Shown: piece by piece, positions 1 to 64,000 of the stretch | How the letters are laid out: each line of letters opens with the position of its first letter | Position numbering within the stretch: the first letter of the stretch is position 1 | DNA from: Imbricaverruca yamaguchii | Taxonomy: Eukaryota; Arthropoda; Thecostraca; Neoverrucidae | Direction: 5' to 3' | NCBI GenBank assembly: GCA_034440575.1 | Contig: JAOTOL010001471.1 | Location: 744,001 to 808,000, forward strand | Length of the DNA stretch: 64,000 nt | Notes under the pieces: generated by a model | What the model saw: only the letters and a program-made list of their open reading frames with translations | What the model was told of the DNA's origin: nothing | Databases searched by the model: none | Made by a program: the position numbers and the translations under genes

Positions 1-690
1 CGATCCGTCTGATAATTGGACAGAGCCTTCGCAACCGTATTCCTACATGCATCAGCTAACGATTTTTTTCTACGATGAAGAATTTCGGTTTCAGAGGCGG
101 AAAGGTTAGCAAGGTCAAATCTGAAGTACCGCATAACTTGCCAGAGAATTAACTTATTTTAATGATCCAAACGCTTGTGTCACCACCATGCCGGCGGCAT
201 TCAGCACACCAAGTGAACTTGTCACTGGAGGCCACCATTTGACCTCAGGTCAACGAAACATTTAACATTATCCCCTATGGGAAATTCACGGTGTGCCGAA
301 TAAAATTTCCCTGAATTCATTTATCGGATAGATATTAGCGCCATATAATCGTCCATCGACTAAAGAAGCACCACATCCGGGTATGTGGTCTGTAAGGTCA
401 GCGTTTGACCTCATGTCAGGTTTGATGAAATTCAGGAAATTAATGTGGTCCACCGGTGTACCACATGTTGGCCAAACTAAGCATTTAATGTAGACCATTT
501 CATCACTGATGCATGTAATATAAATACAAGAAGCAACACACCCCGTGACCTGACTCCTACCTATGACACATTTCATCAGGGAGCACCAGCATCCCATTCA
601 GCAACGCATTCAGAAACTCATTCACCGGCATCCTCCGATCCGTTTGAAAATTTGGCAGAACCTTCGCAGGCGAATCCCTGCATGCATCAC
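1..690 (+). repeat. Direct repeat pair at 1-60 and 636-690
   Basis: GATCCGT(C/T)TGA then GA(G/A)CCTTCGCA and TGCATGCATCA-like blocks occur at both places, so a larger unit of about 635 bp may be present. Confidence 0.5.
140..430 (-). repeat. Left arm of a 290-bp inverted repeat
   Basis: Its reverse complement matches 775-1080 along its length. Key blocks are TGACCT(G/C)AGGTCAAA, GCCGCC(G/A)(G/T)CATGG, ATGATCCAAAC and TTATTCGG. A 350-bp loop separates the arms. Confidence 0.7.
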
Positions 691-774
691 CGGACTTATT
701 AAAATGTTGAGATAGTCTACATTCAATGCTTCGTTCGGCCCATATGCCATACCCCAGGGGACCACTTACATTTC

Positions 775-1080
775 CCGAATTTCATAAAACCTGACCTGAG
801 GTCAAACGTTGACCTTGCAGGTCACATGGTCGGATGTGCTGCTTTCTTGCTCCATGGTGGATTATTCGGCGTTAATATCCATGGGATGAATATATTCAGG
901 GAAATGATATTCGGTACACTGTGAATTTCACATAGGGATAATGTTAGTCTTCGTTGACCTGAGGTAAAATGGTAACCTCGAGTGACCAGTTGACTTGGCG
1001 TGCTGTATGCCGCCGTCATGGCGGTTGCACAAGTGTTTGGATCATTGCAATGGGTGAATTCTCCAGCAAGTTCAGAGGTC
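775..1080 (+). repeat. Right arm of the inverted repeat
   Basis: Pairs with 140-430. The TGACCTGAGGTCAAA box is a near-palindrome and recurs at both ends of sub-units. Confidence 0.7.
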
Positions 1081-1395
1081 AAAGGTCAGGTCAGAGGTCA
1101 AACGCTGACCTTACAGATCACATACTAGGATGTGGTGTTTTAGTCGATGGGCGATTATTCGGCGCTAATATCCATCCCTTGAATGTATTCAGGAAAATGT
1201 TATTCGGTACACCATGCTTTTCCCAAAGGATGTAACGTTAAAATCTTCGTTGACCTGAAGTCAAATGGTGAACATGAAGGTGACAAGCTTAGATGTGCTG
1301 CTTTCATGTGCGATGGGAGATTATTTGTCGCCAATGCCCATCCGATTAATGTATTTAGGAAGGTATTATTCGTACTCCGTAGAGGGCAATAGTGC
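1075..1395 (+). repeat. Two further partial copies of the same repeat
   Basis: Sub-units at 1078-1255 and 1255-1390 share ATTATTCGGCGCTAATATCC and TGTATTCAGGAAAATGTTAT with 845-915 and with the reverse complement of 300-350. Together with 140-1080 this forms a small repeat cluster. Confidence 0.65.
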
Positions 1396-2249
1396 ACGGT
1401 CGAAACAATATTTTGTGAACATAGGTTAAACTATGAGATTGTGGCCTCACGCTTCAACGTGCTGCATCCATGAGCCATGCACAATGTCCGAGTGTTAATT
1501 CATGGTGTCAAGGAAAATTTTGCGGAAATTATCGGGAACACAATAACTTGGTATAATTGCTATTTTGCTACTGTTTGGCGCACGGCGATAAATCCTTGAC
1601 CATAGTGATGATTTTATTGAGGTGCTCTATGTACGTGCTATGCAGATCATCACTTGCAAAAACCAGGTATATCCAATGTGTCACCATGATTTTGTTCGGT
1701 ACCCCGTAACAAATATAGTGCATGTGTAAAAACAACTTTGGTGACCTGAGGTCAAACTATAACATTTAAGGTCACGTAATTAAATGTGCTGGATCTTTGA
1801 TGGATAGCGGACATCTATGCGTTGGAATCATTCGGCTAAGTAAAACCTATAATTTTGTGCGGTACCCAGTTTTTTACCCGAATGACCTTTCTTGACCTCT
1901 GGAGATCGGACTATTCGTCCTTCTGAATAATTGTTTGCCTTACTTTTGCAAGTGACAAAGATGATATCCTGACAAAATGAACGAAATCGGAGGGTATGCG
2001 AATAGGATGTTGAGTGTGAAGGCGAATGCGTTGCTAATATGGACATAAAAAGTGTGTGTGTGTCCATTACAAAAAATGGCAAATTACGTGGGAGAATAAG
2101 GCACTCCCCTTGGCGTGGCTAATGTGTAGCGGAGCGCACCCGCCCGCCATCTAACGGCCCGCGGAGGAAGACGGCACTGACCCACAGCAGAGCGCGCCCG
2201 CCAGCCGTCTAGCGGCAGGCTGAGCAAGCTGTGGTCACGCGTGGTGTGA
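1396..2249. other. No gene recognised
   Basis: AT-rich sequence with no recognised domain. 2120-2220 holds two diverged copies of a GC-rich block (GCGC(A/G)CCCGCC then TCTA(A/G)CGGC). Confidence 0.5.
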
Positions 2250-2435
2250 ACGGGAATTCGCCCTTATGGCACAAGGTAAGATGAGGCTTTGTCACGCTTC
2301 GGCCGGATATAGGCGGTAACTCGTTTTATCTGCTCGTCTGTAACGTTCACCCTGATAGCGCAAGGCAAGATAGGGCGCGCACACGCTTACCCGTATGTGT
2401 AGATACTCGTTTCCTCTACTCGTCTCTAATGTTAT
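2250..2435 (+). repeat. Two-copy tandem repeat, about 90 bp
   Basis: Copies share GCGCAAGGCAAGAT or GCACAAGGTAAGAT, CACGCTT, ACTCGTTT, CT(G/A)CTCGTCT and TAATGTT or TAACGTT. Confidence 0.55.
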
Positions 2436-2472
2436 GTGCCCGATAACCATATGTGCTAATCGCTATCGGCCT

Positions 2473-2595
2473 CTCGCACCGATCGGGACATTTCCCAATC
2501 CTGCGGCCCACCGGTGAAGCAGTGTGGACGGCGCCATTAACCGTGAATGTGCATAAAGTGCGTCGTGAACCACCCAATGAACAAACAAATAAACA
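2473..2595 (+). mobile_element. SINE family 1, 5'-truncated copy
   Basis: Starts inside the body at GCACCGATCGGGACATTTCC and runs to AACAAACAAATAAAC. The tRNA-like head is absent. Confidence 0.8.
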
Positions 2596-2704
2596 TCATC
2601 GACCTGTCCGGTGTCTGTACACTTCAAACACATGTATTTGCTTTCCTATATATGTGTACTTCAACAAAAATGTAAAAACTGAACAAAAATCACTCCCCTG
2701 CCTA

Positions 2705-2835
2705 GCTCGAACTATCTTGACCGTGATCGCGGGGAGAGCAGTCTCGGGGTAGGTTGCGCGTCTCACCTGTCGCTACTATTCGCCCGCGGCCAATCGGCGT
2801 GAGAGATTGGCGGCGCTACATGACCCAACGGTGAA
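2705..2835 (+). mobile_element. SINE family 2 copy
   Basis: Shares TCACCTGTCGCTACTATTCG and GAGAGATTGGCGGCGCTA with the reverse complement of 22430-22567. The head GGGGAGAGCAGTCTCGGGGT is A-box-like. Confidence 0.6.
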
Positions 2836-3019
2836 TGGCTCGTGAAACTGATAACCAACCGACTGCGATCGCATTTATCCCGTTGTTATCGATGCACCTC
2901 CGGGCCATGCGAGCGGTTTTACTCTGCAGCGGCGGGAACTGCGGTGAGATAAGTCATACCCGCGGCATCCCACCTCTCTTTCGTTCCCTATCCTACCGGT
3001 GGTTGACACCACTCACGCG

Positions 3020-3195
3020 GTTGTTTTTATTGGGTGGTTCACGACGCACTTCATGCACATTCACGGCTAATGGCACCGCCCACACTGTTTCGCTGGTGGG
3101 CCACGGGATTGGGAAATGTCCCGATCGGTGCGGGTGTAGAACCCGGGACCTTTGGTACCCAGAACCCAACACCTTAACCACTCGGCTATCCCCTC
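3020..3195 (-). mobile_element. tRNA-derived SINE (family 1), full length
   Basis: In minus orientation it begins GGGGATAGCCGAGTGGTTAA, has the B box GGTCCCGGGTTCTAC, then the GACATTTCCCAATCCCGTGG body and an AATAAAAACAA tail. About 85% identical to 18573-18744. Confidence 0.85.
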
Positions 3196-3329
3196 CCCCT
3201 CGTGTGGTTGTACGGTTAAGCCTACAGCACAGGCAACAGCACCTCTGGCTTTATAATAGTCAGCTCGATCGTGCAACGCACCTGCACCGGTGGCCTTAAC
3301 CTATCCTATGCCTACCTACCCACGCTCCT

Positions 3330-4735
3330 AGGTGCTACACACGCGGACTCTCATCCCTCAGTTTCAGTGTTCCTCCGAAGTCTCGGAAGCATTAAATTCA
3401 GGTCAGCTCTAGTTCTCAGGGGACCTCCTCAATCCTCAACAGTCTTTCTGGCTAGGAAGGCCCCGAGGAAGCTCACAGGAGACCTTTTCATCCATTAGGA
3501 GCTACTCTCAACCTCATACGAAGTCCAGTCCAGTCCTCTTTGATTCTCACGAGATCCTCTTCGTCCCTCGGGGCTTTCCCCTGCTTCTAGGTCCCACCAC
3601 AATCCTCAATAGTCCTGTTTGGCTTTCATATCGGGGACATTTCATGCCTGAAACGGGCCCTCGCTAGCGTTCTTCAGTTCTCAGAGGTCCTGGTCACCCT
3701 TCAGGGGCTCTTTCAAACCCAAAGAGCACCCAAAGACCAGCCATCTCTAACACCTAGGGGCCAGGCGCCCTGTTTATGCCTCAGTTATTAGGGGCCATTT
3801 CAGCGGATACTACTATTTCCAGCTGGCATGGGCATTCCAGCTCTCTTTTGTCTCCAGGGCCCATGTCAGCCATCAGGGTGCACGTCTTCAGGTCTCACGG
3901 GTCCTCTTCACATAAGCTGTTGATTTGCTTGGATTTTTCCTCGGTTATAGGTCTGTCCATCAGGGCGGTCGCCTGGAGGGCTCCATCGGGCTCGCTAGGG
4001 GTCGGGTGCCCCTTCGCTCCTTGGAAACGTCACTGCTTTTTGACAGCCTGGGGCCCCTCCATGGCCTTAGAGACATTTTGCGTGGCACCGAGAACCCTCC
4101 GCTTCGGCACAGACCGTCTCTGTATCTCGGGGCCTCTTTATCGGCCTAAGCCCCTCTGTCAGCTCTGAGCCCCTCTCCATCAGTGTGAGCCAAAGCCGAC
4201 CCAAGGGCTCTGCACGTCCGACCCGGGTCCCCCATCCATCGGATCTGCGAGTCTTATTCACGGCTCAGGGACCTCTTTCATGGCTAAGGGCACTCCGTTC
4301 GGCTGAAGTTCTCCCTTCAAAAGATTGGGCCTCTATGACGCAAGACACCCCTGTGAGGCTTCGGCACCCATGTACCCAGGGACCCTTCATATCGGCTCTG
4401 GACCCTTTCCGACCGCCCAGGGACCTCATGCAGATAGGGGTCCTATCCATCGGCGAAAGGACCCTCCTTAGTGATCACTCAGTCTGGCCGGAGATCCTCT
4501 TTCAATGGCTTGGACCTCCTCCATCTGGCCAGGAGTCCTTTTAGGGCTTCGGTTCCACCTATCGGCCCAAGGACCCTTTCTGACGGGCCGAGGTCATCTC
4601 CGGCAATTATGCCCCATCCCTTGTCGTCTCAGGGGTTCTTTTTAGCGACCCATGGCCTTTTCCTGCAAGCCGGAGGACCCTTTTGAAACGCCTAACCTCT
4701 ACTCTGGAGGACCCCTTCCGACCCTCTGGTAGGGG
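3330..4735 (+). repeat. Old diverged tandem array, period about 30 bp
   Basis: Repeated blocks of the form AGGGACCC, TTTCATCGGC and CCTAGGGGCC recur every 28-32 bp with high divergence. Long open frames here are by-products of the repeat and not genes. 56540-57090 holds similar blocks. Confidence 0.6.
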
Positions 4736-6846
4736 GCTATGATGTGCTCCAATGTGGTTATAATATAAATATAATATAAATAAGGAGCTATAATGTGGCT
4801 GCCCACTTCGCCCCTTACCCTGGCTACGCCACTGGTTGCAATCATTTGGCTAAGCCCAGCAACGATCCAATGCCATGCAAATGCGAGCAGAATGAACGGA
4901 ACACTTACCCCGCTTTGAGGCAGGGTAGGCTTCGGTAAACGTTTGTACACCTGAGAGCTTTGCGATGCCTGACGTACAGGCGACAAAACTAGCACGGGCA
5001 ACGTGATTTAGCAGATACGGCGGCTCATGCAAATTCGAAGGCATTGTGCATTTACGTTGAAGGAGTTGTACGCTATAATGCATGTGGCTTTACGTGCACA
5101 AGGCGGGGGTGAGAGAGACAGAGAGAGTCGGCAAAAGTGCATTTTGCCAGAGTGCCGGCATTTGTTCACTCTCGTCGAAAAGCACCGATACATCTTCACC
5201 GTGTTGATTGTAATTAGTAGCATAGCATGCGTTCTCCTCAGGAAGACCGAGCAATATTAGTTCATTCACTCATGAAGGGCCAGAATCGCCCCTGTCTGCT
5301 GCCAAGGTCGGCCCGATGTGACTGCTATAAGTTCAACAACATGCCGACGTGCATCATCCTGACATTGAGCCGGCACGACAGCATCGATCTGCCGATGCAG
5401 ACGGGCCGACACGGGGTGTACGGAGCTCACCTCGTACTCACCTTTCGCACCGAAACTAAGCAGTAGCCGTGCTGTTTAGTCTGTACTGTAACAGTAGCCA
5501 TGTATAGTCTGTGTATATGGCCGTTGACATTAGCCACCCATCAGTGTCGTAACTTGATGACCTCGCGACCGGAAATTGTGGCCACTGACGCGGCCGCAGT
5601 CTGGAGGTGCCGTGCCCTGGGCGTCGAGCATGGTCATCGCTGGCAGATCGCCACCCCGCGGACGCATATATTATCGTGGCGTGTCTCGCACGGCGGTCAC
5701 CTTATGGTGTACTGCGTGGCCACAGCTTACCGCGTGGTAGCCACCCCACCGGCGATCACTACCACTGGAGTTTAGGAGCGCACCGACTGCATCGGTCGTG
5801 CAGCGGGTGGGTCACCACCACACGGTCGCGTGCTGCACTGATGGACTGATGGGCGGGTGGCATGCGGCCCGGGACGGGTGGCGGCGGGAGTGGTGTAAGT
5901 CAGCGGCGGTCTGGTGACCAGCGGCCGGTCGACAGGAAGACAAACTGTCGCGGCGACCGGCGATGTGCTCAGTTGTCGCCAGCGCCCGACGGAGGCCAGA
6001 GGACGCGCGGACGGCAGCGACAACCTCCGGATCGATGTGGCGGGTGGCGGTGATCGGCCCGGCCTCATCCCTGAGTGCGACCCTGTCCGAAATCGATCGT
6101 GTCGTGATGGCGGCCAGCGGAGACAGCAGTGCGTGACCCGAGGGCTGATGACTGGGCATCGAGCCATCGTCGATAACGGCGTCATGTCGGACAACTGTAT
6201 CTGGCCGAGCCGCCGGCTATCGGAAGGGTCTCTGGCCGGTATTGCTGATACGCGATGCCTTCCTGCCTAGCGAGCGCTGCTGTTTCTGGTCGCGCACGGT
6301 CTTCGGAACCAGGCAGCAGAGCTATGGTATGCACGTGGTCAAATGACCCACTCACCGGACTTTCTCTAATGCAGAAATGTATGTCAGACGGGTAGCCGGT
6401 TTCCAAGCGGTGAATGGTGTTTGACATAATGCAGTCACAAAATGTAAACACAGACGTGAGTCGAGCAAATCCAGAAGCCTTGGGAATACTTGCGGGTGCA
6501 CACTAGCAGAAGTGCAGCTAACTTCGCCACTGGAAGTGACAGCCTCCGATGGCTCGGAGAGCGGAATGCGGCTTGGACCTGCGTCTGAAATTTACTCCAG
6601 TCCGTTTTCACATAACTCCAACGCTGTGGACGAAGGCCCAACACTGGGGTGTTCAAGTATCTAAACCAGACCGGAAAATGATAGTTCCATGATGTATCGG
6701 AGTCCACTGTCCACTCGAAGCATTCGGTCACATCTAATGTGGATTTGTGGCCTGAAAGCATGTATAAGTGTGTATGTGCTCCGTCGGCCACATTTCGACG
6801 ACAAAGGATACTAATTTCGTCGTATCACCACAATGTGTGGTGGGCG
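4736..6846. other. No gene recognised
   Basis: 4745-4790 is an AT-rich ATAATATAAATATAATATAA stretch. 4810-4832, reverse complemented, reads CCAGTGGCGTAGCCAGGGTA, which resembles hAT-type transposon termini. 5500-6300 is GC-rich and open in several frames on both strands, but I recognise no domain. Confidence 0.45.
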
Positions 6847-6856
6847 TTAAAATCTT

Positions 6857-6916
6857 CCAAAAAAAAAAAAGAGGGGGAAAAAAAAAAAAAGAGGGGGGGG
6901 GGGGGGGAAAGGGGAA
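6857..6916. repeat. Homopolymer-rich purine tract (A and G runs)
   Basis: Poly-A and poly-G runs on the plus strand, liable to sequencing error. Confidence 0.85.
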
Positions 6917-7429
6917 AATCATATTGAGGGAGACATAATAGAGATGGACCCACCTGACCTGAAACCCTTGCGGAGAAGGCTAGAGGTCCCAGAGATCGAC
7001 GTAGACGGAAAATCAGCCTGTGGAGACCCGGCAGACCACGCGCCTGGCGAAGGGTCACGTGACCCATTGCGGCTTACTCGCCAAGATGCTCCATATCGGG
7101 AGCCGCGGTGTATACCTCCACCATCTGTGATCGCTGGCATGCGGAAGGTGGCATCACCGGGGCGCGGCGGGGGGTTGCGCAACCCCCTCTTAATATGACT
7201 GGAGGTGGGGGAACGAGGGTGGCTTTTTGCGAAGTTGGATCGACTGACAGACATCTCCAACAACATCGGCGGATGTTGGAAATATTGGGCGAGATGCGGG
7301 GCGGAATGGGGTCAGGGATGTCGGGGCTCCGCGTACTGGATGGTAGACAAGGGGTTGAGAATGTACCGGAAGGTTGGGAGTACCGAAAGGGTGGGATGGA
7401 GGAAAGGAGACAATGTACCTTCTAAGAGG

Positions 7430-8130
7430 TGGTGGGTTCCCAAAGAATCGCCCCCCCCCAAACAAAAAATTGCTGTGGGACCATACAAATTGCACCGGAA
7501 ACTGACAAAAATTGCACCGAGACCCGAAGAAAATGAGGCCAAGAATCCCCAAAAATCAACCAGGCCTGGAACGACTGGAAACAATCCCGCTCAAAGTTTT
7601 CCAAAATGCGTTTCGCTCCGAACAAATGAAGCCGGGGAAAAAATATATCGCCTGTAGCCGGGAAATCGACTCGCACTCCGAAAATCTCAGAAAATATCCC
7701 GAAAAATCCGCTGGTACTATAAAAACTCGTGCCTGGGCCAGAAAAACGCGCCGGGACCTGGCACAATCACCCCGGGATCCTGAGAATCGATTGAGCTCCG
7801 AAAAATTCCGAAGGGGGCCCAAAAGAAACCTCGCGTCTGGGCCCGACAAATCGCGCTGGAAGTCGGAGAAGTCGCACTTGTGCCCACAAATTCCAACCGG
7901 AGTCACGTAAACTCGCGCCTGGTGCATGGCGTACTAAATAGAGGGCAGACAATAGATGAAATTACTCCCCTCACCACACCCCGAAAGGTCGCGCCCCAAA
8001 GAATCGCGATAAAGCTAGAAAAAGTTGCGTCGGGGCCTAAAAATAAACAAGTTGGGACATCAAGAACTGCCGTTGGAGCCCGGAAAATGGTGCTATGGTA
8101 AAAAAATACGCGTCTGTGTCCTAACTCGCG
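7430..8130 (-). repeat. Old diverged array, period about 30 bp (AAAAATCGCGCCGGG type), left block
   Basis: Blocks like CCCGAAAAATCGCGCCGGGA recur every 28-32 bp. The opposite orientation is seen at 59590-60840. Interrupted by the MITE at 8189-8986. Confidence 0.65.
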
Positions 8131-8188
8131 TCAGAACTCAAAAGAGTTAACCCTCCATCTCCTGGCGGATCCTCAGTTAGCAGTTAAC

Positions 8189-8986
8189 ACCCCGTATCGG
8201 GTGGGGATGGGTGGAGGGGTCGATAGAGACCTCTAATATCAAATACTAAGCGTCGCACGAAAACGAAATAGGTGCTATCGAAAAGCGCTCGACGAGTAGG
8301 ATCAGACCCCCCACAAAAATTCCACCCTAAAAAGTGACGTCACTAGGGGCCTTCGTTTCACGACATACATTATGCTTGTGGCTCTGGGGGTTCATTTTGG
8401 GGTCGATTTTAATTTGGGGGGGGGGAATCAGAAAAGGAAAGCGAAATCGGCCAGTACCATTACATTTTTGGCCACCCCCAAATACATTTTTTGTCTGTAA
8501 CGTTCAAAATTTTGGGCTTTCAAGTTTTGTTTCATTTTCATTTTCTAATGGGTAGAGAGTGGACCGAAAAACGTGTTCGAGGTCAACGTGCTCTAAGAAA
8601 AAAATAATAATTTACCCAGAATCTTCTACTCAACTATAATTCACAAATATACAAAACTAATAAGTAATCAAAAACGAAAAAAATGACATTCCTCTGGCGC
8701 GTTTTGTTGCATCCCCAAAGATAAGCAAACGCTGAACGTTTCACTAGAATATCTTTATCCGCTAAAGCGTGACGACTGGTTGAACTTTTTGGAGGTTACC
8801 TCACTTGACCTTATCTAACTCGTTGCCCTGGATAGCCGAACTTAAAAATTTTGACAAATCATGCCGAATTGATGTGGGAAAAGATATGCCAAATTTCGGC
8901 GCGCTGCCGCGCGCCGTTCTATCACTATGTGCTGTACACCTCAGGGAAGGGGGTCGTCAACGACCCCCCTCGAGATGGCGCGGGTT
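8189..8986 (-). mobile_element. MITE-like element, copy 1
   Basis: About 800 bp homologous, in inverted orientation, to 45314-46130. Shared blocks include CTAGGGGCC, CTTGTGGCTCTGGGGGTTCA, TTGTTGCATCCC, GATAAGCAAA and GGCGCGCTG. The terminal region has the hairpin GGGGTCGTCAACGACCCC. It interrupts the old 30-bp array at 7430-9690. No transposase is present. Confidence 0.7.
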
Positions 8987-9029
8987 AAGCCGTAGTCCTG
9001 AAAAGGTAAGCAATGACACTACAAATCAA

Positions 9030-9690
9030 TCAATGCTGGGAAAATCGATCTGGAGTCCCAAGAATCGCACAAGGGAACCCGTAATAGCATAGGAATCAGA
9101 TAAGACAGTGCCAGATCACAAAATATCACGCCGGGGTTGGACGAATCGAACCGAAGTTGGGCAAATCAAGTCGGGACCCGGAGAAGCAACCAGGGTTCCG
9201 AAAATATGAAGAAAACAAATTTGAACTGGGTCGGGTCCAGAAAAGTCGCGTCTGTGACCCGAACATTTGTGCAAGACCAACGAAATGTGCTGTGCTAAAG
9301 GGGGGCCCCCAATAGCGCACCGAGATCCGAAAAAAAATCCGACGGGTAACAGTTGAAGCAGGAACCAGAAGAAATACATCCGGGTTCGGAAAAAATAATA
9401 TCGAGGCCCAGAATCATACGTGAGACCCCCAAAAAATCACACTTACAGTTGGAGACTCTAGCAAAATATATAGGGGCCACCTAATGCACACTGGAAGCCC
9501 AAAAATGTCCCGAGTACCGCACATAAAACGACAGAGCTGTCAAAATGTTCCGGTCCTAAATGAAATCAGAGCCCTCAAGCACACATCAGAGGTCATCAGA
9601 ACGTACCGAAGCTTTCAAAGGACATCGGAGCCGCACGAATGGGACGAGGACCTCAAGAGGAGCTCAGGCTCGCAAAAAGTGGCCTGTCAA
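9030..9690 (-). repeat. Old diverged array, right block
   Basis: Continues the pattern of 7430-8130 (GAAAAATCG, GGGACCC, ACCGGGGTTC-like blocks) after the MITE, becoming less regular after 9450. Confidence 0.6.
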
Positions 9691-9736
9691 TAAGACATGC
9701 TGAAGCACCAAATACACACATCGGGGTATATGTTCA

Positions 9737-9760
9737 AATACACACACATACACACACAAA
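9737..9760. repeat. CA microsatellite
   Basis: ACACACACATACACACACA run. Confidence 0.8.
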
Positions 9761-10109
9761 TAGCGTTATGCTCGGCCCCTTGGAAACTTGTCTACCCCAC
9801 CTGACGCAAAGCCTAGGTATGCCATATTTTAACTGTAAGAGAAGGCCAGTAAATGTTTTTTTTTGATAAACTTCTGTATTCGTCCACACTGAGACGTTCC
9901 CCATAGGGGTCGCCTGAAGCGAGATGCTGCCGGCCACTCCGGTACGGATAGCAAACTGCAACAAGCACCACGTACTTAACGGCACGGCACGTGCCACTCA
10001 CTCTGGAACGCGAGGCGGCTGCCGGGCCAGTGCTGTCCGTCGAATCGAACTCGCCAGGTCCGCCATTGTCTGGTCACTTACCACAGGTCAACTGTCGGGA
10101 GGGCAGCAT

Positions 10110-10520
10110 TGCCACCTGACCAATGGCAACAGCGCAGTCGCCTCACTACCAGACGGCGCCACCATCGCCGCACCACCAGGGGCAGCACCTTCTGACGAGT
10201 GGGGACAACGCAGCCACCGCACTACCAGAAGGCGCCACCATCGCTGGACCACCAGGGACAGCACAGCCACGTGGTCACGAGTGGCTGCACATTCACACGG
10301 TCACACGGGGCATCAGTCACACTGTCACCCGGGGCAGCAGTCACACTGTCACCCGGGGCAGTCACACGGTCACCCGGGGCAGCAGTCACACAGTCACCCG
10401 GGGCAGCAGTCACGCGGTCACCCGGGGCAGCAGTCACGCGGTCAACGGGGGCAGCACTGTCCTGTAATCACCCGGGGCAGCACCGTCACGTGATCCCCAG
10501 GGCAACTGTCACGTGGTCAC
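10110..10520 (+). repeat. 24-bp minisatellite
   Basis: Between about 10290 and 10460 the unit is 24 bp (GTCACCCGGGGCAGCAGTCA core); flanks to 10110 and 10520 hold more diverged units such as CACCACCAGGGGCAGCAC. Open in several frames, but the product (PGAAVTRS-like repeat) is repeat-derived. Confidence 0.8.
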
Positions 10521-12120
10521 CAGGGAAAGCACCGTCGCCCGGCTCGCAGACGCAGCAGCATCGCTGCACCCCCAGCGTTAGTACTCGTGCGTTCACCAAA
10601 GGCAAGTCATTCGGTCGCCAGACTCCGCGCCGTCGCCGGACCGTCAGGGCCAGTACGACCGACCAGATACAACCAGGACAAGACTATTGAGAGCATCTTC
10701 TGCCGCTTTGTTTGTGGACACCTCGCGCAATCCGCACCGCGCCCTACATACATGATAATCCACTCCAGAGCAGCGCTAGCGAGCAGATGTGCCGTGTTGC
10801 CGAGACACATGCGTCAATTTCTGTCTGTGACATGTCCAGTCAGCGTATCGAATTTCTAAAAATTGGTTGTGGAAAATGACGCATCATCACTAAAATATGT
10901 ATCTCCCTGTTTTGACAAATTGTATTCTAATATGCATTGCTTACCGGAAACAACACAAAAAACGCTCTTTGCCTATCACATACGAAGTCAGATGCAGGCT
11001 ATCTCTGCCTTTCCTTTTGTACAAAACGGTATCGGTTTATGTCTATATTCAGTAGACAGCCATGGTTACATCTTTAGGTGCAAATATTGAACACATATTT
11101 ATATCAGACACCTAAACCAAAACAAACGTTGACATAATGTGTCAGGTTCGTCTAAATTCAGCTATTTCTCTTGGGATATATAGAAGAGATATATATAAGT
11201 CGACCCACGCGACGACAGGTGCAAGCAGTCTAGGCAGCGCATATCTTATACCTAAGTACATCGGTACAAACCGTGTGATGTTCACGTTATCTTAAGCTTA
11301 TTACATTACAGGCACAGCCAACTAACTAATAGCGTCTCATTTACGGAATACTCATTTTCACCTTTCTGCACCTCTCGCCGTATGCGTGGGAAGGATGACA
11401 AAGGTACAACATTATCGCTATATCATGTTGGCACATGTAGCGTGCCGACATATATTAATTGTAACAAACTGTTTTTTTTCTATTTCAGCACAGAAAGGTT
11501 CATAATACAGTCGCATCTCCCTCCGATAGCCTCTCACCACAGACCAGTCGATATTATCAGTGCTAAGAAACGATTTGCTCTTCAGCCCAAAAGAAATACA
11601 ATTTTGTTTTTCTTGACCTAACAATGCACAATAACGATGTGCACGTTAAACATGCCATCTGTACCACAATCGTATGCAGCAGGCGTTCCCGACAACAACC
11701 ACGCTGTGACACAATACAGAATACATACTTTCACGAGCATCCATCGTCTGGCAGACCAAGAAAATATGCAACGTCTTGGGAAGTGTGTGCAAAGCTTATG
11801 CATACATTCCAATCGCCTCGAAGACCGACGCTATTTTAGACCACACCCAAAAGCCTATACTGGATTACACATAAGTTGCATTATATTATTGAATAGTTAT
11901 GTTTCGTGTCACGGGGAGTCAGTCATACGGCGAGCCAGCAACAAGAGCATGGCTGTCCACCCACGGTAGTTGGAGGGTACGTGCAGCAGGCAGCGGGATA
12001 CTTGGCAAGCAGTTAGCAGACCAGCAATAACCCGCGTCGGCGTGGCGATGTACGTCGCCGGACCGGGTGTCCGCCCCCGGTCGACGGCCACTAGGCACGA
12101 GCGGTAACCATGGGGTGGGG
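10521..12120. other. No gene recognised; may include the gene A 3' UTR
   Basis: Downstream of the gene A stop on the minus strand. No homology recognised and no clear poly(A) signal. Confidence 0.4.
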
Positions 12121-12335
12121 CTACTCGACCCAACGTCCGCAGCTTATAACTCGCACGTTGTGCCACATGTCTGGCCGGTTCATAGTGGAGACGGTGCGTA
12201 GGAAGTCCAGACCCCGGCGCACATAGCCGAACACCAGTGTAAAGCTGTAGTCCCGGTACTCGCGCGTCTCAGACAACCAGATCATGAACTGGGAGCCGAT
12301 CAAGCCTCGCATCTCGCCGTCGTACATCACCGTCC
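12121..12335 (-). CDS. Gene A coding exon 4: C-terminal part of cyclophilin-like domain, with stop
   Basis: A 215-bp exon after a GTGACAG acceptor. It encodes LIGSQFMIWL (compare GSQFFI of cyclophilins), YSFTLVFGYVRRGLDFL (compare HVVFGKVKEGMDVV), and ends VRVISCGRWVE then TAG (compare ITIADCGQL). This fixes the 3' end of the gene. No canonical AATAAA is obvious in the 250 bp downstream. The acceptor is the last member of a short tandem array (12316-12558). Confidence 0.8.
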
Positions 12336-15300
12336 CTGTCACCGGATAACAGAGGTTACAGGTTTGAACTGCCATCGTGCATCACCGTCCCGGGAACACC
12401 GGCAACCCGGTACCTCCGGGTAACAGTGTCGCAGGTCACAACGACCGTTGTGCGTCACCGTCCCTTCCACCGGGTAACGGAGCCAGAGGCCACAATGATC
12501 ACCGTGCGTCACCGACACTGCCACCGGGCAACAGGGGTCACAGGTCACAATGGTCACCAACCAAAGAAGGAACAAGGCGAGTCAGACCTGGACAAAGGTC
12601 GGGCCGAGCTGGAGTTGACTCAGTTCGAAACTACCGAAACACAAAGACGCCACTGTGCACACACTACACTGATCAATTACATAGGACACTGCAAGCAAAG
12701 GAGGTACACTGTGTTTGAAGTACACCAAACAGATGACATCAACTTGAAACATGTTCACTTTTGAAGATCAAGGCCAGTTGTCACTCACCACCTAGCTGAG
12801 GAGCATTCAGAGTGTCCAAGGTTCATCTACTACCAAATTTCATAACATTAAAAGTTCACAGCGTCCAAAAAGCGAAATGAATTACAAAATGTCTTGGATA
12901 TAGTGCATTCACAATGTAAAAAGTTCTTGACACCCAACAATCACAAACTGGGTTCAGAGGGAGCGTTTATAACGTACAAAGCTCATTTACATCCAAGGAT
13001 CATACAGTCTAAAAATAGTTCTTCAATAGTTGATATCAATAGTTCTTCAATATCAGAGGAGCTAGTAGAAGCACTGGTGGTGAAATCATGTAGCTAGGTA
13101 AGGTTAGCTTAGGCAGACTTCACTATCAGGGGGTTACTGGTTCCAGACAATTGGGCGACTATTTTTTGATTTTATGATCCATAGATGCAAATGGACTTTG
13201 TAAGTTATGAATGCTCTCTCTCCCCTATCTCAGGAGCTAGTTTTGGAGGTTATGAGCATTGGATGTTATGAATTTTGAACATCGTGAATGCTCTCTATCC
13301 AGGATATCTTCGACTTTATTTTGCTTTTTTGACGATATGCTCCTTGGACGTTGAACTTTCGAGGTTATGAACTTTTGGAAGTAAATGAAACTTGAATGTT
13401 ATATGGCCCCGGCAACTGAGACCAGCAACCCCCCTCACCCTCTCATCACTTACCGGCACCTTTCATTCTGATGGCACCACACTCGTCCTTCAGCGGGCAC
13501 TGATCGGCCATGACATATTTCTCAGGCGATTTCGCCAGCGGGGAAAAGCCATCCTCACTGTCGATCCGCCCGCCCAGCACGTAGTCGTCGGGCACCGCAA
13601 AGTGGAAGTCTGTGGCATGGCGAACACGTCAGCACGCACGCGCTGGCCGACGGGCGAGCACACAACACGTCTGATATTTCGAAACTGATAACAGCATCAA
13701 GCAGTACAGGAAGCCTGCGGACACATCAGTGAACAAGTCAGCTAACACTTTATTGGTAGATACCAATTAGGAGTACCATGGGGACACCCTGGTATATTTT
13801 TTTTTCCAGGAAGGCAAGCCCTAGGCGGATTTTTCCGAAACGTCCCCACTTAAATGACATTTTCTCGAAATCTAAGAACACTTCTATCAGAAGAATATGG
13901 TATTAAACGGACCCACTGATAGCTGTTAAAATATGAAGTGTTTTGAAATCGGATAAAAATTAAATTGCGCCACCCCAAAACCGATCGACAATCAGTCTTC
14001 TGAATCCGCCAGCGTGGAGGTACACGACGGAGGTCAGGTCAACACATGACAGAACACAACCAAGCAATCAACCCGAATACAGGCCGACTGGCATTATAAG
14101 ACGCGTCACCGTACATTCACTGCAGAACACGCGATAAAAAGATGCCGCCCACAGCCGAGTCAGTGTATGGTCATCGCCAGAGGGCGCGCTGATGTAGCAC
14201 GACTCACGGGTGTTATTGAAGTGGCCGCGCTCGGAGAGTTTGACGAAGTTCTGGCACATGACGGGTGCCATGTCGGGTCGCAGCTCGATGATAATGTTGG
14301 CACGGTTTGTACCGTTAGTCACCACCATGTTGTAGAGCGGGAACAAGCCGCGCAGTGGCCGCGCCACGGACGCCGCGGGAGCAGCGCACGCCACCGCGGT
14401 CGTCTCACCGGGCTTCTTTACCACACTGGAGAAGGTGAGCGGGGAGGCTGCCTTGGCGCTCGCAGCGCCATTGCGCGCTGTCGCAGTCTTGTTAGTGGAC
14501 GCTGGCTTGGCGGACGCTGTCTTAGCGGGGGTCGTGGCGCTGATTGAGGAATTACTTTCAGATGAATGGGCAGATTTAACATTGGCTTGAGCGGTCGACG
14601 AAGTACTAGCATTTGCGGTGTTTGGCTTGCTTAATGACGTGGGAATTTTACCGATTTTATTCTGGGGTTTAGATGTACCATTAAGTAAAATTCCATTGGT
14701 CGCCGTAGATGGTTTACAAACTGCACCCGTAGCCAGACCAGTGGACTTAACACCACTGTCACCTTTAGCGCCGTCGCAACTGGGCTTGAGGGCGGAACTC
14801 TCATGAGACGTGTTGTCCAACCCAGTGACATTATCAGACATCGGTTCAGGATCCAGACAATAGAACAAGGTGCTGGCAGCCAAGACCGCCTTGGCCACGT
14901 TCCCATCATGCAACCACTCGTCAATTGGGAATGCCACCAGCTCGACACCACCCAACAGAGACAGTTGGGCGCGAGAGTCGAGCAGACTCTGGCACCGTTT
15001 AGCCACCGCCGCCGTCTCTTTAACGTTGGGCGACGTGTGCACGAGGTGAGTGTTTATCATCTCGTAGGTGTCGGCCAGCTCGTGGTCGGGTACCGCGTCG
15101 ACGGCTTCGCGCCTGCGCTCCACCTCGCAGAGGATGTCATCGTCCATCTGTAGGTCCATGTCGAACTCGTCAACGGCGCGGCGGGCAGCGTCTGCCGCCG
15201 ACGTGAGCACGCTGTGAGCCAACCGGTACAGACGCAGCACCACCGTTCGGTTGTGTTTGATCTGCTCTATCTGCTCAGTCACTTGCACCGCCAGCTCCCG

Positions 15301-18300
15301 CAGCATGTCGCGAGCCTCGGGCATGGCCAGCAGCCGGTGGCCTCGGCAGTCACGGCCAGCCAAGCAGCCGCACGTTCTGCAGAACGACTGCACACTGCAA
15401 CGCATACACAGACACCACGTGTCAGCGGACCAGCGGGAAACCGACGTTGGTCGCCACACGTTATGCAGGACGACTACGAACTGCAACGTACACACATATG
15501 CACCATACACCAGCGTTGGAAAAATGGCCCTTTTTTGGAACTTTTGCCATCCAAAGAATTATACACTCCGGAAAAAATACACTCCTTGCATTGCCGGATG
15601 AAGGCAAGGTTAACTAGCAAGAGAGCTATATGTCATTATACAATAGTGATAACTTGGGTGGAAAGGAAGATTCAGTCATACCGGGTCCCTTACCACATAA
15701 AATTTCCAGTATAATTGAGGATAATACACATTTGTTATTTCAGGTCACCTGTAGGCACATTCCAAGAGGAGGCAGGAGTGGAGTCAAAAATGAGATGGCA
15801 GCCAGATTGGAAGAATATCAGCTTGCTAGCACGCACAAGTACAACAGATGTCAACAAATGGAAAAATATGGATCACTGCAGTCTGAATATGATTGTACAG
15901 CCACTGACCATTCCAATATTTCATAACATTCCATCCTCCATATCATTACATAACATTCCATTTGTGCACGTGTGATTTCTGGTGAAGTGCAGGTGAATTA
16001 ATAAACAGCCACCAATGCATTTATGTGTATGTTCTGCATTTATGTAAAAACCTCAAAACAGAGTCAAGATGTTCCCAGAAGAATGCATGGATGAACACCA
16101 AGAGCTAGAGTGGCATTCACACAACTGGTAAGCCACAAAGTGTAGCACTTCCCCAAATCCCCAAAATACTGGTGGATATGAGCCATGTTTTGCTACCGCA
16201 TAGGAATTTTCATGGGCATTATTACTTTTCCACACATATTTTACACACATTTTATCTCCATGAAGCATACAAAGGTATTTGGTTTGGCTATGTTATGCTA
16301 GATTTTTTTGTTGTAAGTTAGCCATTTATCAAATTCATTTTGCGATCATTCAGGATTATAAAACAGTTTTTGAAGTTAAAATAAAAACACTCAGGCTAGC
16401 ATAGGCTGCTTGGTTAGAATAGGCCATTTAGTTTTTTTATGATAAATTGCTTAGAAAATCTCCATTAAAAATCCTTTCTTGCACCCAGATAGGCTGCAGC
16501 TTTTTTCTTCATTTTAACATTACATTTCATGGTATATTTCCCAACAAAACCCGAGCCACTTTTTTTGGTGTCATTTTGCTACCCAATTGCACTTGCCAAA
16601 AAAATGTGTGGTCACATCACGTAAGTACCTACATTATGAACACATTCATAATCATTGCATGAAAAATAAATTTCAAGAAATCCAATCACCTTAAACTGCA
16701 AATTTAACCATTCAGAAAGTCAGAGACCAGAAATGTTAAAAGTATAATGGTATTCAATGGAGAATGGGGACAGGGGACCTAACAATTCCCTGAACATTTC
16801 ATGAATGCACAAATAATGCTTGAATGCATGCATATCTATAATATCTGCAGTCAATGTGCATTGAAGAGGCCCAGCCCCCATTTTGAAAGAAAAACATTCA
16901 CGCTTTAAAATGTGGTAAGTGAAAACAGGATTTTCCAGACAAAGGCAAAGCAATCAGTTTTGCTCATTACTACGCTTGTCGGCAAAACATCGCAGCAATT
17001 AATATTACCATGTCCTTCTCCTTGCATTATCTGAAGATATCCCGTCACACAACACAAGCTTACAGCTTTGGTTTATCCAAATCAATAACTCGAATAACCG
17101 CGAAGATATTTGATATGGGTAAGCAGTTATGTACCTACAGCAAAGGGCCTTGCCTACAGCCACGCAATACCAACTCTCATACCTCGAACCAAACACGCAG
17201 TCAATTCCATACGGATAGCAGCGAAGAGCTTTAAAGAAAATCCTTCGTTGAATAAAAAATCACTACGCTCCGCTAACCAAATAAAGGAATTCATCTTTAC
17301 CAGCCCAAGAACGTACAACGGTCCGTTTTTGGATTCACTGTTTTCACCGCTCTCCATTTCCCACTCCGGCCGGAGCTATTTAAACCATTGCCACGAAAAG
17401 CCATGGATAATGTATTTCTTTTTGCTTCCTTGGAGAATGATATGTTCTGCATCAAATGGGATGGATAAAACCGTTCATATTTATATTATTAAGCAGTCAG
17501 GAGAGATATACATAAAAGATATCGGAGGGATTTTCCCCATGCAAATTGCCTGAATGGCACCAAAACGTTCCTAAAACCTGCAAACACCTTGTTCCAAAAT
17601 GAAGATCCATAGAACCAGAAATTTCACCTTCTTTCGATCTCATGACTTGTATTTTTTCCGAATGTCATCAACAAGCGGGAATAGTTGTATTCATGCCACT
17701 CCGACCGCGAGGTTTCCCCACTCCGGACAAATTCAGATTTACGTGTGTTGACCTAATCCTGTACACTCTTATAAGTCTCATACTGATCCAATGATTATTT
17801 TTTTCCCCATAATCCTGATTATTATTAATTGAGAAAAAGGTTCCTTGTAATTCTCTTGGCAGTTTTCTCAACTTATTTTCATTTTTTAGTATTTCATAGC
17901 AATCATGGTGCGAAATGAGACGCTAATTTCCGCTCGTCCGTGACGATAGTCTGTTTTACAGCGGCAATTTGCCCGCTCGTCTAGTCGCTTTTCATCGTTC
18001 CAAGTCATTCTTGCTTCTACTAAACATTCCAGACAGGAACGAAATACATTTAATATTAGTAAGAATTGACTTCAATATTTTTTTTTCAGCTTTCTCATTT
18101 GAAAAACGAACATTGCATGGTCGAGAGAATAAAAGATTTTAGACGGATTGTTTTAGTATAACTTTCCTTAAACCACTATATATTCCGAAACCCATATTCC
18201 AAAGTAACATTTTAGACCCTCCCGTAGATTAGCCGGTGCACGAACGTCCTGCTTTCGAGGTATATTTATTAGTATTAGTATTAGTTGCGCGTTGTTGGTA

Positions 18301-21300
18301 TGTCAGGAGTGACAGGTATTGGTATATAAACTTGGTTGACATCGATTAAGTATACTTTTGTGATCATTTTCTCTAACATTGCTCAGGAAGTTGCCTTATA
18401 AGTCATTCACGTAACGTGGATGACTTCAGACGACGATGTGTGGTGGACCCCATCTGGTTGACTGTGAGACACTAGGATAGGAACCTAACAAATGACTTGA
18501 AGGCGTTTTATTCTTGAAGAAGTAGAATTGTCGGGTTATTTTACGACGCATTCAGCCGCAAGGTTGAGGGGCGGGGATGGCCGAGTGGTTAAGGTGTCGG
18601 GCTGTGGGTTCCAAAGGTCCCGGGTTCGACTCTAGCGCCACTCAGGACATTTCCCAATCCCGCGGCCCACCGGTGAAACAGTGTGGGCGGCGCCATTAGC
18701 CGTGAATGTGCATAAAGTGTGTCGTGAACCAACCAATAAACAAACCGCAAGGTTGTATAGCGTCGCCAACCTATCACACGGATTGGTCGTGGGTGGACTG
18801 CAAATCCCGCCGGCCGCGAGATTCGAGTCCCACGCTCCACCATCTAAGCTACCGAGCCCCCGGTTTTTATTCTTCATTCCAGAAAACAGCACTGCATTTT
18901 TCAAAATGTATACACTTCGTTATTTTTGAAATGTATACACTTCGTTATTTTTAAAATGTATATACTCCATTACTTAGTGCTTCAATATACACCCCATAAC
19001 TTGGCAAACTTGGAAATCACACACCCCATAACATAGTGCTTCTCAAGATTATGCACTCCATACTTTGGCAAGCCAAAAAAATATACACTCCGAATCCAAG
19101 ACCGAGAAGTGAAAATCCAACACTGCCATACACACACACACACACACAAATTATACGGAAGACACGTTCTACGGAACGACCGCACACTGAAACACATGCA
19201 CACACACACACACACCACTGTGTCAGTGGACTAATGGGGAAACGAAGCCGTTCGCCACAGGAACCCAAACAGAAGAGAAGCCAACCAGCACATAGAAAGG
19301 TGGGACCGATTGAAGCCACGCATCTCATCATGTGTCGGTCGGTGACTGGAAATCTGAAGAAAATCTCCCTTGCGTTGTCTGTTATACTTTTATCGCGAAA
19401 TAGGGTGGAATACCCCTCGATATTTCGCCCAGCATTGAGCAACACAAAATAGCTGTGCTCCTTGGCAATGACTGCACCTGACGACAACCAACACAGCCAA
19501 TGACTCGCCCCCACGTCACATCCCAGGCCAGGATCTCGACGAGGGCCTTTTACAGATTTGATACAGTTAAACGGCAATACTACGGCAGATAGTCTCAATG
19601 GCCACTAAATGATATGCAGCATTCCTCCCACTAGTAAAATACTCCTCATGCTTCATTATTTACTATTTACATATGTGTTGTTGTTTTTCCACAGCTATGC
19701 AGATTAATCATGCTATGCAGATTAATCATGACCAGATGCTTTGCAATTCTATGCAGATTAATCATGACCACATTCCGAGCGGTGGGGCCGAAAGGATAAT
19801 TTTTATATAGCATCCCTACATATGAATATGCACCTCACGACAGTGTAAAATAATTGACCATGTGGGTTGGAATTGTGCTATTTCATCCTTCTTAGGTTTT
19901 TACCATTTTGCTATATGTGTGGGTAGTCATTATACACACGACTGCTAAAAAAATGTTAAATGCATGTGACTGAAGTGAAAGACATTCTGCTTTTTAATTC
20001 TTAAGTGGCGATCCTTTATTTTCTTTCAATCTTTCACTATTCCCAAGCAACATCTTTCTTCATCCACAGTTAATGGTGAAGTCATTTTAGGACACTGCCT
20101 CACGAACAAAGGCAATTTCATCCCCTTCATGCAGTGTCCTTGGTTTCCATGCTCTTGGAATCATAGAGAATAATTCAATGACTCCAAAATATCTCAATGG
20201 TTGTAGTCACATTTCCTTTGCAGACATATCTACATACATAGACACATACACCTTTGCAAATAAACATATTCCCAATTGCCACCCCTCCATACCCTAACAA
20301 CTCAGCAACCGACAAAGCCCACTTGCAGTCCAAGCTCATACACAATATGTGCAAACAGATCAGGGCTTCTTGTTTTTCTTATGAGAAAAACAAACTCAAC
20401 CCACTTGCAGATGTTCAGAAGTAAATCAATTACCTGGTTGTTTGTTCTTCTTGGCATAAAGTTGTTAGTTTATTTATTCATATTTTCAATCACCAGAGAA
20501 AAGGTGATAAAACAATTGGCATTGCAAGGAAAGAAAAAACGATGTTGGGGACCAAAAAACCTTACATGGCCCAATATTATAGCTGCATGCTATATAGGTA
20601 TTATCTATAAAATATATGAAATACATAAATAAAAGCTTAACCGCCTAAACAGTAAACTATTTTATTTACTTTTTGGATATGGGAGGCCAGGAATAGGGGA
20701 TTTTCTGAAAGTGAACACATTATCTTTATAACAGTGAGTGTAGTACCTATCAATTTCAGGCACAGAACATAATATTTTCAGATATATTTATGAAATTGGA
20801 GTGTAAAACTGTGTGCAAAAAGTACATTCCTTGTACAAAAAGCAGACCAAGAAGCCAATAAGATTCTTAATTACTAAAAAAATTATACAAAAAAAATGCA
20901 AAATTGTATTGGCATCACAAAACTCCATCAGCATTGTGGTTATGGTGAAATATTTGACACAGAAGACCTCGTCTTCTTTCTGTTTGGATTCTGGGCACAA
21001 ACTACCTTTCACAGGCAAGGGCTTGAAATACATGAGCTAAGCTATAGATTCAGAATTTCACACTGACCCCCTACCCCTTTCTGAGCCTGGCATGAAACAT
21101 CCTGTGTCAGCACCATAGGGATGGCCACCTCAGCACTCAATATTTACCCGTGTTTGGCGGCGGCAGCGGCGTTGATTTGCGGCATCAGATAGACGTTGTC
21201 GGAGAGCGCCTGGGGGCCTTTCGGCACGGCAGTGAGGTCGGAACAGCTGGGGCAACACACCATGCCTTCCACTGTCAGCTGGCTGAGACATTGCAGGCAG

Positions 21301-21401
21301 AACGTGTGCTGCAGCCCGCCGCCACACTTGAGGAACTTTGGCAGCCTCGAGTTACCATTATAGGCTTGCTCACACAGCCCACAGAGCAGATGGTCAGCCA
21401 T
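12121..21401 (-). CDS. Gene A: RING / B-box-like / cyclophilin-like domain protein (4 coding exons)
   Basis: Exons, in transcript order on the minus strand, are 21401-21148, 15394-14208, 13609-13454 and 12335-12121. They join in phase (2, 1, 1) to give about 603 aa ending in TAG. Residues 1-55 hold a C3HC4 RING (C7, C10, C26, H32, C35, C38, C50, C53), so E3 ubiquitin-ligase activity is the family expectation. A B-box-like Cys/His cluster follows at about 88-105, then a helical, charged region typical of RBCC/TRIM proteins to about 200, a Ser/Thr/Ala/Lys-rich linker to about 430, and a cyclophilin-like fold from about 440 to the end (IIIELRPDMAP, VLGGRID, GSQFMIWL, VVFG-like LVFGYVRRG). The usual catalytic Arg of FHR is replaced (FHF), so isomerase activity is doubtful. 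I do not recognise a gene name. The first Cys/His pair of the B-box is not clear, so a small exon may be missing in the 5.7-kb first intron. Confidence 0.8.
12316..12558 (-). repeat. Tandem array grown from the gene A exon 4 acceptor
   Basis: Four imperfect units of about 54-70 bp share the pattern CATCACCGTCCC, then CACCGG(G/A)TAAC, then AGGTCACAA on the plus strand. The first unit is the true exon-4 start with its acceptor. In the minus direction two of the three extra units keep an AG at the splice position. Confidence 0.7.
12750..13390. repeat. Degenerate short repeats in gene A intron 3
   Basis: Diverged blocks such as GTTCA(C/T)A(G/A)CGTCCAAAA-like and TGAATGCTCTCT (twice, near 13207 and 13283) recur. 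AGTTCTTCAATA is repeated at 13017 and 13042. Confidence 0.4.
13454..13609 (-). CDS. Gene A coding exon 3: middle of cyclophilin-like domain
   Basis: A 156-bp exon between a CCACAG acceptor and a G|GTAAGT donor. The product reads HFHFAVPDDYVLGGRIDSED and on to CGAIRMKGAG, which aligns with the FHRVIP..QGGD to LSMAN stretch of cyclophilins. The Arg of the FHR motif is Phe here. Both phases are 1 and match the neighbouring exons. Confidence 0.75.
14208..15394 (-). CDS. Gene A coding exon 2: B-box-like module, helical region, linker, start of cyclophilin-like fold
   Basis: A 1187-bp exon opened by a TTGCAG acceptor (an alternative in-phase CTGCAG acceptor would start it at 15376). It encodes FCRTCGCLAGRDCRGHRLLA (second half of a B-box), a charged helical region with EQIEQIKHN, a cyclophilin-unrelated linker rich in S, T, A, K and N, and then LYNMVVTNGTNRANIIIELR, which resembles the first strands of cyclophilin. 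The exon ends in phase 1 at a consensus donor, C|GTGAGT. The frame stays open to 14068, but the homology stops at this donor. Confidence 0.78.
15372..15520 (-). repeat. Two tandem copies of the gene A exon 2 acceptor region
   Basis: The segment around the exon-2 acceptor (15372-15455) is followed by a second, shorter copy (15457-15520). Shared blocks are ACGACT(G/A)C, ACTGCAACG and ACACA followed by CCA. A third copy lies inside the first intron at 19150-19256. Confidence 0.6.
15521..18555. other. Gene A intron 1, distal part, no gene recognised
   Basis: AT-rich intronic sequence. Short open frames on both strands show no recognised motif. Confidence 0.5.
18573..18744 (+). mobile_element. 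tRNA-derived SINE (family 1) with 11-bp target duplication
   Basis: The head is tRNA-like: GGGGATGGCCGAGTGGTTAA (A box, Leu/Ser type) and GGTCCCGGGTTCGACTC (B box). The body GGACATTTCCCAATCCCGCG is shared with copies near 2480 and 3100. The tail is AATAAACAAA. CCGCAAGGTTG at 18556-18566 and 18745-18755 is a perfect target-site duplication. It lies in intron 1 of gene A on the opposite strand. Confidence 0.88.
18758..18865 (-). mobile_element. SINE family 2 copy, tRNA-derived
   Basis: In minus orientation: CTCGGTAGCTTAGATGGTGG (A box), GGGACTCGAATCTCG (B-box-like), then CCAATCCGTGTGATAGGTTG and GCGACGCTATA. It directly follows the target duplication of the family 1 SINE. Confidence 0.6.
18898..19085 (+). 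repeat. Diverged minisatellite, period about 28 bp
   Basis: Units such as AATGTATACACTTCGTTATT are near-perfect at 18904-18958 and decay to 19085. Similar TACACTCC blocks occur at 15560-15590. Confidence 0.65.
19150..19256 (-). repeat. Distant copy of the gene A exon 2 acceptor region
   Basis: It matches 15372-15455 over about 85 bp (ACGTTCT, ACGAC(C/T)GCACACTG, GTGTCAG(T/C)GGAC, GGGAAAC, TTCGCCACA) with a CA-repeat expansion in the middle. It lies in intron 1 of gene A, in the same orientation as the exon copy. Confidence 0.6.
19694..19767 (+). repeat. Three copies of CTATGCAGATTAATCATG
   Basis: Two copies are adjacent and one follows 19 bp later. Confidence 0.8.
19860..21140. other. Gene A intron 1, proximal part, no gene recognised
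   Basis: AT-rich; no conserved protein motif seen. Confidence 0.5.
21148..21401 (-). CDS. Gene A coding exon 1: RING finger
   Basis: Starts with ATG at 21401, four bases after a CTGCAG acceptor-like site, so a 5' untranslated exon probably lies upstream (higher coordinates). It encodes the complete C3HC4 RING; CGLCEQ and CLQC are the zinc ligand motifs. It ends in phase 2 at a GTAAAT donor (21147-21142). The 5' part of this exon, with its acceptor and ATG, is duplicated 120 bp upstream. Confidence 0.8.
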
Positions 21402-21485
21402 TGGTCTGCAGCAGGGAACATGTGGTCAGACAGCTACAAACACGACCACATTCAGCCAAAAATATGCAGAGCAGCCATTTTGCAC

Positions 21486-21563
21486 ATGCTCTCACAGCCC
21501 ACAGAACAGATGGCCCACCATTAGTTTGCAGTAGGGAGCATGTGGTCAGATGGCTACAAAGAC
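21486..21563 (-). repeat. Copy of the 5' end of gene A exon 1 (acceptor, ATG and first codons)
   Basis: About 78 bp at 21366-21443 are repeated 120 bp away with roughly 87% identity. The copy keeps the acceptor-like TTTGCAG/CTGCAAAC region and an ATG at 21521, but its frame stops after nine codons. It lies just upstream of the true exon in the transcript direction. Confidence 0.75.
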
Positions 21564-22102
21564 AACTTCGTCACTGATTTGGTGAGCATGCAATGGAAAA
21601 GGTTTTTTTTTCAATCAAAAATATATAATTAACAAAAAATGCCAGAAAAAATATTGTGCTGCTATGGTGTATGGTACTGTTTGACAATGGCTGTAAATTC
21701 ATTGAATTTACTGAATAGTGCATTACACTGTATTTATAAACAGGAGTTTCTGGTGTTACAAACAGGAAAAATACCGTCTCTGAAATGTATGGCTTCAAAA
21801 TTAAAGCCGATTGTGCCAAGCCGCCCAACAGAGCAGTCTGGTGGGTAGCCCGGTTCCAGTAACTGGAGCAGGTAATAACCTGATAAAGTGCTCCTATATA
21901 GGTGACCTGAGGTCAAATGGCTGATCTGGCATCTGTATTGCATCATTAGTAATGTCCAAAACATCATTAATACCAATTTTGGAGCATTTAAACACAATCA
22001 CAATGATTCATAACAATGACATGCCAAGATGCAGAAAACCAGAAATTTTGCTATTTTAACCTCATTTGACCTTGAAGATAGTGACCTAGGATCATGAAAT
22101 TT

Positions 22103-22352
22103 TCATACTATAGAGTTAACTATCGTGCCCATCCACCCTGCGAATTTCGTTGCTCTAGCCTTAATAGGAGCCAAGATCCTAGGGGGGTGGAATCTGCCCC
22201 CTTCAGTGCTCATAATTATCAGAGGCACTCTAGGGCACATGTTAAAGAAAGAACCCAAAATAGCATAGCACAACTGTGTAGCACAACTGCTATTGCTATA
22301 TGCAGCACAACCATTCTGATCAGACAAAAAACATTTTGCCAACATAGCCTAA
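22103..22352 (-). repeat. Left arm of a long inverted repeat
   Basis: Its reverse complement matches 23495-23745 at about 90% identity (GTCTGATCAGAATGGTTGTG, TAATTATGAGCACTGAAGG, TTGGCTCCTATTAAGG). Arms are about 250 bp with a 1.1-kb spacer. Confidence 0.85.
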
Positions 22353-22429
22353 CATAACCTAACTGGCCATGGTAATTTGATGCACACCAGCTATCTAAGC
22401 TTGGTTTGCCATTGGTTTTACTACACATC

Positions 22430-22567
22430 GACCACTGAGTCACATAGTGTCGCCAATCTCTCACTCTGATTGGCAGTGGGCGAAGAGTAGCAACAGGTGA
22501 GACCCTAAACCCACAATCTTTCAATTGTGAGATGGGCAACTTACCCCTAGACTGCTCATCCCCTATC
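22430..22567 (-). mobile_element. SINE family 2 copy
   Basis: In minus orientation: GGGGATGAGCAGTCTAGGGG (A-box-like), GATTGTGGGTTTAGGGTCTC (degenerate B box), then GAGAGATTGGCGACACTATG. Matches 2760-2830. Confidence 0.65.
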
Positions 22568-22740
22568 TGAACTTGGTAGAATAAGCTCAATATGGCATAG
22601 CAATACTAAGATTCTTGGCACTGGATCCCATGTGCTGTATCCATGACCTTGAACTAGAACCTATATACCACTGCATTGATAAGAAGTTTAGTTGCAGGTT
22701 TGTTTGGAACCCAGGGTATGGTTTTGATTGAAGTACAAGT

Positions 22741-22815
22741 GTTCTTTTTCTAGTATCTTCCCTCTACAGGTCAAACCCAGATGGGCCCCTGTATCTCTTA
22801 CCAAGCTTTCACATT
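22741..22815 (+). repeat. Direct repeat, copy 1
   Basis: Nearly identical to 23396-23470 over about 75 bp (GTTCTTTTTCTAGTATCTTC to ACCAAGCTTTCACA), inside the inverted-repeat spacer. Confidence 0.85.
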
Positions 22816-23395
22816 GTATGAATATGATTTAATGTCATAAACTGACAAAGATGCACTTCCTGCAGGAATCACTGGTAGCATCATTCCAATCATGGTCAGA
22901 AAAGATGCTTTGCCAACATTCTTCAACTGAAATGCCTTGTGGGTCTGAAGTGCAAATGCAAATGTAATTAAGCTGTAAAGGAGAAACTCTGAATTTACTC
23001 AAAATTAAGGAACGTTCTGTTCAGAAAAAAAAGTATTCTTGTTTCAGTTGGATTTTTTTTAATTGTTAAAAATTTGAAGCTGTTTTCTTCAAAAGCAGGT
23101 AACATTAGGTTAGGTTAGGCTGGGCTGTTTTTCAGTTAGGAAAATTCATAGAAAATTTACTTGTTAATTTTTCAGATTACATTTGCATTTCTTCTCTAAA
23201 GAGGTTAGGCTTGGTTAGGTTAGGTTGTGTCAAATTGCAATTTCAATTGAATCAACATTGCTTCTCATACTATGTTACCAAACTCAAAGCCAATTTTTGG
23301 TGCTATTTTGCTTCAAACAGAAAACCATGCATTTGCATGGAAAATGAGTGGTCCATCAGCTTTGTCACATCCATAAAAACAAATTCACAGGAAGT

Positions 23396-23470
23396 GTTCT
23401 TTTTCTAGTATCTTCCCTCTACAGGTCAAACCCAGATGGGCCCCTGTGTCTCTTACCAAGCTTTCACAAG
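23396..23470 (+). repeat. Direct repeat, copy 2
   Basis: Copy of 22741-22815 with one or two mismatches, just before the right inverted arm. Confidence 0.85.
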
Positions 23471-23494
23471 GTTGGTAGGCTTTTCAAGGTTATG

Positions 23495-23745
23495 TTAGGC
23501 TATGTTGGCAAGATGTTTTTTGTCTGATCAGAATGGTTGTGCTGCATATAGCAATAGCACTTGTGCTACAAAGTTGTGCTATGCTATTTTGGGTTCTTTC
23601 TTTAACATGTTCCCTGGAGGGCCTCTGATAATTATGAGCACTGAAGGGGCAGATTCCACTCCCCCCCCCCTAGGATCTTGGCTCCTATTAAGGCCAGAGC
23701 AACAAAATTTGCAGGGTGGATGGGATACCTGGTATTGCAGGTAAA
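23495..23745 (+). repeat. Right arm of the long inverted repeat
   Basis: Pairs with 22103-22352. It contains a C-run at 23661-23670. Confidence 0.85.
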
Positions 23746-23749
23746 TTAC

Positions 23750-25980
23750 TATTCCATACCTTTCAGATGGGAGGCAAAACAGTACCCAAGAAGCAGCTTG
23801 GAATTGGGTAATATAGCACAGCAAAAAGCAATGTTCAAAATAAAGAACAAGAATATGCAAGACAACACAACCTAAACTAGCCTAACCCTCCATGGAGGAA
23901 GGCTAGGTTTTTACCAACACCATGTTGTTAACATCATCAAGACTATATGACCACTCATTTTCTCTGCAAATAATTGCTTTTTAGTTGGCAAGGAAATACA
24001 TGATCATAATTTCACTGCAGAAATATAGCCAAATAATATGTTATTTCCCACACCTGATGTGTCACAAATGTGACAATGAAGAAATGTAACACTTCATCCA
24101 CTGAATTAAATATTCTTTTGCATCCAAAACCTTCCATTTTTGGTTTCATTCCACATTCATCCTTGATACTGAACATTTGCAACCACATACTTCCAGAACT
24201 TCCAATCAGGGCCAGAAGTTCCTTGTTATGCTAATCAACATTAGCAGCAGTGATAACAATGTTCACCAAGATTTGATAGTGCCATGGTGGAAGTTTGTTT
24301 GGGATGATACTGTTTGTTTTGGCTTGGTTATGTTAGGTTAGGCTATACTATATTACGCTATGTTATATCTATTATCCTGTTATCTTAGTATAAGTTTGGT
24401 TAGGTTAGGTTTTCTTTCTTCCATGAATTATACATGCATACACAATCTTAGAATTCTTGAAGTTAAAATTCCAAGCAGAAAGGTGAGACAAGCCAAATGC
24501 AGCCACATGTTTCAGTGTGATTGTGGCTTTGTCATGTATACTGTTGCACTCTGGTACTTCACACAATTATTGACTTTTCTTTTGAGAACAATCATGCAAG
24601 CTTATAATACTTGTTCCCAGTAAGGTTACTTGGCTAAATTGTTCCAAGATTTGCCCCTACTTGTTTTTGAAGGATTCCATGCTAGCAAGATTCATGGCTC
24701 CTTTCCCAGCATCAAAGCTTCATAAGCAATTCTGAGCACCATGCTGGTCAGACTGGTACCATAAACATAGAAATGGATGAGCCACAACCTCGACTATCCC
24801 ATTAAGGTACATAAATGCTTGTAGCTATTTTTTACATTGATTATTTTGGTTTAAGGGCACATTGACTACAAGGTCATTTAGCACCCGTGCAAGTAGTTAA
24901 CTGATAAAATATTGCTAGCATCACAGCACATTTCCTCCATATCATGCCTGTGACATCATCATTTGTATTGACCACCATTGACCTAAAAGTAATTATCTGT
25001 GGAGAAAATGAGTTGTCACATAATTCTCTAATCACTTTAAAACCCATATTATAAAAAAAAACAAAGACCAAAAATCAACTTACCCAAATCTGCAAATCAA
25101 AATACACCCAACTTAGTAGGTAGGTACCTACCTAGTTACCTACCTAGGCAGGTAGGTAACTAGGTAACTTACCTACCTACCTACCTACCCACCTAGGTTT
25201 CCTCAATACACCTTGTCATTAACTAATCCAGTGGTAATCATCTTTTCAAATTTGATGGGTTTCCCTACATCTGAGATCAAAAAAGATTATCCAGAAAAAA
25301 CCAAACCAGACCCATGTGCCTGACCAACCTAAATGGACCTAATTATTGGAACGGTCATACACATTTCAATATAGCATCGCGTCTGTGGACTGGAAAATGT
25401 AATGATTGTTAGACTTATGGTATAGCTTAATATTCAAAGAAACACAACAGCAAATACCAATTTCAGCAAATCATCCTAGCCTGATTCTACATGCGCAGAA
25501 TGCAAGGGTGCTGTGTGACTAATACCCCGGGCTGGATTTGTGCCTTGTAGGTAATTAAATGGCTACATTGAGTAAATAAGGCACCAAGAACTTAAAAATC
25601 AAGGAATATTTCATGTTTTGAATTGCCTTAAATCATTCATCCTAGCACCCACCCAGCGCCATACCTGCGGCACACGTGTTTACGTTCATTCAAAACTGCG
25701 GCAAATGTGACACTTGGCACGAAGCTGTGTAAAAATGACGTCTGTGAAATAGATATAGATTTGGGTATTCAAGCCTAACCTAACCCAACGGAATCAGACT
25801 ATCGCATCAGAATATGCACACCCTAACATAATTGACATATTCTAACAGAATTTCCCTAGTCTAGCTCAACTTGCCGGTACATTTCCATATTTTAACAACC
25901 TGTTGTATTTGCATGCAAAGTTGAACCTTGAAGTAGTGGGATGTACTACTGGAAGATTACCGGAAAATTATGTTAGGATG
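23750..25980. other. No gene recognised; TTAGG-like motifs
   Basis: Short runs such as GGTTAGGTTAGG at 24397-24410 (and earlier at 23105-23125 and 23213-23226) resemble the arthropod telomeric unit. No coding homology. Confidence 0.5.
25111..25200. repeat. AGGT/ACCT palindromic microsatellite
   Basis: Alternating GTAGGTAGGTACCTACCTAG and reverse blocks would fold into a long hairpin. Confidence 0.85.
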
Positions 25981-25984
25981 TACA

Positions 25985-26177
25985 AAATTTTTTTAAAGGG
26001 GAAAATACTTTTTTTTTTTTAAAAAAATTTTAAAATTATTTTTTTTTTTTTTTAAAAAAAAAAAAATTTATTTTTTATAAATAAATTTTATATAAAAATT
26101 TATAAAAAAAAAAAAAAAATTAAATTTTTTATTTTTTTTTTATATTTTAAAAAAAATAAAAAAAAAAAAAAAAAAAC
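25985..26177. repeat. A/T homopolymer patchwork
   Basis: Nearly 190 bp of alternating A and T runs with almost no G or C. It looks like a long poly(A)/poly(T) with many base errors or an assembly patch. Confidence 0.8.
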
Positions 26178-26449
26178 GTTGTACCGCAGGTACGTTGATG
26201 TGATGCGAATGGTCGGATAAATAATGTACGACAAAAGCCAGTTTTACAGCCGAAATTTCCTCCCGGGTTACGTGGCCTCAGGAACAGCATAGAGGGAGAA
26301 GACCGGCATGATGTCATCATCATGATATATATTTTGTGATTCATACGAGGAAGGGGCCTGTTTGAACCAAATCGCAGCAAGCTCGAACTGGGAATACACG
26401 AGGTGATCCTCAAAGCGCAATACACTAACGCACCTCAGGATGGATAATC

Positions 26450-28180
26450 AAATCGCTGTTCGAACCAGAATGCATCTATTCTAGTCTTGAACTGGTTCAG
26501 AGTATTGTAACATACTACTTGTTCTGGGAGAGTTCCAGTCGCTGACTGTTTGAACATTCAGATGGTTTTGTCTAACTCTTGTAAGTGCAGCAGGCTTCAC
26601 CACATCCAAGGAATGGCCTCTGGTGGACAAGTGTGGTGACAACTGAACCATGTCTTTCTGGCATAAGCTGGCAAGATCATGCAACAGTTGGTACATGGGG
26701 ATCATGTCGCCATGACACCTGTATTGCAGTAAATGCACTTGCAACATTTGTAGGAGATCTTTATAAGGAAGGTGTCTGACTTCCATCATTAGCTTGGTTA
26801 CTCAGTGCTGTACTCTCTCAACCATTTTCTGGTCTGCCTTATTAAAAGGTTCCCAGGCTACGCTACCATTTTCTAGGTGTGGTCTGACCAGAGATTTGTA
26901 AAGGAGGGGAAGCATCTGAACATCAATTTGTGCAAAGGGCCTCTTGATAAGTCTGATAACTCTGTTGGCATTTGAGACTGCTGAACCTGCTTGTGTTCAG
27001 AACTCCAGATCTTGATCACTTAGGATGTTGAAACCTTTTTCCTCTGTGACTGGACTTGACTCTGTAGCTGGATGTTTGTAGGCTATATTAATGCCATCTA
27101 TTTTTGCTTCCAAGGTGAATGATTTTACACTTGGATGTGTTGAAGGGCATAAGCCATTTTTCAGACCACTGCCATAATGCATCAAGGTCTGACTGCATTT
27201 GGTCCAGGCCTGAAAGATTGTGAACATTGCAATACAACTTTTTCATCTGCAAACAGCTTCAGGCCACAATTCACATACTGTGGAAGGTCATTAACAAATA
27301 GCAGAAAGAGAGTTGGACCAAGCATTGATCATTGGGGTACCTCACTAGTGACCACAGCCCAATCAGATTTTTGCTCCATTTACCACAACTCTTTTCTGTC
27401 TCCCAGACAACAATGCTGAAATCCATGGAGAACCTTTTCCTCAAACTCCCAAGTCGTGTAGTTTCTCAGCAGTCACAGGTGGGGGACAGTGTTAAATGTT
27501 TTTCTGAAATCCAAGTATGCAACATCATAAGATCACCATCCTCCAACAATGGGCACTGTATAACCACTGCAGTTGATGTGCCCTAAGACCCAAATAACTA
27601 ACTAACCATCCTCCAACAGCTGGGTCAAATCACCCTTTGTAGCCAGAAGTTGAAAAGTGCAGGATTTGTTTTGTACAAAGCCATGCTGGGCTTTATGGAG
27701 TTGCCAAGTGCATGTGTTCCACTGGGCTGTCCTGAATGATAGATTCAAGTACCTTGGACAATACTGAAGTAAGACATGGGATGGTAGCTGGAGGGGTCTT
27801 GCTTGCAACCTTTCTTGAAAATTTGAGTAATTTTGGGAATCAGCCAGTCTTCAGGAAGCATGCCAAAGTCCATAGATTTCTTGAACAGCATGCATCATGG
27901 AACACTTAGTGGAGAGGCCAATTCATGGAGGACTTTTTGGTGGATGCCATCAGGCCCTGGTGAAGATGCTGAGTTTAATCTTGTTAGCTTAGTTTCACTG
28001 CAGCTGGGGATATAGGAATGTCTTCAAGGAGAGGTCCCTCCCACAGTACTGACAGGACTGGAATGGGTGAGAATTCCTCAGAAGTGAACACACTGGAAAA
28101 GTATCTTCTGAGTATGTTTGCCTTCTCCACATCTGTACTAGCAGTGGTGTTTGAGCCATCTGGTAACTTGAGTTCAGCAA
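26450..28180 (-). mobile_element. L2/CR1-like LINE, 5'-truncated and decayed
   Basis: Minus-strand pieces of a non-LTR reverse transcriptase run in order. At 28180-27990 is KLPDGSNTTASTDVEKAN and LRRYFSSVFTSEE; at 27808-27600 HGFVQNKSCTFQLL-like; at 27230-27000 CSQTLMHYGSGLKNGLC-like and SVKSFTLEAKI-like; and at 26789-26481 QYRCHGDMIPMYQLLHDL and QTVSDWNSPRTSSML. Stops and frameshifts are frequent. A short SINE tail is inserted at 27549-27604. Confidence 0.8.
27549..27604 (+). mobile_element. Short retroposon tail with 14-bp target duplication
   Basis: 56 bp ending GTGCCCTAAGACCCAAATAA then CTAACTA are flanked by perfect ACCATCCTCCAACA repeats (27535-27548 and 27605-27618). The insertion splits the LINE at 26450-28180, so it is younger. 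The same 3' tail recurs at 34760, 47060 and 49930. Confidence 0.8.
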
Positions 28181-28184
28181 TTCA

Positions 28185-28366
28185 CTGCAGCATCACACAC
28201 GTGCAGACGACCATCTGCGCCTGCCAGCCATACACAGAGAGGCTGGCCGCAGGAGATTTCTCTACTCGTCTGTCTTCCACTACAACAAACTTCCTACTGA
28301 AACAAAAACATCGAGGCTGTCTAACTTCAAGAAACATGCATTAGCGTATCTCCACGAACAACACTA
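28185..28366 (+). mobile_element. Fragment of a second LINE polymerase, plus strand
   Basis: One frame reads FLYSSVFHYNKLPTETKTSR and LSNFKKHALAYL then a stop, like the extreme C-terminus of LINE polymerases (WN.LP..I....S...FK..L...L). It abuts the minus-strand LINE. Confidence 0.5.
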
Positions 28367-28369
28367 GTC

Positions 28370-28767
28370 CCACAAAAAAAACTTACACCATGGATATGTG
28401 TACACTACGAAGTCACCTTTAGGCCATCGCTTTCCTATCACTTATACAAGCCACTATATAGCTCGTGTTGCAAGTACGGTGTATGCAGTACGGAAAGTGA
28501 TATGGATATTGTATTATGTTGGCGTACGAATGTTTGTTGCGCATCTGCTTCTTCTTTCTGAGAGTCATGACTGCTCTAGTCATGTATGTTTTTTTTCTTA
28601 CTTGGTGGAAGCCTTGGGATGCAAGTTCTAGGTATGCCCTCTAAATTGAATTGAAAAGGTGGTAGCTCTCCTCCAAACATAGGGTATCCATTGCTTCCCA
28701 ATGAACCTTTCTCAACAGCACTTCCATTCTCCTGTGAATTGGCACTCTGCTGCCTCTTTTGCTATTA
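28370..28767. other. No gene recognised between LINE and Ty3 element
   Basis: Unique-looking sequence with no recognised motif. Confidence 0.4.
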
Positions 28768-28772
28768 GTCAC

Positions 28773-28908
28773 TGGTTCGGCTCCACCTGAGTTCGCTGTA
28801 GGGCAGGATACACATGCGTAAGTCTCAACGAGAACTGTATTGGGCTTGCACCACTCAGCTGAGGGGACGACCGCGGTGACATCTACTGTGGCTAACTCAA
28901 CCACTACA
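28773..28908 (-). repeat. 3' LTR of the Ty3-type element
   Basis: In element orientation it begins TGTAGTGG and ends CCGAACCA, the TG...CA form expected of LTRs. The purine run AGTGAGGGG directly before it (28909-28917) fits a polypurine tract for plus-strand priming. Confidence 0.78.
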
Positions 28909-29176
28909 CCCCTCACTGGTCATTACACAATGCACAATGCTGTGCAATGCATTTATGTGTGGTGCGATTGAACACAATTATCATTGCATCTGCATCAAAA
29001 TACTTCAGCTGCAGGTTTGGGTGGAGCAAAAGTAAGCGACATTGGAGTTTAAGGGCGCATCGACTGCGTCGGCCATGCAGCCAAGCAACATCTATATCAA
29101 AAGATGCCACCATCCACGCACGGATGCATTACGGTCCTACCCATCACCAGTCCGGCTGCGCGCAACGCATCACCTC
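28909..29176 (-). other. Non-coding 3' part of the Ty3-type element
   Basis: A spacer between integrase and 3' LTR. It includes a SINE-tail-like block at 29045-29072 whose reverse complement reads CAGTCGATGCGCCCTTAAAC, related to the tails at 34760 and 47060. Confidence 0.5.
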
Positions 29177-30257
29177 TTATGAGACGCTGTGGACGCCGGC
29201 GCAAGCGTCGGATCGCCGCGGCGCGCCCACGGCGGCTGTCGGCGGTGGTGCCGGACGCGCAGGCTGGGACGAAGGCGGATGAAGCACTGCAGCCGGTGAC
29301 GACACCGACTCAACTTCGTCCGGCGTGGCGTGGGCGTATCGCTGACCCAGATGACATATGTTCCGTGTTAATACTCTTCCACCTGGCAGACTGACGAAGT
29401 ATCGGTGGTGTCCCGTAACCTCGGTTACAACACGCATGAATCCCATTTGTTACAAGTTACAAACATGGAACCCATTTGCTAGTCGAGAGATTTTGCAGCG
29501 CCACCTGACTGCCGACTTGAAGCCCCGGTAGATTGCGCGCGCTGATTGTAGTGGGCCTCCATCCGGTGAGTAGCGGTAGCAGCTTCAGCATCATCGGCGG
29601 TGCTCTGCCACCACGCCGCGAAGCACCGTCTGTGTGCCGGCAGCATGTCCCGTACGGGGTGCCCGAACAATATTTGTGCTGGAGAACGGCCATCCGGTCC
29701 CGGGGAATTACGGTGCTGCAGCAGACCGTGCACCCATGCGTCCGGATCCAGGGCTGAGGAGCGCTTGTCTCAGCACCGTCTGATCAACGTTTGCGTGCGC
29801 TTCACGGCAGCCTCCATCCGTTCGTTTAACTGCGGTTAGTGGGATGAAGAGGCGCGATGTTGCACAGCCCACCGTGACGGGAGCTCCTGGAACAACCAAG
29901 TCTGGCCGCAGTGCCATTGACGCCAAGCGTCCGCACCATCTGTCAGCCAGAGTATGGGTCCACTGCGACGAGGAAATACTCCCCAGCGTACTGACTTAAG
30001 TCAGCACATATGTGCTGGAAGGAACGACGTGAGGACTCGTGACAGCGGTATGTCTCCCCTTGGAGGGACGGCAAATCTCTTTGACACGGCCGGCAGGCCC
30101 CAGTGATATGTTCGGTGGCCAAGTCTATTCCTTGCCAATATGCGATCTGACGAGCCCGGTCCTTGGTCTTCTCTTTACCCTGGTGACCGGCGTGTATCTC
30201 ACGCAGAACTGATGGCCTGAGAGGACTGGGGATGACGAGGCGGCGGCCGCATACCAC
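29177..30257 (-). pseudogene. Ty3 integrase, broken
   Basis: The zinc-binding region holds LREIHAGHQGKEKTKDRARQ (HxxxH-type) and CRPCQRD, then the start of the catalytic core, ICADLSQYAGEYFLVAVDPY (D motif). Downstream are SPAQILFGHPVRDMLP and GHHRYFVSLPGGRVLTRN, typical of the C-terminal part. Frameshifts separate the blocks. Confidence 0.8.
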
Positions 30258-30289
30258 CTAGCCGTGGTCGACTGTGAGACGATCGTGCA

Positions 30290-31262
30290 CCGCCCGGTAG
30301 GGGCGCAGAATTTCCAACAGATCCGATTTTTGTGACTGGAAGCCGTAGAGCACTGTCTGCAACAGCAGACGTGCCTCCTCGTCTCTATCGGCCGTCAGAC
30401 AAACCTCGTCCAGTCGTATGTCGGTGTTTGACTTTGTGGTCTAGTTGCTGATTATTGTGGACATCGACACGGCGTCGTCATCTTCGGCAAGCTCGTCTTC
30501 CTTTGAAGGATCTTGTGTTGGAGTCCTGGATAGCGCTTCTGGGCCTTGGTGATCCTTCCCTCGCTGCCAGCTTGCAGTCAAGTGGCACTCCATCAGCTTC
30601 TCTCGTAAGCGCTGCAGACGGGGATTTTCTATCTCATCTATTTTTGTTTAGAATTGAGCATCGGAATGAGCGGACGGTGATCCATTAGCAGATCAAGATG
30701 CTGCAACCCATCGAGGAAAAGGCGGAATTTGCGGTTTTTGCCCATGCTACCGCCAGTACCTCTAACTCAATAGTGGCGTATCAAGTCTCTGCGCCCGACA
30801 GGAATTGCGAGCCAGCTTGTACTACTCGCCATATGCCATCTGGCTGTTTCTGCTGCATCAGAAAGCCCAGCCCTATGAGCCGACTGGCGTCTGTCGACAA
30901 CACCGTTGTGCGCTTCGAGTCGTAATATGTCAGCGTGCGTATAGACGACAAAGCAGCGTGTGCCCTTTGGAACTCCACATCATGACACTCGTTCCAACCC
31001 AAAAGTTCTCCTAGTACGCAATAGGCGGCGGAGCGGCTCTAGCAGCTCGGTCGTCTCATCCGAGAAAGGGGCGACTTAGCTGACTAGGCAAAAACACGGC
31101 GTAAATCCGTAAGGGACTGTGGCGCTGGGAATGACGCTATACCGCTGGTCAGATCGGGATCCGGCACGTAGCCATCCTCAGAGACGATGAAGCCGGCTAA
31201 CTTGACTGCTTTCAGCATGTGCTAAACCTCCGCAGGATTCACTGTTACCTGGCGGTCCCTGG
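30290..31262 (-). pseudogene. Ty3 reverse transcriptase end and RNase H, broken
   Basis: Resumes after the nested LINE with VTVNPAEV, LAGFIVSEDGYVPDPD and FPAPQSLTDLRR (the connection domain). RNase H follows: YDSKRTTVLSTDASRLIGLG (TDAS motif) and FLMQQKQPDGIWRVVQAGS. Several stops interrupt the frame. Confidence 0.75.
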
Positions 31263-31695
31263 AGCGGTCTAAACATAAAGACAAAGACATAAATATCAGT
31301 GCGACTATGAGCCACAAGGGCCCTTCTTGGTTGCACTCTGGACCCCCAACCAGTTGCCCCCAAGTTCGTCGATCAGCGCTCCCTGGAATACTGAAAAGCA
31401 AACCCTATATTCTTACGATTGTCTATGCTGTTTTTAAAGATGTTCATTGTGCAGCAACTGACAGTGATTTCTGGAGGCTGGTTCCAGTGTTCTATTACCT
31501 TGTTGGTGGAGAAAGACTCTTAACCTTGTCCTGCTGTGGTTAACTTTAATTTTGAATTGATGGCATCTAATTGCATCATTTCTGTTAAATTCAAACATTT
31601 CCCTGGGATATCCCTCTCTCCTGACCATGGACAAATTTAAAGACCTCAATGAGACCTCCTCTCAGCCTTCTATTTCTAAGTGAAAATTTCTTTGC
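31263..31695 (-). mobile_element. LINE 3' fragment nested in the Ty3-type element
   Basis: In minus orientation one frame reads SLRNRRLRGGLIEVFKFVHG, the signature of the C-terminal domain of L2/CR1-type LINE polymerases. A frame with VIEHWNQPPE (compare WN.LP..V) follows. It ends with a TTTATGTCTTTGTCTTTATG-like tail at 31275-31297. Ty3 coding homology stops on one side (31699) and resumes on the other (about 31262). Confidence 0.7.
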
Positions 31696-32562
31696 TTAGA
31701 ATCGCTTGACCCTTTGCACGTAGTTCTCTTTTGTCTTGCTGTAGACGATGACGTCACCCACCAGTCGCTGGATACCGTCGATCCCACTGAAGCATTCATC
31801 CATCCTGCGATTGTAGTGCTCGGATATCGACGATATGCCGTACGGTGCTCGGCAGAAGCGACACCGGCCGAAGGGCGTCGTGAATGTTGTCAAGTGACGG
31901 CTAGACACCTCCAGAGGCCACTGATGATATCCCTTTGGAGCGTCAAAGACACTGAACCACCTAGCCTCTGATGCGGCGATTGATGCGACACATTCCGCTG
32001 GCGTACTGGACTGATGCCTTTCCAGGAGAACCGATGCATTCAGCTTCGACAGATCGCAGCATATACGAATTCTACCACATTTCTTCGGGGCCACTACAAT
32101 TGGTGCACACTACTGAATCAGCTCAAAGACTGGTTCGATTTTTTCCTCTGCAACTTGTCGAGTCCACTTCGAAGCGGTTCTCGATACGCGTACGGGATGG
32201 GACATGGTCCTCTGATAGCAAACGGAATTGCGCTCTCTTTCAGTTTAATTTTGAAAGTCTCCTGGCATGGCCCGCACAATGCCATCGAACACGTCAAGGT
32301 GCAGTGGTGCAGACGCAACAGAGTCAACTTCTAATGCCGGCAATACCGAACTACCTGCGCAATGGTGGGGCATTGCATTATACTGGGAGCGATGAGTCCC
32401 TGGTGACGACGACCGTGAAGACAGGCGTGGCCTCTCGGAGATGGGCAACTGTGCCTGCTCGGCCTCCATTGCAGTCACGGCCGTATATTGCGTTCTAATT
32501 TGTCGCGGGTAAGTCTCGGGTATAACATGCGGTCCCCGCGTTGTGCGCCAGGAGAGGATCAA
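31696..32562 (-). pseudogene. Ty3 reverse transcriptase, N-terminal and palm part
   Basis: Contains IRICCDLSKLNASV, FSVFDAPKGYHQWPL (the D of the first catalytic motif is kept), LTTFTTPFGRCRFCRAPYGI and RLVGDVIVYSKT. The usual YVDD-like motif reads VGDVIVY, so one catalytic Asp is lost. The frame ends at 31699, where the nested LINE fragment begins. Confidence 0.85.
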
Positions 32563-32588
32563 ACCATTGACGCCTCATAATATGCACA

Positions 32589-33026
32589 TCACTCACGGTG
32601 ACGGATCCGTACAGACAGGCTACCCAGATAACACGCCGTTCGCCCATCGACGGCCGTCAGGTGCGCAGTTGGGGGCCTCAAATTATGCTTGTCATGTCCA
32701 ATACGGGCCGCTAAATCCAGCCCAGTGACAGTGACATCTGCTCCCGCGTCAGGGAGCGCGTTAATGCGCCCGAATTGAATTCCTGATTCGGAAATGACTA
32801 CGATACCCCGGGGGCCGGCACGACCTATACACACGCGAGGGTTATGGTGGACGCGACAGGTCTCCATGACACATCCTAGATCGGCATTTTGCGACAAAGT
32901 ATCCTGTCTCACCGCATCATAAACATTGTCTGTCCAGAGCAAGACATCGCTCGGACGACCGGTGGTCGCGCCCAAACCGTGGGCAGTCTTCGACATATGC
33001 CGGCTGGCATCGACTGCCGCCGGCAT
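32589..33026 (-). pseudogene. Retroviral-type aspartic protease region, broken
   Basis: The frame holds INALPDAGADVTVTGLDLA. DAGADV stands where the D(S/T)GA active-site motif is expected, as in several Ty3 elements. It lies between gag and reverse transcriptase, as expected. The upstream part carries GLGATTGRPSDVLLW, which I do not recognise. Confidence 0.65.
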
Positions 33027-33781
33027 TTAGCGCGTTGCGCCGTCCTGAGTCCCGCTCTTCCCCGAACCACCCGGCTCGGCTGTTGTGCCAGCGGTGCCGA
33101 ATCGGCGTCTCCCGTGCCCCAGGCCGAGCCGCCGGACCTGGCCTGCCGCGCGGCGCGCTGCCACGGCTGCGCCCGTGATCTCGCTTGCGTCACATGATGC
33201 GGCCTCCTTTGATCTACAGATGAGCATAGCTTGCACCAGTGAGAGTTTCTGGATGGCACACAACTTTTTTATCGTGTCTATGTCTCGCAGACCGATCACG
33301 ACACGATCACGAATTAAAGATTCCTGGCACGTAGCACAAATACCCACACTGACTGCTGATTTTTCTTAAGTCCATCAAAAAGTCATCAAATGACTCACCT
33401 TTATGCTGCTCGCGAGGATTGAATGTCCGTTGTTGTAACACTTCACTGATCTGCTCGCGCGCATATGCTTGTAATTGATCCAGTATCACTGGAATACACT
33501 TTCTATCACTGTCGCCGATATCCAGATTTGTAGCGACTTTCAACGCCTCATCAGATAAACATGGCCAGCACGGCCATTTGTACCGCCGTCGGCTGCGTAG
33601 TAGTCCAGATAACAGTGTGAAGTCGTCCCATCATGCGCCATGTCTTAAATCTCTCCCCGCGGTCTGTCGCGAAGTCAAGCTTCTCTGGTTGCGTAGCTTT
33701 CGAAAGCTATCCAATGTCTCTGGGGCAAACTACAGGCAAAAGCTGCTGTTCAGGTCGAGCATCCTGCTCCGGCTGCGCCAT
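33027..33781 (-). pseudogene. gag-like region, broken
   Basis: Starts MAQPEQDARPEQQ at 33781. Capsid-like features include YAREQISEVLQQRTFNPREQ and GESFDDFLMDLRKISSQCGY, then LIRDRVVIGLRD, which are typical of invertebrate Ty3 gag (FDDFLTDLR, CGF, LRDRIV.GI.D). A Cys-poor basic stretch follows at the C-terminus. At least two frame breaks are present. Confidence 0.75.
33769..33780 (-). other. Probable primer binding site of the Ty3-type element
   Basis: TGGCGCAGCCGG follows the end of the 5' LTR directly and starts with the usual TGG. It overlaps the apparent gag start codon, whose A is the last base of the LTR. It also fits the tRNA A-box consensus TRGCNNAGYNGG, so the match to a tRNA 3' end should be tested rather than assumed. 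Confidence 0.55.
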
Positions 33782-33919
33782 GGTTCGGTTTCACCCGAGT
33801 CCGCTGTATGGCACGACACACGCACAAGGAAGTCTTAACGAGGACTGTATTGGGCTTGCACCAGTCAGCTGAGGAGACGGTCGCGGCGACATCTACTGGT
33901 GGCTAACTCAAACACTACG
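33781..33919 (-). repeat. 5' LTR of the Ty3-type element
   Basis: About 139 bp, matching 28773-28908 at roughly 85% identity. In element orientation it starts CGTAGTG (the TG of the other LTR mutated) and ends CCGAACCA. Such a short LTR suggests a compact promoter. Confidence 0.75.
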
Positions 33920-33924
33920 GCCAC

Positions 33925-34709
33925 CAACTGGTTCCTATTTTAGTTATTGGCTGCTCCTTGGTCATCATTTTGTCATTGGTCACCCACGTACTAATCCATA
34001 ATGCTCTCCATGGCAATTATGCATCTAATTGTCCATTTTGACTATTGGTCACTTACTGGTCCTTCATTTTGTTACCAGTCGCAAACTGTTCGCCTGTTTC
34101 GTTATTTCTCACCAGCTGATACGGACCTCGGATAGCATGTTATCTGAAGTGGAAAAAAATATGCAGTGGAAGAAATAACTAGTGGAGAGGGCAATGACAT
34201 TATTTACCCCACAGTGAAGCCTCTATCTCCCTAGCTTTAGCATTACTGTAGGGAAGTGTGGGAGATCAGAGCTTCTTTAGCTATGCCACGACTGGGCTCC
34301 AACGACAGGAAGCACATCAAGTATGCCATAGCTGATGTTTACTGCATGGGCTTAGAGGCCGAAGTGCCTATTTTAGGGTCTCTACGTGGCAATTAGTTAT
34401 CAAACTTTTACCGGTGCCTGCTCTGCCAGCCTACACGGGTGTCCAAGAGCAAACATGTGTGCTGCCGCGCCTGTGGGCTGGAACTTTGAGTATGTGGAAT
34501 GAATTAAACACGCACAAGCATTGAAATACACTTTCCAGTGAACTTATGCATATGTGTTTGTTAAAAGTAAATGTCGACATACTTTTTCTCTTGTATATGA
34601 GAAACGACTCAAATTACCAATTAAATTTTCCAATATCCACCCTGCCCAAATTTCATAAGTTGGGCTATCACTGGTCTGATTGTACTGCCTCTCACTTGTT
34701 CATCTTATG
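33925..34709. other. Upstream region of FGGY, no gene recognised
   Basis: Lies between the Ty3 element and the first coding exon. A 5' untranslated exon and promoter of FGGY may lie here or further upstream, but none can be pinpointed. Confidence 0.4.
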
Positions 34710-34721
34710 ACCCTTTCCATG

Positions 34722-34781
34722 ATCTATATGATATAGCTATATGATGAACATGGTCGATGCGCCCTAAAGCCCAAATAACTA
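34722..34781 (+). mobile_element. Short retroposon tail inserted beside the FGGY exon 1 acceptor, 12-bp target duplication
   Basis: 60 bp ending GGTCGATGCGCCCTAAAGCC then CAAATAACTA are flanked by perfect ACCCTTTCCATG repeats (34710-34721 and 34782-34793). The second repeat lies in the pyrimidine tract of the acceptor at 34800. Confidence 0.8.
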
Positions 34782-34821
34782 ACCCTTTCCATGGCTTTCA
34801 GGTGTCTGTTATCCTGGCGAG

Positions 34822-34998
34822 ATGGGCGTATTTCTGGGTGTGGATGTGGGCACAGGAGGTGTACGTGCCGCGCTGTTCTCCACTGATGGACACAGGCTGG
34901 CAATGGAGGTGCAGAAGATTTCGCTGTGGAATCCTCAGCCAAACCTCTACCAGCAGGACTCGGAGGAAATCTGGAAAAGCTGCTGCAGCTGTGTGCAG
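34822..34998 (+). CDS. FGGY: FGGY coding exon 1: N-terminal nucleotide-binding lobe
   Basis: Residues 1-59. The ATG at 34822 is preceded by a GGCTTTCAG acceptor ending at 34800, so the exon probably starts at 34801 and a 5' untranslated exon lies upstream. It encodes [12 protein letters not shown] and QQDSEEIW, and ends phase 0 at CAG|GTAACG. Confidence 0.9.
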
Positions 34999-37900
34999 GT
35001 AACGACCTTGGCGGCGCAGTCGACTAAGGCCTGCGTTTTGAGTGTTGGGACGTTCCGGATGTGTGTACGGCCGTCAGACTTGTTGGCAGGCTCCTATCCA
35101 TGGGGTGGTAGTACCTGAGTGCTCGCTGTGCCACGCGCCGACCGATCAATTCTCACATCATGAGGTTCACGGCCATGAGCTTGCTTTAAGGAGATGCTTC
35201 AGTCCACTGACACGCCCCGAGGGTGCTTAGGTGCTCACTCTTCCATGCAGAACACATGTTGCAAGTGGATAATTCACACAAAGTATTTATGAGGTTTCCC
35301 TTGAGTTGCGGTGAACACAAAATATGGAAAGTATGCTAACAAATATGAGTATGGATGTTCCCTGACATGGACATAATTTTGTGAATACTATAACTTGAAT
35401 GGAAGAAGTGAAATAGTGGAAAAAATTAGAAGCGACCCAATTTACTCGGTATCAGGTTATGTACATAACTAAATATCAAAATCGGTGTGTTGGGTTCTGA
35501 AATTGATGTTTATTATGTACACTAAATATAGTTGTCACGGACTGGGAGAATGTCCTAAAAGTAGTTTAAATTATTTTCCCCGAACATGTTTATGATTTGA
35601 TATCGTTTTCATCCTCGTGATATGATCCAATGATTTCAAACTAAGGTAGCTTCAAGTGCGAATATTCAATTGAATACTGCCAACAAACAAAACAACTTTT
35701 GTACATTTCGGATCAGGGACTGTATCTGTAACTGTCGCTTTAATCCCAATGAGAAAATGTAATTTTCTCGAATTGGGTTTTAGGGCGCCTCGACCAAAAA
35801 TTGTGATCATTTATATTTTCTCGACTTGAAGCCATGTCGGTGACAGTTTTGCATAGCAATGCAGAGCAAGCTGCTGTTGGAGCAGCAAGCAGCAAGCCCT
35901 CTCACACCAGCTGAAAATGTGGGAAACTGGCAACCAGCGGACAAGTGACAATCGTAGTGTTGATACAGTATGTACCGTTGGCGAGACAGTACAGTTGGCT
36001 ATAGGAAATATACCACATAGTTGGGGACTTACACTGTCTATTAACCGATGCTTGTCAAAAGGAAGGTACTTAGCCTAGTGTGATGAGTACGTGAAGGGAA
36101 CAAAATACAATCCGGTCAAGTGATTGCTGTGGTGTGATTTGGTGAGAGCACGGATCTCACGGTGCCTTGTTTTACTGTATGTAGCAGGCGATTTAAGCGT
36201 ATTGAACTGATGGAGCCGGGTGTGTAAATCGCGGGACTGTGGTTAGTAGAGAGGGAGAACGACTAGTATGCATCAACGCACTCCCATATGTAGAGAGTAC
36301 GTAATTGAGGGTGTCTGTGTTGAGGCCCAAGCGGCTTCCGCCGGTTCTTAAAGCTACCTAACACACATTCATTCTCCTCATTCGCTCACATTCCCTCGTC
36401 CCATTCTCTCCCTCCTTCTTAATGAATAAAATTGTTTGGTCCTCGATTTGGCTCCCCCACCCCCAGGCGGTGCACAAATACACACCACGCCTGATCACTG
36501 TTCTAATTTGGAAGTTGTGTGGGACAACTCTTTCGATCATTCACTACCAACCATGGCTGTTCCCGCCATTATTGGTATGATGAGGCCTTAATAAGGCCTT
36601 AATGCTATGATGTACCTCATTTACTGACTGAGGACTTATATCAATGTTCTGGTTTCTATTGACCGACATAACTAACCTTATAACAGTCGATGCCTCGTGG
36701 GACCCTATTCGCTGGAACTGTGCGACCAGCCCTACGTATCCTACGGGTGGGTACGGATCCATGTCACGTTGTGTACGCCCCCTGGTCGTTTATGTATCCT
36801 AGCCTGCCCTATCATTTTAGCCAAGGGGTATCCGGTATGCCAAACCGGTTCTCCCACCCTCCGAGAAACTGTACAAACCGTACCATACATACAGGGGAAG
36901 AAGGTGGACTAATTACTGGGCAGTGTTTTGCCTCTATCCTACTGTTCGGCGTCAGACTCAACGAACCGCAATGCTGTGGCTGCGGCCTTTTTTCATGCCG
37001 GGCTCGAAGCATGTCTGTGCCCTTGGATCACAGAGGCCATCGGGTCTTTACGGTCAAAGAACCATTTTATTTTTAGTTAGTGCCTCAAAAGTGTTCATTT
37101 CATCGCTCACTTTCGTAATTAGCATGTAATCAACGCCAAGTGTATACAGGAATATCATTCTGTACAATTAAGACTATTTTTGGCTTCCCACTGCCACTAT
37201 TCGGGAACGCTTGGTCCACAGAAGAACGGCTCGTAGGTCGGCTGCCTCACTTATACATTTACATTATATAGTGCACAAATTACAAGCAAATATCCAACCT
37301 AAATCATCATGGGTGAATGGTCACTTGTCACATTGGAACTGTGTCAATTAGACCGTGCGTACTTATACTTGGTAATAAAGCTATGCAAGAGCTGTTCAAA
37401 TTGCAGTGTTTGTCCCAAAGACGAGTACAAAATGTCGGCCGTTCCCAACTACTCTCGGTCCTTACATTTCCCAACAATATGTATCGTACATATGGTATAA
37501 AAAAATAATCACACGTGATCTCTCGTAAACGCTCAAATGCATCGCTAGTGTCGGCATGGCAAGTGCAAGACTAGATTCAAAGCATCAGAACATCCCACCG
37601 ATATGCTACTGTCAAAATTTGATCAGCTGGAATGTTAATTGCTAGTCGTTTAGTCATTTTCACCTCTGTTGGAGATGTTAATAATACCTTGAAGATTTCA
37701 TACCGGTGAATTATGCGCATTGCCTACGACAAGAAAGTCGGCGCCGGATATTGTGTGGTAATGACAGCTAGAGGTGGGTATTGCCACATAAAGTAACTGA
37801 CGCGGACCCTCGGCAGAGACTTATGTCAAGCAGAGGGCCTGACGACGAGCCAGTGCTGGGTGTGGGGTTCGACGCCACATGCTCGTTGGTGGTACTGGAC

Positions 37901-40900
37901 GAAGGTTTTGCTCAGCTGACGGTCAGTCCACACGGTAAGAGCGCAGCTCGTCACACTGTCACACTGATGTCACGGGGTCAGCTGACTGTCAGTCCGCACG
38001 GTAGGAGCGCAGCTCGGTACACTATGACACTGGTGTCACGGGGTCAGCTGACTGTCAGTCCACACGGTAAGAGCGCAGCTCGGCACACTGTTACACTGAT
38101 GTCACGGGGCCAGCTGACTGTCAGTCCACATGGTAGGAGCGCAGCTCGGTACACTATGACACTGGTGTCACGGGGTCACCTGACTGTCAGTCCACATGGT
38201 AGGAGCGCAGCTCGGTACACTATGACACTGGTGTCACGGGGTCACCTGACTGTCAGTCCACATGGTAGGAGCGCAGCTCGGTACACTATGACACTGGTGT
38301 CACGGGGTCAGCTGACTGTCTGTCCACACAGTAGGAGCGCAGCTCGGTACACTATGATACTGGTGTCACGGGGTCAGCTGACCTCCAGTTTACACGACAA
38401 GGGCGCAGCTCGGTACACTATGACACTAGTGTCACGGGGTCAGCTGACCTCCAGTTTACACGACAAGGGCGCAGCTCGGTACACTATGACACTGGTGTCA
38501 CGGGGTCAGCTGACTGTCAGTCCACACGGCAGGAGCGCAGCTCGGTACACTATGACACTGGTGTCACGGGGTCACCTGACTGTCAGTCCACATGGTAGGA
38601 GCGCGGCTCGGTACACTATGACACTGGTGTCACGGGGTCAGCTGACTGTCAGTCCACACGGCAGGAGCGCAGCTCGGTACACTATGACACTAGTGTCACG
38701 GGGTCAGCTGACCTCCAGTTTACACGACAAGGGCGCAGTGGCGCGCACTACCGCACTAGTGCCACTAGCTCGGCTGTTATGTCGGTCCACACAGTAACAC
38801 TGTATATTTTGAAATGTAAAAATTGGTATGCTCGGAGGAGGTTTGAATGCTTTTAGTCTTGTCATTGATGTTTCGTATTATGGTCGTGCTCCAGGTATTG
38901 CTTCAGTACAGCTCCAACCTCCCCACAGTTTCGTCGCGACTGACCAATCAGGCGGCCTAAAAGATCACTTAATGCACATGATCGGAGTTATTTTGTGTCA
39001 AGTGCAATGTTGAAAGTTACTGTGCTTGGCCGGGATACTCGGCTCGGGAGAGAGCGCTGGTCCGGTTGGAAAACTCGAGTTTCAGTTTGCGTGCTCTGAC
39101 AGGTGAGCCAAACCAAAATGTGGTGGTGTGGATGGACCACCGAGCGATGGACGAGGCCGAACTTATCACTGGACTGCAGCACGAGGTACTGTACAACGTT
39201 GGGGGCACCATATCGCCTGAGATGCAGACGCCTAAGCTGCTCTGGCTGAAGCGACACCTAGGCAGCACCTGGGAGCGTGCAGCGCACTTTTTCGACCTCC
39301 CCGACTTCCTCACGTGGAAGGCGACGGGTTCACTCGCCAGGTAAGCCATTGGTGACGTCACGGGTGACGTCACCATTGGCCGGATGGACCACTGGTGGCG
39401 TCGTCATGTCCAGGCATGCCACTGGTCATTTCACCAGGAGCAGATAAGCAGCCGATGAGCTGTAGCAGTGGCAAAGATATGGGCGGTGTTGGGTGGCACC
39501 CTCAATCGGCCGCGCTGTGACAGTGGTGGACTTCCCTCTGAGGATTGAGCGGCGCCATGTGTTCGGTGTTGCTGTCCACGCAGGTCGCTCTGCACACTCG
39601 TCTGCAAGTGGACGTACCAGGCGGACGGCGCGCACGCCGGCTGGAACAAGTCCTACTTCGAGCAGATCGGGCTGGGAGAGCTGGCAGGGGACGGCTGGAA
39701 GCGGATAGGTGAGACCAAAGTGGATAGCGGCTCCATCACCTGACGTCAACGGCTAGCTCAGCCTCTGTGTGTGCTTCTGTTCTGCGGAGCGATGTTTGGG
39801 TGGGTATTATAACTACCTTTTGTTGTGCTTTTCTCCGAACTCGGCTGGTGTGCTTTTGTTTGCTATCAGTAAGTGTATCTTTGGGTGTCGCCGCTAGTTG
39901 TGGCTGCTATGGTGCGCATGCGGTGCCGGTGTTGGTGTTAGGCATGTGTCTGCTTAACACCAACGCTCCTAACACCAACTACGGCACTGCGGGCAGTCCC
40001 GTTGTTGGTGTTAGGCGCGTGATGGCTCGATGGACTCAGGTAGTGTTGCTGTCAGTGCTGGACGTGCGACTGCCCAAGGGACTTGTGTCTATTTCACGAG
40101 CTTCACCGTCTGCGGCCGTGAATCCGATTCACTTCGAACGACTGGCTGCTTCATGATATTCTCGACCTTATCTTTGAACACTGATCAGGCTATGGAGGCC
40201 TCACCACTCATTAGGGTGGCTGCAGCTGAACTTCCTCAACTTACAACTCCTCAACAATCACAATTGCTGGCTGGGTATCGTCAAAAGCTTAGGACTTGTC
40301 AAACTCAACGATGACATAATGTCGCTCACTTGCATCAGTTTCTTTCTTCTCTAACAGCTGCTCCAGCTTGGAGGCTCGACTCATCCACTTTTTCCCCCAT
40401 TTTTTTTACTTTTTCCGCCGCCCTCACTTTTCTTAACTGCGTTCAGTCTGCCAATCCCAATTTCTAGCACTAGTTTCATGTTTTACTAGCACTAGTTTTA
40501 CCTCCATCACTAAAACAACAGTTTGCTCCTATCGCTAACTATTTATCTGGCAAGGAAATCACATAAAAAATGAATAAGATATAGCTGTGACAGAAATATA
40601 AAACAAGGATATCAATCGTTGCGTATAGGCGTGTCCTCAGCTCTTCTCCCTGACAATGCACCACGAGGTTATACATGAGGATCGATAATCTTATGTTTTA
40701 TATGTATACAATCTTATATGTATACTAACTTTGGGTATTTGCTGCGAAAGCCAGTTACATCCGGGAACACAGTGACGTCACTGCACTCAGCCGATCACGT
40801 CGGCGAAGTCTTGTCACCTGAGTACGTGACATTTCGTCCTAGATCGACTCACCCGTCAGTTGGCGTGCTCAGTGTCACCTATAGATCGCAGGACACAACA

Positions 40901-43900
40901 CCACTGCCACCACCGACAGGACGACTCACCTTCGCTCCCCTGATGGAAGGACGCTCGATACACGGGCAAACCTCGGAACAGCCAGTATCAGACTGTCGAA
41001 CGTGCGTCAGCTCAATGGCACAAGTGGTGCCAGTGTCAGTGCCGACGTGTGTCCGTTGCAGGGAATTGAGTGGTGCCAGTGTAAATGCTGGATGCCTGTT
41101 TTCCCCTGGGACATGGGTGGTGCCGGTGTCGGTGCTGGATGAGAGTTTGCTGCCAAGACTCAGTCGGTGTCGGAGTCGATACGGGAAGAGTGCCTGTCCC
41201 TGGGACTCAGGTGGCACACGTACCAGGCTGGACGTGTGTTCGCTACAGGAAGGCAGGTGGTGCCACCCGGCTCTCCGTTGGGTGAAGGCCTGAGTGCGGA
41301 AGCGGCATCCCAGCTGGGATTACTGCCTGGCACTCGGGTGGGCGCCGCCATTATCGACGCGCACGCCGGTGGCCTCGGTCTGATGGCGTGCGACGCAGCC
41401 GCTGCTGACCCCTGCGCCAGACTCGGTGAGTGTCACTGGTACCCGCACCAGCATCGGCGCGTGTCGCGCCTCGCGTCCTGGCAGCCGACTGTGGGGGTCG
41501 CTGGCTCCGGTATGCTGGCCGGCGCTGGTCTGTCACGGACCGGTAGCTCTGATACTGTCCGGTGTCGTGTGGTCGTCTGGCGATTGGGCGGTCCCTGCAG
41601 TTGCGCAGCTCGATTTCCCACAAGATTTGACGTTCGATCTGAGCTGAAGGGTCACCTATCACCACAGGTACAAAAAGGGAGTGTCAGTCGAAAGATTTCG
41701 TCCCACCTCACACTGCCGTATTTGTTTCGTCTCCGGCACGTTTCGTTTGGAAATGCCGGGAGTCACACTACCCCCCCCCCCCACCACCACCACCACCACT
41801 GGCAAAGGTGGCGACATGCCGCACACGGGTGAGGGTCAACACACGCCCTAGGGGCCTTTTTCACACAATGCGGCTCGGAGGGATGGGAGAGCGAATTCGC
41901 CCCATCCATAAGGTCTTTGGAACTACTGAAGCTAGAAGCACACAATTTGGAGGGTAGATTACGGCTGCAGTGAACTCGTTTCGGTATACATGATCTCCCT
42001 ACCTACATTCACCCGATGTCTTCAGTGTCAACTGTCTTCAAAATTGATCGGCACACCACGCGTCGAAACCTTTGTGACCTCTAACGTTCGACGATCAGTC
42101 GATTAAATTAATATCGAAATTGGTTGATCAAATTAATATTCAACAAATAAACAAATTAATTTTGATAATACCGAGTTCTCATCAGCGCTACACGATGGCC
42201 TTTCCTTGGTAGGCTTCAGCCAGCCAAAAGAGTTGCCTTACCCCTAGTGTATGTTCGGGTACAGCCCTTCGTCATACCTATAAAACAATAAATTCAAAGC
42301 ACAAATCATCGGTGGCATGTTATTTATATATGCAAACATTTATATATACATATTTATTTGTATTTAGCAGAGATTGTTAAATACTTGTTTGAAGCGTTGC
42401 AAACTCGGTGTATGCGACCTGCTTTGGCCTCTGTCTGACCTGGTTGGACGCTGCAGGCATCATCTGTGGCACCTCGTCCTGCTTCATGGCCGTCAGTCAG
42501 CAGCCGTGCGCCACCCGTGGACTGTGGGGACCCTACTGGGGCGCTATGCTGCCTGACCTGTGGCTCACTGAGGCGGGACAGAGCGCCTCAGGTAAACTGC
42601 TCGAGTTCGTGCTGGAGAGTCACCCGGCCTGCAGCGCTGCCACACCTGCGGACCGGTACGCCAGCCCTGCGAATGCCAGCGACGGCTGCGCCCCTAAACC
42701 CCGCCCCCCAGCGACGGCTATTTCGGACATGTAGACATCCGCATTGGCCATAACGAACATGTCGAAACCTGGAGTTGTATATTAAGCTTAAACATTAATG
42801 TGAGTCATTAAAGAAATATGCTGTGGAAATATGGCTTCTAATTTTTGTTACGCAAGTGAATGGGTTCTCATTGAGATTCACATGGCATTTGTCTGTTTTT
42901 GCATTCGCATTTTGTGGATACGTTAGTTTTTACCAGCATTTTAGTAAGTTATACCACTCAGCAATTCCAAAATGATTGAAGTGATTTGTTTGAGGGAATG
43001 CGATGTGAATGGTAATTGTTAAGAATTTCCAATGCGAGATTAAGACGATTTACATTTTTCAATTCCGCGCTTATGTAGATTTGAGTAGCATGAAGATGCG
43101 TTGAAATCTGCGCTGGCGGGGAAGAGGAGGGAAGGTAAGAGGGATTCCAGTACATAAGAGGGTCCGGAAGCTGGACGAAGGCCGGTGACGGACGCAATTC
43201 CAACTCCTATGTCGACTCATAACCCTTAGCACAACCTTCCCTTTCTCTCCATCCACACCGTTTCACTAGCTTTCCCTTGCATCACGACCCAGCTAGGTTC
43301 ACTCACGAATGATGGTGGTGACGGAGAGAGAAGATTGGCCTCGCTATATAGATTTTGTCTCAGAATGGACGATTTACCGGGCGCCGACAATATGACGGTA
43401 AACAGACAGACCGTGACAGCGGGTCGCAAGAGCTGTGATCGTGCCGGCCGGGAAGGAAACGAGATCGGCACGGCTTGGAGGTAATCCATACAGCGCCCGT
43501 GAGTACAGCAAGCGGGCCGCCGCTGCCGGCGCCCATGCGTAAATTTCTGGCAAATGCCGTAGTGCGCGCCCGACGTCACCACCACCAAAATGTAGTGAGA
43601 CAAGACCCAGCAAACACACTGCACTGCCACCAGTGGCAACGGAAGACGACTCCTGACCACAATCAGAAGACATCCCACCTCGCCCCACCAGATACACAAG
43701 ACTCCATAAACGAGCCAAAACTCCGAAGACATAGACAACACAGCGACGAAACTCCTCGCAGCGACTAAAAGCCGAATGCAAATACCAAGACGCCGCACCG
43801 CCCCCCCACCCGACAAGAAGACATGCCAGACGAAACGAGACGACCGAGACAAATTACGACCACGCCAAGACAGATAAGACTCCAAGACAAACCATAGCTC

Positions 43901-46900
43901 AGACACGAAGATCGGACGACACAGGCAAAAGAGAAGTGCATTTACGGTGTGTTCTTGGTCGTGTCAGGTGTGTTGGGGCTGAGCTCTGTGGCGTTGTGCC
44001 CAGTGTGAGCCTTGTTCAGGCTGAGCTGTCTAATCCATCCGAATTATCAGGTGTTCTTAGGCTACTAAGCAGTTTTGACATCTTGTTTTGTCAGATGTGC
44101 AACTCTGACGTTGTGTCCGGTCCGTCAGGTGTGTTCAGGCTGAGGTGGAGCAGGCTCTGGAAGACAAGGCTGGGCTCATGGGTCTGGCGGACGTGGCTCT
44201 GTTGGCCGCTGACCTGCATGTCTACCCAGATTACCATGGCAACCGCTCTCCGTACGCCGACCCTACGCTCAGAGGCATGGTTGGTCCGATGTAATGGGAA
44301 AGGCTGCACAGCACTACTTAGTCCGTGAGACCGTGCACAACAGTCCTGTCGGCTGCATGTGACTGCCAGGGGACGACAGCTGATCCGTCCGCACGTCGCT
44401 GCTATTAGGGGCGATCTGTTGTCTGCGTGCCGCGGTCACTACTTTATAATGGAAACCACTTTGTCACTTAGCTCTCCAATTCCGTCTTCTTTTTGTTGGC
44501 GATTTTAACGCAGGTGACACTGTTTAGGGATGCGATGATGGCAAAGCTCGTTGTCGTTTTCTTTTGTATCAGTGCAATTCTTACTCAAGGAGTCGTTATG
44601 CCTTTTACACATCGGTAGGAAAGCATGCTACGGTTTCCGTCCGGGTGGTCCTCTGCGTTGGACCTGTATATTTTGGGTCCTCAACCTACATATTTTTGTA
44701 TTAGTGGTAGTGTGGACGATAGTTATTAATGCGACAGTGTTAGAAACGAGGAATGAAGACTGCTTAAGCATCATCATTAAACACGATGTCGAGACATGAA
44801 GAAAGGCGTCGATTCAGTGTTCATTAAGTAATATGTTCCACCCATCGTCACGAAATATGTGTAACAATTTCAAAGTCACTGTCCAAGTGTTGTAACTCGT
44901 CTCGACTGATATTTGCTTGCTTCCCTGTTTGAATTACGAAATAGTGGACGCTGTACGATATATGCAGTCGGTGAACCATATAGCATAATAACTAGTTCGT
45001 CCTATCCGACGTGCCCTAGTCCCGTGATGAACAGATAAATGTGCAGACGCATGTGCACATAGAAACGGGTGTGTTGTACATTCACCAAGAATAGTTCCGT
45101 TGAAATCATGATTGTCTTTTAGAGGCCCTGAAACGATGTGCTGTACAGACAGCTAAGTAGTCTTGGAGAGAACATGCGGACCAAATATACAAGCATGGCC
45201 TAACTGGGCAAGTGTGTTCAGGGGACAAGAGTTGTAATGACACCCCAGTTGTCGGTCAGTTTACTAGCAGTAGAACCCGTATTCGTAGCCTAGCGTGACC
45301 TGAAAACCTCATCAACCCGCGCCGTCTCGAGGGGGTCGTTGACGACCCCTCATAAGGTTTTCCGCGGATAGTGAAAGAACGGCGCGCAACAGCGCGCCGA
45401 AAGTTGGCATACCTTTTTCTACATCAATTTGGCATGTTGTGTCAAAATTTTGAAGTCCGGTCACCGAGGTTCAACGAGTTAAGTTAAGGTCAAGTGAGGT
45501 CACCTCCCAAAAAAGTTAAACCAGTCATCACGCTTTAACGGATAAAGATCTTATAGTGAAAATATCAGCATTTGCTTATCTTTAGGGATGCAACAAAACG
45601 TACGAGAGGAAGTTTTCATTTTTTTCCGTTTTTGATTACTTATTCATTTCACATACTTGCCTATTAGAGTTCAAATATAAGATTCTGGCTGAAGTAGGCA
45701 TTTTTTATTAGAGCAAGTTGACTTCGAACAACGTTTTTCGGTTTTCTCTATCCATTATAAAAGGAAAATCAAAGAAACTTGAAAACTCACCATTTTGAAA
45801 TTTCAAAACAAATTTGTAACAAAAATTTTTGGGTAGCCAAAAATTTCATGGCCCTGGTCGATTTCGCTCTCCTTTTCTGATTCCAAATCATTTTTGTTTT
45901 GTTTTTCAAACCTCCCTCAAAATGAACCCCCCAGAGCCACAAACATAATGTAAGTCGTGAAACTCCAGGGCCCCTAGTGACGTTACTATTTGGGAGGAAA
46001 CATTTTTTTTGGGTGTGCCTGGCCCTACTCGTCGAGCGCTTTCCGATTACACCCATTTCGTTTTCGTGCGGTATTTAGTTAGAAGATTATATGGGGGTCT
46101 CTATCAACCCCTCTCGAGATGGGGTGTGAGGATCTGACAGAAGAGATGGGGCGGATTAATAGGAACATAGTTATCATGGTAGTCGAAGCGCCCTTATCCC
46201 GCAATTCACTGAGTGGGCTTTTCCTTCCGCATTTGCTTTTATGCGATAACAGCCCAATCAATTGAGACTGAAGCTTGAGACTTTCAGTCCCTTCAAATAA
46301 ACACCTGGAGTATCTTGTGTAAAAATCGCTTCAATGTCATCTTAGGTCACGTCCTAATGACGTCATGAAGTCGTTCGTAGGTGCTATTATTTACGTTATA
46401 AATGGTTGATGGTTGCTATGAGATGCAATGGGACCAATGTACATTTTCAGATCAATATAGATGCAGTTTGTGCACCAGAGACCATTTTGTTACCGTGAGA
46501 CCTTGACTAACTCGTTCTTAGTCATATTGATTCTGTTCATTTTATTCAAATATAGTGACCGCTGAAGACTTGGCAAGTCATTCGCTTTCGAATGCCATTT
46601 CAATCGGTGTAATATGTTCATTGATTACAAGCATACGGGGAAGCCCCCTCACAGTGACTCGTGTAAAAGAAAATAGCCCAGTGATTGTCGAGTTAAGCCA
46701 GAAACTACCACTTGAGTACCACGCCAGTGGACGGGCAACAATGTCCGTACAAGTGGGTGACGTGATCTGACATGACCTGTTCGGCAGGTCAGTGGACTAA
46801 CACTGGATACCAGTCGAGACAGCCTAGCCGTGCAGTATCTGGCAACAATGCAGGCCATAGCTGTACGTACTGATAGTGACGATGAAGTGCTGGTGCTTTT

Positions 46901-49900
46901 GGCTCCACAACCCCTCTCGTTGGGGATCCACCACCCTGACCCTCAGTCTGTACCGCCCCCCCCCCCCACACCCACACTGTGGCTCCACGACACCATCACT
47001 GGACTTTACCATCCCACACTGGGACTCCACGACTTCTTCACATATTTGAGCGCTATATGATCAATGACGTCGATGCGGCCTAAAGCCCAAACAACTAGCT
47101 AGCTGACCACTCTCTCTCGCTGAGGGTCCGTCGCCTTCACCTTCGCTGGGACCATCACTGAGACTTTACCCCTGCACAAACTGTCGTTTATCGATCGTCA
47201 TCACTGGGCCTCCACCACCCCATGATCCCTTACGGTGGCTCCCTTCTTATAAATTAGCGTAATTAATCAGACTGCCCAATCGAACACCTTTCGTTTAATT
47301 ACCGCTCGATATGTTTTCTTTGGTAGATGTTCTGCTGCCAATGTTTCGTTGGATGACTTGGCTACCATGTGTTCGTTATTGCTATGGCTCGTTAGTTTCA
47401 TTGATGTCATTAGTTTCATAGCTTTTTCTGTTTTGTCTGATACAGGGATCACCAGCGTTTGTGCATGAAGGCCAGAACTACCACGGCCAGTAACTGAAGT
47501 GTTGGCCCTACAGTACGGCTGTGGACCGTTTGTGTGTGACTAGTGTGTTGGCCCTACAGTACGGCTGTGGACCGTCTATGTGACTAGTGTGTTGGCCCTA
47601 CAGTACGGCTGTGGACCATTTCTGTGTGACTAGTGTGTTGGCCCTACAGTACGGCTGTGGACCGTCTGCGGAACTGGAGTGTTGGCTGTTGACCGTCTGT
47701 GTGTGGCTTGTGTGTTGGCCCTACAGTACGGCTGTGGACCGTCTGTGTGTGACTAGTGTGTTGACCCTACAGTAGGACTGTGGACCGTCGGTGTGACTGG
47801 TGTGTTGGCCCTACAGCACGGCTGAGGACCGTTTGTGTGTGACTAGTGTGTTGGCTCTACAGTACGGCTGTGGACCGTTTGTGTGTGACTAGTGTGTTGG
47901 CCCTACAGTACGGCTGTGGACCGCCTGTGTGTGACTAGTGTGTTGGTCCTACAGTACGGCTGTGGACCGTTTGTGTGTGACTAGTGTGTTGGCCCTACAG
48001 TACGGCTGTGGACCGTCTGTGTGTGACTGGTGTGTTGGCCCTACAGTACGGCTGTGGACCGTTTCTGTGTGACTAGTGTGTTGGTCCTACAGTACGGCTG
48101 TGGACCGTTTCTGTGTGTGACTAGTGTGTTGGCTCTACAGTACGGCTGTGGACCGTTTCTGTGTGACTAATGTGTTGGTCCTACAGTACGGCTGTGGACC
48201 GTTTGTGTGTGACTAGTGTGTTGGCCCTACAATACGGCTGTGGACTGTTTGTGTGTGACTAGTGTGTTGGCCCTACAGTACGGCTGTGGACTGTCTCTGT
48301 GTGACTAGTGTGTTGGCCCTACAGTACGGCTGTGGACCGTTTCTGTGTGACTAGTGGGTTGGCTCTACAGTACGGCTGTTGACCGTCTGTGTGACTGATG
48401 TGTTGATCCTACAGTACGGCTCGCGGTGTATTGTGGATGCCATGAAGTCGGGCGGACATCAGATCTCTGCAGTGTACATCTGTGGCGGCATCACCAACTC
48501 TCCGCTATTCATCAAAACGCTGGCCGATGTGCTTGGTATGTGGATTTCACCCTTGTGGACGGGGCATGTGTATTATCATCCGGACTGTCGTTAGGTATTT
48601 GAATCAATAATCAAATATAGTATGTGGATTTTTCCTCACAAGAATCTTCGTAATAATTGGGATATTTTACCGAAGTTTCAAAATACCTGGTGTTTTTGCT
48701 CTTGAGCCATAATATACCCTCTGCTATACGTTGTCCGTTTTGATGATCTTCCCCTCCACATTTGTATGCGGCAGTTTTTTCTGCAAACTTCACAGTCAGG
48801 CAAGTTCTCGAGAATTGCGAAAAGGGTCACATATGGGTAGTGAAATATGGCCATGCAAAACTTACGCTACAACAGGAGAATCGGTTATAATTCTAGGATA
48901 AGCGCAGTGCTTTTCTGCAAGTTCGGTGCGCCTGCACATTTACTGCGAAGGTGGCTTTGATGATGATCTGATGCCAGGTGTCGCCTAGTACGTGGAGTGA
49001 CTACAGACCCCCTGGTTGGCCAGGTGTGCCGGTGACCTGTCCCGATCAGCCGGAGGCGGTGCTGTTGGGCTCCGCCATGTTGGGCGCCGTAGCCTGGGGG
49101 CTTGACCTAGGTCGAGTCAGGCAGCTAATGGGAGGTTCTGGTCGCCGGGTGGTGCCACAGCCTCACATTGCCAGGTGAGATTACGCTCCGCCAGCCGCGG
49201 TATGCCAGCAGAGCTTATGAGCGTCTGCCGTGACCGGGGAACTGGATAGTTTGCCCTTCGAGGAACATGTGCATCAATGACACACGCAAGCTTGAGAGTG
49301 AATGCAAATAACTTAGTGTATTGCATCCTCGGTTTGCAAGCCGTGATCTGCCCTGACAAAAATCCTTGTTGGGCATATGAAGAGGTCGGCATGTCTGTGT
49401 CCTTACATTGAGCACACGTTTTTAAAATTTAGTTCGGCACCTTTTGGGTTATCTGAAATGTATAAGTTTCCAAAGCTCAGTACCGAAGTAAATCGCGTTT
49501 ATCCAACATACTTTGTAAGTATAAGCAGAAAGTTCGTTGGTTCCCCCTCGACAAGGGTATTTTGTTTTTCTTCCTTCATTAAGTTCAAACACAATGATTA
49601 TATTAGTTCCCCTCCCCTCCCCCACCTTCCTCGACTGGAGATTTGGTGGACTAGTCGGGTTTGAGGGAGACTGGACAGACTGCTATCAAGTCACGTACCG
49701 AGTACCGAATATGCCGGTGACTGGGCGTTATAGCGTTGTCTGTCGGTTTGCCCTAATATTTCACCTTGCATTTGATCTTGGAGGTCAACAGATATCGTAA
49801 TACGGACATCGGATTCGTAAATAATTTTTCGAGATGGACCTGAAACCAAGTTTCGGAAGGAATTGGAGCCCGTATGTGAGTCCAAACACAAATGCGAATA

Positions 49901-52900
49901 AGTATTGTACGAAAAATGACCAAGGCAGTCGACGCGCCCTAAAGCACAGACCCACCACCACCACGAATACGTCTTGCAGCCTCTGGCACCCATGCTGAAG
50001 TTACGTGCCTCCCCTCTCCTGTCAGAAAGCTTTCAATGCAATGCACCCCCACTAGAGTGGCTGCTGCGGTGGGTTGCATCGTGTGCATGAATGCAGGCAT
50101 CAATATGTATTTTGGATATGAGGGGAGGGTTAGGGTTATACATATACTTCAGATGAACTGCAAGAGTGCGTGGCGGCATCCCTTGCCCTAGTTAACCTCG
50201 CACACCAGGATGGGGAGACCGAGGCCGTTCACACGTCGCCAGGTCAAACACCAACGACGCCGGTCGTGTCGTGCCGCCGGACCGGGCGGCAGCTGTCTGG
50301 TGAAGTGCAAGTGTGCAGAACAAAGAAGCACGAGCTGCAAACCTAAATTCTATTATAAATTATTGGGAACTTAACGCTTATTGCGCGGACAACGCACTAG
50401 ATTCCGTAGCGCATTTTCCGATATTCCACCGTAGGGTAAACTTCAAGTATATTGTAAGTATCCAGTGCAAACGATTCTCAATTGCATTGCATAACAAAAA
50501 CAGAACCTAATGAAAACATGACTGTGAAATTGTGGCCTTTGTGCTCAATGTTTGTGGTGAACACCAAATAATTGCATACAATAAGTCGATAAGCTCTCTT
50601 ATATAACTGTTTTAAATCCATTTCTAAATCTTCATTTAGAAATGACAGCGAAACAATTGTACTCTTCTTCAGAGGGACTGCTCGCAGTGCACAAAAAGCA
50701 GTTCTTCAACACCAATAGAAGCCAATATAATGTTGAATATCTTGTAAATACCACAGGATATGGGCGGCGCTGCGGCTATGGTTCCTAGGGTCCGGATCTC
50801 ACATAATTTTTTTCGGCGTGTTTTGACTACACTTGAAAGATTGGTAAGCTTTGAAAAAAATGCGGCATCTTCCCGAAGTTATCCAGTTTCTGCTCAGGCG
50901 ACATCTGAATCTGCTGGATGGACTTGCCCTACGATCCCGCCTCGGGTCCTCCCGGTAGGTCTCCGTCGCGTCAATACTACCGTGGCCCGCGGCGTGCCCG
51001 GCGGGTGGGCCCGCCCGCCTGCCTGTCTGACTTTTCCTTCAAGATCTGTGATCTTTGAAAGGGCTGTGCAGCTATTGCATAGCATCGTGTATTACAAACA
51101 GTAAACATTATTCTTATCTTCCTTCATGCTAGTGCTGGAACAATCCTTGTCATTGCGACTGTGGTTGCCAGCTGCTGAATACGAATGCGATATAGCAATA
51201 TATTGCGATATATAGCAATATATAGGAACTAGGTCAGACCGCCCGCCCTCCGCCGGGCTAAACTGACCTATGCTGCTCGCTTCGCGAGCTTTTGACACCC
51301 GCAGTCAACTCCTTTCTCCCTGCCCTGCATTTTGGAAAAGCTTGGCACGAGCATATGCAGCAAATGTTTGGGCTCAATCCAGATGCATCTCCCAGCCTCG
51401 GTGGTATATCTACGGCCCCGCGGTGCATTTCCCCTAGGTTGGTGGGTCGGTAGTTAGAGTCCATCAGTGCGAATTTCCGTCGATGCATTTACTAGTCAAC
51501 CGTTAGTCCGTCAATCAGTCAGTCAGTCGATCAGTCAGTCAGCCCGTCCGTCAGTCACCGTCAGTTGGTCAGTCCGTCATTTAGTCAGACCGTTAGTCAG
51601 TCAGACCGTCAGCCCGTCCGTCAGTCAGTCAGTGCGTCAGTCAATCATTAATTCAGTCAGCCAGTCAATCAATCAGTCGGTCAGTGAGACCGTCAATCAG
51701 TCTGGTAATCAGTCAGTCTGTCAGTCAGTCAATCAGCCAATCAGTCAGTGAGACAGTCAGTCGGTCAGTAAGTCAGTCAGTCAGTCAGCCAGTCAGTCTA
51801 TCAGTCAGTCCGTACGTCAGTCAATCAATCATTCAGTCCGTCAGTCTATCAGTCAGTCCTTCAGTCTTTCAGTCAGTCAGTCAGTGTATTAGTCAATCAA
51901 TCAGTCTATTAGTCAGTCACAATCAGTCAGTCAGTCCTTCATTCAGTCAGCCAGTCTCAGTCATTCCGTCAGTGAATCAATCAGTCCATCAGTCAGTGAG
52001 CAGCATTGGAAGGCGCCACAGCGGCTCCTTGCCACAGCGCTGTAAAAGGCCGACCCAATTGAAGTAAAGTGCTGGGAGGAGAATTTATAGGTGGTTAGAA
52101 ATTCGTTTTTCTCGCGACGTAGCGAAACTGGGACAAAGTGTCGGCTTCTCTACACAGGAGAATCTCCACGGAGGGGGATTCTTCTCCCAGCCCCGTTGGT
52201 ATATCTACGGCCCCGCGATGCATTTCCCTAAGTCCGCCATTCAGTCCGTCAGTCTATCAGTCAGTCAGTCCGTCCGTGAGTCAGTCAGTCATTTAGTCAC
52301 TCAGCCATTCCTTCAGGCAGTCTGTCAGTCAGTCTGACATCCCGTCAGTCAGTCAGTCATTCAGTCTGACATCCCGTCAGTCAGTCAATCAGTCCATCAG
52401 TCGATCAGTCCACCAGTCAATGAGACCGTCAGTCAGTCTGGAAGTCAGTCAGTGAGTGATTCAGTCAATCACTCCGTCCGTTTAGTCACTCAGTTAGTCA
52501 ATTGGGCCATCAGTCCAGTCAGTCTCTCATTCCTTCAGCCAAACAGTCTGTCAGTCAGTGAGGCCGTCAGTCAGTAAGTCAGTGAGTGAGTCATTGAGTC
52601 AGTGAGTTAGTCAGTCAGTCAGTCAGTCAATGAGTCAGGCAGTCAGTCAGTGAGGCCATTAGTGATCCAGTCAGTAAGTCAATCATTCATTCATTCATTC
52701 AGTAAGTCAGTCAGTCCGTGAGCCAGTGAGGGCGTCAGCCAGTCAATCATTCAGTCAGTCAATCAATCATTCAGTCAGTCAGTCAATCAATCATTCAGTC
52801 GTCTCCTTCAGTTTTAGCGTCAGTCGTCAATCAGTCCATCAATCAGTGAGAGCATGAGACAATCAGTCAATCATTCCATCAATCAGTGAGACCGTCAGTC

Positions 52901-55900
52901 AATCAGTCCGTCATGCATTCATTCAGTCAGTCACTCAGTCAGTCAGTAAGTCGGTCAGTCAGCTGAATCATTTCTACTGTGCCGGTCGCTCCGGACCAGG
53001 GTGAAATGAAAAGCGAAAAGTACTCGCGCCTTGCTCACGATTCTAAAGTGTAGCATCCATGCAATGCGCCACGGCGGCTGCTGGCCGCGGCGCTGTAAAA
53101 GCCGACCTAACTGAAGCAAAGTGCGGGGAGGAGAATTTATCGGTGGTTAGAAATTAGTTTTTCTCGCAACGTAGCGAAACTGGGACAAGGTGTCAACTTC
53201 TCTACACAGGAGAATGCATCCGGAGGAGGATTCTCCAGCGAGTGGAACCGAGGTCACCTGGTGGGATTAGGGCACCAGGTGCTGCCCAGGGTGTTCCCAA
53301 ATCGTCTATGCATAAGGAGCAGCCCAAAAACTCGAAATCTTCCCATGTTGAAGCGCAATTTGACGCCAGAAAAGGCCGCTTTGCAATGGTTCAGGGTATC
53401 GGCGATTGCGGCCAAAGTGTTTGGGTTGAAGAAAATAAAAGGATAGCGTGGGCATCAGAAGAGATGCGACTACAAGTGTGTGTCACATTTGAGTTGAAAA
53501 TGTAGCCGGTACATAGGCGTTAATAGCGTGTAAATCGGAGTCCATCCATTGCACGTGCATGCGACACGTCCCAATCGGCATTCATTGACGACTGCAGTTT
53601 GCACGGTAGGTGCCATGTGCCAATTGGGCAAATGTAGCCGGTACATGGAGGGTGATGGAAGCATTGCCGTCGTTCCGACTCGAGCCGATTGGCAGCGGCA
53701 GACCCAATCGTGAAAATGGGGAAAATATGCCACCTTGAACTTTCACGCGCCCCACTTGTGCACGTGCCACGTGCGATGAAAATTTTGCACTGCACGTGTG
53801 GCGCATAGATGTGGCTACAGCTTGGCGTTGGTTTCATGCCGATCGGTGCATTGGTTTGGCAGCTGTACTGCTCTGATTCCGGCCGTCCGACAGAACGGAC
53901 TACGGAAATTGCAATCGCCATGTTAAGTCAATGGGATTTTTGGAAAATTTAATCACGTGCCACGTGCTCAATGTCCGTTTGAGAAGTATGGAAAGACGCC
54001 AATAACACGCATACCGTGGAGACGATTCAATCGGTACCATTTCCGGTGCGCTGGACCTAATGTTGCGCCCACAGACGGTACCACAGGAAATTTCTTATAG
54101 TATGAACCAGGCTAGAACGCCTGGCCTCCGCCAGGCTTACCTGACCCATGCTCCTCGCTTCGCGAGCTCTTGACAATATGAATCCACTTCATTTTTCCCC
54201 GAATTTAGGAGGAGCTGGGCATGAGGAAATCAAACAATTTTTGTTGCTTAATCAGCTAACTTTCAATACAGAAAGTGGCTATGTATCGCGTGCCACCTCC
54301 TCAGAACCAATTACCATCCCAGTTCCCCTCAGGTGTACTGGTGTGGAGACTTGTTACCCCGCATGGTTGTACGAAGTCGCCAAATTACGCCAATTGACTT
54401 TTGTATAGTGAACGCGTACATCCTGATGTCTTCCCTTCACTACAACTTATTAGCAGCAGCTTGGTAAATGATGAATGAATGGATACACGAACGAATGAAT
54501 GTTGAACACATGACCAATGATTGAATCAATAACATACTTCATTAACATACTAAGTTGCCTACCGCCACAAAGGAGTTTGGTGGGTAGTCGGTCAGCCCGC
54601 TAGTCAATCAGTGTGTCATTCAGCCAGTCCACACCTTCCTGTCAGTCATTCAACCAGTCACCCAGTTCAACCATTTGCACTGCGCCGGCCGCTCCTGACC
54701 AGGGTTAAAGTTCGAAGTGTTCGAAGTGCTGCGCCGTGCCCAGGGATCGAACCTGGACCCCTCGATTCTAAAGTGCAGCATCCATGTAATGCGCCACGGC
54801 TGCCGCTACCCGCGACGCTGTAAAAGCCGACCCAAAACAAGTACGGTGCGTGGAGGAGAATTTATCAGTTAAAAATTCGTTTTTCTCGAAACGTAGCCAA
54901 ACTGGGACAACGTGTCGGCTTCTCGGCTTCTCTACACGGGAGAATCTCTCCAGAGAAGGTTTCTCCGGCGAGTGGAACCGAGGTCACCTGGTGGGATTGT
55001 TGCACGGGGTGGTGTCCAGGGTGCCCCAAAATCGCCCATGCTTAATGAGCGGCCAGAAAACTCGAAATCTTCCCATGTTGAAGCGCAATTTGACCCCCGA
55101 AAAGAACGCTTTGCAACGGTTCGGGGTATCGGCGATTGCGGCCAAAGTATTTGGGTTGGAGAAAATAAAAAGATAGCGTGGGCATCAGAAGAGATGCAGC
55201 TATAAGTGTGGGTGACATTTTGGTTGACAATTTGGCCCTACATAGGGGTTAGTAGCGTGTAAATCGGAGCCGATACCACGTGCATGCGTACCGTGCCAAT
55301 CGGCATTCATTGACGACCGCAGTTTGCACGGTAGGTGCCATGTGCCAATTGGGCAAATGTAGCCGGTACATGGAGGGTGATGGAAGCATTGTCGTCGTTC
55401 CGACTCGAGCCGTTTGGCACCGGCAGACCCAATCGTGAAAAATGGGGGTAATGTGCACCTTGGACTTTCACGCGCCCCACTTGTGCACGTGCCACGTGCG
55501 ATGAAAATTTTTGCAACGTTTCTGTGGCGCATAGATGCGGCTACAGCGTGGCGTTGGTTTCATTCCGATCGGTGCATTGGTTCGGCAGCTGCACTGCTGT
55601 GATTCGGGGCGTCCGACAGACGACAGAAATTGCGATCGCCATGTTAAGTCAATGGGGTTTTTGAGAAAATTCAATCACGTACCACGTGCTCAATGTACAC
55701 TTGAGAACTGTGGAAAAACGCTATTAACACGCACACGGTGGAGACGATTCGATCGGTACCATTTCCGGTACGCTGGGCCTAATGGTGCGCCCACAGTTGG
55801 TACCACCGTAAATCCGCAAGGGTCTAATATAATAGTATGGGTCCTGTGTAATGACCTGACATTTTATGACCCCAGGAAAACGCTATTTGTATCTACGATG

Positions 55901-58852
55901 GGGACATGGGTGAGGATACTTTTGTCTTAGTTAGACAGGAACATATGAGCATGGGAAGACCAGGGTACCTTTCAATTACCTTTCGAGGAGCTGAACTTCA
56001 AATTTTGGCCACAAAAAGAACAAGTTTTTGGTCCCAGAACCAAATTGGTCGAAATCTTAGTTTCCTATGTTAATAGGGATGGGAGCCAGGACAGAGGACA
56101 GGCGACTATTATGGCTAACCTTCTGGCTGAAAAGTCATTCATGCTCCCATGGGATTGAACCACACCTGGAAAATGAACATGGTAACATAATTGCTACAAG
56201 AACATCAAAGGTGTGGAATAATGCGCGATATCCTCCTACGAAGTCCAAGACCAGAAGGACGTAGAAATGCAACATATGTATAAGGCGCAGATACGCACTT
56301 GGTTATTGGGGAAGTATTTTCTCCATATTGCATAGATCTACAATAGTGCAAAAATAGGGGGAAATTGACTCTTTTCGTTGAGCATAACCACAATAAATGG
56401 CAAGGAAAGAATTGTTGACAACAGCACTCTGGAACCCGAAACACTCCCAAAAGAGGCTCATCAGGCAAACAGGCAAAAAGTTCATCTTAGACAAGCTTTT
56501 CCTGTGGCCTGCTTGACGTATCTTGGCTGCAAGTGGTGCAATCAAGACCAATGGACTGTGCCATGGGATCAAGCCCCCACCCTCACCCCAGCCACATGAA
56601 CCTCTTCGTTACCCAAGGTCGGTACACAACACCCTTGAAGACGTTGTATTTCAACATAGATCGTGTCGAAGCATACACAAAGTTTGGCGCTCCAGGGGGC
56701 CTCCTGGTCAATAATGAGGTCATAGGGCCGACAGCAGGGCATCCAAATCGATGGGGAGTTCCCACGGGCAGCCGCCGAGGGTTACAGACGGGGCCAACGC
56801 GGAGGCCCTTATGCAGACAGTGGCCGCCCCCTCCCCCGAGTCGTTGGGAGAGCCTCCGGGAAGGGACTCCTAAGTGAATGAAGAATATCCTGAATCGACA
56901 GGGACGGTCACTGACCTGACGGAGAGGGCCCTTGACGGCCGGAGAGGATCCCGAGCCGATATGAAGGGTCCCTGGTACCAGGGGCGCACGCAAGATTGTC
57001 GTAAGGACACACGATTATAAATGTCCCTTGATAGATTGGGCCCTCTGAAGGAGGGACCGGACAGACAGTTATCAGCACCTTCTCAAATATGCTGGTCCGC
57101 CACCATGCATATCGAGGAATACCACACTCATCAAGCACCCTGCACGTGCAATCAATCACGTGCTCATTATATTATATTTTTCTGATTAAGCACCAATCAA
57201 TTTGCATGCCTATTTTATTTCAAGTACTGCATTGAATGCATGCATTCATGCTCAAGGAAAGAAGAAAGAGAACAAATGCCAAGCATGTGGCAAAGGTGAA
57301 GAGCCTCATAGCGTATTCGGGAATAGATGGACGAAAATTAAGCTGTCCACATTCTCATGGTTTTGCCAGCCACCCTGAGAAATGTGGTTATTTTGTAAGT
57401 GCGATAATGCCCAATCTCGATGTGGGTTTTCACTCTGTGTCTAACCTGTCTTTTTCATCCTGTTCTATCGCTGAATGACTTTGTATTTGATCTGCACATA
57501 TAATGAAAAGGTAATTTCAAAACACTACGTGCATACGAACCTTTGTGTGCGAACATTGTATAATACAAACCTAGGCCTACGAACTTCCGTTCTGGTATCG
57601 TCTTACACACTGTCATGTCCAGCTATGCAACGAACTGAGGCGTCATTTTGGATGCGATGTAAACATTGCTACCTTAATTTGTGCACCATACGATGACTCG
57701 ACTTCCGTTGATGATTGGGCGCTGTTTCACTGTCTCCAAAAGATGCGCTTCCCAATAGCATATTCACGTGGTCAGTTGATAAATCTCTTGAGACAAACTC
57801 TGTCTCTAGGGTTGCTTCACAACGCAGGCTATAAACCATAGTATGTGTGCAATATAGTCCTGTCGGAATCGACGGACTCTCAGACACCAATTGATGTCCA
57901 ACCACCTGAAGACTGTCGGAGAGGCAACCGGCTGAAATGCTGTGTCCAATCTTATACGGTTGACGAGCACGTTTGCGTCCGAGGATATTACTAACATCGC
58001 AAGTTGATTGGCTCGTCCATTAGTAATGTTTCATAAGCATTTACTACGAGACGCTAGGTGGTGACGTCTCTGATGGAATGAGACTGAAAATGGGCGTCAC
58101 AGGCCAAGGTGTGGTTGATGGGGGTGGAGGTGGGCTAGACTATCAACCCTGCTCTTTCGTTGTTCCGGCCGGAAGGTGCTCGGCTGCGGCGGGAAGAGTG
58201 ACGTGGCCAGATACCACATCACATTTCAGCTGTGAATTAATTTCTGCGCGGAACTTAGTATTACTGCGTGTTCCCACCTGGCCATTTATTATCTTTGAGA
58301 GTTACGGATGTGTACTGGCCCATTAATCCCGGATTTTTTTTTCTGGCTTAGTTCCGTAACCGGAAATTCCGCGAGTGGTCCGCCGGACGCGACATCTACC
58401 GGCAGTAAGGTAGATCGTAGTAGTAGTTCGATGCCACTAAAGGTGACGGGAACAGCCCGCTGAGTTGCGCGCCGCGCCCTTAGGCGCGGCCTGAGCGGCC
58501 ACCACCTAGCGTCTCGTAGCAATGCTAATAACTATTGGTATATAATTGTAAAAAAATTTACCAAATAAAAAAAAAAATTTTTATTTTTTAAATAGAAAAA
58601 AAAAAAAATTAAAAAAAAAATCTCTCACGTTAATGGGAATTATACTAATGCCATCCTGCGTCAAATGATCTATCCAAGCCGTTGTGCCTCGTTCGTTGTC
58701 CGGTCACTGATGCGTTTTACCGCCTCACTGATAATCGATGTACTGTTTCCAGATTCCATGCAGCCAAGTACAATGTGTTCAAGCGGATGCGGCTTGATCA
58801 GTTGGCGTACAGAGACCTGATGAGAGACGCCACCAATGTCTGCCTGGAATGA
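34822..58852 (+). CDS. FGGY: Gene B: FGGY-family carbohydrate kinase (11 coding exons, 543 aa)
   Basis: Coding exons: 34822-34998, 37817-37934, 39103-39340, 39584-39708, 41249-41425, 42457-42655, 44129-44279, 46788-46862, 48415-48535, 49024-49174 and 58753-58852. All joins keep phase and total 1632 bp, close to the roughly 550 aa of animal FGGY. The N-terminal lobe begins [17 protein letters not shown] (phosphate-binding loop of the sugar kinase/actin fold). [33 protein letters not shown]-like [25 protein letters not shown] (probable catalytic Asp), [27 protein letters not shown] and [10 protein letters not shown] follow in family order. FGGY proteins phosphorylate sugars or polyols with ATP in the cytosol; animal FGGY is associated with D-ribulose. 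The assignment is firm, the exact substrate is inferred. Two large minisatellites in its introns are derived from its own splice sites. Confidence 0.93.
34999..37816. other. FGGY intron 1
   Basis: No recognised element except a retroposon-tail-like block near 35780 (reverse complement GGTCGAGGCGCCCTAAAACC). 36575-36605 has AAGGCCTTAATAAGGCCTTA, a palindromic pair. Confidence 0.5.
37817..37934 (+). CDS. FGGY: FGGY coding exon 2: [12 protein letters not shown] motif
   Basis: Residues 60-98. The acceptor CGGCAG is the phase-compatible choice; the conserved core [14 protein letters not shown] is certain, the first 10-15 residues less so. It ends phase 1 at CACG|GTAAGA. The last 22 bp of this exon and the donor begin a 66-bp tandem array. 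Confidence 0.85.
37913..38770 (+). repeat. 66-bp minisatellite built from the FGGY exon 2 donor (13 units)
   Basis: Units start at 37913, 37979, 38045, 38111 and every 66 bp to 38705. Each unit copies the last 22 exon bases, the donor and the first intron bases. GT is kept at the donor position at 37935, 38001, 38067, 38133, 38199, 38265, 38331 and 38595 (GTAAGA or GTAGGA) and is lost in the other units. Because 66 is a multiple of 3, the exon frame stays open through the whole array to a stop at 38795. The encoded 22-residue unit begins QLTVSPHG and ends TLVSRG. Confidence 0.9.
39103..39340 (+). CDS. FGGY: FGGY coding exon 3: VVWMDHRA and PKLLWLK region
   Basis: Residues 99-177. Acceptor CTGACAG, donor GCCAG|GTAAGC, phases 1 and 2. 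It encodes [35 protein letters not shown] and [18 protein letters not shown], all hallmarks of animal FGGY. A short array of GGTGACGTCAC-like units lies directly after the donor. Confidence 0.92.
39584..39708 (+). CDS. FGGY: FGGY coding exon 4: [11 protein letters not shown] region
   Basis: Residues 178-219. Acceptor CACGCAG, donor ATAG|GTGAGA, phases 2 and 1. It encodes [15 protein letters not shown] and [19 protein letters not shown], colinear with family members. Confidence 0.92.
39930..40020. repeat. Direct and inverted GTTGGTGTTAGGC repeats
   Basis: GTTGGTGTTAGGC occurs at 39933 and 40002, with its inverse CCTAACACCAAC between them, so a hairpin can form. In FGGY intron 4. Confidence 0.7.
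40998..41248 (+). repeat. Degenerate copies of the FGGY exon 5 acceptor
   Basis: The true junction reads GACGTGTGTTCGCTACAG then GAAGGCAGGTGGTGCCA. Copies lie at 41044-41078 (GACGTGTGTCCGTTGCAG then GGAATTGAGTGGTGCCA, with its AG intact) and 40998-41032 (more diverged). A further GGTGGTGCCGGTGTCGG block is at 41113-41135. Confidence 0.65.
41249..41425 (+). CDS. FGGY: FGGY coding exon 5: catalytic IDAHAGG motif
   Basis: Residues 220-278. Acceptor GCTACAG, donor CTCG|GTGAGT, both phase 1. It encodes [38 protein letters not shown] and [17 protein letters not shown]. The Asp of DAHAGG is the expected general base. The acceptor has degenerate copies 150-250 bp upstream. Confidence 0.92.
41771..41802. 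repeat. C-run and CAC microsatellite
   Basis: A poly-C run followed by CCACCACCACCACCAC in FGGY intron 5. Confidence 0.9.
42457..42655 (+). CDS. FGGY: FGGY coding exon 6: ICGTSSC region
   Basis: Residues 279-344. Acceptor CGCTGCAG, donor GACCG|GTACGC, phases 1 and 2. It encodes [36 protein letters not shown] and [16 protein letters not shown], the start of the C-terminal FGGY lobe. Confidence 0.9.
42656..43954. other. FGGY intron 6, no other gene recognised
   Basis: 43226-43906 is open on the minus strand but shows no recognised domain; probably chance. Confidence 0.5.
43955..44128 (+). repeat. Degenerate copies of the FGGY exon 7 acceptor
   Basis: The true junction reads GTCAG then GTGTGTTCAGGCTGAG. 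Related blocks spaced about 40 bp apart lie at 43963-43983, 44014-44030, 44045-44063 and 44089-44102. Three of them keep TCAG before the copied exon bases. Confidence 0.6.
44129..44279 (+). CDS. FGGY: FGGY coding exon 7: HGNRSP motif
   Basis: Residues 345-395. Acceptor CCGTCAG, phase 2 in, phase 0 out. It encodes [20 protein letters not shown] and [12 protein letters not shown], a strongly conserved FGGY segment. The donor inferred from homology (ATG|GTTGGT) is weaker than consensus. Confidence 0.88.
44280..45313. other. FGGY intron 7, proximal part
   Basis: No recognised element before the MITE copy at 45314. Confidence 0.5.
45314..46130 (+). mobile_element. MITE-like element, copy 2
   Basis: Lies in FGGY intron 7. 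Ends are imperfect inverted repeats: the left end has CCGTCTCGAGGGGGTCGTTG and the right end, reverse complemented, has CCATCTCGAGAGGGGTTGAT. No coding capacity; probably a non-autonomous DNA transposon. Confidence 0.7.
46788..46862 (+). CDS. FGGY: FGGY coding exon 8 (25 codons)
   Basis: Residues 396-420. Acceptor TTCGGCAG, donor GCT|GTACGT, both phase 0. It encodes [20 protein letters not shown] and then MQAIA, matching the YLATVQAIA segment of the family. Too short to stand out as an ORF, but supported by homology and phase. Confidence 0.88.
46890..47240. repeat. Diverged short repeats after FGGY exon 8
   Basis: Blocks like CACTGGACTTTACCATCCCA, CACACTG(G/T)G and CTCCAC(G/C)AC recur at intervals of 30-40 bp, with a poly-C run at 46956-46968. 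Confidence 0.45.
47050..47097 (+). mobile_element. Retroposon tail, same family as 34722-34781
   Basis: CTATATGATCAATGACGTCG then ATGCGGCCTAAAGCCCAAAC matches the tail at 34740-34781. No clear target duplication seen. It lies in FGGY intron 8. Confidence 0.55.
47487..48414 (+). repeat. 46-bp minisatellite built from the FGGY exon 9 acceptor (about 20 units)
   Basis: Units of 44-48 bp share TTGGCCCTACAG then TACGGCTGTGGACCGT then GTGTGACTAGTG. The last CTACAG (48409-48414) is the true acceptor, followed by the true exon start TACGGCTCGCGG. Nearly all units keep the AG and the TAC GGC codons. The exon frame in a decoy unit hits TAG (GACTAG), or TGA, within about ten codons. Confidence 0.9.
48415..48535 (+). 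CDS. FGGY: FGGY coding exon 9: [10 protein letters not shown] motif
   Basis: Residues 421-460. Acceptor CCTACAG, donor CTTG|GTATGT, phases 0 and 1. It encodes [20 protein letters not shown] and [20 protein letters not shown], with the C-terminal ATP-binding GG motif. It is preceded by about 19 decoy copies of its own acceptor and first codons. Confidence 0.92.
49024..49174 (+). CDS. FGGY: FGGY coding exon 10
   Basis: Residues 461-510. Acceptor TTGGCCAG, donor GCCAG|GTGAGA, phases 1 and 2. It encodes [20 protein letters not shown] and [17 protein letters not shown], colinear with the family (VLSQEVESVLVGAAVLGA). A 9.6-kb repeat-rich intron follows. Confidence 0.9.
49175..51465. other. FGGY intron 10, proximal part
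   Basis: No gene recognised. 51190-51235 has ATATAGCAATATATTGCGAT palindromic AT sequence. 51241-51300 has CTCCGCCGGGCT and CTCGCTTCGCGAG hairpins, repeated at 54121-54175. Confidence 0.5.
49925..49952 (+). mobile_element. Retroposon tail remnant
   Basis: GGCAGTCGACGCGCCCTAAA then GCACAGACCC resembles the tail at 34760-34781. It lies in FGGY intron 10. Confidence 0.4.
51388..52230 (+). repeat. Repeated unit flanking the CAGT array
   Basis: GGTATATCTACGGCCCCGCG then TGCATTTCCC occurs at 51403-51432 and 52198-52227, delimiting a unit of about 795 bp that includes the CAGT block. Confidence 0.65.
51466..52010 (+). repeat. CAGT-type tetranucleotide array, block 1
   Basis: Imperfect (CAGT)n with CCGT, CAAT and CTGT variants. 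It is open in several frames ([12 protein letters not shown]), which is a repeat artefact. Confidence 0.9.
52230..52970 (+). repeat. CAGT-type tetranucleotide array, block 2
   Basis: The same repeat resumes after a 200-bp unit that is itself related to 53070-53240 and 54790-54970. A shorter block is at 54590-54670. Confidence 0.9.
53070..54110 (+). repeat. Duplicated block of about 1 kb, copy 1
   Basis: Homologous in the same orientation to 54795-55830 with an offset of about 1730 bp. Shared blocks include GGAACCGAGGTCACCTGGTG, GATTGCGGCCAAAGT, GTTTGCACGGTAGGTGCCAT and GACTTTCACGCGCCCCAC-like. Short ORFs on both strands look non-coding. Confidence 0.8.
54121..54176 (+). repeat. Paired hairpin motif, copy 2 of 51241-51296
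   Basis: CGCCTGGCCTCCGCCAGGC and CTCGCTTCGCGAG can each form a stem-loop, 20 bp apart; the same pair is at 51241-51296. Confidence 0.65.
54720..54800 (-). other. tRNA-like sequence at the head of the duplicated block
   Basis: On the minus strand a perfect T-arm (CCAGG, TTCGATC, CCTGG) follows TGGCGCATTACATGG, which is A-box-like. No full cloverleaf is evident, so a tRNA-derived SINE head is more likely than a functional tRNA. Relatives at 52010 and 53070 keep only part of it. Confidence 0.5.
54795..55830 (+). repeat. Duplicated block of about 1 kb, copy 2
   Basis: Pairs with 53070-54110. The first 180 bp also match 52010-52195, so the 5' part exists in three copies. Confidence 0.8.
55850..56530. 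other. No gene recognised
   Basis: FGGY intron 10. No recognised repeat or domain. Confidence 0.4.
56540..57090 (-). repeat. Old diverged array, period about 30 bp, related to 3330-4735
   Basis: Blocks of GGGTCCC(T/C), GATCGG and GGCCCT(T/C) recur about every 30 bp, in the opposite orientation to 3330-4735. Confidence 0.45.
58540..58622. repeat. A/T homopolymer patchwork
   Basis: Alternating A and T runs 130 bp before the last FGGY exon, like 25985-26177. Confidence 0.8.
58753..58852 (+). CDS. FGGY: FGGY coding exon 11 (last, with stop)
   Basis: Residues 511-543 and TGA. Acceptor TTTCCAG, phase 2. It encodes [20 protein letters not shown] and ends NVCLE, matching the YYDKKYQVFLKLVEHQKEY tail of animal FGGY. 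No canonical AATAAA is visible in the 100 bp after the stop. Confidence 0.85.
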
Positions 58853-58949
58853 ACTGAATGCTGCTGGAAGGGTCCAATGAACGGCCTAGGTATAGGGATT
58901 GCAATATTTGTGGTACTTTGGAAATTATATTTAAAAGAGATACAATGTG

Positions 58950-58975
58950 ACTTGTAGTGGCGTACCTAGGATTTG
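58950..58975 (+). other. Possible hAT-type transposon terminus
   Basis: GTAGTGGCGTACCTAGGATT resembles the CAGTGGCGTA(G/C)C(T/C)AGG ends of animal hAT elements. The other end was not found. Confidence 0.35.
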
Positions 58976-59589
58976 TATTAGGGGAGGAAAGCGGATTTGG
59001 AGGGGCCCATCTAGCCTCATTTTCGTTCTTTAAAAAAATCCGAAGATTTCGACCTATTTTTTTCAAAGGGGTTCCTTTTTCAATCGCATTAGTGGCCAGC
59101 TATAATTGTCCACTCGACGGGGCCAAATCTACCACTATTGTTTCTGAATCACGGGATTTAAACCCTAATTCCCCACTCTGTTCGAAGGTTTTCTTTTTGT
59201 ATCCCTCGATAAGCCACCTCACACTGCTAAAATTACACCTGTGCAAATTACTTAAATATGTAAAACTTCTCAATTTCAGACATTCCAGTTCGTAACAACC
59301 GGTCGTCACCGCATCGTTCGTGCCTGTGTACACCCATCCGCCTTGCGCATTCGCGACACTTCGTGCGATTCTTTGGTTTCTGTTAGACTTACGTTTTGCT
59401 AATTCCTGCTACATGATTGTCTTGCGCCATATTTGACTTTATGGAATGCATCCAATGAGGGTTTGCTGTGAAAATTCGATCTATCCAATTCGATTATTGC
59501 TTCTCTATTCCAGCATTTTCTTGTGCTTAAGAAATACGAATATCCACCAAGCTTTGAGGTACCTCATCTATTTGGTTAAATATGCTCCC

Positions 59590-60840
59590 AGATTGGCTAC
59601 CGAACCGAGGCCCTAGCTAGGCGTTCCTTTTTGGACCCGTCGCGTTTTCCTTAATCTACGGATGTGTTTTAGGGCTTCAATTACCCATTTTTGTTTAGGG
59701 TTCGGCACCTTTCTGAGACCCTGGCTCTCTAGGATTTCGTTGCTTGTTCATGCACCGGCGGTTTGCCTTAGGTACCGCTACGTTGAGTCCCCGATGTGTT
59801 TATTCAGTACCTGGTCTTTTTGTTCTGTTTATGACTATGTCGCTTTTTTCCGGCCCCAGCCTGTTTTTTGAGGCCCTCATGCGGTCTCAAGTCTTCGGTG
59901 TGCTTTTTTCGAGGCCCCGTTGTATTTTTTTAAGGGCTGCAGCGCATGTTTTAAGACCCGCCGCTTTATTCAAAACTCGGTGTGCTTTGGGGCCCCGGTG
60001 CATTTTCGGACACTCGTGCTCTTATGATTCCGCTGTGTTATTTTGGTCTTGATGCAGATTTGTAGGTCCCAGCATGATTTTGGGCACTCCGGTTCGATTT
60101 TTCGAGTTCCGGCGCTACTTTTTGTGGCCCATTTGCGTGGTTATTGGGAGCCCATGTGTTTTCTGAGGTCGACGCGATTTTTGGGGACCTCATCTTGTTT
60201 TTAATCAGAATCTCTACCCGATTTGTCGTGCCTCCGATGCCATATTTTTGTGTCCCGCCATAATTTTTCGAGCCCTGGTACGTTTTTTTTCCGGGGCCAT
60301 ACGTGATTTTCGAAGGTATCTGGTGTTATGTTTGGAGCCCCAGACCAATTTTCCTGTCTCGGACACTTACTTGTAGGAAATATTCCCTATTTTGGAGAGC
60401 CCTGGCTTCATTTTTTCTGGTCCGCATGTTGAATTTTAGGTTCACTCTGCTTATTTGGGGTCCTCGACGTCGATTTTTTAGCCCCGACATGAATTTTTGA
60501 TGGTCTAACCCAAATGTTATGTCAACCGACAGGCATTTTGGGTCTCGGGCGCGGTATATGGGGACCGCGCGAGTTAGCCGGGCGGGTTGTACTTAGCTAG
60601 GCTCCACCGCGATTTTGGCGAGCCCCGGTCCAAATTTTCTTCTTGACGCGATTTATGGGGCGCCGAGCGGCATTCTGGGTAAGCATTGATTTTGGGGACA
60701 AGCTGCGATTTTTGGGCCCCGGTACGACCTTTTGGGCCCCCAGTGTGATTTGCAAGGGCTACGATTTAGGGTTTCGGGTCCCAAAGCCCCGGGCTTTGGG
60801 CCCCGGCGTCGTTTGTTCGGATCCCTAGCGTGAGTCTTAG
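59590..60840 (+). repeat. Old diverged array, period about 30 bp (GGCCCCGGTGCGATTTTTGG type)
   Basis: Blocks like GGCCCCGGTGCGATTTTTGG recur every 28-32 bp over 1.2 kb. This is the reverse orientation of 7430-9690. Long open frames here are by-products. Confidence 0.7.
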
Positions 60841-62384
60841 CGGCCTTGTCACATTAAGTTGGCGTGCACGTGTGCGGCGACATTTTGTATAAATAAGCAT
60901 CTTCTAAGAAGCTATAGTAACGTCGAACACAGTTTAATCACGACCGGTTTCGTTTGCACCGTATGCACCAGTTTCGGTGACCCTGCTTACTTGCAAACAG
61001 CGGCATGCATTTTTGGAAGATCATCTGCTGTAGTATTTCATGAGTTCATTTTACATTTTGCAGGGAAGGCAATGACATCATTTTCTTGAGCAACAACAAT
61101 TATAATGTTGTACTGCCTTGCATGTCTAATTGCGTTCTGCTATCGGTTCACGAGTTAGCAGTTCCATTTGGCTCACTTTATATGTGACTATTGCGTACTA
61201 TATACTTACATACACAATGGACTCGCGGGACATCTACCTACTCAGGTTAGAATAAAGCTACGGGTGGATGGGCGGGTTGCTGAATGCGGCTTTATATCGT
61301 AATCCACAAGCTCATTGCTAGCGGTGGATTGCACAAATATTAGATGACGGCTGAAAAATGATAGACAAATGACATGAATCTAGGTCACGCTACTTCTACA
61401 TGTGTTTGGCATTGCTGTGCCTGTGAGAATAAGTATGACAATGCGTTACTGATCGGTGATGTCAGATATTTTCACAGCCATCAAAATATCGGCATGAACT
61501 AATTCCAACATTTTAGAATGTAAGGCTGGGGTTTGAATACAGAATGAATTGTACCTGTTTTGTTCAATGTTTCTTTCGACAGACAAAGTTGGAGAGCCAA
61601 TCCGTTGTCTAATTCGTATTTGTTGACTTCGCCAAACTCTTTCCTTGTCTGCTTCGTTATCCGTACTAAGCGGATGTCCGCACGGGTATTCAATCCGTGT
61701 TATGATATACAAGATATAATGTTGAGCTTTGTCAAGACGTGTCCCACACATAGTCCACTATATTACCTATCGAGACGGTCAGCGTGGCGACACCTATCCA
61801 CCCGAAGGGCGCGCCTCCAGAGGCAAGTATGTGGCCATACCGTGGAAAGTAATACGCGGCGGGTGCTCTGCGGCCAGCCTGCCGCCGCGCCGCCGTGTTG
61901 CAAGATGCCACACGACGAATAACGTCAGCTGCGGTCGCCGCTGCACGCGCTGTTTCATTTTCGCCGCATCCGGTGCTAGTCGACGGAGAGCCGAGGAAGC
62001 AGCCGTTTCCGGCGAGGTCACCTGCTCCCGCAAACGGGCAGACATAGCCAGCCGGATGCGCTCGTACTGGGCCAGAGGCGCGTGTCCCGAGCCGATAGGT
62101 ATAGGCACTCAGAAGTGAGGCACTGGAAGGCTAATGTCACAGTGAGGGGGCGTAGCTATCGAGGGTTCTTGGCAGACTACACGGTCGTGGTGGAACTTAC
62201 TTTTATTGGATGAGCTCGACCACTCCAATGTTGGGTTGAGTCCCTCAAATAAGTATGCATTTATCATGGTGTTTTGTGGGCCAGTCGTCCTAATATGTTT
62301 TTAATTGGCCACTTCTAGCATTATAGACCCTTCCAATACTTTCCCTAAGTTTTCCATTGGGCATAGCTACTTCGAGGAGACGAC
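60841..62384. other. No gene recognised; GC-rich open segment at 61760-62118
   Basis: 61760-62118 is open on both strands and CpG-rich. The minus-strand frame (QYERIRLAMSARLREQV) is the most protein-like, but I recognise no family. Confidence 0.35.
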
Positions 62385-63290
62385 ACAGCTGGCGAAATGA
62401 GAAGGCAGACGACACAGCTGCAGTGGGGGGAATACAGACTACTCAACTACCGTGTGGAGAATACAGACGACTCAGCTACCGTGGATAATACAGACGACAC
62501 AGCTACCCGGGGGGAATACAGACACAGCTGGCGAACGGAGAAGGCAGACGATACAGTTGCTGGGAGAAACAGACGACACAGCTACCGTGGGAGAATATAG
62601 ACACGCTGGCGACGGAGAAGGCAGACGACACAGTTCCTGGGGAGGACTACACAGTTGTCGTGGGGAGAAGACAGACGACACAGCTACCGTGGGGAGAATA
62701 CAGACGACACAGCTACCGTGAGGAGAATACAGACGACACAGCTACCGTAAGGAGGATACAGACACAGCTGGCGAACGGAGAAGGCAGACGACACAGTTAC
62801 CATGGGGATAAGACAGATCACACAGTTGTCGTGGGGAGAAGACAGACGACACAGCTACCGTGGGGAGAAGATAGACGACACAGCTGCCATGGGGAGAAGA
62901 CAGACGACACAGCTGGCGAACGGAGAAGACAGACGACACAGCTGCAGTGGGGGGAATACAGACTACTCAACTACCGTGTGGATAATACAGACGACTCAGC
63001 TACCGTGGATAATACAGACGACACAGCTACCGGGGGGGGGATACAGACACAGCTGGCGAACGGAGAAGGCAGACGATACAGTTGCCATGGGGAGAAGACA
63101 GACCACACAGTTGTGGGGAGAATACAGACGACACAGCTACCGTGAGGAGAATACAGACGACACAGCTACCGTGAGGAGAATACAGACGACACAGCTACCG
63201 TGAGGAGAATACAGACACACCTGCCGTGGGGAGACGACAGTCGACACAGATGTCGTGGGGAGACGACACAGCTGCCGCAGTCAGACGGTA
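62385..63290 (+). repeat. 29-bp minisatellite with higher-order structure
   Basis: The basic unit is 29 bp (CAGACGACACAGCTACCGTG plus AGGAGAATA). A long block at 62400-62570 recurs nearly unchanged at 62925-63095 (offset 524 bp). Confidence 0.88.
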
Positions 63291-63529
63291 GATGTGTGGA
63301 GACTACAGCAGTATGTTATGCATAAGTATATCCTATGCTAAAATATGTATATGTTGTCTTCCGAAGCTGCCTTGGAGAGATAACATATAGCACAGCTGGT
63401 GTGAAGAGACAACAATGGTGCTGTGATGAGGCGACAGGTAACGCAGCTGTGGTGAGGGGACAACAGTGGTGTTGAGGCAATACAACAGGTAACACAGCTG
63501 CTGTGAGGACATGATCACACGGTTCGCAG

Positions 63530-64000
63530 AGGCCAACTTAGGAGGCTGCATTCAACCTTTGACGCGCAACGCGGCTCGCGTTGAGTTCATTACGAACCGG
63601 GCCGGCAGACAGCTGATCGTTGCCGCAGCGACAGCGACAGCCACAGAAACCATGCACAACTGAAAGTGGCATGTTCGGCTCAGCCTGAGAACGGAAATTC
63701 GAGTCGGGATGGTGCCGGCGGCTCGTCACACGGCCGATGCCCCGCAGCGCCTGTGTCGGCCCATGACTGCGCTAAATGCCGCCGTCGGCGCTTGAATGGG
63801 ACACCAGGCGCACTTTTCCCGCTGCAGGGGAAGTGCCGCGCTCCGGCTTGTATATTGTGGGATGGTTCCTGCCGTAGTGTCGGCCGGTGTGCGAAACAGC
63901 CGTCGGATGTCGCATTAATCTGTGTCATTTGTAGATCAGTGTGTGGTCCAGGTGGCTGGCCGCGGCCTCACCGTGCGTTAACCACCTGCGTGTTGTAAGC
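63530..64000. other. GC-rich region, no gene recognised
   Basis: Open on both strands from 63666 to the window end. Cys-rich plus-strand frame (DCAKCRRRRLNG, CVICRSVCG) but no known domain; it could be an exon of a gene running off the window. Confidence 0.3.

Follow-up and report, generated by a model that had tools for sequence, protein, structure and literature searches.

In the barnacle Imbricaverruca yamaguchii, two neighbouring genes carry local tandem arrays in which splice junctions appear to be repeated, which raises the question of whether DNA across exon-intron boundaries is recurrently duplicated and by what process. The genes lie in a stretch of 64,000 nucleotides (contig JAOTOL010001471.1, positions 744,001 to 808,000), referred to here as the window. 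The original prediction proposed a recurrent duplication process at exon-intron boundaries, and this is supported within the window as well as by genes elsewhere in the assembly.

Gene models and exon edges

Both window genes, gene A (RING and cyclophilin, minus strand) and the FGGY kinase (11 exons, plus strand), were rebuilt, and every join is GT-AG and preserves the reading frame. Their exons are as follows.

21148..21405, minus, gene A exon 1 (RING part, start codon), acceptor 21405/21406; aligned with Pollicipes LOC119091909 and a JGI protein
14208..15394, minus, gene A exon 2; aligned with relatives
13454..13609, minus, gene A exon 3; without junction copies by the shuffle criterion
12121..12335, minus, gene A exon 4, to the stop; aligned with relatives
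34822..34998, plus, FGGY exon 1; donor without junction copies
37817..37934, plus, FGGY exon 2, donor 37934/37935; aligned with relatives
39103..39340, plus, FGGY exon 3; without junction copies by the shuffle criterion
39584..39708, plus, FGGY exon 4; without junction copies
41249..41425, plus, FGGY exon 5; aligned with relatives
42457..42655, plus, FGGY exon 6; without junction copies
44129..44279, plus, FGGY exon 7; aligned with relatives
46788..46862, plus, FGGY exon 8; without junction copies by the shuffle criterion
48415..48535, plus, FGGY exon 9; aligned with relatives
49024..49174, plus, FGGY exon 10; without junction copies
58753..58850, plus, FGGY exon 11; acceptor score 62, strong copy absent

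The Pollicipes FGGY protein is 72% identical to that of the window, in keeping with a thoracican barnacle as host, and the nine joins from 1/2 to 9/10 are gap-free in protein alignments with two barnacle relatives, Pollicipes and Amphibalanus. Near joins 2/3 and 6/7, differences of one or two residues occur in some of the more remote relatives. Gene A joins 2/3 and 3/4 are likewise gap-free against its two relatives, both of which have 2 or 3 extra residues adjoining join 1/2. A plasmid-collection search of the window gave no match.

Junction copies at seven exon edges

Each of 26 exon edges was compared with 200 block shuffles. Only seven edges score above all of their shuffles: the acceptors of gene A exons 1, 2 and 4, the donor of FGGY exon 2 and the acceptors of FGGY exons 5, 7 and 9. 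These are the same seven that had been predicted to carry 1 to 19 copies. At each of the other 19, the observed score was reached by at least 5 of 200 shuffles. In all seven sets the copies lie on the intron side and the authentic junction is the terminal unit, again as predicted. Reading frame and orthologues indicate that this outermost junction is probably the site actually used. The copy sets are listed below; in each, 0 of 200 shuffles reached the score.

21349..21594, minus, gene A exon 1 acceptor; 1 extra copy, junction at 21525, 120 bp upstream, 74/92 matches, AG lost; score 210
15367..15515, minus, gene A exon 2 acceptor; 1 extra copy, junction at 15480, 86 bp away, 42/51 matches, AG kept; score 158
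12317..12558, minus, gene A exon 4 acceptor; 3 extra copies (12390, 12463, 12517), AG kept in 2; score 134
37910..38796, plus, FGGY exon 2 donor, 66-bp array; real donor and 12 copies in 66-bp steps, GT kept in 7/12; score 239
41021..41265, plus, FGGY exon 5 acceptor; 2 degenerate copies (about 41018 and 41063), 35/44 matches each; score 95
43932..44147, plus, FGGY exon 7 acceptor; 2 copies (43968, 44010) and the real junction; score 118
47490..48441, plus, FGGY exon 9 acceptor, 46-bp array; 19 copies and the real one, mostly in 46-bp steps, AG kept in 18/19; score 167

The FGGY exon 5 acceptor is the weakest set, and three weak matches (scores 88-94) farther upstream of gene A exon 1 were left out of the copy count. 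Five of the seven are short, degenerate sets, and just two of the seven are picked up by TRF on its own. Homogenisation was assessed in the exon 9 and exon 2 arrays, the remaining sets being too small. At exon 9 the copies are 90.4% alike, while the real unit is only 69.7% like the copies; at exon 2 the lag of the real unit is slight (86.7% versus 82.8%).

Local arrays and junctions in the window

Local arrays make up 13% and 16% of intron sequence in the two window genes. When clusters of local repeats were placed at random in the two genes, 0 of 5000 placements were as extreme as the observed 7 of 13 clusters touching a junction (0.72 expected). Across ten settings of this test, 4 to 7 clusters touched a junction against 0.30 to 1.38 expected, with P at most 0.001 in all. 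None of 116 exon-interior positions in the window genes lies in a local repeat.

Tests on single positions gave a weaker excess. Here 7 of 27 edges compare with 15.7% of 1444 intron positions; once the three big arrays are removed, 5 of 25 edges compare with 5.7% of 1278 (P 0.012). With a strict score of 36, the threshold is reached by 5 of 26 edges and by 9 to 10% of random positions. The strict test is weak because long arrays occupy many positions, and array-level placement tests were therefore used. In the window, copies occur at 6 of 14 acceptors and 1 of 13 donors (Fisher P 0.077). A preference for acceptors was dropped as an explanation, since the eight cases outside the window comprise four donors and four acceptors.

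Junction copies in genes outside the window

Genes outside the window were picked blind to repeats, by Pfam match only, and comprise a kinase paralogue, a glycerol kinase and chaperonin loci. The kinase paralogue, the third gene with such arrays, has 17 donor units, spaced by ten 56-bp steps and six steps of 94 to 139 bp, and an acceptor copy at its last exon as well. A chaperonin gene has 6 acceptor copies in steps of 72 to 96 bp, found on two contigs that are 95.9% alike. These contigs look like alleles, each with 6 copies, and the copy offsets vary between the two by as much as 24 bp. A nearly fresh duplication of 96 bp is found at the donor of a chaperonin exon (locus L041), where 92 of 95 bases are alike. 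Read from the sequence, it is flanked by an 8-bp direct repeat, TGTGCGTG in the exon at the start of the first unit and TGTGCGTG in the intron at the end of the second. This repeat sits in a TG-rich run and is the sole flanking repeat read, from one fresh case.

Chaperonin edges were placed by the ends of Pfam matches and splice consensus, not by alignments; 56 were scored and 8 dropped, in four loci resembling second alleles. Two cases are weak: locus L029, with a score of 103 reached by 1 of 200 shuffles, and L032, with one copy 204 bp away that lacks the GT. At L033 two edges top all shuffles with scores of 88 and 70 and were not counted. Among the first loci outside the window, a coarse look flagged L005, L003 and L001, where many control positions score equally high; L003 was rejected, its 11-bp unit lacking the junction.

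The glycerol kinase has no junction copies at a score of 100 at any of 20 edges, the unplaced exon 8 donor and exon 9 acceptor lying outside this set. Two of its edges top all 200 shuffles at low scores and were discounted: the exon 3 donor (score 79), where the match falls inside that 11-bp array, and the exon 5 acceptor (score 95), where the match is to exon 4 and not to an intron.

Relation to known boundary repeats

The original prediction knew of no description of such a pattern, which is incorrect. In amphioxus (Branchiostoma), tandem copies of exon/intron boundaries have been named "mirages" and are described in Adh3, troponin C, the globins BflGb6 and BflGb9, and PGBD5 (PMC3087553, PMC3902484). 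As described there, mirages are minisatellite-like, occur at donors and acceptors and have units between 10 and about 160 bp long. AG or GT is kept in many copies, the boundary units are excluded from homogenisation, and normal splicing is reported for several cases (PMC3087553, PMC3902484). The barnacle arrays resemble these accounts in four respects: the unit spans the exon-intron boundary (7 of 26 edges), the authentic junction is terminal with intron-side copies (7 of 7 sets), splice signals stand in many but not all copies (AG in 18/19 at exon 9, GT in 7/12 at exon 2), and the border unit escapes homogenisation, clearly at exon 9 and slightly at exon 2. They differ in belonging to another phylum, as a crustacean case, in affecting seven edges of two neighbouring genes as well as further genes with the frequency counted, and in being known from DNA alone, whereas normal splicing is reported for amphioxus cases.

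Another example is found in human segmental duplications, where internal tandem repeats with units of about 30 bp on average lie at exon-intron boundaries and can alter splicing (PMC2812944). These too are minisatellites at exon-intron boundaries; however, they were selected for varying among the paralogues of young duplications, whereas the barnacle arrays are in conserved genes. A third relative is the model of intron gain by tandem genomic duplication across AGGT, in which exon sequence with splice signals is duplicated and a new intron arises inside the exon (PMC3443670). Both involve the tandem copying of exonic DNA that carries splice signals, but in the barnacle the copied piece is a border already present, and it is the intron that lengthens. 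A literature search limited to open-licence papers found no crustacean case of junction arrays. By their sequence anatomy, then, the barnacle arrays appear to be counterparts of amphioxus mirages, a kind already in print.

Origin of the arrays

The most likely reading, and one that is probably correct, is that slippage or unequal exchange acts anywhere through microhomology, with selection as a filter that leaves the outermost junction intact. A tandem duplication of about 40 to 120 bp would arise between short direct repeats lying by chance on either side of the border, one exonic and one intronic. The inner junction copy would end up wholly intronic, while the outermost junction would still join the full exon. 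Such a duplication would be nearly neutral for this reason, provided that the spliceosome stays with the outermost site, probably owing to exon definition. The tandem pair may then expand and homogenise as a minisatellite, to as many as 19 copies. The real unit would lag because selection holds one of its sides, and arrays would be seen only on the intron side because duplications within exons are lost to purifying selection. Observed directly are the copies, their place, the lagging real unit of the 46-bp array and one nearly fresh case with a flanking direct repeat; slippage or exchange as the step, the choice of the outermost site by splicing, and neutrality are what this reading supplies. 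The introns are dense with local tandem arrays (58% and 26% of intron sequence in genes C and D, the latter the glycerol kinase), and therefore an unspecific duplication process is at hand and machinery that reads junctions is unneeded. No enzyme or signal recognising splice sites would be necessary, though exon edges may be somewhat favoured.

The excess of junctions in the window (7 of 13 clusters versus 0.72) and the weak excess outside (9 of 88 arrays versus 4.2) argue against a wholly unspecific duplication. At a guess, detection bias, in that a junction pair has one conserved member, can explain part of this, at most about twofold. The excess could instead mean that a factor tied to transcription or splicing, such as R-loops, paused polymerase, pyrimidine tracts or the spliceosome, leads replication or repair to duplicate junction DNA preferentially. 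This is unlikely. In its favour are the window clusters at all ten settings and the blind-picked genes, where 20 of 88 arrays contain an exon edge or lie within 40 bp of one (7.4 expected, 0 of 5000 placements). However, the strict excess of arrays that contain a junction is only about twofold outside the window (P 0.024), and a process that targets junctions is thus not demonstrated. The subsets are weaker still: 6 of 66 arrays versus 3.07 expected in the chaperonin loci (P 0.084) and 3 of 22 versus 1.13 in genes C and D (P 0.105). At least one of the nine is a doubtful member, the array at the gene D exon 5 donor, which was scored as containing the junction yet begins about 28 bases into the intron. 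Per position, outside edges are in arrays no oftener than introns are, with 8 of 72 edges at a score of 100 compared with 32 of 240, 23.8% of 2531 and 55.5% of 391 intron positions, and the empty glycerol kinase edges point the same way. An extended form of the proposal, for which the chances are again slim, holds that barnacle exon edges are hot spots where co-transcriptional or splicing-linked seeding hits about one edge in nine and drives intron growth as in amphioxus, from a cause common to both groups (e.g., very high heterozygosity favouring unequal exchange).

It is improbable that the copies are in use as alternative splice sites yielding isoforms, for instance through in-frame steps of 22 residues at FGGY exon 2. 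All 12 donor copies there stand at multiples of 66 bp, GT is kept in seven, and frame 0 is open until a stop at 38795, the other two frames hitting stops in many or most units. Yet by rough estimate an in-frame, stop-free unit of 66 bp is not rare by chance, and 11 of the 12 copies' donors differ from the real GTAAGA (six GTAGGA, three ACAAGG and two GCAGGA). A search against 7991 scored candidate proteins gave no match to the translated array at E 0.1, so that the array's open frame was set aside as a sign of coding use. At FGGY exon 2 the proteins of Pollicipes and Amphibalanus lack an insert, and the commonest exon 9 unit, read by eye, hits TAG within the unit in the exon's frame. Of the predicted decoy sites and isoforms, the decoys thus hold at the DNA level, with AG in 18/19 and GT in 7/12 copies, while isoform evolution found no support in the protein search or the barnacle orthologues. 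Intron growth follows from the anatomy of the present introns alone, since every set of copies lengthens the intron.

It is very improbable that the edges or copies stem from erroneous gene models, low-complexity sequence or faulty assembly: the short, degenerate sets, the few reported by TRF, and a gene A with two relatives only, differing beside join 1/2, would fit, but the FGGY joins are gap-free against two barnacles, the seven edges pass the block-shuffle control, similar arrays stand in other genes of the assembly (once on two contigs resembling alleles), and the copies differ among themselves, unlike a misassembly of one unit.

Implications for intron evolution

Arrays of the mirage type in a crustacean suggest that duplication spanning junctions is a more general route for intron growth and for decoy splice sites. 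Amphioxus has high nucleotide diversity. Extreme nucleotide diversity is described in the barnacle Balanus improvisus (PMC8270832), and high diversity may be common to barnacles and amphioxus and relevant to junction arrays. In the genes chosen blind to repeats, 8 of 72 exon edges carry copies, which makes it testable how introns grow and why splicing passes over good decoys that lie within a few dozen bases. The arrays also provide naturally occurring runs of 2 to 20 consecutive splice sites, nearly identical to one another, that are usable for tests of exon definition. In the open-licence papers searched, mirages are reported as a feature of amphioxus, and the barnacle offers a second lineage in which to follow intron gain from junction duplications.

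Gene Structures in the Window

Two genes were reconstructed in the window, which belongs to an assembly made up of 1430 contigs and totaling 767,457,503 bases:

34822-58850, plus strand, FGGY carbohydrate kinase gene, 11 exons
21405-12121, minus strand, gene A (RING and cyclophilin), four exons

GT-AG borders and the reading frame are kept at every exon join of both genes. The FGGY product contains the Pfam domains FGGY_N and FGGY_C, and the gene A product a cyclophilin domain; the RING of gene A exon 1 was recognized by eye and is supported by a match of a homolog to PF14634, a RING-type entry. Exons measure 75-258 bp, except gene A exon 2 (1187 bp), and introns are mostly longer. Among the best 120 of 7999 matches, the closest FGGY relatives are from Pollicipes pollicipes (72%) and Amphibalanus amphitrite (67%), with all others at 54% or less. 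For gene A, scoring 7997 candidates gave two relatives at E 0.001, a Pollicipes protein and a JGI-source protein. The window is of animal origin, and the relatives of its genes show the host to be a thoracican barnacle.

The original prediction depended on these exon edges being correct, and as far as protein alignments can tell, they are. In an alignment of seven FGGY relatives, the two from barnacles are gap-free at all nine joins of exons 1-10; among the more distant ones, some show a one-residue difference near join 2/3 and a two-residue difference at join 6/7. Gene A aligns over its full length with its two relatives, gap-free at joins 2/3 and 3/4, with 2 or 3 additional residues adjoining join 1/2 in both relatives and a variable middle of exon 2.

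Junction Copies in the Window

For each of 26 edges, the 60 bases centered on the border were given their best local match within 800 bases, and the score was compared with 200 block shuffles of the flanks. Seven junctions had been proposed to be copied 1-19 times on the intron side by a recurrent process, and precisely those seven exceed all 200 shuffles, with the match on the intron side in 7/7. They are the FGGY exon 2 donor (score 239) and the acceptors of FGGY exons 5 (95), 7 (118) and 9 (167) and of gene A exons 1 (210), 2 (158) and 4 (134). For each of the other 19/26 edges, the observed score is equaled or exceeded by at least 5/200 shuffles; a 27th edge, the FGGY exon 11 acceptor, scores 62.

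At the FGGY exon 2 donor, 12 copies follow in strict 66-bp steps and GT is retained in 7/12: one GTAAGA, identical to the real site, and six GTAGGA, alongside two GCAGGA and three ACAAGG. Frame 0 of this array is open as far as 38795 while the other two frames are closed, and a protein search with its translation, in which 7991 candidates were scored, gave no match at E 0.1. The FGGY exon 9 acceptor is copied 19 times, mostly at 46-bp spacing, with AG retained in 18/19. The units of this array share only a short exonic part, TACGGCT, with exon 9, and the commonest unit, read by eye, meets TAG in the exon's frame. The copies are mutually 90.4% alike, whereas their similarity to the real unit is 69.7%: the unit attached to the exon has escaped homogenization. 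The remaining five sets comprise 1-3 copies, with about 79-85% identity over aligned bases.

Placement was assessed by positioning local-repeat clusters of the two gene spans at random wherever exon overlap was at most 60 bases. At the middle setting, a junction is touched by 7/13 clusters against 0.72 expected (0/5000 placements), and across ten settings 4-7 touch (P ≤ 0.001), figures that are post hoc because the hypothesis came from the window itself, as are those that follow. With exact array ends, a junction lies inside 3/6 gene A arrays (0.28 expected) and 4/8 FGGY arrays (0.43 expected). The excess is weaker per position: at score 90, 7/27 edges compare with 15.7% of 1444 intron positions and, with the three largest arrays excluded, 5/25 with 5.7% of 1278 (binomial P 0.012). 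Within the exons of the window genes, 0/116 interior positions lie in local repeats at score 90.

Other repeats and elements in the window are as follows:

10293-10536, 24-bp/75-bp array about 1.6 kb beyond the gene A stop codon
22737-22813 and 23392-23468, a 77-bp sequence present twice, 655 bp apart and 99% alike
29400-33700, minus strand, between gene A and FGGY, reading frames resembling Gypsy-type retroelement pieces (open reading frame list, by eye)
51505-52962, FGGY intron 10, two long degenerate 4-bp arrays (AGTC/TCAG), away from exon edges
62378-63263, near the window end, 29-bp array of about 32 copies; no adjoining exon identified

Junctions Elsewhere in the Genome

Genes outside the window were selected solely by Pfam match. 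In gene C, a kinase paralog on contig C1225, the first-exon donor CTGCCGGGCAG/GTGAGT recurs in 17 units including the real one, extending about 1.2 kb into the intron with GT kept in 17/17. The last-exon acceptor has one copy 61 bases upstream (score 153, 0/200 shuffles) and the middle exon has no junction copies by the edge test, giving 2/4 edges. In gene D, a glycerol kinase (C1393) whose exons were mapped with the human protein, 0/20 edges reach score 100, though arrays make up about a quarter of its introns. Three gene D arrays begin or end about 4-12 bases from an exon edge, the junction not included:

Locus L011, 1607-1816
Locus L016, 1467-1634
Locus L016, 4724-4901

Arrays often end just short of exons.

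For the chaperonin CCT, the best 30 of 66 Pfam matches were taken as loci and 56 edges scored; 7/56 reach score 100, or 6/48 without four loci resembling second alleles. Two of these loci, L042 and L041, are the clearest cases. L042 carries six acceptor copies in steps of 72-96 bp, the unit including tens of exon bases. In L041 the donor is duplicated (92/95 bases alike), with TGTGCGTG in the exon at the first unit's start and TGTGCGTG again in the intron at the second unit's end; slippage or exchange between the two halves of this 8-bp direct repeat, one exonic and one intronic, would be predicted to leave just such a trace. The evidence at L029 and L032 is weak. Some regions may be represented in the assembly by both alleles, since the contigs of L042 and L043 (C89/C1012) share a chaperonin exon and are 95.9% alike along 3.2 kb; C1273 and C207 may form another such pair.

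Array placement favors junctions less strikingly in these genes than in the window.

Arrays at junctions outside the window (observed, expected, P)
Genes C, D and CCT, junction inside: 9/88, 4.2, P 0.024
Genes C, D and CCT, inside or within 40 bases: 20/88, 7.4, 0/5000
CCT alone, inside: 6/66, 3.07, P 0.084
CCT alone, 40-base margin: 14/66, 5.5, P 0.0005
Genes C and D alone, inside: 3/22, 1.13, P 0.105
Genes C and D alone, 40-base margin: 6/22, 1.9, P 0.011

Per position, the 8/72 combined edges that reach score 100 are no excess over controls (32/240, 23.8% of 2531 and 55.5% of 391). Arrays that span a junction are, we conclude, a common feature of this barnacle genome, and arrays are moderately more frequent at exon edges than they would be if placed uniformly; these counts do not establish strong targeting.

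Proposed Mechanism and Known Systems

The most likely mechanism as a whole is unspecific short tandem duplication combined with selection. Short tandem duplications would arise in the introns of this genome at a high rate, and selection would eliminate those lying inside exons. Where a duplication straddles a border, one intact junction would stay at the outer end while the inner copies turn into intron; given short exons and mostly longer introns, exon definition would prefer the site adjoining the real exon. The pair would then expand as any minisatellite does. A conserved junction copy could also keep the pair recognizable for longer, inflating the count by perhaps up to about two (a guess).

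The pattern had been thought to lack any description, a view that does not stand. Junction arrays are described in amphioxus under the name mirages (PMC3087553); a second study adds PGBD5 and troponin C and states that the mirages of Adh and troponin C yield no aberrant mRNAs (PMC3902484). Other articles report human genes with tandem repeats where exons meet introns (PMC2812944) and review intron gain via tandem duplication across AGGT (PMC3443670). A search of the open-licence literature found no case of junction-copy arrays in this phylum. The barnacle arrays belong to a kind already described, for which, within the literature searched, the phylum is new.
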